Assembly (NCBI GenBank): GCA_963924555.1
Contig: OZ004593.1
Span: forward strand, 5,576,480 to 5,640,479
Direction of reading: 5' to 3'
Source of the DNA: Crambe crambe
Lineage: Eukaryota; Porifera; Demospongiae; Poecilosclerida; Crambeidae
DNA: 64,000 nucleotides
Position numbers and translations under genes: made by a program. How positions within the stretch are numbered: position 1 is the stretch's first letter; each line of letters starts with the position of its first letter. Below, piece after piece: positions 1 through 64,000 of this stretch. The notes beneath the pieces are model-generated. The model saw only the letters and a program-made list of their open reading frames with translations. It was not told the DNA's origin and searched no databases.

Positions 1-955
1 TAGGCCAGATGTCATTCACTTCCAGCTTAACTGTATATGTACGTATGGATATGGATATATGTAAAAGTCCCAACGAGCACTGATCCTTTCTCTGTATAGG
101 CAACAGTACTTAACACAGACTCACAGGCTAAAAAACTTGGTGCCACTGTATGGTAACATACAGTACAAGTTAAAATTAAACCGTTCGTGCAAAATTGAAT
201 AATTATTTCGCGTTTAAGGTTTGTGCTCATGCACATCAAGTAACTCAGGTTTGCAGCTAGCTAATACATTTTTACTGTTCTTCAGTGTTTAATCTTTCAG
301 GCTCAAAAATTCTTCTGCAAGAATACAAGGTAAGCAGTCATAGCAACTAATCTTACTGTTTCCTGAGAAAATCCAACTTCATTTTATAGCTATTAGTCCT
401 ATGGAGGATCATGCACGTCAAGGTTTGCAGCTGGCTATTCATGCAAAAATGCAAGGCATTATCATGTCAGATTCAGTTGTTCTACCAAAAACAAAATTTA
501 ACTGTGCAAACATTTTAATTTTAACTTGTACATTATGAATTAAAGCAGAGGGCAGTGAACTTGACTGCTTTGACAGTTATTAGAAGAGTACTGAGACAAT
601 TTTATAAACCTGAATGTGTTCTATGTACTTGGTTGCACCATGCTGAAGAGCTCCAAATAGAGCGAAACAGTCGAATTGCCACTTTCCTCTTTAACAGAGG
701 GGCAATCAATCACACCATGCTTATAATGCATGCTGTGTGGTCGATTGTCCATGGTTACCAAGTACAAAATTTATATTTCATACCCCACATGCGCTGCATG
801 TGGGGAAGGAGCAATTTGTCATAATAATAGCTATGTCTCCTCAAAGTTTCATGATCTTATATATGTAGCTAGTCCACCCTTTGACATGTAGCTACCAAGG
901 ACTTAAGCAGGGGAGCTAGTGCTAAAAATTTGATTTAAAAAAAGAGAGAAAACAA
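1..955. other. No gene recognised
   Basis: AT-rich sequence with short open frames only. A 29-nt segment near 301-329 is bounded by a pyrimidine tract plus AG and by a GTAAGC, so it could be a tiny exon, but nothing nearby supports it. Confidence 0.4.
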
Positions 956-1735
956 GTAAGGGAAAAAAACATTTAAAAAAAATGAAAGGTGATGTAGGGA
1001 TGACAAAAAACAGTGTACAAAAAAATAAAGAAACAAGGGAAGAAATTGTGGAAAGAAAAAGGTTTGACTTATTATCATCCCTACATCAAGCCTATGAATG
1101 GAATTATTGTACGTAGCTAGCTATAGTTACTTAGACTATTATACTCTTCCCCTACCTTCTACTCTTCCTCCACCTTCTCTTCCTGTACAATAATGTCTTA
1201 TCTATGCTCTGATTACATGGAGTGTATACGTACAGTCATCCCACCTTCCCATTGATTCATTCAATTTTCACACTAAATTGTTTTCATTACCAAAAAGGCT
1301 GCATAACTATGGACAATTGCATAATTCATGATTCATTTAATTCACTGGTACAATTGAATGTAGCTACTAGTTTCACTGCATGTACTTGGTGCTCACAATT
1401 CAACCTCTGATAAAGGGTACTGAAAGGACAGTCTCAACAACCTAAAGCATGCTAAGAGTGACTGCTAATAGATTTTCACCTCTGAAAGAGGGGAGAGCCT
1501 CTAATATTCTACTATTAGGGAGGTTTCAATATTATAGTCAGATGCCAGTATTATGGTAGATGTCAATTAGCTACAATAATTCCATTCATAGGCTTGATGT
1601 AGGGATGATAATAAGTCAAACCTTTTTCTTTCCACAATTTCTTCCCTTGTTTCTTTATTTTTTTGTACACTGTTTTTTGTCATCCCTACATCACCTTTCA
1701 TTTTTTTTAAATGTTTTTTTCCCTTATTATTATTA
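956..1735. mobile_element. Foldback MITE with ~150-bp inverted arms
   Basis: The sequence around 956-1110 (containing 'ggtgatgtagggatgac') reappears as its reverse complement around 1575-1735. The arms match almost base for base and surround a short unrelated spacer. No transposase is present, so this is a non-autonomous inverted-repeat element. A diverged single arm seems to recur at 9543-9675. Confidence 0.75.
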
Positions 1736-1996
1736 CAAGTGAGCGTAAAAAATTTCTTCTAAATAAAAAGGTTAAGTAGGGATAGCCTAAAATCTAGCTG
1801 GGCTATAATAATGTACTGCAGCCTCATATGAAAACAATCCCTACATCTACATCCACTACCTATAGCTAGCTATGGCAGTTGTAAAAGTAGGGATTGTTTT
1901 CATATGAGGCTGCAGTACATTATTATAGCCCAGCTAGATTTTAGGCTATCCCTACTTAACCTTTTTATTTAGAAGAAATTTTTTACGCTCACTTGT
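1735..1996. mobile_element. Palindromic MITE, copy 1 (262 bp)
   Basis: It starts ACAAGTGAGCG and ends with the complement, CGCTCACTTGT. The two arms of about 115 nt are almost perfect reverse complements around a short centre containing 'agctagctatgg'. The same family occurs at 2693-2946, 34989-35177 and 35261-35520, which supports a mobile element rather than a chance hairpin. It carries no coding capacity. Confidence 0.85.
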
Positions 1997-2411
1997 TTCC
2001 ATCCTTTTTTCTTATTGCTTGAAGTTGAATGTAAGTTTGTGTATGTAAAGAATTGAATGGCAGTAGTGACCGTCACTTCAACTGAGACACTACAGCCAAG
2101 TACTGGCTATAATACTACTATAAGATGAGCATCTGTACTGTAATTCAGCAAGGAGTGACTGGAACATCATCAGATAAGAATAAAATTAGCTACCTAAACG
2201 ATTAAACTGAGAAGCTTACGTGGCTCCGCCCATAAGCCCCGCCCCCTACCGACGTGCGCTTCAAAATGGCGTCGAAAGATTGGCTAGTGTTCCGAGTGCT
2301 CGAATAGTGAAGTAGAGCCTTAGTCAAAACTAATAGCAAAAGATCAGCCTCTAGGTGCCGCTCTAACAGATGGCCAAAGCAGAATTTTGATGACTATAGC
2401 CAGTAAGCCGG
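1997..2411. repeat. Dispersed repeat flanking the palindromic MITE
   Basis: About 160 nt after the MITE ('cactacagccaagtactggc' and neighbours) recur at 2947-3300 and, in reverse, at 34655-34990. The MITE therefore travels within, or was duplicated with, a larger repeat. The stretch near 2365-2411 also recurs reversed at 19800-19848, beside another SINE-like copy. Confidence 0.6.
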
Positions 2412-2692
2412 TACGTCGATCTTATATTTATTATCCTTATTATTATTATTATTATTATTATTATAAAGAAAAAGAACAAAAGTCAATTTTAGACATCGTT
2501 TTTTTCTTATGTTAGCGAATGAATTTTTGGTTTTGGAACATTCTCCTCTCTTCTTTGTAGATGTAATAATTCACTGTAGCCTTCTGAGAACCTGTAGAGC
2601 AAGGGTAGAAGAGAAAGAAGAGTTTTTAGTTCATACAGTCTTATGACCTTTGACCCGCCATCCCTACTTAGAGAGTGCTAGCGCACTCTCTG
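2412..2692 (-). repeat. SINE-like repeat with (TAA)n tail, copy 1
   Basis: Read on the minus strand it begins with the palindromic head 'agagagtgcgctagcactct', has a body of about 230 nt, and ends in a (TAA)n tail. Further copies are at 19522-19796, 27613-27850, 27850-28089 and 28413-28664. The simple-repeat 3' tail suggests a SINE or other retroposed element. I do not see a convincing tRNA A/B box pair. Confidence 0.6.
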
Positions 2693-2946
2693 ATGAGTGT
2701 AAAAAATTTCTTCTAAATAAAAAGGTTAAGTAGGGATAGCCTAAAATCTAGCTGGCTATATAATGTACTGCAGCCTCGTATGAATACAATCCCTACATTT
2801 ACATCCACTACCTATAGCTAGCTATAGCAGTTGTAAAAGTAGGGATTGTATTCATACGAGGCTGCAGTACATTATATAGCCAGCTAGATTTTAGGCTATC
2901 CCTACTTAACCTTTTTATTTAGAAGAAATTTTTTACACTCACTTGT
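2693..2946. mobile_element. Palindromic MITE, copy 2
   Basis: Same inverted-arm element as 1735-1996. The right end keeps the terminal ACTTGT. The left end abuts the head of the SINE-like repeat and has lost ACAAGT, so one insertion truncated the other. Confidence 0.8.
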
Positions 2947-3308
2947 TTCTATCCTTTTTTCTTAGTGCTTGAAGTTTAATATAAGTTTGTGTATGTGGCA
3001 GTATTTACTGTCACTTCAACTGAGAGTATATGCATGCAGTGATTATTAATTTGACATGAGTATCTTTTTCTTTTGTAGGTAGCAGTCTCTGGTTGAAGAA
3101 TTTGTTTAGCTATTTAAGTTTTGTCTATTATTTAATATAAAACTTTACAGCAACAGCAATGTAAACAGCAATGTAGCTAAATGACATGTGAGCTGACTAC
3201 ACTACAGCCAAGTACTGGCTATAATATACTATAAGATGAGCATCTGTACTGTAATTCAGCAAGGAGTGACTGGAACATCATCAGATAAGACGATTAAGCT
3301 AAGCTAAA
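2947..3308. repeat. Dispersed repeat, second copy
   Basis: Homologous to 1997-2200 but with about 170 extra nt in the middle. The same longer form appears reversed at 34655-34990. No coding potential is seen. Confidence 0.6.
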
Positions 3309-3343
3309 CCATAGATACTATACTCCGCCCCGGGATTGGAAAC
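3309..3343. repeat. Left terminal inverted repeat of the P-like element
   Basis: 35 bp starting CCATAGATACTATACTCC and ending GGGATTGGAAAC. It is identical to the reverse complement of 8242-8276. A related 'cgggattggaaac' core occurs at about 30220 and 31266, which suggests degenerate relatives. Confidence 0.9.
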
Positions 3344-4037
3344 GAAGTCTGCGCATCCAAATTTTTCCATTACAACAATACAAAACATGCGCGGACACTC
3401 CGTGTTGTATAGTAACGGTCGTCAACTAGCCGTAGCAACGGAGGTTTTTTCGTTATTATAAGGTGAGCAATAGAATCTATACGGTAAAAAGATGGTCAAA
3501 CTTTAGTATCCATAGGTAGCTTACTAATGCTATGAATTCAGTAGAGCAAAAGCAGTTTGGGATAGAGATATTCTCACTCCAAGAAATAAATATATGTACA
3601 GAACTTGTTGGGGTAAAAATGTCCATATAAGGAGCATTTGAGCATTATTTTTTCATGAATCTGCTGCAACTAGGATTGGGATATCGCTTGAGCTTGTTTA
3701 TAACAAGTGTGCTACAATGATAGTCTAGTTTTACTCAGTTAGAGGTATGATAGGGTCTTAACTGGTCGGGGGAAGAACACCAGTACTATAATATTAAAAG
3801 AAAAGCTCCATCATGCAAATACTAAAGCTAGGACTAGATTATCGCTTGAGCAATATAAGATTTGGTGTACTCTTGTAATGATGCACTTTTGCTAATCTAT
3901 AAAATTATGACATTGATCAGCTATCTGTAAAGTAACACCACATTCATATATAGCTAGCTAACTACAACCATGACTATAGCTGTGCATTGTGCATGGGATA
4001 ATAAGCTATATAGGCTATGTATTTATTTCTATCAGCC

Positions 4038-7015
4038 ATGGGTGGAAGGAAGTTTCGCTTGAGTGCTCGAAAATCATGCAGAAAGAAGCAGCAGCAGAGA
4101 GCAATCAATGGGCTTATAATATCACCACCAAAAAAGCACTTACCACCTCTCCTTGTCTCCTTTCCCATTGCATCATACCTTGGAAGAGAAATTGATGCCA
4201 CTGCTCTACACGCAAGGCTCAAATTTTTTGGTTTACCACCAACGTGGATCATTCTTGATGCACCCAAAATACCTGTTACTCTATGCAAATTGAGTACCTC
4301 AATCAAAGAATCATCAAGAACTGATATAGTAACATTATCTATAGCTGAAGATTTGAAATGGAGCATATCATTTCCCAACCACAAGCTGAATCCTATGAAA
4401 TGTGAATTATTGTGGAATTTACCTACTGTGGTATCAAGTGTTCCAGCTATTGAAACCATCATTTCAAAAATTGATTCCAGCAAAGTATGTACTGGAAATG
4501 CAGATACCAACCTCATCAAAATGTGGCAGCAAAGATCGATCACACTTCATGGCTACCATGGTAATAATTATTATTACAATTTTTTTTCTCACCATGCATA
4601 CTGAATGGATATACTGATAGGAAAGGGTGCAGGTTTTATTGACGACATATCCGTCTCCACCATACGTCATGATAACTGCCATTTCCTAATAGAAGGCACC
4701 AGAAAAGCTGAAAGATGTTCTGCATGTGCAACACATAGATGTACACTTCTAGTACAATTGCAGCGAAGTCAAGATGCCATGCTGAAAGAGGCCAGTCATA
4801 CAGCAGCAGCCAGCCATGTGAACTACAGGTATACAGCTGTAGCTATACCATACATTTAGTAGTATTATTGATATATTATAAACACGCAGGTATCAATCTC
4901 TTCCTCATCTGATTGATCGGCTCAAAAATTTCCATCATCAAGAAAGAATACTTATGAAGAGGTTAGATAGGATGATCCAAAAAATTGAAGAGAAAACTGA
5001 TAAAATCGGCATTACTCTTGATGAAGACATGCATAAAGATATGGTGGGAATAATGAAATCATCTGAAGTGCTTTCATTTATGAAAAGCCTTCCTGAGGAT
5101 TCCTTTAGACAGCTCTTCTGGGCTCAACAGATGGAAGCAGCTACAAAAAAAAATCCACGCAGCATGAAATGGCACCCACTTATGATACACTGGTGCCTTA
5201 CACTGAGACACAGGTGCATCTTAATTAGCTCTATATATGTAATCATTGTGTAAATGATTTACAGGTCTAGTGGGGCTTATGAGACTCTGCGAGACTCTGG
5301 TTGTATCAAGTTACCGTCTCAGCGTACATTGCGTGATTATACATATTATGCAAAAGCCTCCATTGGATTTTCTAAGGAAGTGGATGAAATGCTTATTGAT
5401 GCTTCTGGAGTGAAGACATGCCCAGAACGTAATAAACAAGTCATTCTTCTCCTTGATGAAATGCATATACGTGAAGATCTTGTTTTTGATAAACACTCTG
5501 GAAGACTCATTGGGTTTACTGACTTAGGTGAAATAAACAATCACCTCATTTATTTCGAGCAATCAATCAGTAACGTGGATTACACCCCGAAGCTTGCAAA
5601 AACGATGATGGTGTTCATGGTCCGTGGACTATTATGCAAGTTACAGTTTCCATATGTTCAGTTTCCAGCAGCTGACCTCTCAGGAGATCAACTATACGAA
5701 GCTGTAGGACGAATTGAGAAGTTGGGACTGAAGGTACCTATAATATTTTATAAGAGTGTACATAGCTAGGTATGAATTAAGATTTTTATGTAGGTACTTG
5801 CAGCAACTCTTGATGGATGTTCCATTAATCGTTGTCTCATTAAAATACACAAAAATGGCGAAACAGTACACAAAGCCAAAAATCCATTCACTTTGGAGAA
5901 TCGATATGTATTCTTTTTTTCTGATCCACCACACCTGATAAAAATAGTGAGAAATTGTTGGATGTCTAAATCCCGAAGTCTATGGGTAAGAATGAAAATT
6001 GAGTTTGGAGGGGTTGAGGGGTTGATAACAATTCTTCTACAGTATCGAGGGAAATATATCTACTGGAGCCATCTGATGAAGCTTTACAATGAAGACACGA
6101 AGAGTGGAATGGGATTAAGGATGCTTCCCAAGCTGAAGTTCGAGCACATACATTTAACATCTTTCTCAAAGATGCGGGTAGACCTGGCTGCACAAGTAAT
6201 TATTATTATGGTAGCTATATATATCACTTCATAAAATTTCCCAGGTGCTGAGTGAGTCGGTGTCGAAGGCATTATTGCTCAGGGGGGGAAGTCAGGCATC
6301 AGAAACCTCAAAGTTTATCTTGTTCATGGACAAATTTTTTGATGCACTCAATGTGCACAATTACACTCATGGTGTCCATGCTAGGAAGCCATTCCAAATG
6401 CCGTACACATCACCAAATGACAAATGCCTAAAAGTGAATGACAATACAATTAAATTAAAATTGTAGCAAAACATTATTATTTCATCACTATTATGCAGTG
6501 GATAGAGGAAGATTTTTTAGGCTATTTAGAGGATTGGGAGAAATCAGTAAAAGGAAGACCTGGTGAATTCACCAAAACAGAACGAAATAAGATGCTCTTG
6601 AGTGCAGAAACAAGACATGGGCTCAAAATAACATGTGAGTATGACTAGCTATAATACTTATAATTAGCTATTATCTTGATGATCAATAGGCAAATCTTTT
6701 GTTGAGCTGGTCAGATACATTTTTACACTGGAAGGAGTGTCATCTTTTTTGAGCCAGAGGATATGCCAAGATCCCTTGGAAAATTTCTTTGGCACACAAA
6801 GGCAGAGGGGAGGGATTCATGACAATCCGAATGTACGGGAATTTATCAATAATACTCAAGCCCTTAGAGTGGCAAATATTGTTAAAGTGCCAAAAAGGGG
6901 CAACTGCCGTGGAAGGAAAGAAGAGATGACATTATCAGTAAAAGAAAATTCAAGACCCCTCCCTAAAAGACCAAGACCACGGAAAGTGTCTAAAAAGCCT
7001 CTTGGGTTATATTAG
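4038..7015 (+). CDS. P-element/THAP9-type transposase, 9 exons, apparently intact
   Basis: Cuts and joins the DNA of its own element. My exon model is 4038-4560, 4621-4828, 4890-5213, 5265-5733, 5794-5985, 6043-6195, 6245-6433, 6499-6634 and 6690-7015. All introns are GT-AG with consistent phases, giving 839 residues. Family landmarks are LLDEMHIREDLVFD with GFTDLGEINN (first catalytic Asp region), ATLDGCSINR, DPPHLIKIVRN, KMRVDLAAQVLSESV, and near the C-terminus CQDPLENFFGTQRQRGG, which probably carries the catalytic Glu. Exon 2 has a small CxxC-type motif (RCSACATHRC). I cannot find the N-terminal THAP zinc finger expected of classical P transposases; it may be absent, replaced, or in an unseen upstream exon. 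The donor after exon 7 (GTGAAT) is weak. No frameshifts or stops are seen, which suggests recent activity. Confidence 0.88.
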
Positions 7016-7073
7016 TATAGCATGTAGCTATAGCTTGATGCTGACATTATTCCATAAGTACATTATTATGACA

Positions 7074-8160
7074 TCATATTGATGATTGGGGTGACACAGT
7101 TTTCTTTTCACTGGAACTAGATTCAGAAATTAGTTGTTTTCTTATTCCTTTTGATTTTTGCGTGGTTTTCTTATGTGTGGCCTTAAAGTTTTCTATCCAT
7201 GAGGAGGCATAGGAAAATCCTCTGATTTTCAAAAACTGGCTGACCACCATATGCAGGAGGGCAACACTGCTCTCCTCTTGCCATTCCTCATTCAAGAGGG
7301 ACCAAAAAAAGGCAACTTGATTGCTTTCTGCTATCTCCTTCATAACCGCATCTGTCAGCTCCATATCTTTTCCCAGTCTGTTTCTCACCTCGTATTCTAT
7401 TGCAACAAAAACATCAAATGTTTTATTGTTTACTAGGGTAAGACCACCACGATCCACTAGGTCTACCCAGTCATGTGAGTTATCATCATCATCATCTTCT
7501 TCATCACCATCATCAGCCAGTAGATCGCTGATGCACAAAATTATGTCCTTTTTCAATGGGTGAGTTGAAGTAGAAAGTTTCTTTTTCAACAGTCTTGGAA
7601 TATATCCAGCAACATATCGTAGAGCGTTTCTTTCATTGTAAGTTAATGACGGTGGTGGAGTGGAAGCTACAGTAGGTACAGGATGACAGATCTTTATCAG
7701 TTCCTTAAAAATGTGATGTCCGATATACTGATAAAATATTGTACAGGATTCATTAAATTCGATACTGGATTGCTCTAATAGATCCTTCCACATTGTTTGG
7801 TATGTATCACACGCTCGTATTTTGTGGTAAGATGACCATGTTTGCTCTCTGTTTTTATTTTGTTTTGTTCTTCTCCATTCAATGCAGCTACCTAGCACCA
7901 GTGCTAGTCTGGCTTCAAATATTGAAACAACAGTTTCATTTTCGATGATAAAGCGAGATAGTTTTTCAGCAATTTCATATGAACTTTTTGTAGCTTCAGT
8001 ATCTAATGTGAAGGCATCATCTGCTAGTAAAGCATTGACAGCCTTCAGCAACAGACCTGTGATAATTTATTAGTAAACTTATTGTGATGATTTATACTTG
8101 TAGTAGCTTACCTTGTCCTTCTAGCTCATCTAGTATGCTTGCTGTAGAACAAGAAGCCAT
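7074..8160 (-). CDS. Second gene of the P-like element, unknown function
   Basis: Two exons on the minus strand. Exon 1 is 8160-8112 (starting MASCSTASILDELEGQ). A short GTAAGC-CAG intron follows, then exon 2 at 8056-7074, giving 343 residues with no interruption. It converges on the transposase and ends about 58 bp from its stop. Visible features are LRYVAGYIPRLLKKKL in the middle, a strongly acidic run (DGDEEDDDDDN), and a basic, Ser-rich C-terminus (TQKSKGIRKQ...SESSSSEKK). I recognise no enzyme motif. Lying inside the TIRs and being intact suggests it serves the element, perhaps as a DNA-binding or regulatory partner, but that is inference. It could also be a captured host gene. Confidence 0.75.
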
Positions 8161-8241
8161 TATAAAGCCAGTTATTGTCATAGCGACAAATTTTCGCGCG
8201 CAATTTCTCCTCCAACACGGAGTGTCCGCGGGAAATCTCCG

Positions 8242-8276
8242 GTTTCCAATCCCGGGGCGGAGTATAGTATCTATGG
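8242..8276. repeat. Right terminal inverted repeat of the P-like element
   Basis: Exact reverse complement of 3309-3343, ending TATCTATGG. Confidence 0.9.
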
Positions 8277-8333
8277 CTTACTATACCACAGCTACTTCCG
8301 GAGGCAAGGTGAACGCGAATAGACTTTAGTATC

Positions 8334-8357
8334 TGTGACGCGCATAGCTTCTTCAAG
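8334..8357 (+). promoter_or_regulatory. Core promoter/5'UTR element of receptor unit 1
   Basis: The 24-nt block starts TGTGACGCGCATAGC and ends CTTCTTCAAG, directly before the E1 ATG. It recurs before E1 in units 2, 4, 5, 6 and 7. The upstream GGGTGTGGCTTATG box seen in the other units is missing here because the P-like element ends at 8276. TGACG resembles an ATF/CREB half-site. Confidence 0.6.
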
Positions 8358-11300
8358 ATGCCAATAGTTTATGAGGTAAGCTAAGTCTACTAACTAGGAT
8401 GTTGGGCTGACACTCTCTAGCGGAACTAGAAAAGCACTTCATTGGGGGTGGTTTGGTCAATGTATTGCCATGGACATTATGGTGCATAATTGTGAACATT
8501 TGAGTAAGCTGCCACTTAGCTAGTGAGGTGCAAAGCAAGCACACTCATTTTTTTTATGTTAGTGGGGAAAAACTGACCAGTTAAACACAGTAGCTAGACT
8601 AGCTGGCACCAGTATCAGTTCTTTTGATCAGATCACTGGTAGCTAGGGCAAAAAGATATTTGGATTGATTTCTGCTTTAAAATGCTTGCATGTGAAACCT
8701 GGGGAGTCTGGGATGCCAAATGCTTCACTCTGACTCTAAGAGCTAATACTTTGTTATCATGTTGTAGCTGATGTGTACACAATTAATCTGTGTGTATTTT
8801 AATGGTTCAATTATACATGTACAAATATTAGTTTTGTATGCATAACCTCTTTAGTGGTTTATTTTTTCTACTGAGTCACTTATATAATTGTGGGGGATCT
8901 CTCACTAGAAACAATTATGTGCACTGAAAGATCTCAATCAAAATAATTTTCATATGGGCCTCACTATTCTATGGAACAGAATGGAACGGTTCCAGGACTC
9001 TATTTCATGGAATGGAATTTTCACTGCTCACGCGTACGTATGCACATGCACTACAGTTCGGGGTCCCTAGGATGGTGTCATAGCTAATCTTCTTGTCATT
9101 GATGTGCTCTTTCTCTCTGAGATAAGTGAAATTATGCTCCTATTATTCAAAATTCCCAATAATTATGTACAATAATAAAATTAATGACAAAAACAAGTGT
9201 TGTATTGATAACAGATCTTCGTATAATTTTCTAATGATCAGACTATGTTCAGGTGCGTAGCCAGGATTTTATCATTATGGGGTGCTTATATCCGTGCAAA
9301 AATTTTTGCCTAGCCATGCCCACTTCCAATAACCACACCTTTTTGGATAAACTGTGCCCACTTGATGTAGCACTAGCTAACCAAGATCTGAATTGTAGAA
9401 ACGAGGGTGACATCTGGCAAACTCTTCTACTACTTCCTCTATGTTGACATGTGAATGTGGAGCACGGTTATCGTCCTAGTCAGCCCCGATAGGTAGCTTC
9501 AGATTATAGTGCAGTAATGTACGTAGCTCTATGTATGTATATGTAGGGATTGTTGGCTGGATATACAGAACAAAGATGATCCCATTTCCATCGTTCATCC
9601 CTACCCTTGTTTCCTTACTTTATCGAGCAATGGTCATCCCTACACTCATTTCACGGAAATGTTTTTCCCTTATTATAATTGCATTGTTATGTTATTGATA
9701 ATAGGGATACATGTTCAAGAGTGTACTCCTTTTTCTTCTTCCTATCGTCTCATCTCAAGGTATGTCACTGTGTGAGTACGTACTTACGTACACATAGTGG
9801 TGTGTCCAGTCATGTGATTGTCATGATGATTAGCACACGTAGTGTTACCAGGTCCCATGTAGCCAATACTGGGGAGTTGGCTGAAGAGTTGACCCTAACA
9901 TTGTATGCATACTGTATAGTGTGAAATTTGGAATAAATTTTTCGTGGTTTTGAAGTGTGGAGAGGCTTTGGCACATTATGCTCAAAAAATTAGCTATTAT
10001 GCTATTCTTCTATGCTCAAAAAATTATGCTCATGTGCAATGTCATTATGCTCATGTGCAATGTCATTATACTCATGTGCACTGGTCTTATTGACCTTCGA
10101 CCTCAGTAATCTGACCGGGTAATTGCATCAGCTGATACTGAAAGACAGTTTACTGATAAACAAGCTAGCTCACTGCAAGACTATGTAGAATTGAGTGTCA
10201 TGCTAGAGTACAATAGCCATTCATTGAAATGTACTCCTATGAGTGCTGATTATGCTCAATTATGTTTGCTTTCTCAAAATTATGCTGCCAAGGCCTAAGT
10301 GTATAGTTTTTGTGTGTATCCACGAAATCCAAGTTTTACCCGCTATGCAGTATTGATCATAGAGTTGGCTGGCATTCTTTTTTCTCCATTTAGTCTATCC
10401 TGAACGCTACTCATTTCCCACTGGTGCACCAGTGAATGGATCATCTCCTACTGGAAGTTGTTCTAATGTTAGTATGGATGACACTATGACAACCTGTCTA
10501 CAACCAACCTCCAGTGTTCTGTTTGATGGGCGTGTCCCCACACTCACTGGACTAGATGGTAACACGTGGGCAAGTCAACTACTCACTATTAACGAAATAA
10601 AATCCTTGACTACTGTCACCTTTGACTTCACTGACACACCAGGCTATGACAGAGTAGAGAGAGTTGAGGTGGTGATGTTCAACTGTCCACAGTGGGGGGT
10701 AGCATCTACTAACATCCAACTCGATGGGGCCACTGCTAGAGGTCAGCCCTTCACTTTATTTGATTTAACTTCTGTTAGTTCCCTCACCTCCTGTGAGTCT
10801 CTTGTGAGAGTGTGTTTATCAGCCTTCATTTCTCGACCACTAATTCGTCTACGATTCTCCCTTAACCGGGACTCTGACTGGGTGCACCTTGCTGAGGTGA
10901 CCTTCTATCCCAGAGGTTCCATCTGTCCACCAAATGTCATCTTCAATCCACCTACAACATCACCACCAGATACAACACCACCACCACCACCAGATACAGT
11001 GCCACCAACTACACCTACAGCACGATTGGATACAATATCATCAGGTAGCTAATAATAACTACTAAAAATAATGTCATCCTCAATCCACCACCACCAGATA
11101 CAATACCACCTACCAGGGTTCTATCTACTTGGGGGGATTAACCATAAAGACGTGCAAGCGCACAGATATTCTCCCCCCTATTAAAAATCCCCATGTCACC
11201 AACTACAATGTCACCAACTATATCTGCCATCACCTCAAATAGTAAGTGCATGTGCATATTAGTGCTATGGTAGTCGTGGACCTTCACCTTCTGAATCATT

Positions 11301-11906
11301 AGCATGAGACAGCCCCATAATTCAGCTAGCCTATATTTAGCTAGCTATGTGTAGTACAAAATCTGAGGGATGATATAAATGTGCAGGCTCATGCATGCCA
11401 TGCATTTAGCTATACATAATATTATAGCTGCCTTGCTTGATATCACACACTTCATTTATAGTAGCTCTAGCTATAGCTACCAATTATGGTATTCCATGTT
11501 ATTCTTTGAAAATGTGTTTCATAACTGTCAGTAGCTCTTAGTCATTATCACTTTATACTCTGTAGACTCTGTCCCTACCACAAGTTCTTCCTTGTCTGAA
11601 GTAAGTGGATGTTCTACCACTCCTGTCATTTTGTCAGCTGTCATTGCAGTCATTGTCACAGCTCTACTGGCCACAGTCATCTTCGTGGTGGTACAGGTTG
11701 TGATCTGCAAGTGTCATCCAAAGTTTAGACCCGGAGGGACTAAGACAGGAGCCTCAGCAGGAGGGGAGGGGCAGGAATATGAGCAGGTCGATGTGGAAGG
11801 TGTTGCTGTGAGGGGTGGCAATGATGCTACGTATATGGAAGTCGGAGAGCAAGGAGGTATCACCATTGAACTCAAGGAGAATGAAGCATATGGCACTTAC
11901 ACTTAA
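8358..11906 (+). CDS. Receptor-like type I membrane protein, unit 1 (354 aa)
   Basis: Exons are 8358-8375 (MPIVYE), 9705-9759 (GYMFKSVLLFLLPIVSSQ), 10394-11044 and 11566-11906, with phases 0, 1, 1 at the three junctions. E1+E2 form a signal peptide. The ectodomain (about residues 25-240) has six cysteines shared by the family (GSC, TTC, FNCPQW, TSCES, VRVCLS, SICPPN), an NGSS glycosylation site and the core VTFDFTDTPGYDRVERVEVV. A Pro/Thr stalk (TTSPPDTTPPPPPDT) follows. E4 gives a helix around VIAVIVTALLATVIFVVVQV, a KCHPK stop-transfer, and a tail with YEQV, YMEV and AYGTYT. The E3 donor is unusual: I use CAG|GTAGCT at 11044. The family's usual linker and GTAAGTG donor also survive at about 11190-11243, after a ~150-nt disruption, so E3 may end elsewhere. 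The function is unknown; the domain could be a galactose-binding-like beta sandwich, unproven. Confidence 0.75.
8376..9704 (+). other. Intron 1 of unit 1
   Basis: Non-coding. Much of it (8400-9060) is shared with intron 1 of units 2, 4, 5, 6 and 7 ('gcaaagcaagcacactcatt', 'gatctctcactagaaacaat'). 9251-9320 looks like a transposon-end fragment (gtgcgtagccagga). 9543-9675 resembles one arm of the foldback MITE at 956-1735. Confidence 0.55.
9976..10085 (+). repeat. Short tandem repeat of an ~21-nt 'attatgctcatgtgcaatgtc' unit
   Basis: About three imperfect copies lie in the E2-E3 intron of unit 1. Shorter versions occupy the same intron of units 2, 3, 4 and 6. Confidence 0.7.
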
Positions 11907-12851
11907 CGATCAGTACTTTCAAGATTGCAGATTAGATAACTCGGTAGCTACATACAATCCATACTTGTGACCATGCACATGTCACTTCATAATTAAGTAG
12001 CTAACTGACTAGATAGTTTATTGTAGTCATTATAAAAGTACGTATGTGCAGGAACTAGCTAGCTATAGCCGGTTATTTTTAATATTTATCAAGTTTGAAG
12101 TTCTTGTTATATTTTTATCTCAAACAACTTGTATTTTTGACGAGAAAATTACCAACGTTTCAACCAATTTTTTCTTTGGTCCTCTTCAAGGCAAGTGTTA
12201 GCTAATAATAACAACAATATTATAATGACAACTGAAGAGAGTTTTAATGAAAAGTTTGAAATTGTGGTAGAAACTGTACAGTTTTGATATGACAGCTACT
12301 TGAAGGCCACACATGTGAGGCCATTCATATAATTAACATATCTGCCTTTACCTTATGCTAATGGATTCTTGTCACTACATATATGCAATAGTTAGCTAGC
12401 TATAACATCTAATTCTTGGATTGCAAATATAGCTACTGAGGAACTATCTAAGCTAGACATGAAACTAACTAGCTATCTTAGTGGCCCAAGGTGAGATTCA
12501 CAGGTTATCTGGTCACAGCTAGTCCTTGATAGCTAATTAATTGTGCATGCAGGGATGAGGAGGATGTGGCTGTGATTATTGGTAGTAATAATGCAAATGT
12601 GATCCGATCTAGGAGATACCATTGAAATAAGAGAGAATAAGGCATATGTTTTGGACTTTTGGTCATCAACTTTTTTGGCTAGCTATCTACCATTTAGTTA
12701 TAATAGCTGAGCCTAGCTAGGTAATGGGCCACTAGCTCATGTTTTCAAAGTGCTAGCTATAATTTTAAGGCTTCTTTTTAGCTATTAGCATTTAGTTTCA
12801 AAAACATGACAGGAAACATTCCTTTGTAGCAAGATTCACTTTTATTATTTT
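11907..12851 (+). other. Unit 1 3' flank with Penelope-like and TM-cassette remnants
   Basis: 12130-12200 holds an end fragment (rc 'gttgaaacgttgg' after an 'aagaggacc' stem) like the Penelope-type ends at 21400 and 22230. The same fragment follows unit 7 at 63655-63730, so units 1 and 7 share this flank. 12553-12640 is the tail end of the degenerate second TM-tail cassette. No intact gene is seen. Confidence 0.55.
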
Positions 12852-12941
12852 GGGTGTGGCTTATGGTTTATGGTTTATTAGCTGCAGCACTATCTCTTAG
12901 AAGCTTGACAGACAGACTGTGACGCGCATAGCTTCTTCAAG
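12852..12941 (+). promoter_or_regulatory. Promoter region of unit 2
   Basis: GGGTGTGGCTTATG lies at 12852-12865 (reverse CCACACCC, like a KLF/CACCC box). The TGTGACGCGCATAGC block then runs up to the ATG at 12942. The same two-part layout stands before units 4, 5, 6 and 7. Confidence 0.6.
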
Positions 12942-15900
12942 ATGCCAACAGATCATGAGGTAAGTTAATAGCTAAGTCTACAAGTCAAGATTATTAACTA
13001 GGAATGGATGCTGGGCTGACACTCTCAAGCTAACTAGAAAAGTAACTGTGCATTGAGTTAGCTGCCACTTGGTGAGGTGCAAAGCAAGCACACTCATTTT
13101 TTATGTTAGTGGGGGAAAACTGCCATGTTAGGAACACAGTAGCTAGACTAGTTGGACTACGTACCTTGCACTCAATGTAACAGTTTTGTCCAGATCACTG
13201 GTAAGAAGATCGCTGCCTTAAAATGCTTGCATATTCAGGCTCTTCTCTGTGAAACATGGGGGGCATGGCTGATGTACACAATCTGTGGTATTATTAAGTG
13301 TACAAATAATTAATTTAGCTTTGTATGTGCATATGCATAACCGCTTTAGTGGTTTGTTTCTTTCTACTGAATTACATGAGGATCTCTCACTAGAAACAAT
13401 TACTTGATGATTGAAAGATCTCTATGGTATGGAATATTCTGCTGGGCCCCATGCAACCATGCAACTATGGAACAAAGCTACCTATGGTCAAAAGTGCATG
13501 GTGTGAATAGAAAGTTTAAAAGAGTGAATTGCTCGGGCTCAGGAACACAAGAATTAGTTCTGCAATGGAACATCTTCTTGTTGCAAGCAATTAATAATAC
13601 AATGCTGAGCAGGTTTAGGAGTGGATCTTGCTTATCCATACCCATTCACACCAAAGTAGTCTGGCTAACACTAGTCTGGCGTAGCGGCGACCCTTACCAA
13701 CCCAAGGGAAGGAAAAGGGTCTGGGGACATTAGCATCAACGACTTGTCACTTTGGAATTCCAGGAACGTTAATTTACAACAAGATTATCACGTGCGCGGT
13801 ATAATCATAATTTTGCGCGCATCAAGAGCCTTGCTCAAATTCTGGTGGATGACCTGTAGTGAAGTTACTAGATAGCTATATTAAAACTTTGACTAGATAC
13901 CTCTAGTTCTTTCTTAACTTTGACATAGCTATCAATGAAGCATTTTCTACATAAATCTATTATCTTCTTGGCCCTTGTCTCTTCCAAATTTTCTTCAATG
14001 CTTCCTCCCACAAAGAAATGTCTGTGGAGTCAGATATGATTCTTCTAGATCCCTTCTGCGTGAGCTCACCGCAGCCTATACAATCCATGTCTCTGCAATC
14101 GGTCTTGAGCAAAGGCTGCGCGTTCATTATTATACGTCACGTGTACGTCACAAAAATGCAATAATTATCCATCAAGCGATCTGATTGGTCACGTCAAAAT
14201 CTTGACGTGAGACACAAGTCGTTGATGCTAATGTCCCCAGACCCTTTTCCTTCCCTTGGGTTGGTAAGGGTCGCCGCTACGCCAGACTAGGTTAACACAG
14301 GCTCTACTGGCGAAAGTGCTTCTTATAGATGGTTAAACTGTTTTTAGTTGTGATTGGTGAGCAGAGTACAATGTAGGAAATAATGCATTTTCAGTGTTGG
14401 AGACATAGTTATGATAGGCCTATGACCTGTACACCATTAACTTCCTGTGTATGGGTTTCACTCTGGATATGTACTCTAGTCTCTAGGGTAAATCCTGGGG
14501 GGAAGACCCCTAACTATCTACATGCAGTATAGGTTTATCCATGTATTAAAGAAAACAACTTCCTCCACCTTGGCCTCCTTAAACCATTGGCTCATGATTT
14601 TTTTTTTCATGTGTTCCCCCCTAATAAGCAAGTGAATCAACTGCCCATCCTAACCACATTAGTAGAGGAACCCTAATAGTTTGTGTTAACTAGTTGGCAA
14701 CCACCTGTTTAGAGACTGAAATGAAGAGGTTAAGAGATTAGCTACTGTTAGTGGGTAATTCTAGTCTACAGGGTTTTGCACAAGAATATGCTCAAGTTGT
14801 TGTGCTAGAGCTATACTGCTGTGGCCCAGGCCTATTGTTCTAGCTACCACTACTCTGCTACTACTTCCAAATAAGGAACGGTCTTGGGTCTTCTCTGTTG
14901 CAAAGATTCTGTACTAGCTATGATTGTCTGGACATAGTGCTGCACTTGATAGTTCTTCTATCTTCGATCAGACAACATAGGCTCCAACTGTCCTTAAATC
15001 CGAAGGACATTCCAGACCTTGTTCCTCGTCCTTCAATGGCTTGCTACTACCTTATTGTTTGTCCACAATGCATGTGCAAGCAATTGTACTGCATAAAATT
15101 CATTTATTCCATTAATGTGGGTGTGGTTGGGGCGTGGTTATGTTAATTAGGGCATAGTGATCAAATTATAGATGGGTGTGGTTTCTGTCCTTAAAGTATT
15201 TTTTTTTGCCTCGACACCGAAGTGCCGAGGCACAGTGCTAGAAGTGATGGTGGTACGTTTCATGCGCACACGCAATAATGCACGATGATGCATATCGAGC
15301 ACGTGCATTAATTTAGCTCTCTCAGGCTCACAGTCACTATGCAATAACTCTAATGCTGATGCTTCTTGGCCGTCTTTGCCAACAAATCAAGCCTATTATC
15401 ACATGCAGAGAACTGACTAAATGACAGCAGTGAACAAAAACAACAGAGATTGCAAGGTACACGAACTAGTGATCGTTTGAAGTGTCAAAGAGAGAGCCAT
15501 GGTGAAGGAGAATCTCAGATCTATGACTTTGAGGCTTCCAAACAATGAGAGAATCCAGCAATCAAGCTATGTGTGAGAATAACCATTCAAAACGGCAGTT
15601 CGAAAGCATTGAACAGCAAAAATACTAGCTGTGTAAATACTAATCAATCTTACTACAATAAGCCATGTTGCTCAGTGCGCATTATTTGGAACTCTCCACA
15701 GAAAAGAAGTATATTTTGGCAATATTTTGTAGAAACATTAACCCCTGCACTTTCAATTATTTATGCCCATGCAGCAAGTGTTGAGGAATTCCAAACATAA
15801 TCATCCTTTAGGACTCTGGCTTCAAGCCGCATCTCTTATATACCCACTGTAAAGCATTTAAAATAAAATAGCTAAATTTAGTGCCGAGGCATTCCTATTC

Positions 15901-18499
15901 CTAGTCCTTTTAAAAGACTAACTTGTTAGAAAAGTTGGAGCCTATGAGACAAAGCAAATAACCTCACAAAATTGGGGGGGGGGGGGGGGGGGGGGGGGAG
16001 GGAACTGGCTGGAAATTGTCCAGCTCCTATTCTGAGCAGTAGTAATGAATTCTTTGGACAAGCTTTAGTTAACGACTTATGCTTACTGGATTGATTGTTT
16101 ACATGCATACACATACATACATACATACATACATACATACATACATAATACATACATACTGTACATACATGGTGTTTCCATCTAAAATTAAAGCAGAGGA
16201 CTTTGTTCACGCTGACATTATAATTGCATTGTTATGTTGTTGATTATATTATAGGGATACATGTTCAAGAGTGTACTCTTTTTAAGTATCTTTCTTCTTC
16301 CTCTCATCTCATCTCAAGGTATGTCACTGTATGAGCTGTACTTATTTCCCCAGGCTAATTAAGTCCTTGAGTCCTTTACCTGGGCTTGCTCACTAGTCTA
16401 ACTTGAGTCCGGCCTTGGCTTTTACTAGTCAGGCTTTACTGTAAAGTTATATATTAATACTGAAATTTTAGTAGAAATGGATGACTGGTGTGTGCAGTCA
16501 TGTGATTAGTCATGATGATTGGCACACATAGTGTGGTGAGTAGTGTTACCAGGTCCCTACTTGGTTTGCTTATTCCACACTGGGGAGTTGGCTGAAGAAT
16601 TACGTATAGTGGAATAAAATTTTTGTGGTTTCGTGGTTTCATGGTTTTGAAAATTAGTTCCTCTATGCTCAAAAAATTATGCTCATGTGTAAAGTTATTA
16701 TGCTCATGTGCAATGTCATTATGTTTATGTTGTGCACTGATCAGTAAATCTGACCCTGGATTTGTGGTAATTGTGTTCATGGTTTGTGAATCAGCTGATA
16801 CTGAAAGAGTTGTTGTTTTTTTTTAATGCTAAAAAGATAGTTTACTGATAAACAAGCCAAGCTTGCATTCTTTTAAAAAATTTTCTCCCCACATTCTGTT
16901 TAGTCTATCCTGAAAGATACACATTTCTCACCGGTACATCAGTGAATGGATCATCTCCTACTGGAAACTGTTCTGATGTTAGTATGGATGACACAATGAC
17001 AACCTGTCTGCAACCAACCTCCAGTGTTCTGTTTGATGGGCATGTCCCCACACTCACTGGACTAGATGGTCACATGTGGGCAAGTCAACTACTCACTATA
17101 AACATATCACGATCCTTGACTAATGTCATCTCAACTACTTTTGTCATCTTTGACTTCACTGATACACCAGGCTATGACAGAGTACAGAGAGTTGAGGTGG
17201 TGATGTTCAACTGTCCACAGTGGGGGATAGCATCTACTACCATCAACCTCTTAGTAGCCACAGCTAGAGGTCAGCTCTTCACTAATCTTGGTTTCATCTC
17301 TGTCAGTTCCCTCACCTCCTGTGAGTCTCTTGTGAGAGTGTGTTTACCAGCCACAGTTTCTCGACCACTAATTGGTCTACAATTCACCCTTGACCAGGAC
17401 TCTGACTGGGTGCACCTTGCCGAGGTGACCTTCTATGCCAGAGGTTCCACCTGTCCACCAAATGTCATCCTAACACCACCACCTACAACCACAATGTCAC
17501 CTACAACCACAATGTCACCAACTACAACTGCCATCACCTCAAATAGTAAGTGCATGTGTGTTAGTGTATGATGGTAGTTGTGGAACCTTCACCTTCTGAA
17601 TCATTAGGGTGAGGCTAACCTCACTGTGACCATAATTCAACTAGCCTATATCTAGTTATGTGTACTAGTACAAAATTTGAGGGATGATAAATTGTGCAGA
17701 CTCACACCATGTGCATGCATGCATTTATGCATACGTTGCTAGCTGCCTTGCTTGACTTCATGTAATCGTTAGAATATGAGTGCCAGGGTTTACCAAGTCC
17801 CGAGGGTGAGGGTTATTTATAATCATAATACCCATGGCACCCATGTCTAACTTAGCTAAGGTGAGTATAGACTAGGCTAGCTACAGTAAAGTAACTTTAC
17901 CATGACACTTTAGCAGAGATTATACATTTCCATGGACTATATGACTCATATTACCCATCGTTCATGATGATGAGCATTATGGCTTACTGTGGCCCTTTGA
18001 TCTTGCCCACGCATGGGATATAATTAGCATGTGTTATATATTATAGCTGTTGCTACAGCTGCCAAGTATGGCATTTCCTATCTTCAATGTGAATTTATGA
18101 GGACTGTCACTAGCTCCTAGTCATTATGATCATACTGTAGACTCTGTCCCTACTACAAGTTCCTCCCTATCTGATGTCTGTCCCTCAACTTCTTCCTGTT
18201 CCAGCACTCCAGCCATCTTGTCAGCTGTCATTGCAGTTATTGTCACAGCTCTACTGGCCACAGTCATCTTTGTGGTGGTGCAGGTTGTCATCTGTAAGTG
18301 CCATCCAAAGTTCAGACCTGGAGGGACTGAGACGGGAGCCTCAGCAGGAGGGGAGGGGCAGGAGTATGAACAGGTTGATGTGGAAGGTGTAGCTGTGAAG
18401 GGTGGCAATGATGCTAGGTACATGGAGGTTGGAGAGCAAGGAGGTAACACCATTGAACTCAAGGAGAATGAAGCATACGGCACTTACACTTACACTTAG
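12942..18499 (+). CDS. Receptor-like type I membrane protein, unit 2 (360 aa)
   Basis: Exons are 12942-12959 (MPTDHE), 16255-16318 (GYMFKSVLFLSIFLLPLISSQ), 16904-17545 and 18141-18499. The junctions keep phases 0, 1, 1 and there are no internal stops. The ectodomain has all six family cysteines. It differs from its siblings by a five-residue insertion (STTFV) near NVISTTFVIFDF. The stalk is short with two TTTMSPTTT-like repeats. E4 gives SCSSTPAILSAVIAVIVTAL as helix start, then YEQV, YMEV and a longer end, YGTYTYT. Intron 1 is 3.3 kb, lengthened by a MITE at 13671-14289 and repeats. If intron 3 were retained, translation would end at SKCMCVSV, giving a soluble form; this is only a possibility. 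Confidence 0.8.
13671..14289. mobile_element. MITE with perfect 75-bp TIRs and 8-bp target duplication
   Basis: The ends (CTAGTCTGGCGTAGCGGCG...) are exact reverse complements over about 75 nt. Flanks are GGCTAACA (13663-13670) and GGTTAACA (14290-14297), an almost exact 8-bp duplication. The empty site is present at about 57895-57915 ('tctggctaacacaggctct'), which fixes the borders. 8-bp duplications fit hAT or P superfamily elements. It has no transposase of its own. Confidence 0.85.
15974..15998 (+). repeat. Poly-G tract (25 nt)
   Basis: Uninterrupted run of 25 G in intron 1 of unit 2. Similar runs occur in the array at 38557, 38641 (C), 51835 (C), 56233 (C) and 56681. Confidence 0.95.
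16104..16163 (+). repeat. CATA tetranucleotide microsatellite
   Basis: About twelve copies of CATA with one slip, just upstream of E2 of unit 2. Confidence 0.9.
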
Positions 18500-18671
18500 C
18501 TAATTGCAGCGAGCGAGCGAAGCGAGTGAGCTGACTCTCAGGTCATGACTCATTGAAATTTTAAATATAAGACTTATTACACGAGTCAGCGTGAGATATG
18601 GGGAGATATTTCACGAGCAGAAGGCGAGTGAAATATCTCCCATATCTCACAGCTGACGAGTGTAATAAGTG
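18500..18671. repeat. Inverted repeat block with 'gagatatggggagatatttc'
   Basis: Near-palindromic sequence ('gagatatggggagatatttc' against 'gaaatatctcccatatctca'), found again at 29750-29857. It precedes a MITE in both places, so it may be part of the same composite element. Confidence 0.6.
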
Positions 18672-19017
18672 ATTTATTCTTACAGTGCACTACATATGTC
18701 ACAACTAACAAGTCTAAGGAGTGTTTATAGCCATCATATAAACATACGTCTGTAGGAAGCTGTTATGAGAACCTGTAATACTCACCACGAAGCACTTTAG
18801 ATAAGCCTAGCAGCCTACCGGACCCTACAAACAACTAATGCACTTCTGTAAGATTCAATTAAGCTTGCCTATCATCTTCAGAAATGTAGGCCAAAAAGGT
18901 TACTACTAGGCTAGTCTGCACATGCGCAGTAGACCGTTGAATATAACAGTTGAATATGAGGATTTATTCAACGGCTCGTCTATGGGGAAAATATACTAGT
19001 GGGCGTGGTCTGTAAGA

Positions 19018-19023
<6 letters not shown>
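18672..19023. mobile_element. MITE 'TTATTCTTACAG' (352 bp)
   Basis: The ends ATTTATTCTTACAG and CTGTAAGAATAAAT are inverted repeats. A second copy starts at 29858 and is split by a 4-kb insertion (30171-34229). A partial inverted copy is at 34270-34390. It is non-coding and followed by a (TA)n run. Confidence 0.75.
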
Positions 19024-19057
<34 letters not shown>

Positions 19058-19521
19058 GGTTTCCAAAGTTAAAATTTGAAAACTCTGAATGGTCCTTGAG
19101 AAAATCCAAACTTTTAATAGCAAAAAAATCCAAAGAAAATCTGAATACAAAAATTAATAGACCATACCTACATAGCTAGCTCAAAAAAACAAAACAATAA
19201 TCAGTCTGTGAAAAAATTATGGGTGCATATGGTTAATGAGAATCTTCTAATGAAGATATTACATTCATAGCTACAACTTTTACTTCGTTCAAATCCTCGT
19301 ATAAACAGAGATGTCAGAGTATATACACCAACTCTGACTCAACATTATTATTTCCATTTATTGTACACTTGCTAATTAGAATAAAAATTGAATTTTCTCT
19401 TGAATTAAAAAAAAAAAATCTGAGTATTAGGCTAGTCCAGGAGAAATCCTGTCCAAATACTGAACAGAGTGTATAAAAATCTGAGTCTTTGGATAAAATC
19501 TGAAACTTTGGAAACCCTGTA

Positions 19522-19796
19522 TCAGAGAGTGCGCTAGCACTCTCTAAGTAGGGATGGCAGGTCAAAGGTCATAGGACTGTATAAACTAAAACTCTTCTTT
19601 CTCTTCTACCCTTGCTCTACAGGTTCTCAGAAGGCTACAGTGAGATACTACTTCTACAAAGAAGAGAGGAGAGTGCTCAAAAATCAAAAATTCATTCGCT
19701 AACAAAAAAAAATGAGTTCTAAAATTGACTTTTGTTCATTTTCTTTATAATAGCTAATAATAATAATAATAATAATAATAATAAGGATAATAAATA
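19522..19796 (+). repeat. SINE-like repeat with (TAA)n tail, copy 2
   Basis: Palindromic head 'agagagtgcgctagcactct', then the same body as 2412-2692, ending in (TAA)n. It abuts the kinase pseudogene. Confidence 0.65.
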
Positions 19797-19849
19797 TAAG
19801 ATCAACGCCCTGACTTACTGGCTATAGTCATCAAAATTCTGCTTTGGCC

Positions 19850-21209
19850 TAGTGAAGAGTCCAATGAAGAGGCGCTTGGTCAAGATAGCAATGAAGTGAA
19901 GAATGAAATTGAAGATGAAGAACAAGTTCACAATGAGTTCTCCTACTCGATCATTACATGTAAAGATATTGAAGAGGTTTCCCTCACTCCTAATGCCAAT
20001 TCACTTCAAGAACACAGTAAACCTGATGAAGAAACATCTCTGCATGAGAATGAGCTCTGTGCACATGCAGTGGTGAATAAATCAGCCAAAACAGTGAAAG
20101 AGAAGGGGATCTATTCATCGGAGGGTTTGAGCAACCGAGAAGGAGATAGTGGGAACTCTACCAATGAAAAACTCATCGTGACTGCTACACAGGCGAGTGG
20201 TGAAGAGCAAGAGGACGACTATGATACTATTTACAGAGAACCTATAGAGCCCTCCCTTTTCACTAATTTTGTTAAGGAAAGTAACGATATGGCCACTGAC
20301 AAGGCAAAGGAGAATGGAAGTGAAGAATCGGTGTATGCTTCCATATATGACATACCTGCCATTTCAGCTACTAATACTGTGAAGTTGCTGGAAATCAAAC
20401 CTGAAAATATTCACGAGATTAAAACACTGGGTACTGGGAATTTTGGTAAAGTTATTTTGGCTGACACAGTGGGTTTAAGCATGAAAGATTTGAAGATGAG
20501 TGACATGGATGATGATAAGACGAAATCGATTCGTGTTGCTGTAAAGCAGTTGAAGAAAAGTGCATCCACTTCAGGGAGAGAAGCTTTTGATAAAGAGTTG
20601 AAGTTCATGTCACGTTTAAACCACCCGAACGTTATCCGAATTTTGGGGGCGTGCACTCTAGATGACCCTTTCATCGTGATAGAATATATGGAGAAGGGAG
20701 ACCTCAACGAGTACCTGCTGAACTTTGACACCATCTCACCTGGGAATGGCCCCCCTGATGGTTTCACTATTAGCATGGGCACACTGACCAACATGTCAGC
20801 ACAGATTGCCGCAGCTATGGCATATCTCTCCTCTCACAACTTTATTCATCGCGATCTTGCCACTCGTAACTGCCTTGTTGGATTGAACCTTCAGATCAAA
20901 GTGGCAGATTTCGGAATGAGTCGAAGCCTCTATAAATCTCATTACTATGTGATCCAAGGTTACGCTGTCCTACCAGTCCGATGGATGGCAAGAGAGTGTT
21001 TTTATGGTAAATTTTCAGCAAAAACAGATGTCTGGGCATTTGGGGTGACCATGTGGGAGATCTTTGCGCTGGCAAAGGACATTCTATACAAAAGACATGG
21101 ACGATAGGGAAGTCATTGATGATGCTACCAAAAAGATGGAAGTCAAAAAGATTATTCTCAGGGTGTTTACGATGTGATGCTTCTGTGTTGGAAGGAAACC
21201 CCCAAAGAG
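19850..21209 (+). pseudogene. Receptor tyrosine kinase fragment, DDR-like, frameshifted
   Basis: Open for over 1.2 kb without introns. It covers a juxtamembrane region with YDTIYREP and YASIYDIP, then a tyrosine kinase domain: P-loop GTGNFGKV (20431), VAVKQLKK (20536), HRDLATRN (20846), DFGMSR (20909), LPVRWMARE, TDVWAFGVTMWEIF. The spacing, RILGACTLDDPF and SHYYVIQGYAVLPVRWM point to the discoidin domain receptor group. The frame breaks near 21090 (DILYKRHGR, stop). A later frame still reads QGVYDVMLLCWKETPKE up to a GTAAGC donor at about 21209, so at least two frameshifts lie in the C-lobe. No signal peptide, ectodomain or TM exon is attached. It begins just after a SINE-like tail. Most likely a broken copy of a sponge RTK gene; assembly errors could mimic the frameshifts. 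Confidence 0.8.
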
Positions 21210-21354
21210 TAAGCAACTTCTGAAAAACTTCACAATACCCTGTCATTATTGATTGTGAGGTATGTATTGTTATTATCATAACTGTCTTTTTTAAGAATGA
21301 ATGAATGGATTGTTGTTACTGCACATTATGATAAACTGCAATTGTTTTCACATT

Positions 21355-22296
21355 CTGCTTATTATTCTCAGCTAACATGATAAAAATTCAATAGAATTAG
21401 TTCTCATAAAATTAGCTTATGAAACAAACCACCAACGTTTCGACCAGAATACTCTAGCCTTCATCAGGGTGATACAAAAAATGCACACAGAAACGTCCTT
21501 ATATAGCTACGCTCGTTATCTAGACAACGCACATGCATACGCCTATGGATATTATATTATAGCATGCCAATACCTGAAGTCGTAAACACTATTTCCCTAA
21601 GGCTTTAAGCGTAGAAACCCAGCAACCTTGAAGTTCTAGACCTACATCCCTATTAAAACGCTGCTCTTCTGAAGATAAACCAATATGAAGCGCTTCTTCA
21701 GGGGTTAGTTTGAGATCCAAACTTTCTAAGATTAAGGATAAGTTACCATCTGATCAAAATTCTAATGTTGTTTATAGGGTACCTTGTAGTTGTGGGAAAT
21801 TTTACATTGGTGGAACGGTGAGAAGGCTGGAAGCTAGGCTGAAGGAGCATAAGGAAGCTTGCCTACGAGGAGAACAAGAAAAATCTGCTGTTGCTGATCA
21901 TGCCTGGAGTAATCATCATCCTATATTATGGAAGGAAGCTTCAGTTGTAGATCAAGCTAGGACTAGGAAGGAGCTGCTTCTAAAAGAAGCGCTTCATATT
22001 GGTTTATCTTCAGAAGAGCAGCGTTTTAATAGGGATGTAGGTCTAGAACTTCAAGGTTGCTGGGTTTCTACGCTTAAAGCCTTAGGGAAATAGTGTTTAC
22101 GACTTCAGGTATTGGCATGCTATAATATAATATCCATAGGCGTATGCATGTGCGTTGTCTAGATAACGAGCGTAGCTATATAAGGACGTTTCTGTGTGCA
22201 TTTTTTGTATCACCCTGATGAAGGCTAGAGTATTCTGGTCGAAACGTTGGTGGTTTGTTTCATAAGCTAATTTTATGAGAACTAATTCTATTGAAT
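21355..22296 (+). mobile_element. Penelope-like element remnant with 312-bp inverted arms
   Basis: Arms at 21386-21697 and 21985-22296 are reverse complements, apparently without mismatch. Between and into the right arm lies a GIY-YIG endonuclease segment. The element is bracketed by TGTTTTCACATT (21343-21354, and 22296-22307), a plausible target duplication. Both ends carry CTGATGAAGG...GGTCGAAACG. Penelope-like elements are known for rearranged or inverted terminal copies and for a GIY-YIG domain after the reverse transcriptase. The RT itself is absent here. Confidence 0.8.
21710..22093 (+). pseudogene. GIY-YIG endonuclease part of a Penelope-like element
   Basis: About 127 residues. KDKLPSDQNSNVVYRVPCSC leads into GKFYIGGTVRRLEARLKEHK, the GIY-YIG core in Penelope form (here F-Y-I-G with conserved Arg and the H..K helix), then ADHAWSNHHPILW. 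It is the C-terminal piece of a polyprotein; the reverse transcriptase that normally precedes it is missing, so the element is 5'-truncated. The same linker (KDKLPSDQNSN) recurs at about 50530. The 3' end of the ORF lies in the right inverted arm, so the left arm contains its reversed copy. Confidence 0.8.
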
Positions 22297-22307
22297 GTTT
22301 TCACATT

Positions 22308-23617
22308 GTAATGATTTTATTATAATAGCTATCAATCATTACTCTATCTTAAAAGGAACATGCAGTAAACATATCTTGTTCGGAAAAAGGATCTTCATAA
22401 TTTATGGAGGGCCCTTTTACAGCTACTCTTGATGGATTATGGTTACCTAGCTAGCAATCAACTCTCTTCCTCTATTTCTGATACACGGAGAGAGCTTAAG
22501 AATGCATAGTTGACAATAGCTACTAGCTATAGCTAGTTCCCAGAATACTATGAATGGTAAATGATCCAAGGAAGTTTATGAAAAGGTTTAGGGCTTGCAC
22601 TATACCCAATAGCTAGCTACTTTCTAAACACACATGAAATAAAGGAGATATGAATCAAAAACTCCAAGGAATGATACCCAGTCAGATTATGGTCAACAAG
22701 ATTCTACTCCAAAAAAGAGGTACGATATGCCTATGTAGTACGTCATTATGACAGTGACTGCTCAGATGGAGTGGTCACTCCTTACCAGATAGTACTAGCT
22801 AAGTACTTCTTTTACGTCATATAGCTAAAGCTAGGAATAGCTAACAAACTTACAAGTATGTACTTATCTGGCCTGACCAATTAGGGGTTAATTCTGGCAC
22901 ATTGCATGTCCTTAGCTATATCTAAGTGCATGGATTGTAGTGCTAGGCTTATCTAAGTAAGTACTTTGTGGTAAGTGGTTACGAAGGCCCTTCACTTGGT
23001 GTATCTTTATATGAAAGGAAGACAATAATCATGCAATCATAGATGCGAGTGAAGCAACCCCCACACTAGTGGTGATAACCTTTCACCCTCATATGCAAAT
23101 TATCATGAAAATTGCAGCTTCTTCTTGTGATAACCTTGGGTGAACTGAGCTAACATTGCAGTTTATTTTCATGACAACCTCAGGATATGCATTCAATCAC
23201 CCCACAATGTATGCATTTCTCAATTGGATGAGAAATAGCAAGTCAACAAGCCTCATAATTATATCATATCAACTGTTTTGCTGCTATCAACTCACTGTAG
23301 CTATTATAATAATAACTACTCAGTGATAGCTAGCAAAATGGGTTTTCTTATGTTGATCTGGATGGTGTTGTCATGGTTCTAATTTCCAGCTACTCAGGAT
23401 GCTACACATCTTGATGACACTATGGTGCACTTGCAGTGGTTAGTAAAGTAGCATATACAATTTAGCATTAACTAACTGTAGTGCATGGCCCACATTATGA
23501 ATAGTGTCCAACATCTATGTACTTAACATTCCCTTTCAGAATTAAAAATTCATAATTTCTGTGAATACTCGATGGTAGCAATCTCTACCTGTGTACTGTC
23601 AGATGAATTAATTTTGT
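22308..23617. other. No intact gene; coding remnant at 22685-22810
   Basis: 22685-22810 reads EVRYAYVVRHYDSD...DGVVTPYQIV, matching a second copy at 25790-25875. The rest is AT-rich non-coding sequence. Confidence 0.45.
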
Positions 23618-23850
23618 ACCACTGTGTAGACAGAATGACAGTATAGACAGAATGACAGTATAGACAGAGAAGACAGTGTAGACAGAGAAGACAGTGTAGA
23701 CAGAATGACAGTATAGACAGAGAAGACAGTAGCCATATGTAGACAGAGACAACAGTGTAGACAACAGAGAAGACAGTGTACACATGCAGAGATGTACAAT
23801 GTACATGTATAGCAATGTATAGACAGAGATGACAGTGGACAAAACTAATA
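23618..23850. repeat. Minisatellite of ~18-20-nt 'gtagacagagaagaca' units
   Basis: About ten imperfect copies of GTAGACAGA(GA/AT)GACA. The open frames on the minus strand here simply read the repeat (VYTVFS, CLHCLL) and should not be called genes. Confidence 0.9.
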
Positions 23851-26800
23851 CATCTGACAATATACAGGTAGAGATTGATGAATATCTTAAATTTGGACTC
23901 TCCTACCTATAGCTAGATAGACCTTAATGATTTTTTATAGCTAGAGTGATAACTCTTCGACTTCTTTGATCCTGCATTATCTGATTTATCAGGAAGGAAT
24001 GGATGCATGGAGCTGGAGAAAAAAAGAGGGGTGCAGTGGGGTTCAAGAAGGTGAAGTGTTGGGGGAAATGACATGTATTGGTTCAGATTTGTGAATTAAC
24101 TGGATAGAGGAGAGAGATGCCGGGCAACTTTATAGCTAATGTGAAGTGAACTATTGCAGTGGTGCAGATCCAGGAATTTGACAGGAGGGGTTATCCACAT
24201 GCTTGTGTGCAGACATGACCCCACCCACTTGCTGAGCACTCAATCTACATGTACACAGAAGGGGGTATATTCAGTGATAAGTAAATTAATGTGCTCAGAG
24301 AGTACAGAGTAATATTTTGGAATTTCATTGTTGGAAGTGAAGGTGCACAAAGATTCCACTAGTTGATCCCATAATTAGTCTGCATAACCCTCCTTTAGAA
24401 AAGTCTGTGTAGTACTTTTATAGAAAATACAAGTGACGACCATTACCCTAATTAATTAGCGCGCGCACTAGATACAATTGACGACCTTTACCTTTATTAC
24501 CTTTAGATAAGTGACGATCTTTTACCAGTAAATACAAGACTTCAGTAAACACAAGTGATACAATACCTAGAATGGTCCTCCTGTTAATCAGAGACAGGTC
24601 ATTGATCTCTCTCTCTCTCTCACAGGAAGGCATGGGCCTGTATTGGTATCTGCTAAATTAATACCTTGAAATTACAAAAATTGAAAAATCAGTACCCATA
24701 AATAATAGTTACCTTAAGATAAAATTAATACAGTTATTGTAGTGGTACATCATACAGCTGCAATGCATAATCAGGTCTGCTATTGCAGCTAATGTAGTTA
24801 GCATTGTAATTTGTCAGTGTGTATGAGGTCATGTTGTATAATAACTGTAGGTGGAAGTGAGGCAAATATCAGGAATAATAAAGTGGACTTGCTGGGGTTG
24901 TAAGCAGATAGTAACTTGACACCTTCCTGCACATGTTATACATACAACACATGATTATGAGATAATGAATATAGCTATGAACTAATGATGGAGAGCCATG
25001 GCTAGGCTTGAGGACATTCTGTTGTGCTTTCTGGTCTTATGTTATTGGTTATTGTTTTTTGTTTGTTTTTTTGCCTGTTACCATGGTGATACTTGTACCC
25101 AAACCTATATCCACAGCCGCTGGAGCTAATTTTCTGGATGAACTCAGTCCCATTTGTTATAATGACTCCTCTCCAATCAGGATACTTCATTAGAGTAAAT
25201 GAGCAATAATTATAATCATGTACAGTAGCTATGGCTACTGTACACAATACAGAGCTTTTTTTGCCATTACATACACAGCACGGGTTCTTGTTTATCAGAC
25301 TGTCCATAGTTTTAGTTTTGTTTACTTTGATGGTAAACATGTTCCATCAATGCACCCTTAACTAACATGCTGGAAGTATATACGGATTTATGTTTTTGTT
25401 TGAAATAGTATAAAAGGATGATGGAGGTGGTAGCGTTAGAGACACAATAATGTTTATGACAGCTGTACATGTGCTGTATAAACAGTAAACATCGTATTAA
25501 AACTCAACTGAAAGTTCAAAAATTTAAACGTTTAATGTTGATTTATATTTTACTTCTCTATTTAGCTATCAATAATTATGAGACTGCCAGTTATTCAAAT
25601 TCTGGATTGACTATATGCAAAAGCAAATGTTATGTCGTTCCCTTGATAAAAAATGGGCCCAGTAGAATATTCCATACCAGAGACGAAGCACATTTTCCTT
25701 AATCCCATTGAAAGTCTATTATTATGTTGGAAATTTATGGTGTAGTAAGTTTTCCCTCCATAACATTCATTAAAATTTTTGCTCATGATTCCACCTCAGA
25801 AGAGGTACAATATGCCTATGTAGCTTGTCACTATGATTCAGATGGAGTGGTCATTCCTTACCAGATAGTACTAAGTGCTTCTTCTTGTAAGGCTAACAAG
25901 CTAACCATTATAGAAATATTTCAGCTGTGGTATTTTTCTTTTCCTTTGCTAGCAGAATCAATGAGACAACAAGAGAAAGGTGTGGCTAGTTCTGTACAAG
26001 CGCAAACTCAAAGCTACACGATGTCATAGCAACATAGGCTTGTCATAGCTACCTCCTTTGATTCTATTCTCAGACTCTCACTCATGACAAGTCTCTATTA
26101 TTTTTTTAACAGTAGCTATTCCTACACAAATGAAAAAAATCTGGTATTAGCTATACTATAAGTAAGTAGCTACAATTGTTGCTTCACTGATCAGAAATAC
26201 AGAGTTTATTTTGAGTCTAATTGGCATGTGTATTCTATTATTATACAGTATGAGTAGGTAATGGTTGAAAAATATTGATAGCACATTTTATGGAGCATGG
26301 AGTGTGTAGAAGCTAGATACCTCCTGTTTTCTTTGCTGTATTTTTAAAGAAACTAGAGAAAAGTTGCAGTGACTTCATTAACCAACTTGTGTGATTCTTT
26401 CAAGTTTATGCACATCTGCTGACATTCCATCCGCCACGTAATTTTCCTTAGTTAAGATTCTTCCTTGCTATTGAGGCTGATTATCTGGTCTGACCAATCT
26501 CGAAATTTAAAAGTATGACTGTATGTAATTATCTGGCCTGACAAATAGATTTTGTCTGACGAATAAACTGGACATTGCACCCTTGCATGACCAGTAATAA
26601 TCTACTGTACGATATGTTTGTCAGTTACTGTTTGAAAGGAATAAAGCTAGAGTTTCCTTTTATGTCCTTGCATAGCTACATCTTTAGCTATATAGCTGAA
26701 CATATTAATTGTTATAGTAGTATGTGATAAACAGTCCAATATGGACCAATCAGAGTACTCTGGTTAATGGCACAGTTAACTACATCATACATAAGCACCC

Positions 26801-27540
26801 CGGAGCCCCAGGCTATAAATTATATGCTATATTGATATCTCTAGGAACTAAAAATCTTCATCCTGAAATAACTACTCACACACCTTTCTTTACAGATCAG
26901 CAATGGAGATGAAATCCTGTTGCAGCTGGATGGCACTTCTACCATGGACACATGAAGAAGGTGTATAACAGCTCATAAAAGGAACCACTATACACTTGCT
27001 TTTAGCCATAAAGGAAACTGTGGAAGTAATCATAATTGTAACATATCAATCATAAACATTCCATGGTATGCCATTAACTATACAGTTTTATATTGCCAAC
27101 AGAATCTAATAAAAGTCATGCCTATTCTATTAACCAGTCAGATTAAAGAGCAGTGAAGTATCAGTTTTCTGAAGTCTGTAGCAGTTTTAAACTCTATACA
27201 GTGTGAAACTACATACACTATGTTAAAGGTAAGACTGATACTCTAACTAGTTATGTGCTCGTAGCACAGCAAAGCAACACAGCTTGCTTTTGCAAAAACT
27301 TTTAATGTTGCATTATGATATTTTGGAGTTGCATGCTGTCAATAACCCCTATCCCTTTCATTTCTTTTATCAAGCCTTGACCGTCTTTGTTCCATTCAGA
27401 GCTTCTTCTGGCTCTATCCTTCGCATTAACCTTGCTCTTTTTTGCTGCTCAGTTTTGGAGCAGTGTTTCATTCACTTCACTTTCCATCGTTAGCTAAAAG
27501 TTAGCTATTTTGAGCATGCACAGTATTTTACCCTCAGGGC
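23851..27540. other. Long non-coding stretch, one coding remnant
   Basis: The only protein-like signal is at 25790-25900, EEVQYAYVACHYDSDGVV followed by IPYQIVL, homologous to 22685-22810. Motifs of the 'tatctggcctgac' type are also shared between 22865 and 26530, so the two areas are diverged duplicates. 24601-24622 is a short TC repeat. I see no complete gene. Confidence 0.45.
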
Positions 27541-27612
27541 TTGATAATTGCAGCGAGCGAGCTGACTCTCAGGTCATGACTCATTGAAATTTTAAATATA
27601 TATATATATATA

Positions 27613-27850
27613 TCAGAGAGTGCGTTAGCACTCTCTAAGTAGGGATGGCAGGTCAAAGGTCATAAGACAGTATACTCTTCTTTCTCTTCTACCCTTACTC
27701 TACAGGTTCTCAGAAGTCTAGAGTGAATTATTACATCTACAAAGAAGAGAGGAGAATATTCCAAAACCAAAAATTCATTCGCTAACATAAGAAAAAAACG
27801 ATGTCTAAAATTGACTTTTGTTCTTTTTCTTTATAATAATAATAATAATC
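27613..27850 (+). repeat. SINE-like repeat, copy 3
   Basis: Head 'cagagagtgcgttagcactc', same body as copies 1 and 2, short (TAA)n tail, following a (TA)n run. Confidence 0.65.
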
Positions 27851-28089
27851 AGAGAGTGCGCTAGCACTCTCTAAGTAGCGATGGCAGGTCAAAGGTCATA
27901 GGACTGCATAAACTAAAACTCTTCTTTCTCTTCTACCCTTGCTCTACAGGTTCTCAGAAGGCTACAGTGAGATACTACTTCTACAAAGAAGAGAGGAGAG
28001 TGTTCAAAAATCAAAAATTCATTCGCTAACATAAGAAAAAAACGAGTTCTAAAATTGACTTTTGTTCATTTTCTTTATAATAATAATAA
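27850..28089 (+). repeat. SINE-like repeat, copy 4, tail used as insertion site
   Basis: Inserted at or in the TAA tail of copy 3. Its own tail is cut by the Harbinger-like MITE at 28090-28409. Confidence 0.65.
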
Positions 28090-28409
28090 GGCCACACCAA
28101 GTCAATTATTAGTTTCTGGTCTTTCCCCTTTTAAATTAACATGCGGGCGGGGGTAATTGTGACTATTTATGGCTGCTGCAACGTTTGCAATCTTCCACGG
28201 TAGAAGGGTAGAATGTTCAGATATAACAGTTACGTTGATCAAAGGCTTGGCTGGTGGAGCTAATACAACATTTCACAATAATTATTTCACACAACACGCA
28301 CTGTTCTTCTACTTCTTTTGCTACATATCAATTATAGTCCTCAAATTCCCGCGAGCACGATTAGCAGGCGGGCGGGGGACCAGAAACTAATAATTGACTT
28401 GGTGTGGCC
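28090..28409. mobile_element. Harbinger-like MITE (320 bp) with TAA duplication
   Basis: Perfect 32-bp TIRs start GGCCACACCAAGTCAATTAT and end with the complement. They are flanked by TAA on both sides (28087-28089 and 28410-28412). A 3-bp TAA/TWA target and GG-starting TIRs are typical of PIF/Harbinger. There is no transposase inside; a short ORF (28169-28390) spans the TIR and is not credible. Confidence 0.85.
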
Positions 28410-28412
28410 TAA

Positions 28413-28629
28413 TCAGAGAGTGCGTTAGCACTCTCTAAGTAGGGATGGCGGGTCAAAGGTCATAAGACAGTATAAACTAAAACTCTTCTTTCTCTTCTAC
28501 CCTTACTCTACAGGTTCTCAGAAGTCTAGAGTGAATTATTACATCTACAAAGAAGAGAGGAGAATATTCCAAAACCAAAAATTCATAAGAAAAAAACGAT
28601 GTCTAAAATTGACTTTTGTTCTTTTTCTT

Positions 28630-28664
<35 letters not shown>
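28413..28664 (+). repeat. SINE-like repeat, copy 5
   Basis: Complete head and body with a long (TAA)n tail. It starts exactly at the right-hand TAA of the MITE. Confidence 0.65.
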
Positions 28665-28665
<1 letters not shown>

Positions 28666-28666
28666 T

Positions 28667-29340
28667 AGGGCAATGTTCAACATTCAGTTGGCAGCGAGCG
28701 AGCAAGCATTCTTTAGTGCTACAACTCTTTAATTTAGAAGATTTTGCTGTTTAGTTTAGACAGTGAGCAAGTGAGCATGATAGGCTCCAGTGCTTTATAT
28801 TGCGTCAGAGACAAGAGTCATGTAAGTGGTCGTTCCAACCAGAAATCTCCATGCATCAAAAGCTGTAAATACTTACCACAAGCACTTAGATAAGCCAAGC
28901 GCCTACAATTCACTTTGATATATTAATTTTGATAGCCAGTGAGCAAGCAAGTTAGTGCTACAACTCTTTAGTTGCTGTTGAGTTTATATGTAACAAAGTA
29001 CCAGGCTAGAGCCTCTACAACTACTACTATAATTATGTGCAGCATTTGACAGTGAGCAAGTGAGTACCTGATAGGCTCCAGTGCTTGCTGTCAGAGACAA
29101 GAGTCATGTAAGTTGTGGTTCCAACCGGGAAGCTCCATACATAGAAAGCTGTAAATACGTACCACAAGCACTTAGATAACAAGCGCCTACAATCTACTTA
29201 GATAAGCCTAGCGCCCTATGACAAAAGGCTGCATGTAGAAAACAATCTAGCTTGATTAATTGGAGCATGTGCATTATGCACGCGCACAGCGCTACTATTT
29301 CGGGACACGTACCATACGCGTACGCCTGAGGCATTTTGGA
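28667..29340. repeat. Long repeat, inverted copy of 36942-37495
   Basis: It starts 'ctagggcaatgttcaacatt' and contains several 'accacaagcacttagataa' sub-repeats. The reverse complement appears at 36942-37495. The end near 29338 ('ggagtgtagacctagata') is the empty site of the non-LTR insertion at 35539-36936. Confidence 0.7.
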
Positions 29341-29749
29341 GTGTAGACCTAGATAACTAGGGTATGTTCGTGTAACATATTCAATCGGCGAGCGAAGCAG
29401 TTGGTGAAAGTCATTTGTACTTTGACTTATTGGACTAAGCCTAAGATATTGCAGTGGTTGTGGCAGTGTGGCAGCTGCATACACACTGACAGGAGGCTGT
29501 ATAATGCTTACCACAAGCACTTAGAAAGCCATGCGCCTACAATCCACTTAGCGCCTCTATGACAAAATGCTGTAGAAAGCAATAAGCTCTAGCTATTTGT
29601 TCTAAGTGCTATGGGCACGTTTCATTTATGGGGTCAAAGGTCAAACGAACGTGCGCATGCGTAATGCCCGCTAGCTATGACGTACGTATATATATATCTC
29701 GAGCTCCCGTTGACATGACCAGAGAGTGGCTCGCTTCGCTCGCCAATTA
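29341..29749. other. Repeat-derived sequence, no gene seen
   Basis: Further 'ccacaagcacttagaaagcc' sub-repeats and a (TA)n stretch near 29687. The frame at 29628-29813 runs across repeats and is not supported. Confidence 0.4.
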
Positions 29750-30170
29750 TAAGACTTATTACACGAGTCAGCGTGAGATATGGGGAGATATTTCACGAGC
29801 CGAAGGCGAGTGAAATATCTCGCCATATCTCACAGCTGACGAGTGTAATAAGTGATTTATTCTTACAGTGCACTACATATGTCACAACTAACAAGTCTAA
29901 GGAGTGTTTATAGCCGTCATATAAACATACGTCTGTAGGAAGCTGTTATGAGAACCTGTAATATCACCACGAAGCACTTTAGATAAGCCTAGCAGCCTAC
30001 CAGGCCCTACAAATAACTAATGCACTTTGATAAACCACTGTAAGATTCAATTAAGCTTGCCTATCATCTTCAGAAATGTCGGCCAAAAAGGTTACTAGGC
30101 TAGTCTGCGCATGCGTAGTATACAGTTGAATATAGCCGTTGAATATGGGGATTTATTCAACGGCTCGTCT
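29750..30170. mobile_element. MITE 'TTATTCTTACAG', copy 2, left part
   Basis: Same as 18560-18985, including the preceding inverted block. It stops abruptly at ...CGGCTCGTCT (30170), where a 4-kb element begins. The right part resumes at 34230. Confidence 0.8.
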
Positions 30171-30195
30171 TAGCCTCGTCCCCAGGCCTTATTAA

Positions 30196-31305
30196 AACAT
30201 AGATATAAGATGTTTACGGGATTGGAAACGGATCACGTGCTCTCGTTAGCAACTAACAACCGAGGCGCGTTGACAGCTGAATGACATAGCACTTTTGTCA
30301 AAGTTGCTGTTCTGACAAGATCCGTGAGGTAAGACTTATGCCAATGATACTATAATACACTAGGGCATAGATTTACTGTATGAAATAAATTTCAGCTCAG
30401 ATTTTCAAGTTTATTCCTACAAATACTACTGTAGTGGTTAATGGGACTGTAATCCCTCTCACGCTTGATGGAATCAATTACTGTTGCCCATTTTCTGATC
30501 AAAAGGCATGTAAACTTTAGCTACATGGAATAGTAATGTTGGTTTTTGTATTAGCTGACATATATTGTCTCTAGCATTTGCAAGTGGTGTTAAAACTGTA
30601 ATCCCTCTCCCAAGAAATAGATTAACAATATTGAAACTGTATTAGTTATTTCAGGGAAAGGATAGAACAGTAAATGGAATTGGTGCATTCGTTTTCTATA
30701 CAATAGTCATCCTATGGAGATGGCAAGCTTACTATATTTCCCCCCTAATATCCATAGGGTCCACAGGACAGCTGACTGAGCCGAATTCTTGAGGTGGATG
30801 GTGTCAAAACCCAACAGCCAAAAGCTGGAAGTATTGCAATAATGTTGATGAGGGAGAACTGAGCAGAAACTGGCGGATAACTTTGGGGCAAAATTATCTA
30901 GCTATAATAATAATGAATTTATGTCTAATTTTAATACCAAAAGTCATTCTGGCCTTTCTTTCAAATCAATCACATAAAATTAATGTATAATGAGCAATGA
31001 TAGGTACTCATAGTTATAATTACAAGGAAAAAAGTTATGAATAATTGATAACTTCCTTCCTCAGACTCTCCAACTTCAACTCTCTGACTCTTCACTTCTT
31101 CAATACCTTCCCCTTAGCTTACTTGTACTATTCTGTGAGCTGTAGGGGCAGAATATCACTTTAACTGCCTTGAAAGGAGTGAATATTGATCTCTTTTCAC
31201 AACGATTAATATAATTAATGCTGCATGCGCGTGCGCATCTGTCAACGCGCCACGGTTGTGCAGTTCATTGGGCGTTTCCAATCCCGTAAAACCTCTTATA
31301 TCCAG
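30196..31305. repeat. Inverted pair related to the P-like TIR
   Basis: 'acgggattggaaac' with 'gatataaga' at 30198-30232 reappears reversed at 31262-31302, and 'ggcgcgttgacag' also pairs (about 30263 and 31240). The core matches the P-like TIR at 3309, so this may be a degenerate non-autonomous relative nested in the 4-kb element. Confidence 0.55.
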
Positions 31306-33495
31306 TCTAATCGCCAGCGTTGGCGAGGCCCATAGGGCTAATACAACTTTAATTGCACAGACACGCACTTTTATCACTCACCAGTTTACGGAAGTATCCG
31401 GAGAGAGTGTTTGTGGTCAAATTCACTTCCTTTAGTTGTAGTGCCGAGATTTTCCCTTTACAGAAGGCATAAAGCTGCCTGTAGCTGCACCTTGCACGGT
31501 ACTAACTCCACTATAATTTTAATAGCAAATGCAGCTGCACGCGCGAAGCAGCTGCTACATTTTTGTGGTCTTTGATATTGTGATAATCAATCATGTTGTG
31601 GGCTGTGACATTTGTATTTCACACTTCCTGCCACTACTTCGAAGGTATGTAGAGCTCCTCCTATTATAAGTGGCATGTTATGCGTAATAAAATTAACTGT
31701 CCATTAGTGCATGTCTGTAATACAGCCTTTGCTTTATAGAGCCTTTGAATGCTACTCATAGCTTGAAGCTATACTGTTCATTGAATATAATGGCCTACTG
31801 AATAAGAATGGTGTGTTGGTATTAGCTATTAGCTAGCAGTAGTCCATCCAAATCTTTTACTATAGCTATACACACACTATAGCAATGACAACCCTTGCCC
31901 ATGGACCATGTCACTCTGTAAGCAGTGATCATTCAGATACACACTTAAAAATATTGATTGACTATTAATCATCAACGGACACTTTCAGACACGGATACCT
32001 CTGCCAGGCTTCCATGAAGCAAATCAAAAGGAAAACCCTTAGCTAACATTAAAATTTCCATCCTTGATGGCTGCCCAACCAAGCAGGTAGCTACGAACAG
32101 AAACAATTTATTGTATTCAGAACTGTAAAAAACTGACATACAGCACCACCAATCTTTTAATACCCCAGGCCAACCCCAGATAAAGTTGATATTCTCTCTT
32201 GATAGGTACAGATGTGTATCACATACGTTTGATACTATTATGTTTCCTGGGAGTAAGATTTTCATCCTAAAGATGCTATAGGTTCCTGAATCAGAATGCC
32301 CTTATCTCTCTTTGAACACTATCACAGAAGAGCTACTACCACACTTAATGTCTGTACTCCTTTTTCATGGGATCGGGAATACCAGTTTACTCTCTACATT
32401 CTATCATTTTTCTCCTTCATCAATAATGAAACACTGTGTGGTTCACTAGGACAAGTGACAGCAGATCCTGCCTCCCCTTCCCTCCGACTTGTTACCTGTG
32501 GATATTTTAGAGTATATTTATCCAATCTTCACCAATCACCCTCTTTTATTCAATGAAATCAGAGTCTCTCCATGACTTACACTATCATCAGGAGAACAGT
32601 GTGGGAGTGAGCAGACATGACCATGCCCTCTACCGAAGCTCTAAAGCTCCACTGGAATCGCTCCCTGTGGTATTAGAGATGTGGCATCATGCAACTTCCA
32701 ACGACATTGATCTTCCAGGTAAGTTAGCTGTTTGAGAAATGTAATTAAGATTCGATTTCTAGCTCACTGACACACATACATTTACCTATATAGCTGGAAA
32801 TGGTGGGATGGAAAAGTCCAAAGTGTCTTAGACGTTCCTGAAAACATGGCAAGAGTTCAGGATTTTGTTTTCAATGGGTGTGGCTGAAAATTGACAAGCA
32901 TACAAATGTGGACCAGGATGCAAGTGTGTCAACTGTTTAAATAGCTATGACAACAGTCTCAATCATCCTGAAGCAGTGATGGAGCTGTAAACATTGATGG
33001 ACTTCAGAAACAGAACGAAGAATTGATAGGAGATAATATAGAGAGTGATGAAGAACATGAACTAAATGAAAGACAGGATGAATGGGTGTGACATTTGCAT
33101 TTTGCAATACTTACATCCACAAAATTGCTACTGTATATTATACAAGCAATGCTACACAGGATCCAGCTAGAATCTGAAGTGTCCACTGCTAGGAACGAAA
33201 ATTCTAGTAAGAAACACTATGACGTGATGAAACTAGCCAAGCAACAGAGGCAACATATAGCTGAATTTTCTGCCTGTTTATAGCTTGCAACAATGTTTAC
33301 TGTGCAGTAATACTTACCTAGGTTTCATCTTTAGCAGAAAGTGCTCTCCATATTGCTTCTTCGGCTTCTAAGAGGCAGTTACAGTCCATACAAAACACCC
33401 GCACAATTTCTGTTTTTTGACTACAATTTATGACGTCATCGCTAATACGTGGTAATTAATTACGTCCACTGGCGATTAGACTGTATCTATGATTA

Positions 33496-34202
33496 AAATA
33501 AGGGCCTGGTATCCACTGTTTGCGCATGTGCTGGTTTTTCACGCTTTTCCGTGAATTTGTGCACTTTCGGAAATTTTAGGATACGTAAACGTCACAATAA
33601 TTGGGCGGGGCCTTGTTTCTATGACGGCTGCTAGTAATTAGTTAGAACAATGGAAGGTGCTTCTCCAGCTTCAGCTACCGATAAGGTCGGCTACAAACCA
33701 TAGTTACTTGTTTTTCTGACGCCGTCGCTTTCCCTTGGAGACGTCGGGCTTGCCTTATGTAGAGCATAGTGTAGAGGAACAGAGCCTGGCCCATCAGGTC
33801 TGTTTAAAAAAACGAAGTATTTGTACGTCTGACTGCCGACTGGAAAGAGCCAAGTTCTGCCGTTTGAAGTGGACCACCAGAACTTCTATTAGTCTCAGTA
33901 AGGTCTGGCCGCGCGAGATTCGTAATAAGAAAAAGTAGTAACTAGCTGGGAAGAGAAGCACAGTTCTTGGTCCGGATGGAGGATCAGGTCAGAGGACTGA
34001 GAAAGAAGTGTGTGAACCCTCCATAATCATCTCTTTAAAGTCTGCTTCCAAGGAGAACTTTGCTACAGAGTCTTGTTCCTGCGGCAAAGATCGAGTCATC
34101 TAATTAGTACCGCCCACTCTACATCGTCATCGGCACATTATAATGATATTCATAGATGCTGGGGTCGCGCACGCGCAAACAGTGGATACCAGGCCCTTAT
34201 TT
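33496..34202. mobile_element. Nested ~707-bp inverted-repeat element
   Basis: A perfect 30-bp pair, starting AAATAAGGGCCTGGTATCCA on the left, bounds this stretch near the right end of the 4-kb element. A 67-residue ORF inside (33735-33938) has no recognisable motif. Confidence 0.6.
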
Positions 34203-34229
34203 CAATAATAAGGCCTGGGTACGAGGCTA

Positions 34230-34392
34230 CGGCTCGTCTATGGGGAAAATGTACTAGTGGGCGTGGTCTGTAATTTATTCTTACAGACCACGCCCACTAG
34301 TACATTTTCCCCATAGACGAGCCGTTGAATAAATCCTCATATTCAAAGGTTATATTCAACGGTCTACTGCGCATGTACAGACTAGCCTACAC
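34230..34392. repeat. MITE right part and inverted partial copy (large palindrome)
   Basis: 34230-34270 is the right end of the MITE split by the 4-kb element. It continues into a tail-to-tail inverted copy (34270-34392), making an almost perfect palindrome of about 95 bp centred near 34273. Confidence 0.75.
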
Positions 34393-34988
34393 AGCGAAAA
34401 ATCTACAACTTGTAAGCATTCTGTAACAGGTATGTAACAGAACAAAAATCCGTAAACCCTAGGCACCGGAAGTACTAATTTTTGATCTGTAGGCAGTTGG
34501 TGGGGCAGCAGGTCTGATACAGTCCAAAAATACGGACCTGTTACAGACTTGTAGATTTTACTGACCCGTTACAGACCTGTGTACAGGTCATAACTGGTAT
34601 GTGGGGCAGTCCAGACCTGTTACAAGTTGTAGATTTTTCGCTGCGTACCTTATTGATGATGTTTAATACAGTCACTCCTTGCTGAACTTATAGTAGTATT
34701 ATAGCCAGTACTTGGCTGTAGTGTAGTCAGCTCACTTCACCATGCCATGCACATGTCATTTAGCTACATTGCTGTTGCTGTAAAGTAAATAATAGACAAA
34801 ACTTAAATAGCTAAACAAATTCTTCAACCAGAGACTGTGTATGTACCTACAAAAGAAAGAGATACTCATATCAAATTAATAATCACTGCATGCATACTCT
34901 CAGTTGAAGTGACAGTCAATACTGCCACTCAATTCTTTACATACACAAACTTACATTCAACTTCAAGCACTATGAAAAAAGGATAGAA
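34393..34988 (-). repeat. Dispersed repeat, reverse copy of 2947-3300
   Basis: 34655-34988 is the reverse complement of the long repeat at 2947-3300. 34393-34650 has internal 'acctgttacag' words but no gene. Confidence 0.6.
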
Positions 34989-35260
34989 ACAAGTAAGCGC
35001 AAAAAATTTCTTCTAAATAAAAAGGTTAAGTAGGGATAGCTTAAAATCTAGCTGGGCTATAATATAATGTACTGCAGCCTCGTATGAAAATAATCCCTAC
35101 TTTTACAACTGCCATAGCTAGCTATAGGTAGTGATGTAAATGTAGGGATTGTTTTCATACGAGGCTGCAGTACAGTATACTCTCAGTTGAAGTGACAGTC
35201 AATACTGCCACTCAATTCTTTACATACACTAACTTCAAGCACTAAGAAAAAAGGATAGAA
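34989..35260. mobile_element. Palindromic MITE, copy 3 (truncated) and duplicated flank
   Basis: The element starts ACAAGTAAGCG and stops at 'gctgcagtaca' (about 35175). Then about 85 nt of its own left flank are repeated (35178-35260), so MITE plus flank was tandemly duplicated. Confidence 0.75.
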
Positions 35261-35520
35261 ACAAGTGAGCGCAAAAAATTTCTTCTAAATAAAAAGGTTA
35301 AGTAGGGATAGCTTAAAATCTAGCTGGGCTATATAATGTACTGCAGCCTCATATGAAAACAATCCCTACTTTTACAACTGCCATAGCTAGCTATAGGTAG
35401 CGGATGTAAATGTAGGGATTGTTTTCATATGAGGCTGCAGTACATTATATAGCCCAGCTAGATTTTAAGCTATCCCTACTTAACTTTTTTATTTAGAAGA
35501 AATTTTTTGCGCTCACTTGT
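35261..35520. mobile_element. Palindromic MITE, copy 4 (260 bp, complete)
   Basis: Begins ACAAGTGAGCGC and ends GCGCTCACTTGT. The arms are near-perfect reverse complements. Confidence 0.85.
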
Positions 35521-35538
35521 ATATATCTAGGTCTACAC

Positions 35539-36936
35539 TTTTTTTTTTTTTTTTTTTTTTACATATCAATTAATTTTATCACAAAGGCTAGACTAGCTAG
35601 CAACAGTAATAAATATTGGATGAAAAGACAGTTAGATGATACCATCCACCCAGGGAGAGTGAGTTGGAAGGCGGCTAAGCCAAAGGGTGGCATTACCCCT
35701 CCAGAGGGCCACAGATAGTCTCTGGAAAAGATGACGAGTAGTTTCTCCTGGTGATGAACCAGTTCTCTGCCCCAGGAGGCGGCCAATTCTTGAAATGGTA
35801 AGGGCAGCCTCCTCACTCCAGCCTCCCAGCGACTCCACCACAAGGGGGACAAATGACATCCCCACCGCCTGGCATGCTTCTTGGTGTGCTGCTATCTTTC
35901 TCCCCTCACCAACCCTTAAGGCATAGCCTTGATCCTTGGCAGCACCAGACAGAGTGGAGGTTTGCAGAGTGGAGATAACTGTCACGTCCAGGGCAGCTGG
36001 GAGGCCCCTGGACCAGTTTGGGAGGAAGATATCAGCTGGGCGGCTGTTAGTGTCTGGGATGAGGGAAGTGACTCCTTCCTTGGTGCGAGAGCGGCAGACT
36101 GAGCAGCAGAAAAGAGGACATCACGTAGGGCATTATGGCGGTATATCCTGTCTCCGTTTCCTCCACAACCCACTTGGTGGTCCCCGAAGGGATCCATAAT
36201 GCCCTCTTTGGAACATGCTGGGCATCTTGAGTTTCCGCCGAAAACTTCAAGACCAAGCCAGTAGTCCAAACAACAGCGAAACTCCCTGTCATGAAGATGG
36301 AGACCAAGTGCAGGAGCTGGGATAACATTCAACCAATCACCGGCATGAGGGATGGCAGTTGATAAAGCGAGTGCCCGAGACCGGGTATCAGGAGCTAAAT
36401 GCAGCAGAGAATTATATGAAGCCTCATCAATCATGCGTGAAAGTGGTCGCTGTCGAAGGGGGACATCAATTTCCTCCACTGAGGACCAGTCAGGTCTTTC
36501 CGCCGCTAGGGCCAGGTCAGAGACAGCTCTAGATGGGAGGAAAAGAAGGGTTGGTTACAGATTCTGGATATCAGTGCGCGAGACTGGTCCAGTGAGCTGA
36601 CAAAAGCAGCTGGAGCATGAAGGCTAGCAGATCTGATATTAAGTCCCCCCAAGGAGCTAGGTAGCGAGGCCTTTTGCCATGCCCAATTGGACAGGGGACC
36701 ACCAGCTAATTCAAAAAGACACTCTCTCATCATATTATCAAAAGCCATGGTGGCTTGATGAATGTACACTGGAGGGCATGACCTTAAAAGGAAATTGAGC
36801 TTTGGGAGGGCTAGGCACGAACAGAGAAGGGTAGACTGTATCTGAGAGTCTTCGAGATCCCGTAGTTTGGTCACAGCAGACCTTATCTTTTCAACCCGTT
36901 TTGCAGCGATGGATTCACAAAAGCTGGCTGGGCCAA
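35539..36936 (-). pseudogene. 5'-truncated R2-like non-LTR retrotransposon, C-terminal RT plus nuclease
   Basis: On the minus strand, frames at 36936-36506, 36479-35982 and 35985-35632 read in order: an RT thumb-like part (LPKLNFLLRSCPP, LPSSLGGLNIRSA), a zinc knuckle CPACSKEG...GDHQVGC followed by YRHNALRD, and then RPADIFLPN...AALDVTVIST. The RHN plus PD/RPAD...DV pattern is that of restriction-like endonucleases in R2-clade elements. At least two frameshifts separate the pieces, so it is dead. A 22-T run at 35539 is the poly(A) tail. TACAC duplicates (35534-35538, 36937-36941) flank it, and the related copy at about 29340 shows the empty site. Confidence 0.8.
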
Positions 36937-36941
36937 TACAC

Positions 36942-37495
36942 TCCAAAATGCCCCAGGCGTACGTACGTACGTGTCGTGCAATAGTAGCGCCCCTGCGCGT
37001 GCACTTATGCGCATGCTCCAGTTGCAGTTGCTTGATTGATTTCTACATCGCTTTGTATATAGCATGGTGGATAGTAGGGCTAGGCTTATCTAAGTGGATT
37101 GTAGGCACTAGACATATCCAAGTGCTTTGTGGTAAGTACTTAGCTTTCTATGCATGCAGCTGCCTGCCACTTAGCTACATAACACAACAGCAAAGCACAA
37201 ATGAACTATCAGCTCAACATTTCTACAGCCTTTTGGGCAGCAGGCACAAGAGGCTTATCTAAGCGGCTTGTAGGCACTAGGCTTATCCAAGTGCTTTGAG
37301 GTAAGTATGTATGCAGCTGCCTGCCACCACTTACATGACTCTTAGCAATATCAAGCACTGAAGCCTATCAGCTACTTTAATTGCTCACTGTCAAATGCTG
37401 CACATTGCTACAGATACTCAACAGCAAATGAAAATCGTTGAAGAATACTTGCTTGCTCGTTCGCTGTCAACTGAATGTTGAACATTGCCCTAGTC
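36942..37495. repeat. Long repeat, inverted copy of 28667-29340
   Basis: Contains 'aagtgctttgtggtaagta' sub-repeats and ends at 'gaacattgccctagt', the complement of the start of 28667. The ORF at 36867-37262 crosses this border and is not supported. Confidence 0.65.
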
Positions 37496-37526
37496 ATTTC
37501 CAGTCCATTCTGGAACCTCTATAGTC

Positions 37527-38495
37527 TATGACTCAATCCACCAAGAGAGTGCTCTTTATGTTATCAGCATTATGGTTTCAAGAAATATAAGTATGAAATA
37601 TGCTAGCATAATAAGCATCCAACAGATTGCTTAATCCCTTGTTGTGCATGTGCAGCAAGGGTAGTGGTACAGCAACTGGGACCAGTCTGTTGACTACCTT
37701 TTCAAGACCAAACGAATTATAGATCACACCCCAGGGCCCAATAGATATGTTGAATTTAGTTTGTCATTTTATAGTCTCTTGTTTTCAGTTCACTGTAAAA
37801 AAAAAACAAGAGTGTGTACTTTATAACCAAAGGATGACAGTATAGGTATGCAGTTCATACCTTAATTACTATTTACAGAGTATTCTTTAGATATGCGAAA
37901 CACACTTTCATTTTTGAAATAGTTATTACTCACTACGTTACACCAAGAATATCTGCTATTGCAGACAACAAGAAGATGGGAAGATGGTGTAGTGTGATGG
38001 ATGTGATCAGTGGTTCCACGAAGAATTCCAAATAACATATCTGATATAGAGTGGTCTTGTCCTAGCTAGCTACATAAGTTTATGTTTTATAGCATGCAGT
38101 TATATACCTTTCTAGGAAAAAATAACTTCTTTAGCCATCTCGTGAACTTTGTTAATAATTTTTATCACCTACAGAAGAATATACGTAGCTAGTTTCCTTT
38201 AAGTTAGCTGTATCTGCTTATAGCTTGTACATTAATTTGCTTCACAGTCATACCTTTGGGGTCAGATTATAATAGCTAGCTGCGTACGTATTACCCTTGC
38301 ATACGTCTTCTTGTAACCATGAAGACTGTCAATTCCATGCATGAATTTGTTAAAGAATGGACTACTTTTCTCTTGTAGTTTGGTCACTCTCATTCTAAAG
38401 TGTATTCTAAAGATATATATTAAGAAATAATGGCTGAATCAACTGCAACTTTGCCTTACCTTTTTACTCTCACCACTAAGATGTCTGAGATCTCC
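37527..38495 (+). repeat. Segmental duplication upstream of unit 3
   Basis: About 950 nt from 'caccaagagagtgctcttta' onward match 45126-46035 with few changes. Both copies lie upstream of an E2 exon, so they belong to the duplicated gene unit (intron 1 in unit 4). A shorter match starts near 53890, upstream of E2 in unit 5. Confidence 0.8.
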
Positions 38496-38540
38496 GTGTG
38501 GAACATATACATAGACAGGGGCAGAAACACCACAACAAAA

Positions 38541-38542
38541 GT

Positions 38543-38573
<31 letters not shown>

Positions 38574-38664
38574 GGGGGGGGGCTGGTGGCACATACCACA
38601 ATGTACTAATAAAAATCAATTATCAACTGTCAAAAAGTGGCCCCCCCCCCCCCCCCCCCCCCCC
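38541..38664 (+). repeat. (GT)n-G26 facing C24
   Basis: A GT run passes into 26 G (38557-38582). After 58 nt comes a run of 24 C (38641-38664). The two can pair as a long GC hairpin. Confidence 0.9.
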
Positions 38665-38815
38665 AGTATCTCTGCCACTGATAGACCATTTCCTTATACA
38701 TAGACATTTTTCTGAGAGACTTTTTTGAAGAATGGTCACAGGTGTGATTGTTAAAGGAAGTATACACTGAGTTCACACTGACATTATAATTGGTTGTTGA
38801 TTATAATTATTATAG

Positions 38816-40902
38816 GGATACATGTTCAAGAGTGTACTCTTTTTGCTTCTTCCTCTCGTCTCATCTCAAGGTATGTCACTGTGTGAGCACATACTTATTT
38901 CCCCAGGCTGAGTCCTTTACCTGGACTTGCTGATGACTTCACTAGTCTGACTTGAGTCCAGCCTTGGTCAGGCTTCACTGTAAAATTTGATGAAATTTTA
39001 GTGGAAATGGATGACTGGTGTGTGCAGTCATGTGATTATCATGTGATTATCATGATGATTGTCATGATGATTAGGCTTAGCACACATAGTGTGGTAATAG
39101 GTACTTGGTTTACTTATTCCACACTGGGGAGTTGGTGGCTGAAGAGTTAACCCTAACATTGTATGCATACTGTATAGTGGGAAATTTGGAATAAAATTTC
39201 GAAGTGTGAATAGGTCTTGGCACATTATGTATGCTATTCTTGTATGCTCTGTTATTATGCTCATGTGCAATGTCATTATGCTGCACTGGTATTATTGACC
39301 TTTCACCTCAGTAATCTGACCCTGGGTTTGTGATAATTGTGTTCATGGCTTGTGAATCAGCTGATACTGAAAGAGCTTTCTTTTTCAATGCTAAAAAGAC
39401 AGTTTACTGATAAACTGCTCACTGCAAGACTGTAGAATTGAGTGTCATGCTAATTAAGCATATGTGCTGATTATGCTTGCCTTACAACAATGTTTGTATG
39501 CTCAAAATTATGCTGGCATAATGTGCCAAGGCAAGGCCTAAGTATGAACCATGTTTTTGTGAATCCGTATCATTTCGTGGTGATCATAGAGTTGGCTTGC
39601 ATTCTTTTAAAAAATTTTCTCCCAACATTCTGTTTAGTCTATCCTGAATGCTACACATTTCTCACTGGTACATCAGTGAATGGATCATCTCCTACTGGAA
39701 ACTGTTCTAGACTGCAGAATGATAGCACAATGACAACCTGTTTTCAACCGCCAAACTCTGGTGTTCTGTTTGATGGGCGTGTCCCCACACTCACTGGACT
39801 AGATGGTGACATGTGGGCAAGTCAACTACTCACTATAAACACAATGGAATCCTTGAATAATATCATCTTTGACTTCACTGATATACCAGGCTATGTTGGG
39901 ATACAGAGAGTTGAGGTGGTGATGTTCAACTGTCCACAGCGGGGGATAGCATCTACTGCCATCCAACTCTCTGGGGCCACTGCTAGAGGTCAGCCCTTCA
40001 ACGCTTTTGCTTCAACCTCTGTTAGTTCTCTCACCTCCTGTGAGTCTCTTGTTAGAGTGTGTTTATCAGGCCCTGTATCTCGACAACTAATTGGTCTACA
40101 ATTCATCCTTGACCAGGACTCCGACTGGGTGCACCTTGCTGAGGTGACCTTCTATCCCAGTAGTTCCACCTGTTCACCAAACATCATCCTAACACCACCA
40201 CCTACAACACCACCAGATACAACACCACCACCAGATACAATGCCACCAACTACAACGTCACCAACTACGACTGTGAATAGTAAGTGCATGTGTGTTAGTG
40301 TATGATGGTAGTTGTGGACCTTCACTTTCTGAATCACTAGGGTGAGGCTAGCCTCACTAGTACAAAATTTGAGGGATGAAAAAACCATGCAGACTGCTTT
40401 TATTTTCTACATAGCTGTCTTGCTTGATATATTACACTTCACTTATAATGTTACACTAGCTATGTAGCTGTATAGCTATGGCTGGTATTTCCTATTCAGT
40501 TTGTACGTATGAAGACTGTCACTAGCTCCTAATTAATGATTATCACTTTATACTGTAGACTCTGTCCCTACTACAAGTTCCTCCCTATCTGATGTCTGTC
40601 CCCCGACTCCTTCCTGTTCCATTACTCCAGCCATCTTGTCAGCTATCATTGCAGTTATTGTCACAGCTCTACTGGCCACAGTCATCTTTGTGGTGGTGCA
40701 GGTTGTCATCTGCAAGTTCCATCCAAAGTTCAGACCTGGAGGGAGAGCCTCAGCAGGAGGGGAGGGGCAGGAGTATGAGCAGGTCAATGTGGAAGGTGTA
40801 GCTGTGAGGGGTGGCAATGATGCTATGTACATGGAGGTTGGAGAGCAAAGAGGTAACACCATTGAACTCAAGGAGAATGAAGCATATGGCACTTACACTT
40901 AG
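38816..40902 (+). CDS. Receptor-like type I membrane protein, unit 3 (344 aa from Met at 38822)
   Basis: Exons seen are 38816-38870 (GYMFKSVLFLLLPLVSSQ), 39638-40279 and 40559-40902, phases 1 and 1. I cannot find the conserved promoter and E1 upstream; the region is filled with repeats, so E1 may be lost or far away. Translation could start at the ATG at 38822, which still gives a good signal peptide. The ectodomain belongs to the second subtype (SRLQNDSTMTTCFQPPNSGV, also in units 5 and 7) and has six cysteines. The stalk is TTPPDTTPPPDTMPPTTTSP. The helix and tail (YEQV, YMEV, AYGTYT) are standard, with a three-residue deletion in the juxtamembrane GGRASAGGEG. Introns and 3' flank are very close to unit 6, so the two separated recently or were homogenised by gene conversion. 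Confidence 0.75.
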
Positions 40903-41824
40903 TTATCTTGTGTGTCGATTTTTACAAGTTGGATATTGATAGCTAGCTAGATCTGTAGCTAACAAGACTACTATTAGCAGCTATCCACACACATACGTAC
41001 ATACACAATACTTGTTCTAATGCTATGATATTTAACTAACAAGATCAGTCATGTCAGTGTTGAATTTTGTGTTATGGTCAAATAGATGAAGACACATCGT
41101 ATATACTGCTAGCGAGCTAACTATAATATAGCTGGCTGTGTGCCCATATTTTTTGGTTTTCGGTATTTTCATTCCTGCAGGCGCTATTCATAGATGTGCT
41201 ATCTTTTTCGAATTCTCTCCTTTTCCAATATCATTATCCTATGATCAGTTGTCATCACACAGCCCTGCTGGCCACAGTTGTCTTTTTACTGGTGTAGATT
41301 GCTATCTGCAAATGCCATACAAAGTCCAGTCCTGGAGGAACTGGGAAAAGAGGACGGGAGAGGGAGGAGGAGGAGGAGGTGTACATGAAGAGATGGGTGC
41401 ATGGGGATGAGGGAAGTGTGGTTGTGATTATTGGTAGTAATAATCCCACGTATATGGAAATTGGAGATGAGGAGATACGATTGAACTAAGTGAGAATAAG
41501 GCCTTTCATGGAAAAATAATGTTTTGGACTAGCTATTGATCATTAATTTTGTAAGCTAGCTACTATTCAGTTTCAATAGCTGAGCCTAGGCCACTAGCTC
41601 ATGTTTAGCTATAATTTTAAGGCTTCTTTTTTATTAGCATAGCTACATGACAGGAAACAGGATTCCCTTGTAACAATTAATTTTGCTCCATAAATCTCTC
41701 TAGCTCTTTAGCTAGAGCCCCCAGTCACTATCCCTATGGGGATCTAGGAATGGAGGCCCCCTATCACTTTGACCATAGATATCTATGCTTTGACACAGGA
41801 AACAATCTGCATGTTTTTATTTTT
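40903..41824 (+). other. Unit 3 to unit 4 spacer
   Basis: 3' flank shared with units 4, 5 and 6, then the degenerate TM-tail cassette (41181-41490), then a common spacer ('gggatctaggaatggaggcc') also after unit 6. Confidence 0.55.
41181..41490 (+). pseudogene. Degenerate second TM-tail exon (after unit 3)
   Basis: Preceded by a good acceptor (tttcattcctgcag). A frame reads TALLATVVFLLV, stop, IAICKCHTKSSPGGTG, EEEEEVY, then NNPTYMEIGDE. It is clearly homologous to E4, but with a TAG inside the helix and a shifted N-terminal part. Related cassettes follow units 5 and 6. Confidence 0.7.
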
Positions 41825-41900
41825 GGGTGTGGCTTATGATTTATGGCTTATGCGTGTGCTGCAACAAGTATCTGTGACGTGCATAGCTAACTTCTTCAAG
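41825..41900 (+). promoter_or_regulatory. Promoter region of unit 4
   Basis: GGGTGTGGCTTATG lies at 41825-41838. TGTGACGTGCATAGC (here with a 3-nt insertion before CTTCTTCAAG) follows, adjoining the ATG at 41901. Confidence 0.6.
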
Positions 41901-44900
41901 ATGCCAACCGTTCATGAGGTAAGCTAAGTCTACAAGTCAAGATTATTAACTTACTAGGATGTTGGGCTGACATTCTCTAGCGGAACTAGAAAAGCACTGC
42001 ATTGGGGGGTGGTTTAGTCAATGTATTGCCATGGACATGGTGCTTAATATTGTGAGTATTTGAGTTAGCTGCCACTTAGTGAGGTGCAAAGCAAGCACAC
42101 TCATTTTTTTACGTTAGTGGGGAAAAACTGACCAGTTAAGCACAGTAGCTAGACTAGCTAGTTGGACTAGCTGGCATCAGTATCAGTTCTTTTGATCAGA
42201 TCTGGTAGCTATAGCAAGAAGATATTTGGATTGATCGCTGCTTTAAAATGCTTGCATGTTCAGGCTCTTACCTGGGGGGCCTGGGATGCCAAATGCTTCA
42301 CTCTGACTCTGAGAGCTAATACTTTGTTTATCATGTTGTGGCTGATGTGTAGGTACATTATCTGTGTGTATTTTAATGGTTCAATTTATACATTGTATTA
42401 GCATAAGTGGTTTGTTTATTTCTACTGAGTCACGTATATAATTGTGGGGGATCTCTCACAAGAAACAATTATGTGCACTGAAAGAGCTCAATCAAATCTT
42501 CATAATTATGGGCCTCACTATTCTACGGAACGGAATGGAACTGAATGGAACGGAACGGAACAGAAAGGTTCCAGGACTCCATTCATGGAACAGAATTTTC
42601 ACTGTGCACGCGTATGCGCATGTGCAGTATGAATTTAAAAGTTTGGGGTCTCTAGGATGGTGAAAGTGTGTAATGCACTGTCATAGCTGATCTTCTCTTT
42701 CTCTCTGAGATAAACAAATACAGTAGCTGTAGTTGGAGTAGCTGGCATCTCAATGAGATTTTTAGATTGATTGCTGCCTTAAAATGCTCAGCCTCATGAC
42801 CAGGCTCTTCTCCGTGAAGCCTGGGCATGGCCCTCCCCCTAAATCTTTCATATAAACTTTGTGTATATTTTTAATGATTCAATTAAACATATACAGCTTT
42901 AAAACAAATGTGTAAAAACAACCCATTTTAGTTATTTGAGTTGTAATTTGCAACTCAGATAACCTAAAAATGAGTTCTTTTTACATGTTTGTTTTTATAG
43001 TGTGCATAAACCTTTAGCTATTTCTATACTGAGCTACATATAATTGGGGAGGATCTCTCACTAGGAACAACCATTACTTGAGACTGTGCAAGGACAATTC
43101 TTCATTTCTGGGAAGAATTGTTGAAACTCAAACAAACCCCTCCAGTATTTTAACAAGAATTCCAAATTTTGGTGGGCACAAGAGACCAACTAGAATCATA
43201 CACAAAGAGTCAGTCACAAAGCCAAAGACAACAGACTCAATTGCACACACAATGATTATAGGGATTACTGTAATTGGGGAAATTTTCAGTATAGGCACAA
43301 CAGAGACTGACTAGAATTGAGTCAGTCACAAAAACAACCACAAGGCCACAATTACAATAACTGGCCACAAGAATGAATTGCACACACATTGCAATATTCT
43401 AACTATATATATTTTTAATGATTACAGTGGAACCTTGGATACACACATGGGACCCATCCTTTTCTCCTTTGTAAAGAGCCTCTTTTGGAGGTTATTTTGT
43501 ATAGAGTGTATGTAATAGTTAGAACACGGTAGTCTGGTGATTATGGCCAAATAAACACCAGGACTACCGTGTTCTAACTGTTATATATCCCCAGGGCGCA
43601 AAATTTCATTGGTCGGTCTGTAGCTAGAGCGTACGTAGTTACCCCTTAGTTACGAAACAAAACGAAAACTCCTGCCATGGCTTGTCCCTGTCCTGTGATG
43701 TGCCATTGTTCAGACGCCAACTCTAGCCTCGTGCTCTCAAGCAAGACTACGAACTACGAGGCTCCTCCCATGCCCACCACACCCAGCTATTAACGAGTTC
43801 CTCCACCCACGTTTTGTGTTTGCTAGCGACAGCGAAGCTAGCGGAAGGTATGACGCCAAATACCAATGGGCCTTAGAAATAATTTCTTCTTGTGGAAAAT
43901 TGCAAAAAAAATGAAGTTTCCTTGTGACCCAGCACCAGATGACTTCTTCATTTTCCAACAATCAGCTATAAACTACCCAGAGACAGACATAGATTCTAGT
44001 TAATGACAATGTTATAGACTGATCGTTAACTTCATAATCATCTTCTTCCAACAGTCAGCTATAAACTACCAACATAATACAGAGACAGAAATAAACTCTT
44101 TAGTAATAGCTAGGTAATGACAATGTTATCTGATCATTATCTCATAGATTATCTTCATTATCATCTTCTTCCAACAGTCAGCTTCAGAAAACCTAAAACT
44201 GTTGTTATTCATAGCCTGGGGAACAGTGCGTTTATGAGTCATAAACGCACTTTACCCTAAGGGAGGGAATTTATGACAGTAAGAGCACTTTTCTCTATGG
44301 GAGTAAATGTATTAGGTGGGATATATATAATGGTATATACTTTTAGATTGTTCTTCGTTGAGAGGTTTGTCCTCTTTCAGATGAGGTTGCAACTTCCATT
44401 GTGTTCCTATTTGTGGTCAGGGATTTTGGACTGGGAGGGAAACTAGAAACTCCGAAACAGAGGACCTTTCCAATTCTTGTTGGACATGGCCACATAATTA
44501 TATTCCTTCTAGTAGATCAACTACGCTATATACACATGCACATGGATGAAAGTAGTCCTTGATCTATTATGCTTTAGATTGTTCATTGTTGAGAACTTAT
44601 TGAAGTTACCACTGTATTCCTATTTGTGGTCAGGGATTTTCTCACAACTATGGGTTGGCTGGCGCCTGGGAGGAAAACTAGAAACTTGGAAACAGAGAAC
44701 TTTTCAATCTTGTACTTAGCTACCACATAAAAATCTTTCTAACTAGTACTACACTACAGCCAACATGTTAAAGTTAGTGATCCTTACCAAATTTGGAGCA
44801 GGTAGGTTAGTGCTCTCCCTAGTAATTTTGCTTCAACCAGACACTTCACAGCGGGGCATTGAACTCAATGAGCTCTAGTTTCTTTGTGAAGCACAGACCA

Positions 44901-47900
44901 ATTGAGGGCCACTAAAACTTGCTTTCATGTGCATGTGTATAATAGAAATTAATACGTGCATTTAAATATTTTAATGGCAGGATTGAATTAACCAATGCCT
45001 TGGAGGCGGAGCCAGCAACACTATAAAAAGAAATGTGTAAAAACAACCCATTTTTGAGTTCCAATTTGCAACTCAAATGGGTTATTTTTACATGCTTATT
45101 TTTACAGTGAAGAAAAATATGCACTCAATCCACCAAGAGAGTGCTCTTTATGTTATCAGCATTATGGTTTCAAGAAAACGTATATAGTATGAAATATGCT
45201 AGCATAATAAGCATCCAACAGATTGCTTAATCCCTTGTTGTGCATGTGCAGCAAGGGTAGTGGTACAGCAACTGGGACCAGTCTGTTGACTACCTTTTCT
45301 AGACCAAACGAATTATAGATCACACCCCAGGGCCCACTAGATATGTTGAATTTAGTTTGTCATTTTATAGTCTCTTGTTTTCGGTTCACTGTAAAAACAA
45401 GAGTGTGTACTTTATAACCAAAGGATGTTCCCTGTAAACAGTATAGGTATGCAGTTCATACCTTAATTACTATTTACAGAGAGTATTCTTTAGATATGCG
45501 AAACACACTTTCATTTTGAAATAGTTATTACTCACTATGTTACACCAAAAATATCTGCTACTGCAGACAACAAGAAGATGGGTGTAGTGTGATGGATGTG
45601 ATCAGTGGTTCCATGAAGAATTCCAAATAACATATCTGATATAGAGTGGTCTTGTCCTAGCTAGCTACATAAGTTTATGTTTTATAGCATGCAGTTATAT
45701 ATATACCTTTCTAGGAAAGAATAACTTAACTTTAGCTAGCTTCCTTTAAGTTAGCTGTATATCTGCTTATAGCTTGTACATTAATTTGCTTCACAGTCAT
45801 ACCTTTGGGGTCAGATTATAATAGCTAGCTGCGTACGTATTACCCTTGCATACGTCTTCTTCTAACCATGAAGACTGTCGATTCCATAATTTTGTTAAAG
45901 AATGGACTACTTTTATCTTATAGTTCGGTCACTCTCATTCTAAAGTGTATTCCAGAGATGCATATTAAGAAATAATGGCTGAATCAACTGCAACTTTGCC
46001 TTACTTTTTTTACTCTCACCACTAAGATGTCTGTGACCAGCTTCAGGCAAATCCAACAATTAAAATGTGCTAATCTTCATTCTATAACTGAAGTTTCTAT
46101 GCCACCCTTCACATAATAATTCTTATCAACCAAAGCACCTCGTTTTCAGGGTGCATGCAGCCCCTTCAAATACTCACTGAATGCGTCCAGATGATGCAGC
46201 TGCAGGAGTGATGCAACATATGTGCATGAGCTTCTGCCCCGTTATGTAACGGGGCAGAAGTTCAGCATCCGTGTGGAACATATACATAGACCATTTCCTT
46301 ATACATAGACATTTTTCTGAGAGACTTTTTTGAAGAATGGTCACAGGTGTGATTGTTAAAAGGAAGTATGCACTGAGTTCACACTGACATTATAATTGGA
46401 TTGTTATGTTGTTGATTATAATTATTATAGGGATACATGTTCAAGAGTGTACTCTTTTTGAGTATCTTTCTTCTTCCTCTTGTCTCATCTCAAGGTATGT
46501 CACTGTGTGAGCACATACTTATTTCCTCAGGCTGAGTCCTTTACCTGGACTTGCTGATGACTTCACTAGTCTGGCTTGAGTCCAGCCTTGGCTTTTACTA
46601 GTCAGGCTTCACTGTAAAGTTTGATATTAATTCTTAAATTTTAGTGGAAATGGATGACTGGTGTGTGCAGTCATGTGATTATCATGATGATTAGCGCTAG
46701 CTAGCACACAGTGTGGTGAGTAGTGTTACCAGGTCCCATGTAATAGGTTACTTATTCCACACTGGGGAGTTGGCTGAAGAATTGACCCTAACATTGTATG
46801 CATACTGTATAGTGCGAAATTTGGAATAAATTTTTTGTGGTTTCAAAGTGTGAATAGGCAGGCCTTGGACACATTATGCTCAAAAAAAAAAAGTTACCGT
46901 ATAGCCGGAAATATTGACGGGAATTATATTATACGATTTCCTCATAAAAATACCAATGACGGTATTTAATTTGACGGAATCTGAAATCGCGCAAATAAAT
47001 AATGCGCGTGCATGCGAGCTGTGTACAGCTAGCTAGCTAGCTATAATATAGCTACCATCAATTTAGCATGAGTTCGCCATCACGTCTACAAAAGCGTATG
47101 GATTCCAATTCTTGGGGAAGGACTAGAGTGTAGGCGATTGTTGGACACATCCCTCAAAGAATTTCAGCCGCTTGTTCTCTCTTTCTTTATAATGATGGAT
47201 GACTCTTCAATTTGTTGCGCTATCACAAGTTCAATGTGCTACTCCTCCAGGGAGGCCTATATGTTTCTTTGACTTTCTCTCCAGCAGTGGTGTACAATAA
47301 ATCGTATCGCGAACTTAATTAAACTGCGCGACTTTTCAACGGTTTTATTTTTGGCGATTAAATTTTGATGCTTAAACCGCCAAAGCATCAAATTAAATCT
47401 TTGTCAATATTTCTGGCTATACAGTATTATGCTACTGCGGTTTTAGGGAATCTTGAAATGCTGGTCGCCATCGTCAAGCGACAACTGTGAGCTACGCATA
47501 TGTGTAGTGTCAGATTTTGGCTTATTGCACATGAGCAATGACGTTTAGGCATAGATACTATGGTTTAGGCATGCCCAGTACACAGTTGTCGCTTGACAGT
47601 GTTTCAAGATTCTCACTTGATGCCTCGGCACATAAGACTTGATATGGACCAAGCATTTATTTTCTAGACATTCTACTGATGAAATTCAGTTTTTTTGCAG
47701 GTAGATACAGAAGCTATACAGAAGACTAAAGATTCATGTTATTATTGTATTAAAACTATCAATGATTCTGTCAATAACTTTCTATGCTAGCTAGCAATAG
47801 AGACTTTGCTCTTCCTGCAGTCATGGCTTTGTGGCTCTCTTGCTGCTACCTCAAATGAACTGTGTAATAACTGGCTTACTTTGTAGCCTCTGCTCTCACG

Positions 47901-49969
47901 ATTTGAGGCTTTCTTGTAGGTTCTCTTGCTACCTTTTCAGAAACTTTTTACCCTCTCTGCTCTCACTATTCAAAGCCTTGCTGTCTTTCAAACGATTGTA
48001 TCATAGATTCTACTCTCTTTTTTTTTGCTGTTCATGTTATTTTTCTTGCCTCCTGTGCTTTCTCAGATGATCGTTAACTTGCCTGCTGTCTCTTGCAGTC
48101 ATTAAACCCTAAAGGTCACGTGCATGCGTAGATATGGACAAACATACCACCATCATAGTCACCTCCAGCACTGCGCCTCGGCACTTTGGCGCCCAGGCAA
48201 AAATCATGTAATTAATGCTCATGTATTATGCTCATGTGTACTTAGATTTCAGGATGGTTGTCTGTAAGGAATGAGAAATAGGTAGTGGCTTACAAGGACC
48301 TAAGAAACCTGATCCTTTCATGTCCTATACAATCCATGCAGTTGTAGAATAAATTTTTCCCACCTATTCCCCCCACACCTTCGTGACAACCAACCTGCAA
48401 TGTTATTATGCTCATGTACACTGGTATTATTGACCTTGACCTTTAACCTCAGTAATCTGACCCTGGGTTTGTGGTAATTGTGTTCATGGCTTATGAATCA
48501 GCTGATACTGAATTTTTTTTTCCAATTCTAAAAGGACTGAGATAAACAAGCTAGCTCACTGCAAGATTATGGAAAATAAATATATGATTGCTCAATTATG
48601 CTAGCCTTATAAATCAATGTTAAAATTATGCTGGCACAATGTGCCAGTGTGAACCCTTGTTTTTGTGTGTCCAAGTTATGCCTGCTAACTATGCAGTATT
48701 ATTTCGTGGTGATCAGTTTAGCTTGCATTCTTTTAAAAAAATTTTTTTTCAGTCTCTTTAGTCTATCCTGAATGCTACACATTCACCACTGGTACATCAG
48801 TGAATAGATCAACTCTTACTGGATACTGTTCTAATGTTTGTATGGCTGGCACAATGACGACCTGTCTGCAACCAACCTCCAGTGTTCTGTTTGATGGGCG
48901 TGTCCCCACACTCACTGGACTAGATGGTGACATGTGGGCAAGTCAACTACTCACTGTAAACACAATGGAATCCTCGACTAATGTCATCTTTAACTTCACT
49001 GACACACCAGACTATAACAGAGTAGAGAGAGTTGAGGTGGTGATGTTCAACTGTCCACAGTGGGGGGTAGCATCTACTATCATCACCCTTACAGGGGCCA
49101 CTGCTAGAGGTCAGCCCTTCAACACTTTTGATTCAATCTCTGTTAGTTCCCTCACCTCCTGTGAGTCTCTTGTGAGAGTGTGTTTGTCAGCCTTCGTTTC
49201 TCGACCACTAATTGGTCTACAATTCATCCTTGACCAGGACTCTGACTGGGTGCACCTTGCCGAGGTGACCTTCTATGCCAGAGGTACTACATGTCCACCA
49301 AATGTCATCCTCAATCAAACTACACCACCACCACCAGATACTACAATGTCACCAACTACAACTGCCATCACCTCAAATAGTAAGTGCATATGCATGGTTA
49401 GGGTGAGGCTTCAGCCTCATTATCCTCATTGTGACCATAATTCAGCTAACCTATGACCCTATGTCTGCTAGCTATGTGAGTACAAACTGTGCAGGTGTGC
49501 ATACATACACCTGCTTCATTTATAATGTTAGCTAATATAATGGCTGTATAGCTATGTATATGGTATTCCCTATTTTAAAATGTATTTATGAGGACTGTCA
49601 CTAGCTTTTAGTCATTTATACTCTGTAGACTTTGTCCCTACCACAAGTTCTCCCCTGTCTGAAGTCTGTGACTGTTCCAGCACTCCAGCCATCTTGTCAG
49701 CTGTCATTGCAGTCATCGTCACAGCTCTACTGGCCACTGTCATCTTTGTGGTGGTGCAGGTTGTCATCTGCAAGTGCCATCCAAAGTTCAGACCTGGAGG
49801 GACTGAGATAGGAGCCTCAGCAGGAGGGGAAGGGCGGGAGTATGAGCAGGTTGATGTGGAAGGTGTAGCAATGAGGGGTGGCAATGATGCTATGTACATG
49901 GAGGTTGGAGAGCAAGGAGGTATCACCATTGAACTTAAGGAGAATGAAGCATATGGCACTTACACTTAG
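41901..49969 (+). CDS. Receptor-like type I membrane protein, unit 4 (346 aa)
   Basis: Exons are 41901-41918 (MPTVHE), 46431-46494 (GYMFKSVLFLSIFLLPLVSSQ), 48762-49379 and 49629-49969, phases 0, 1, 1. The ectodomain is of the first subtype (MAGTMTTCLQPTSSVLFDGR) with an additional Cys (NVCMAG) and an NFTDT site that is a potential N-glycosylation site not present in the others. The stalk is short (TTPPPPDTTMSPTTT). The tail has YEQV, YMEV and AYGTYT. Intron 1 (4.5 kb) contains the segmental duplication. Intron 2 (2.3 kb) is inflated by a mariner-like MITE and a hairpin element. The ORF is intact. Confidence 0.8.
43517..43579. repeat. 18-bp stem hairpin
   Basis: AGTTAGAACACGGTAGTC at 43517-43534 is the exact reverse complement of 43562-43579, with an added TGGTG/CACCA extension of the stem. 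Confidence 0.85.
45126..46035 (+). repeat. Segmental duplication in intron 1 of unit 4
   Basis: Second copy of 37527-38495, with small indels. Confidence 0.8.
46231..46260. repeat. Perfect 14-bp palindrome
   Basis: CTTCTGCCCCGTTA and TAACGGGGCAGAAG are separated by TG. It is unusually GC-rich for the region and lies 170 bp before E2. Confidence 0.9.
46895..47426. mobile_element. Mariner/Tc1-like MITE with TA duplication
   Basis: The left end TA-CCGTATAGCCGGAAATAT and right end reversed TA-CTGTATAGCCAGAAATAT pair over about 22 nt and end in TA. No transposase is present. It lies in intron 2 of unit 4. Confidence 0.65.
47448..47612. mobile_element. Short inverted-repeat element
   Basis: GAATCTTGAAA...GTCAAGCGACAACTGTG is mirrored by CACAGTTGTCGCTTGAC...TTTCAAGATTC. 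It directly follows the mariner-like MITE. Confidence 0.65.
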
Positions 49970-50224
49970 CTAATTAATAGCTTATCTCGTGTGTCAATTT
50001 TTACAAGTTGGATATTGATAGCTAGCTAGATCTGTAGCTAACAAGACTATATGGCTACGTAGATAAATTACTATTAGCTTATGCACACACACAATACTTG
50101 TTCTATGATACATAACTAACTGACAAGATCATGTCAGTGTTGAATGCTCAAACAGATGAAGACACATCTCTTATCTCTTAACAAACGCATAGATAGGTAG
50201 GTATAGGTCACACCATCCTGTATA

Positions 50225-50548
50225 TGTAAAAAGAGGGGTCATTAAAAGCTTGTATGATAGAGCCATGAGGGTTACCACACATGATACTGACTTAGTTAAG
50301 GAACAAGTGCATCTTAGGAAAGTTTTTGTAAAGAATGGTTATTTCTATCTGCAACTTTGAATCACATAACACCAAAACCTATAGTACGTAATAGGAAAGA
50401 AAGATAAAAACAAGTAGTAATTCCATAATTATGTTAAAGGCCTTAGTGAAGACATTAGAAGGGTTTGTAGAAGATTTGATATTGTTTTTAGATCAGGAAT
50501 GAATTTAAGATCTAAGGTTAAGGATAAGTTGCCATCAGACCAAAATTC
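50225..50548 (+). pseudogene. Penelope-like reverse transcriptase tail fragment
   Basis: Reads SLYDRAMRVTTHDTDLVKEQ, VHLRKVFVKNGYFYLQL, stop. After an interruption it reads EDIRRVCRRFDIVFRSGMNL and KDKLPSDQNSNVYR. This is the C-terminal RT region and RT-endonuclease linker of a Penelope-like element, matching 21710. The GIY-YIG part is missing: kinase sequence begins at the point where it should start. Confidence 0.7.
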
Positions 50549-50930
50549 TAATGTTTACAGGGCATGGAACAAGTAAGAACCTTTATGAGCAGTCGTACTA
50601 CAAAGTATGTGGAAGAGCCATGCTTCCCATCAGATGGATGGCATCTGAGAGCTTCTTTGGGCATTTCTCAGAGAAGACTGACGTGTGGTCGTATGATGTG
50701 GGAGATATTTACGCTCTGCAAGTGTCAACCGTACGAGGAGATGGAAGATCAGGAGATCATTCAGGATGCTATTAAGGGGTATGGCTACTGAAAGGCCAGA
50801 GGTGTGCCCTGAGGACGTTTATAGTGTGATGCTTTGATGCTGGGAGTATAAGATACAGGAGCGTGCATGCTTCAATGAAGTGTTCAACTCATCAGCAACT
50901 ATCCATCATAAGAATACCTCATGCTTGCTT
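50549..50930 (+). pseudogene. DDR-like tyrosine kinase C-lobe fragment
   Basis: KNLYEQSYYKVCGRAMLPIR then WMASES(F)FGHFSEKTDVWSY correspond to the activation loop and following helix. A frameshift near 50695 moves to MWEIFTLCKCQPYEEMEDQE. A second shift leads to TERPEVCPEDVYSVML, stop, CWEYKIQERACFNEVF. It lacks the N-lobe and catalytic loop. It is most similar to the kinase pseudogene at 19850, but from a different paralog (YEQSYYKV against YKSHYYVI). Confidence 0.8.
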
Positions 50931-51250
50931 TTGTTTTCAGCTGCTAATTACAGCATGTATGCTGTGCCAAATTAATAAAGTTCAAAGGTTAAAAGCTGTA
51001 TTGCGCATGCGCAATATTTTTGTATGTCCCTGCGCTGCTATTGGACAACAGAAATAGATCGACCGACCATGGCTACGAAGTAAGCATTAGCTAGCTAGCA
51101 GAGAAGGATATGCTATAATGGATGAGATGAATGCTTGGTTCCCAGGTAGCCAGTTTCTCATGCAATTATACCCAAATTGCATTCAAAAGCATGTGATTAC
51201 CTATACTATTTTTTCCCATTTGATTCCCGGGCCCCCAGTCAATTATTTTA
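50931..51250 (+). other. Spacer before unit 5
   Basis: Non-coding. It has a TTGCGCATGCGCAA palindrome (NRF1-like) at about 51001-51014 and an ATGGCTACGAA|GTAAGC at 51069, which could be an unrelated first exon, but nothing downstream supports this. Confidence 0.4.
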
Positions 51251-51346
51251 GGGTGTGGCTTATGCAGTAGCAGCACTGTTGCAGCACTATCTCTTAGCAA
51301 GCCTAAAACTTGACCGACAGACTGTGACGCGCATAGCTTCTTCAAG
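51251..51346 (+). promoter_or_regulatory. Promoter region of unit 5
   Basis: GGGTGTGGCTTATG lies at 51251-51264, then 'cagcactatctcttag' (shared with unit 2), then TGTGACGCGCATAGC up to the ATG at 51347. Confidence 0.6.
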
Positions 51347-52872
51347 ATGCCAACAGATCATGAGGTAAGATAATAACTAAGTCTACAAGTCAAGATTATT
51401 AAGTAGGATGCTGGGCTGACACTCTCTAGCTAATGATTGGTGGGTGTTGCATAGGCATAATTTTGGTCAGGGGGGCAGTAGCTAGGCTATATAGTGCAGG
51501 AAGTGTGCCATCTAGGGGAGTCCGGGGGCATGTTCCCCCGGGAAAATTTTGACTTTTAGATCCCCTTAGATTGCATGTGGTGCAATCCGAGAGGCAAATC
51601 TGGGTTTACGTCACCAATATTATAAACTTTGGTTTGTGCATGTGATGATGAATTTTGGGGAAGTTTTGTGTAGAAGCTTCTACCCTATTGATAATTAGTT
51701 AATATTATTAAAACTTAATGTAAACATCTCTTTTGCAGTTCGATAATGTATTCTTGGGAAGTTAACAAGTTATGTCAGTAACACCAGAAGTGAATTTCAC
51801 TTCATGTCTGGAAGTATTAATGGGATGTTTAAGGCCCCCCCCCCCCCCCCCCCCCCCCCTCCTCCCCCACCCCTGGTTCCTATGCCTATGTGTTGTGAGC
51901 ATTTAGCTAATAGTAATCATGAGTTAGCTGCCACAGCAAGCACACTCATTTTTTATATTATGCCAAACCAATTAATTTCCTGTTTCTCATCAGCTCCCTC
52001 AAGAAGAAGCTGAACTCAAGGCCCCAAACAGTTATTATTTTAGCACTTACTCTTGTGAAGTTATCGGGAAAAATTCATAGCTATAGTATAAAATGACAGT
52101 TTGGGGTAACTCCATGGAGACACTACTAGTAGAAATCTCTGATAGAGCTACGTAGCTAGCAAGCCAACATGAATAATTTTAGAGAGAGGTGACTTTGGTT
52201 TGTCTGATACACATGCACTTTTTCCCTGCAATCTCTTGATGTTCAACCAGTGCCTGCTTGAAATGCATGAGATTGTGACGTAAAGTTTCAGTTCGACAAT
52301 TGTAGATTTCGGGGCACGATGCAGTCCAGAACAGTGTTTAACTAACCATGCGTTTAAACAAATAGCAGTTATACGTAGTTACTACAGGTATGAAGACTGC
52401 CTCTCAATCTTTGCAGTTTCTGAAAAAAAGTCAAAAGTCCGAAGTTACCCCATGTCCAGAGATACCCCTGCCTACCTTAAATGTACTAACCACATAACTC
52501 CAAATGCTAGTTAATGTTTATTTTGCATGCAGCATTGGAATTTCGTTATTTTGTGATGAGAAGCAGGAAATTTAATTGGCATGGCCAAAAACTGCCATGT
52601 TAGGAACAGTTAAACACAGTAGCTAACTTGGTAGCTATAGCAAGAAGATATTTGGATTGATTGCTTCCTTAAATTGACGCAGAAGCAGCAATAGTATCGT
52701 ATTAGCTATATTGTATTGTACAACAGATGACAACTGACAAATACTGGAAATCCACGCACGCACCTTGAAAGGGGGCCACCCCTTGGGGTGATGCTCCTCT
52801 GCTGAAGGCAGATTGAAACATATGGCTCGAATTAAGCTGGAGGCCTTGACGTCACTTGACCCTTAGGGCGAG

Positions 52873-52916
<44 letters not shown>

Positions 52917-55478
52917 GCAAAATGCAAATCATCTAGCTGTCACTGAGCAGTCACATGCACCTGGTCAAGTCAGGATGCCTGTACACTAAGCAGGCACTAT
53001 GAGCCAGCAGGAGAACTGGCTATCTCTTTTCAGCAAGTGGTGTGGGCACCTGAAGTCCCAACTGATATTTTTGGAAATTCCAGGTACCCATTTTCAGCTG
53101 GATGGACTGGTGGCATGGTAATGCTGGTGAATTGAAAAGGATGAATAAACACTATATGTCACTGGTGGGACTCGAACTCATGGTCTCCCGCTTACAAGCT
53201 CAGTACAAACCACTTAACTGCCAGTGATTCCACACACACGCATGCACGCACGCACGCACTGTGTAATATACACACACAATATTCCAACAATGCTGCAATC
53301 TTTTTTTTTCTAGTGAGAATTACAATGGAACCTCCAAATAGTGGACACACATGTGACCCATCCTTTTCTCCTTTGAAGAGAGCCTCTTTTGGAGTATTTT
53401 AGATTGTTCTTTGTTGAGAGCTTATTGAAGTTACCACTATATTCCTATTTGTGATCAGGGATTCTGTCACAACTGTGGGCTGGCAGGCCTGGGAGGAAAA
53501 CTAGAAACTCAGAAACAGAGGACTTTTCAATCTTGTACTTGCCACATAAAAATCTTTCTAGTAGTACTACACTACAGCCAACTGAATATACACATGCACA
53601 TATGCATGCACATGCATGAAAGCAAGTTCTAGTGGCCCTCGTGCTTCACACAAGAAACTAGAGCTCATAGAGTTCAATGCCCCACTGTAAAGTGTCTGGT
53701 TGAAGCATTAATATTACTAGGGAGGGCACTAGCCTACGTCGTTCAGCTCCCAATTTGGTAAGGATCATTAACTTTAATGCATAATTAATATGTACACTAA
53801 AACTATCAGTGCACATGCAACCTACATCTGGCTCTGGCTCTGGCTCTGGCAGGATAGCCAGCAAGAAAAACATGCATTCAAGCTACCAAGAAAGCGTTCT
53901 TTATGCTATCAGCATTATGGCTTCAAGAAAATGTTGAATAAGTAGTTAGCTATTACAAGTTTTCAAAATTTTCTACCACAGATAACTATATATAGTGAAT
54001 CCAACCGATTGCTTAACACTTGTGCAGCTGAAGAAATATGTAGTGGTATATACAGTAACTGGGACCAGTCTGTTGACTACCTTTCCAAGACCAAAAGAAT
54101 TATAGATTACACCCCAGGGCCTAATAGATATGTCCATACTTAGCATTATTATTATTATTTGAACACATTATATAGGGGTACGATTTTAATGCAGCACTCA
54201 TTTTGAGCGTCTTCATTCCTCTTGTCTCATCTCAAGGTATGCACTTCAAGTAGCTAGCTATGATAACAGATACACAATAGTTTAAGTTAGCTATGATGTA
54301 AATCTCTCCTCTTTCAATAGTCTATCCTGAACGCTACACATTTCTCACTGGTATATCAGTGAATGGATCATCTCCTACTGGAAACTGTTCTAGACTGCAG
54401 AATGATAGCACAATGACAACCTGTTTTCAACCGCCAAACTCTGGTGTTCTGTTCGATGGGCATGTCCCCACACTCACTGGACTAGATGGTGACATGTGGG
54501 CAAGTCAACTACTCACTATAAACACAATGTATTCCTTGACTAATGTCATCTTTGACTTCACTGATACACCAGGCTATGTTGGGATACAGAGAGTTGAGGT
54601 GGTGATGTTCAACTGTCCACAGTGGGGGATAACATCTACTACCATCACCCTCACAGGGGCCACAGCTAGAAGTCAGTCCTTCAATGTTTTTGCTCAAACC
54701 TCTATTAGTTCTCTCACCTCCTGTGAGTCTCTTGTGAGAGTGTGTTTATCACGCCAAGTAACTCGACCACTAATTGGTCTACAATTCACCCTTCACCAGG
54801 ATTCTGATTGGCTGAACCTTGCTGAGGTGACCTTCTATGGCAGTGGTACCACCTGTCCACCAAATATCATCCTCAATCCACCTACAACACCACCACCAGA
54901 TTCAACAACCACCTCGAATAGGCATGGTAGGTTTCAGCCTCATTATCTTCATTGTGACCATAATTCAGCTAGCCTATGACCCTATGTCTGCTAGCTATGT
55001 GAGGTCAAACTGTGCAGGTGTGCATACATGCACCTGCCTTGTTTGCTTCATTTATAATGTTAGCTAATATAATGGCTGTAGCTAGTATATATTCCTTATT
55101 TAAAAATCTATTTATGTGGACTGTCACTAACTCTTTATATACTCTGTAGACTCTGTCCCTACCACAAGTTCTTCCCTGTCTGAAGTCTGTGAATGTTCCA
55201 TCTTGTCAGCTGTCATTGCAGTCATTGTCACAGCTCTACTGGCCACAGTCATCTTTGTGGTGGTGCAGGTCATTATCTGCAAGTGCCATCCAAAGTTCAA
55301 ACCTGGAGGGACTGAAACAGGAGCCTCAGCAGGAGGGGAGGGGCAGGAGTATGAGCAGGTTGATGTGGAAGGTGTAGCTGTGAGGGGTGGCAATGATGCT
55401 AGGTACATGGAGGTTGGATAGCAAGGAGGTATCACCATTGAACTCAAGGAGAATGAAGCATATGGCACTTACACTTAG
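51347..55478 (+). CDS. Receptor-like membrane protein, unit 5, tail truncated (318 aa)
   Basis: Exons are 51347-51364 (MPTDHE), 54176-54236 (GYDFNAALILSVFIPLVSSQ), 54321-54926 and 55150-55421, with ancestral coding continuing to 55478. E2 has no Met (MFKSV became DFNAA), so only E1 supplies a start. With E1 the frame is open, which is the best support for the four-exon model. The usual E3 donor GTAAGT is lost; GTAGGT six nt downstream keeps the phase. E4 has a TAG at 55419 (YMEVG, stop), removing the last ~19 residues and the AYGTYT motif but leaving YEQV and YMEV. The Ser/Cys-rich linker before the helix is also shortened (CECSILSAV). The ectodomain is of the second subtype. It is either a shorter functional variant or an early pseudogene. 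Confidence 0.7.
51451..51889. mobile_element. Inverted-repeat element with C25 tract
   Basis: ATAGGCATAATTTTGGTCAG...GGGG at the left is mirrored by CCCC...CCTGGTTCCTATGCCTAT at the right. It has no transposase. A 25-C run lies at 51835-51859. Confidence 0.5.
52862..53233 (-). repeat. tRNA-derived SINE with (TG)n tail
   Basis: Read on the minus strand from about 53233: a tRNA-like head with A-box-like TGGCAGTTAAGTGG and B-box GAGTTCGAGTCCC, and even a 7-bp acceptor-like pair (TCACTGG/CCAGTGA). It continues into an unrelated body (GAAAATGGGTACCTGG) and ends in (TG)n, seen on + as (CA)n at 52870-52912. The T stem does not pair, so it is not a functional tRNA. Confidence 0.7.
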
Positions 55479-55766
55479 CTAACTAATAGCTTATCTTGTG
55501 TGTCAATTTTTACAAGTTGGATATTGATAGCTAGCTAGATCTGTAGCTAACAAGACTATGGCTACGTAGATAAATTACTATTAGCTTATGCACACACACA
55601 ATACTTGTTCTATGATATGTAACTAACAAGATCATGTCAGTGTCGAATGCTCAAACAGATGAAGACATATCTCTTTAAAATCCACTGCTGTCATTATACT
55701 GGCTAAGCTAGCTAGCTATAGCTATAGCTGGTTGTGCCTATATTTGTGGTATTTTCATTCCTGCAG

Positions 55767-56040
55767 GCGCTACATAGATGTGCTTTTAAAAAAAAAGAGC
55801 TTCTAATTCTCTCCTGTTCCAATATCATTATCCTGTTGTCATCACTGCCATCACCACAGCTCTGTTGGCCACAGTCGTCTTAATACTGGCTGTATGGAAG
55901 TGCTATACAAAGTCCAGTCCTGGAGGAACTGGAGGGGAGAAAGGGGGAGGGGAGGGGGAGGAGGTGTATGAAGAGATGGGTGGGGATGAGGGAGGTGTGG
56001 CTGTAGCAAATGATCTCACGTACATGGAAACTGGAGATTG
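55767..56040 (+). pseudogene. Degenerate second TM-tail exon (after unit 5)
   Basis: Acceptor tttcattcctgcag, then, after a frameshift, PVVITAITTALLATVVLILA followed by VWKCYTKSSPGGTGGE, EEVYEEMGGDEGGVAV and LTYMETGD, stop. It is the best preserved of these cassettes and carries YEEM (a YxxM pattern) and YMET. The entry frame from the acceptor runs into TAG, so it cannot be used as such. Confidence 0.7.
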
Positions 56041-56297
56041 AGGAGAAAGTATCATATAGCTAGTATGCCTTAGTTCAATGGTATCAATGTTTTGGACTCA
56101 ATTTTGTAGGTACCATTCAGTTTCAATAGCTGGGTAATAGGCCACTAGCTCATGTTTTCAAAGTGCTATCTGTAGGCTTCTGTTTCAAACATGACAGGAA
56201 ACAGGATTCCAATATCCCAGCTAGCTCTTCAGCCCCCCCCCCCCCCCCCCCCCCCCCCACCCAGTCATTGATGGGGGGCCGTCCGGTTACAATTTTT
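56041..56297 (+). other. Spacer with C26 tract
   Basis: Non-coding. A 26-C run occupies 56233-56258, just before the promoter box of unit 6. Confidence 0.6.
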
Positions 56298-56369
56298 GGG
56301 TGTGGCTTATAGTTAATGCATGCACTGCAACTTGATCAGATGGACTGTGACGCGCGTAACTTCTTCAAG
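56298..56369 (+). promoter_or_regulatory. Promoter region of unit 6
   Basis: GGGTGTGGCTTAT lies at 56298-56310. TGTGACGCGCGTAAC then CTTCTTCAAG adjoin the ATG at 56370. Confidence 0.6.
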
Positions 56370-59300
56370 ATGCCAACAGTTCATGAGGTAAGCTAAGTCT
56401 ACAAGTCAAGATTATTAACTAAAATGTTGGGCTGACACTCTCTAGCGAACTAGGAATTATAATAGCTGCCACTTAGTAAGGTTCAAAGCAAGCACACTAT
56501 GTTAGTGGGGGAAAACTGCCATGTTAGGAACAGTTAAACACAGTAGCTATATTAGTTGAGCTGGCATCTCAATGAAACAGTTTCAGTTCATTTGATCAGA
56601 TTACTGGTAGCTTGTTATAGCAAGAAGATATTTGATGGATCGCTGCCTTAAAATGTTTGCATGTTCAGTTTGTGAAACCTGGGGGGGGGGGGGGGGGGGG
56701 GTGGGGGGGTGGGATGCCAAATGCTTCACTCTGACTCTAGAGCTAATGACATACTTTCAGTTTATCATTTATCATGTTGTAGCTGATGTGTACACAATCT
56801 GTGTGTATTTTAATGGTACATGTACTAATATTGTATGCATAGCCCCTTTAGTGGTTTATTTACTTCCACTGAGTTACGTATAATAATAATTGTGGAGGAT
56901 CTCTTACTAGAAACAATTATACTTGATGACTGTGCACTAAAAGATCTCAATCAAATTTTCATGCCCAGATCTTCATGGGAATTATTGGAACTCCAAATAA
57001 TTTTTTCTTACTGTATGCCTGTGCCCTTGCTCACTGAAGTTGGTCTCCCCCACACCCCCCATTGTTGGATAATAATTCAAATAATTTTTATGTCATTATT
57101 GAACATAACCATGAAAATAACAGCGAAAAATTTATGGTAGGCACAACAGAGACTGAGTCACAAAAACAACCACAAGGCCACAATTACGCAATTACGATAA
57201 CTGACCACAGACCACAAGAATGAATTGCACAGATAGCAATATTCGAACTATGATTACTGCAATTTTTTTAAAATTACAATGGAACCTCCTAATAATGGGT
57301 TCGTCCTTTATAAGGAGCCTCTTTTGGAGTATAGGGTTTATCCTCTTTCAAATGAGGTTCCACTCAATTTCCACTGTATTCTCAGGGATTTTGGGCTGGG
57401 AGGGAAACTAGGAACTCTGAAACAGAGGATTTTTCCAATTCTTGTTGCACATGGCCACATTTCTAATTATAATCTTTCTAGTAGATCAACTACACTATGT
57501 ATACACATGCACATGTGTTTTAGTGGTCCTTGATCTATGATATGCTTCACACAAGAGACCAATCCAGATAGAAATATGGCAATTGGGACCAAGACAAAAG
57601 GATCATAGATCACATCCCAGGCCCCAATAGATGTGTCCATGCTTAACATATTGTTTAATACGTTAGGTTTTGTACAAGTTCAAAGCAGCACTCATTTTGA
57701 GTATCTTCCTTCCTCTTATCTCAAGGTAGAGCTAATAACACATGCATAGTACTAACAGGACCATACAAATTCCTTCTCAGTGGCCAAGCTGCAAGATTTT
57801 ATTGTAATTCCCTCCCAGTCTATCCTGAATGCTACACATTTCCCACTAGTACATCAGTGAATGGATCATCTCCTACTGGAAACTGTTCTAAGTAGTCTGG
57901 CTAACACAGGCTCTTTGGGCCAAAAGATCAGGTTAAACTGTTTTTAGTTGTGATTGATGAGCAGAGTACCAAATGTGTATGGTTTCACTGTAATCTTGTC
58001 TCTAGGGAAAATCCGGGGGGGGGGGGGGGAAGTCTAGGGAAAACCCCTAACTATCTACATGCAGTATATAGGTTTGTCCATGTATCAAAGAAAACAACTT
58101 CCTCCACCTTGGCCTCCTTAAACCATTGGCTCATGAGTCATGATGCTACCCCTTAGATCTTACTTTTTTTCATGTGTTACCCCCTAATAGGGCAAGTGAA
58201 TCAACTGCCCATCCTAACCACATTAGTAGGGGAAATAATTACCCTAATGAAGCTAGTTGGCAACCACCTATTTAGGGACTGAAATGAAGAGGTTAAGAGA
58301 TTAGCTACTGTTAGTGGGTAATTCTAGTCTACTAGCTGTGATTATCTGGACACAGCACTGCACTTGATGATTCTTCGATCAAACAAAGCATTAACCTTGG
58401 AAATTGTCAAGCTGCTATTCTGAGCAGTAGTAGTGGACGAGCTATTAATAACAGTCACCATTATTATGACTTGTGCTAATTGGATTGATTGTTTACATAC
58501 ATACATATGTGTCTAAAAGAGAACTTTTACACTGACATTATAATTGCATTATTATGTTGTTGATTATATTGTAGGGATACATGTTCAAGAGTGTACTCTT
58601 TTTGAGTATCTTTCTTCTTCCTCTCGTCTCATCTCAAGGTATGTCACTCTGTGAGCACGTACTTATTTCCCCAGGCTGAGTCCCTTACCTGGACTTGCTG
58701 ATGACTTCACTAGTCTGGCTTGAGTCCGGCCTTGGCTTTTACTAGTAAAGGCTTTGCTGTAAAACTTGATGAAATTTTAGTGGAAATGGATGACTGGTGT
58801 GTGCAGTCATGTGATTATCATGATGATTAGCATGGTGATTAGCACACATAGTGTGGTGAGTAGTGTTACCAGGTCCTAAGTTATTCCACACTGGGGAGTT
58901 GGTGGCTAACATTGTGTATAGTGTGAAATTTTGAATAAAATTTTCGTGGTTTCAAAGTGTGAATAGGCAATTAGCTATTATGCTATTCTTGTATGCTCTG
59001 AAATTCATATCATTATGCTCATGTGCAATGTCATTATGCTGCACTGGTATTATTGACCTTTGACCTCAATAATCTGACCCTGGGTTTGTGATAATTGTGT
59101 TCATGGTTTATGAATCAGCTGATACTGAAAGAGTTTTCTTTTTCAATGCTAAAAAGACAGTTTACTGATAAACTGCTCACTGCAAGACTATGTAGAATTG
59201 AGTGTCATGCTAAGCATATTCAAAAATTATTATTTTTTTGATGATTATGCTGAGTGCTGATTATCCTTTCCTTGTACAACAATGTATGCTCAAAATTATG

Positions 59301-60745
59301 CCGGCATAATGTGCCAAGGCAAGGCCCAAGTGTGAACCACATAATTCCGTATTATTTCGTGGTGATCATAGAGTTGGCTTGCATTCTTTAAAAAATTTTT
59401 CTCCCAACATTCTGTTTAGTTTATCCTGAATGCTACACATTTTTCACTGGTATATCAGTAAATGGATCATCTCCTACTGGAAACTGTTCTAATATTAATG
59501 TGACTGACACAAGGATAACCTGTCTACAACCAACCTCCAGTGTTCTGTTTGATGGAAGTGTCCCCACAATCACTGGACTAGATGGTGACATGTGGGCAAG
59601 TCAACTACTCACTATAAACACAACACAATCCTTGACTTTTGTCATCTTTGACTTCACTGATACACCAGGCTATGTTGGGATACAGAGAGTTGAGGTGGTG
59701 ATGTTCAACTGTCCACAGTGGGGGATAGCATCTACTACCATTGTTCTCTCAGGGGCCACTGCTAGAGATCAACCCTTCTTTAATGTTGCTTCAACCTCTG
59801 TTAATTCCCTCACCTCCTGTGAGTCTCTTGTGAGAGTGTGTTTATCAGCCTTCATTTCTCAGCCAGTAATTGCTCTACAATTCGTCCTTGACCAGGACTC
59901 CGACTGGGTGCACCTTGCTGAGGTGACCTTCTATCCCAGAGGTTCTACCTGTTCACCAAACATCATCCTAACACCACCACCTACAACATCACCACCAGAT
60001 ACAATGCCACCAACTACAACACCACCACCAGATACAATGCCACCAACTACAACACCACCACCAGATACAATGCCACCAACTACAACGTCACCAACTACGA
60101 CTGTGAATAGTAAGTGCATGTGTGTTAGTGTATGATGGTAGTTGTGGACCTTCACCTTCTGAATCACTAGGGTGAAGCTACGTAGCCTCACTAGTACAAA
60201 ATTTGAGGGATGAAAAAACCATGCAGACTGCTTTTATTTTCTACATAGCTGTCTTGCTTGATATATTACACTTCACTTATAATGTTACACTAGCTATGTA
60301 GCTGTATGGCTATGGCTGGTATTTCCTATTCAGTTTGTACGTATGAAGACTGTCACTAGCTCCTAATTAATGATTATCACTTTATACTGTAGACTCTGTC
60401 CCTACTACAAGTTCCTCCCTGTCTGAAATTAGTCCCTCGACTCCTTCCTGTTCCAGCACTCCAGCCATCTTGTCAGCTGTCATTGCAGTCATTGTCACAG
60501 CTCTACTGGCCACAGTCGTCTTTGTGGTGGTGCAGGTCGTCATCTGTAAGTGCCATCCAAAGTTCAGACCTCGAGGGACTGAGATGAGAGCCTCAGCAGG
60601 AGGGGAGGGGCAGGAATATGAGCAGGTCGATGTGGAAGGTGTGGATGTGAGGGGTGGCAATGATGCTACGTACATGGAAATTGGAGAGCAAGGAGGTAAC
60701 ACCATTGAACTCAAGGAGAATGAAGCATATGGCACTTACACTTAG
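56370..60745 (+). CDS. Receptor-like type I membrane protein, unit 6 (374 aa)
   Basis: Exons are 56370-56387 (MPTVHE), 58575-58638 (GYMFKSVLFLSIFLLPLVSSQ), 59420-60109 and 60393-60745, phases 0, 1, 1, with no stops. It is the longest copy because the stalk has three tandem PPPDTMPPTTT-type repeats (about 59990-60090), where unit 3 has one. The ectodomain has the six cysteines and an altered N-terminal loop (SNINVTDTRITCLQ) with a further potential glycosylation site (NVT). The tail has YEQV, YMEI and AYGTYT. Introns 2 and 3 and the 3' flank are close to unit 3. Intron 1 contains a broken extra copy (57667-57890). Confidence 0.8.
56388..58574 (+). other. Intron 1 of unit 6
   Basis: Common intron-1 sequence with a G21 run (56681-56701), repeats shared with 44340-44530, a broken E2-E3 fragment (57667-57890), then a block homologous to 14298-14790 with a G15 run (58015-58029). 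Confidence 0.5.
57667..57890 (+). pseudogene. Broken E2-E3 fragment of the receptor family
   Basis: 57667-57725 resembles E2 of unit 5 (KFKAALILSIFLPLIS) but ends two nt out of phase. 57819-57890 is the first ~70 nt of E3 (YPECYTFPTSTSVNGSSPTG), cut off where a repeat block begins. It shows that an eighth unit once existed here. Confidence 0.75.
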
Positions 60746-61736
60746 CTAATTAATAGCTTATCTTGTGTGTACAAGTTGGATATTGATAGCTACAGTAGAT
60801 TTGTAGTTAACAAGACTATGGCTATGCAAAGAAGGATTTTTGGAAAAACAGAAATAAAACAACCAATCAACCATTATTAAAGGGGGCCCCATTTACAATG
60901 CAGTCCACTGCCATAACTATGTTTCAATATTATTGTAACTAACTAGCTATAATCAATCCATTTTCATTTTAATCCAACTAGATAGATTACTATTAGCAGC
61001 TATGCACACATACACACATACACAATACTTGTTCTGTGATACGTACGTAACTAACAAGATCAGTCATATCAGTGTCGAATTTTATGTTATGGTCAAGTAG
61101 ATGAAGACATATCTCTTAAAATGCACTGCTGCTAGCGAGCTAGCTATAATATTTTGGCTGTGCCCATATTTTTTGGTTTTTCGGTATTTTCATTTCTGCA
61201 GGTGCTATTCATAGATAGATGTGCTATCTGTCCTGCTGGCCACAGTTGTCTTTTTACTGGTGCAGATTGCTATCTGCAAGTGCTATACAAGTCCAGGAAC
61301 TGGAAAAAGAGGAGGGGGGAGGGGGAGGGGGAGGAGGAGGTGTACATGAAGAGATGGGTGGGGATGAGGGAGGTGTGGCTGTGATTATTGGTAGTGAATG
61401 ATCCCACGTATATGGAAATTGGATACCATTGAATTAAGGGAGAATAAGGCCTTTTATGGAAAAATAATGTTTTGGACTATTGATCATTAATTTTGTAAGC
61501 TAGGTACCATTCAGTTTCAATAGCTGAGCCTAGGTCACTAGCTATAGCTATAATTTTAAGGCTTCTTTTTTATTTGCATAGCTACATGACATGATAGGAA
61601 GCAGGATTCCCTTGTAACAATTAATTTTGCTCCCTAAATCTCTCTAGCTCTTTAGCTAGGGCCCAGTCACTATCCCTATGGGGATCTAGGAATGGAGGCC
61701 CCACTTTGACACAGGAAACAATCTGTTTTTATTTTT
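60746..61736 (+). other. Unit 6 to unit 7 spacer
   Basis: 3' flank shared with unit 3, with a ~150-nt insertion (60830-60960), then a TM-tail cassette (61202-61440) and common spacer. No intact gene is seen. Confidence 0.5.
61202..61440 (+). pseudogene. Degenerate second TM-tail exon (after unit 6)
   Basis: One frame reads LLATVVFLLVQIAICKCYTS, the other EEEVYMKRW. It is shortened at the start of the helix and frameshifted in the Gly/Glu-rich part. Acceptor tttcatttctgcag. Confidence 0.65.
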
Positions 61737-61801
61737 GGGTGTGGCTTATGGCTTATGCGTGTGCTGCAACAAGTTTCTGTGACGCGCATAGCTTCTTCAA
61801 G
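61737..61801 (+). promoter_or_regulatory. Promoter region of unit 7
   Basis: GGGTGTGGCTTATG lies at 61737-61750. TGTGACGCGCATAGC and CTTCTTCAAG adjoin the ATG at 61802. It is intact although the gene behind it is broken. Confidence 0.6.
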
Positions 61802-63481
61802 ATGCCAACAGATCATGGGGTAAGATAAGTCTACTAGTCAAGATTATTAACTAGAATGTTGGCTGACACTCTCTATAATAGCTGCCACTTAGTGAGGTTC
61901 AAAGCAAGCACACTCATTTTTTTTATGTTAGTGGGGAAAACTGCTATGTTAGGAACAGTAGCTATATTAGTTGAGCTGGCATCTCAATGAAACAGTTTCA
62001 GTTCATTTGATATGAAACAGTTTCAGTTCATTTGATCAGATTACTGGTAGCTATTAGCTATACGAAGATATTTGATGGATCGCTGCCTTAAAATGTTTGC
62101 ATGTTCAGTTTGTGAAACCTGGGGGGATGCCTAATGCTTCACTCTGACTCTAAAGCTAATAACACACTTTCAGTTTATCATTTATCATGTTGTAGCTGAT
62201 GTGTACACGATCTGTGTGTATTTTAATGATACATGTACAAATATTGTATGCATAACCCCTTTAGTAGTTTATTTATGAACACTACACATTTCCCACTAGT
62301 ACATCAGTGAATGGATCATCTCCTACTGGAAACTGTTCCAGACTGCAGAAAAAAAAAGATAGCATAATGACAACCTGTTTTCAACCGCCAAACTCTTATG
62401 TTCTGTTTAATCGGCATATCCCCACACTCACTGGATTAGATGGTGACATGTGGGCAAGTCAACTACTCACTATAAACACAATACAATCCTTGACTGTTGT
62501 CATCTTTGACTTCACTGACACACCAGGCTATTTTGGGATACAGAGAGTTGAGGTGGTGATGTTCAACTGTCCACAGTGGGGGATAGCTTCTACTAATATC
62601 CTCCTCACAGGGGCCACAGCTAGAAGTCAGCTCTTCAACCCTTTTGCTTCAACCTCTGTTAGTTCCCTCACCTCCTGTGAGTCTCTTGTGAGAGTGTGTT
62701 TATCAATCCACATAACTCGGCCACTAATTGGTCTACAATTCACCCATCACCAGGATTCTGACTGGCTGCATCTTGCTGAGGTGACCTTCTATGGTGGAAA
62801 TCCTAACTGTCCACCAAATGTCATCCTCAATCCACCTACTACAACACAAACACCAGATACAACAACATCACAACTACAACTGCCAGCACCATCACCTCAA
62901 ATAGTAAGTGCATGTGCATGGTTAGGGTGAGGCTTCAGCCTCAATATCCTCATTATGACCATAATTCAGCTAGCCTATGATCCTATGTCTGCTAGCTATG
63001 TGAGTACAAACTGTGCAGGTGTGCATGCATGCAGCTGCCTTGTTCGCTTCATTTATGTTAGCTACAATATGTAATAGCTATAGCTATGTATATGGTAGCT
63101 ATTCCCTATTTTAAAATGTATATATTTATGAGGACTGTCACTAGCTCTTATAGTTTGTAGATTTTGTCCCTACCACCCTGTCTGAAGTCTAGCACTCCAG
63201 CCATCTTGTCAGCTGTCATTGCAGTCATTGTCACAGCTCTACTGGCCACTGTCATATTTGTAGTGGTGCAGGTCATTATCTGCAAGTGCCATCCAAAGTT
63301 CAGACCTGGAGGGACTAAGACAGGAGCCTCAACAGGAGGGGAGGGGCAGGAATATGAGCAGGTCGATGTGGAAGGTGTGGCTGTGAGGAATGGCAATGAT
63401 GCTATGTACATGGAGGTTGGAGAGCAAGGAGATAACACCATTGAACTGAAGGAAAATCAAGCATACGGCACTTACACTTAA
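61802..63481 (+). pseudogene. Receptor-like unit 7, signal exon deleted
   Basis: E1 (61802-61819, MPTDHG) is followed by only ~450 nt of intron-1 sequence, which fuses directly into E3 at about 62277 (EHYTFPTSTSVNGSS). E2, intron 2 and the E3 acceptor are gone, and a TAG stands upstream in frame. From there E3 (to 62903) and E4 (63161-63481) remain open. Both E3 and E4 have switched to phase 0 at their shared junction, so TAI-like stalk residues now read QLQLPAPSPQI, but the helix and tail (YEQV, YMEV, AYGTYT) stay in frame. Without a signal peptide it is probably non-functional, unless an unseen exon supplies one. A poly-A expansion added KKK in LQKKKDSIMTTC. Confidence 0.75.
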
Positions 63482-64000
63482 TGATCAGTACTTTCAAGGT
63501 TGCACATTTGATAGCTCAGTGCTTACTAACTTATTTCCACACTTGTGACCATGCACATGCCACTAGCTACGTATAGCTACTTTAAATTGTAGTGATGATA
63601 AAGTGTGTGCAGAAACTTAGCTATAGCCAGCTATTTTTTATAATCAAGCTTGTTATTATTTTTGTCTCAAACAAGGACAAGAAACTGCCAACGTTGCGAC
63701 CAATTTTTTCTTTGGTCCTCTTCAGTGCTAGAGTAGCTATCAAGTTATAGATAAAAAATAATAGTAATGGCAACTGAGTAAGAGCGTTTTAAAGGTAAAA
63801 GTTTAAAGTTGTCTATGCCTATAATAATGTGAAACTGCAACAGTTTTGATATGACAGCTACTTAAAGGCTACATGAGGCCATTCATGTAATGAACTTTAC
63901 CTCATGCTAATGGATTCTTGTCACTATAATATCAGCACCTTTTATACATCATCATTCTCCAATAGCTAAATAGCTGAGCTTAGGAACTACGTATCTATAG
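63482..64000 (+). other. Unit 7 3' flank with Penelope-like end fragment
   Basis: Homologous to the flank of unit 1 (11907-12430), including 'ccaacgttgcgaccaatttt' at 63685-63710. No gene is seen. Confidence 0.55.

Follow-up and report, generated by a model that had tools for sequence, protein, structure and literature searches.

What kind of receptor is encoded by an array of similar genes in the sponge Crambe crambe, and what its variable ectodomains might recognize, was addressed on a 64,000-nucleotide stretch of genomic DNA (hereafter, the window). A sequence-only reading had described seven receptor-like units on one strand with a common exon structure, five of them apparently complete or nearly so. 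All seven ectodomain exons (E3) were indeed located on the forward strand (Table 1), and U1-U4 and U6 are complete genes of signal-peptide, ectodomain and transmembrane (TM)-tail exons with matching splice sites and phase 1 introns. The common structure did not hold for the remaining two units, which are pseudogenes: a pattern search of the window detected no signal-peptide exon for either, U5 has lost its GTAAGT donor and has a premature stop in the tail, and U7 has lost the E3 acceptor. The pattern used for the signal exons (MFKSVL..SSQ, donor CAAG/GTATG) was within chance at the DNA level (15 matches vs. 9 expected), and the five exons were accepted because they are similar copies with one common donor at the correct location. 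As the signal exon is in phase with E3 without any exon between them, three exons were recognized per gene and a separate E2 is not needed. The proposed start of the cluster at 8358 was not sustained, the first exon found being that at 9711; positions 8328-9125 are a stretch also present at 41867-42713. The window is repeat-rich.

Table 1. Receptor exons and kinase sequences located in the window (positions from its first nucleotide).
Feature	Position	Strand	Remarks
U1 exon 1, signal peptide MFKSVLLFLLPIVSSQ	9711..9759	+	donor CAAG/GTATG
U1 E3, ectodomain exon coding for discoidin-like domain and Thr/Pro stalk	10394..11044	+	acceptor TTTAG/TCTATCC, donor CATCAG/GTAGCT
U1 TM + A-type tail exon	11566..11906	+	
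U2 signal-peptide exon	16261..16318	+	
U2 ectodomain exon	16904..17545	+	
U2 TM + A-type tail exon	18141..18499	+	
DDR-class tyrosine kinase remnant (juxtamembrane tyrosines + kinase)	19800..21257	+	open to 21107
U3 signal-peptide exon	38822..38870	+	
U3 ectodomain exon	39638..40279	+	
U3 TM + A-type tail exon	40559..40902	+	
U4 signal-peptide exon	46437..46494	+	
U4 ectodomain exon	48762..49379	+	
U4 TM + A-type tail exon	49629..49969	+	
50-residue kinase fragment	50554..50703 (C16:5627033-5627182)	+	52% identical to cluster kinase
U5 ectodomain exon, to open-frame end; pseudogene	54321..54979	+	signal exon not found, donor lost
U5 TM + tail exon, early stop (ends ..RYMEVG*)	55150..55421	+	
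U6 signal-peptide exon	58581..58638	+	
U6 ectodomain exon	59420..60109	+	
U6 TM + A-type tail exon	60393..60745	+	
U7 ectodomain exon; pseudogene	62271..62903	+	start approximate; signal exon not found, acceptor lost
U7 TM + tail	63201..63481	+	start uncertain; acceptor of other units not found

The units are real, yet a family of seven genes proved to be a large underestimate: the search for more copies in the same genome listed 152 ectodomain matches, and C16:5.38-6.07 Mb holds approximately 102 ectodomain places, of which the seven are a small part (split pieces of one copy were entered once and several weak tail or kinase pieces omitted, so that counts are approximate). Within the window, the ectodomain core motif occurred nine times at ≤3 mismatches (1.17 expected; none of 100 shuffles reached nine); seven of these matches are the E3 exons, and the other two, with three mismatches each, fall at 52455 (+, outside E3) and 59443 (-, antisense within E3 of U6). 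The six cysteines previously noted in the ectodomain (C23, C35, C98, C134, C141 and C178 in unit 1 numbering) were invariant or at least 90% conserved across 68 sequences. Homologues were present on many public contigs among the best 120 matches listed per search. In comparing these contigs, length served as a proxy for identity and kinase contigs were entered incompletely; the contig of length 1711867 carries the window's own sequence. The best public-protein matches of E3 were identical over approximately 152 residues for U1, U4 and U5, and reached 99.4% for U7 and 82-89% for U2, U3 and U6; no clear second haplotype was seen among 360 public proteins (best matches to the seven E3s; one genome).

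Diversifying selection acts strongly on the ectodomain and purifying selection on the tail, in agreement with the variable ectodomain and constant tail originally described. When the two exons were compared across the seven units, as had been proposed, dN/dS was 0.94 in E3 and 0.22 in the tail at similar dS (0.158 and 0.192, respectively), and dN exceeded dS in none of 21 tail pairs. Site models, run with a home-made codon model and naive empirical Bayes site posteriors on 27 E3 rows (A, B, kinase and C21 copies pooled) and 14 A-tail rows, resulted in a positively selected class in E3 (w = 4.3 at 18% of codons; 2dlnL 240.8) and in none in the tail; these sets omit 5 of 30 loci from which E3 was not recovered (L002, L016, L023, L024 and L030) and five loci duplicating window units. 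A codon-model artefact was discarded, since 13 null simulations peaked at 6.9, and so was gene conversion as the sole cause of tail constancy, tail dS being as high as that of E3 with approximately one quarter of its dN. Each third of E3, analyzed with its own tree, was significant, and 10 of the 13 sites selected in the window units recurred in 20 copies outside the window. In the structural model the selected sites appear to be exposed, on what may be one face of a sheet. It is highly improbable that the array consists mostly of dead repeats, i.e. transposon-rich tandem duplicates without function: two of the seven units are broken and the window abounds in repeats, but the tail is constrained, its motif persists on other contigs, in the homologues P0061 and P0113, and most B-type copies keep open frames of approximately 490-620 aa.

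The ectodomain had been considered unplaceable, which was correct for sequence comparisons, including the suggested HMM search, but not for fold, once its structure was predicted. Apart from one sub-threshold Myf5 match, Pfam detected no domain in any of the seven window E3s, PF00754 (F5_F8_type_C) being absent from them; PF21114 (DDR DS-like) gave no match either, a result of little weight because its control matched nowhere. A known domain was also rejected by phmmer and profile searches of the PDB, which returned chance matches only (a single one with the profile). Comparison of E3 with DDR1 DS-like by hhalign was insignificant (probabilities of 0.2% and 0.1%), and according to these insignificant alignments counterparts of the DDR calcium ligands Asp233 and Glu361, namely D45 and E168, are conserved in E3. 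Sequence tests alone do not join E3 to DDR. The models, on the other hand, point to a jelly-roll beta sandwich of the galactose-binding/discoidin superfamily, nearest, at the level of fold, to DDR1 DS-like. This domain was the best VIA-align match of E3-I, with a Z above those of F5/8C, CBM32 and other jelly rolls; for E3-II, whose model was poor (pLDDT 62), it ranked first in Foldseek and was absent from the top 50 in VIA-align. Foldseek scored DDR1 close to many other jelly rolls, and placed the EphB2 ligand-binding domain at rank 43.

The higher Z of DDR1 DS-like and the lack of a Pfam F5_F8_type_C match set E3 apart from F5/8C, CBM32 and other galactose-binding jelly rolls. Somewhat unlikely, in our opinion, are pattern-recognition receptors of lectin type, in which E3 would be a CBM32- or F5/8C-like binder of microbial or dietary glycans, diversified by microbes rather than by conspecifics; this is a version of the explanation preferred below with the ligand named. 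E3 directly follows the signal exon, with no N-terminal DS (F5/8C) domain of DDR type, and an exon-by-exon genome search, which a split domain could escape, gave only two matches to the collagen-binding DS domain (PF00754), one on C14 and another, sub-threshold, on C13.

Kinase exons of the cluster lie at C16:5.728-5.762 and 5.88-6.05 Mb. Judging from best matches, DDR was the class of a cluster kinase, of the remnant in the window and of a homologue profile built from 41 of 120 listed homologues, whose best 11 distinct PDB sequences were all DDR. The broken exon at approximately 19800-21257, with a kinase match (20343-21257) interrupted by two TGA, one TAG and one TAA, belongs to the same receptor system, while the seven window receptors have no DDR-class kinase; neither FN3 nor SAM domains were found in the one kinase frame scanned. 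The DDR-like kinase class and fold, the two pseudogenes among seven units and a mean E3 dN/dS near, yet below, 1 would suit an ordinary lineage-specific burst of paralogues under relaxed constraint, in which DDR-like receptors would sense a matrix of collagens or spongin instead of serving recognition, and relaxed selection would account for most of the ectodomain variation. Such an origin is nevertheless distinctly unlikely, considering the size of the selected class relative to the null simulations, the recurrence of most selected sites in outside copies and the failure to find the collagen-binding domain in the genome search.

Related ectodomains adjoin three outputs in the cluster, namely the A tail, with tyrosines in YEQV, YMEV and NEAYG, the B tail, with repeated LYAQV, and the kinase; A and kinase modules were paired to E3 from their proximity and not on the basis of spliced reads. 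As in paired receptors, related and clustered ectodomains are found on different signalling modules, judging from proximity and from a tree on which class-I tail labels are partly clustered. The ITIM/ITAM consensus is [SIVL]xYxx[IVL] or paired YxxL/I, and an ITIM/ITAM receptor was rejected, as the motifs inspected by eye (QEYEQV, ATYMEV and EAYGTY in the A tail; QLYAQV and DVYSVV in the B tail, whose tyrosines were covered in part) have Q, A, E or D at Y-2 and lie off consensus. Exchange or conversion does occur between copies: one is a clear recombinant of the U6 ectodomain and the U3 tail, and U3, L012 and L026 have tails with 100% DNA identity. Conversion of this kind may raise the statistics of site models, although the separately treed thirds of E3 all remained significant. 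On the ectodomain tree (87 hand-chosen rows: 49 genome loci, seven window units and 31 of 240 public proteins; L021, L041, L045, which has a stop, L050, L060, L063 and five duplicates omitted; bootstrap unsettled), class-I A labels required 5 changes vs. 15.8 when shuffled, class-I B labels 5 vs. 6.8, and class-II kinase labels 7 vs. 10.6. Tail labels are thus partly clustered, and re-pairing is not free.

We regard as rather likely that these genes encode receptors for non-self recognition that are related to DDR and signal through tyrosine phosphorylation, probably organized as kinase donors and kinase-less receivers. A recognition receptor seems the most economical reading of the cluster from its sequence, and the family is a strong candidate to mediate the recognition of self and non-self. 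An intact gene would produce a type I membrane protein with a signal peptide, one DS-like jelly roll, a Thr/Pro stalk, a TM helix and a tail; the ectodomain is presumed to be displayed at the surface, and E3 to be spliced to the A and kinase exons. Its diversifying surface would fit variable non-self ligands, hypothetically microbial or allogeneic. Signalling would proceed via tyrosine phosphorylation, some members having a DDR-class kinase and others tyrosine-bearing tails only, and kinase-bearing members would probably phosphorylate adjacent, ligand-engaged members without kinase, while recombination within the cluster would re-pair ectodomains with tails. Only tentatively, and as a rather unlikely extension, do we propose a sponge non-self/allorecognition locus in which recombination would join DDR-derived, hypervariable DS-like domains in new pairs with three hypothetical outputs: kinase donors, kinase-less A receivers and multi-YxxV B scaffolds.

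The preferred reading has another version, allorecognition or cell adhesion, in which E3 would bind E3 of neighbouring cells and confer self/non-self or tissue-sorting specificity. Many clustered copies, positive selection on possibly a single face of a sheet, and a new ectodomain/tail pair produced by mixing at the scale of exons are consistent with it, and grafted sponges are able to tell self from non-self (PMC5450542); the main text of an Amphimedon (A. queenslandica) graft paper, however, contains no mention of "receptor", "tyrosine kinase" or "discoidin", and we judge this version unlikely.

Among known systems, DDR1/DDR2 share with the family a modelled DS-like jelly roll whose first two core strands are separated by a long segment, a Pro-rich stalk and a single TM and, in kinase-bearing members, a DDR-class kinase preceded by a juxtamembrane region rich in tyrosines. 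They differ in that here the collagen-binding DS domain was not found in the genome search, window members are devoid of kinase, approximately 100 places form a tandem family in one cluster under diversifying selection, and ectodomain homology is not detectable by sequence. KIR, SIRP and PIR, the vertebrate paired receptor families, similarly combine clustered, positively selected, similar ectodomains with varied signalling tails, but have an Ig fold and ITIM/ITAM tails, from whose consensus the cluster tails depart. Hydractinia Alr and the Botryllus histocompatibility genes are also clustered membrane receptors, polymorphic and from sessile animals, but with Ig-like or other domains, and we know of no DDR-class kinase partners for them. 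Eph receptors are RTKs with a jelly-roll ectodomain and reported kinase-less architectures in early animals, and are described as expanded in sponges and cnidarians in the available part of PMC6485061; unlike them, the cluster kinase is nearest to DDR, the fold comparison gives the Eph ligand-binding domains a lower rank, and FN3 and SAM were lacking in the one frame scanned. Another sponge RTK, from Geodia cydonium, is counted among early immune-type cell-surface molecules, but its ectodomain is Ig-like instead of a jelly roll, and no large cluster is described in the portion of the source at hand (PMC12018476).

No description of the family was found in the literature searched, largely without full texts, and the literature examined names no receptors underlying self/non-self discrimination in sponges. 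The family offers a concrete locus, a set of selected residues, among them sites 9, 69, 70, 74, 109, 111, 122, 145, 156 and 173, and a donor/receiver scheme open to test. If the cluster is indeed a non-self/allorecognition locus, its immune-type receptors would rely on a discoidin fold with RTK signalling, and not on Ig, LRR or lectin domains. The family also bears on the date of origin of DDR, for which sources conflict, at least in the parts available: DDR is given for human and fly only (PMC5395295), its emergence is placed in bilaterians (PMC8662651), and orthologues are reported from sponges and ctenophores (PMC6485061).

Seven receptor-like units (U1-U7) were found on the + strand of the window (G000:C16:5576480-5640479; genome of 143.1 Mb in 119 contigs), and the sequence-only reading of a single-strand family with five complete or nearly complete members and shared exon structure and splice phases was borne out. 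U1, U2, U3, U4 and U6 each comprise three exons, for the signal peptide, the ectodomain (E3) and the transmembrane (TM) segment with tail, with phase 1 introns and, apart from the E3 donor of U1, similar acceptor and donor contexts; the predicted splicing joins signal exon and E3 in phase, which makes a separate second exon unnecessary. The other two units are broken: U5 has lost its donor and stops early, U7 has lost its acceptor, and a signal-peptide exon for either was looked for in the window and not found. The core motif occurred nine times in the window (1.17 expected), seven of these being the E3 exons. Antisense ORFs of at least 100 codons covered six of the seven tail exons (U2-U7), probably as a by-product of codon usage in that conserved region. 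E3 residue 5, which came out as positively selected among the window units, is Cys in U3, U4 and U6 and Arg in U1, U2 and U5, and U4 carries one further Cys, at 27; these extra cysteines could allow disulphide dimers.

The family is far larger than the window, as a search for more copies in the same genome revealed: with the U1 ectodomain as query, 152 matches were listed (150 of 191 candidates scored), located on C16, C21, C13, C12, C20, C1 and C18. A second ectodomain class (E3-II) was 29-36% identical to U1; in its own genome search 44 rows, some being fragments of a single copy, scored above the first class-I row, and the profiles of both classes aligned with a probability of 99.8% (E 7e-30). 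Both classes are predicted to be akin in fold to the DS-like domain of discoidin domain receptors (DDR). The map of C16:5.38-6.07 Mb, built from the genome search tables, contained 71 E3-I and 31 E3-II places, fragments counted in. In an 87-row tree, whose bootstrap was not settled, the E3-I copies of this genome formed a single clade (99/99). Both classes and the kinase were also found on further public contigs, and among the matches listed E3-II and kinase apparently co-occurred on 11 of them (contigs matched by length as a proxy), one of which holds window sequence. The window's tail type is retained in public homologues P0061 and P0113. On C12, class-II ectodomain genes adjoin ORFs with an NCxHF motif (LRAT/NlpC-type domain by eye).

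Three cytoplasmic outputs were distinguished. Output A is the window's tail (TM, then EYEQVD..YMEV..NEAYGTYT), with 98 matches in the genome, 28 of them 90-98% identical and located at 5.44-5.72 Mb. Output B (43 matches) is a long tail in the same open frame as E3, with YSSL and YSTV, LYAQVDKKK repeats and the C-terminal end VYSVVNKPSAPPVPLKS, while output K is a tyrosine kinase. On the map of C16:5.38-6.07 Mb, each output row was paired with the nearest upstream ectodomain on the same strand within 4.5 kb, a measure of proximity only that included weak or broken rows: A tails (n = 49) had E3-I in 38 rows and E3-II in 11, B tails E3-I in 27 of 27, and kinase rows (n = 31) E3-II in 16, E3-I in 11 and none in 4.

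The expected contrast between variable ectodomain and constant tail held across the seven units (Nei-Gojobori): E3 showed dN 0.149 and dS 0.158 (ratio 0.94; dN>dS in 9 of 21 pairs), and the tail 0.042 and 0.192 (ratio 0.22; 0 of 21 pairs). Codon site models (own code on a FastTree tree; M2a vs. M1a) gave 2dlnL of 240.8 for E3 (27 class-I copies, 182 codons), with 18% of sites falling in a class with w 4.3, and 0.0 for the tail (14 copies); the largest value in 13 null simulations of the E3 test was 6.9. Thirds of E3 with separate trees yielded 30.4, 89.5 and 60.3, and subsets yielded 73.7 (seven window units), 51.3 (five intact units) and 180.6 (20 copies outside the window). Ten of the 13 window-set sites above 0.9 recurred outside (P9, I69, K70, T74, Q109, D111, L122, F145, S156 and P173). 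Since some selected sites alternate along modelled strands (107/109/111; 122/124/126), the model suggests that part of them form an exposed sheet face; others form runs (118-126, 144/145).

Recombination was observed in one copy, L012 (3.6 kb). Its identity to U6 was 98-100% over the 5' flank, signal exon and E3, dropping to 88-96% thereafter, and to U3 97-100% across intron and tail; L012 thus combines a U6 ectodomain with a U3 tail. Pairwise identities of E3 and tail were weakly correlated (0.26). In six class-II loci, TM and tail DNA was 77-94% identical to class-I tails (main match about 174-315 nt), although the ectodomains of the two classes have only about a third of residues in common. 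On the 87-row tree, output labels were partly clustered for class-I A (5 changes vs. 15.8 shuffled), class-I B (5 vs. 6.8) and class-II kinase (7 vs. 10.6), and without clustering for class-II A (6 vs. 5.9). The neighbouring L067 (A) and L068 (kinase) were sisters (100/98, bootstrap likewise not settled).

By best match, the cluster kinase is of the DDR class. For the kinase of locus L039, the best 11 distinct PDB sequences were all DDR1/DDR2 (257.5 to 244 bits; best non-DDR 221), and the top 11 were likewise all DDR when the query was the open frame of the window's kinase remnant (217.8 vs. 179.7 bits) or a profile built on 41 of 120 listed homologues (369.8 vs. 307.4 bits for TrkB); with the profile, an EGFR chain reached 334 bits, but with no single stretch passing. 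The catalytic residues K476 and H579-R580-D581 (P0242 numbering) were invariant in 41 of 41 homologues, and D599/F600 were conserved in at least 90%. P0326 is a kinase of this family that public data assign to a Proteobacteria MAG; it apparently comes from a host contig that was placed in a bacterial bin.

We hypothesize that non-self ligands would cluster these receptors, presumably displayed at the cell surface, that kinase members would phosphorylate A and B tails on kinase-less neighbours, and that the phosphorylated tails would recruit SH2 or PTB proteins. A precedent for such signalling is provided by DDR1: according to PMC5489314, donor DDR1 phosphorylates signalling-dead receiver DDR1, kinase-dead forms included, in trans, the TM being needed and the receiver ectodomain dispensable. 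The ligands could be microbial or allogeneic. Expanded immune-type families are already known in sponges, as NLR and SRCR gene expansions indicate (PMC12909245 and PMC10855680, respectively). No description of this receptor family was found in the open literature, subscription papers and bioRxiv being largely outside the coverage, and a family of this general type that pairs a predicted DS-like fold with outputs bearing or lacking a kinase is, to our knowledge, new. Positions of the features, together with repeats and mobile elements observed in the window, are listed in the table.

Positions of features in the window, on contig C16 and in locus L034
Feature	Position	Strand	Remark
Repeat family	window 1734-3242; 34680-35527		250-500 bases, 87-95% identical, self-inverted copies
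Several ORFs	window 4882-8066	both	resemble THAP/P-element-type transposase pieces by eye
Antisense ORF over tail exon (example)	window 18130-18483	-	
Kinase remnant, open frame	window 19800-21104	+	
Inverted arms	window 21382-22300		two, 317 bases, 99.7% identical, either side of next ORF
ORF	window 21689-22093		GIY-YIG nuclease of Penelope-like element by eye; just downstream of kinase remnant
Overlapping frames	window 35559-37042	-	C-terminal part of LINE reverse transcriptase by eye
E3 residue 5, Cys in YPECY (U3, U4, U6)	window 39637; 48761; 59419	+	
ORFs with NCxHF motif (example)	L034 4978-7001		
A-type tails	C16 about 5.38-5.72 Mb		
L012	C16:5495669-5499301		
Six E3-I plus kinase	C16 5.728-5.762 Mb		run
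B-type run	C16 5.787-5.877 Mb		
Recurring triplet E3-I/B, E3-II/A, E3-II/kinase	C16 5876.8-5882.9; 5949.8-5956.8; 5979.0-5985.9; 5998.2-6005.1 kb		stop codon in some members of the pattern
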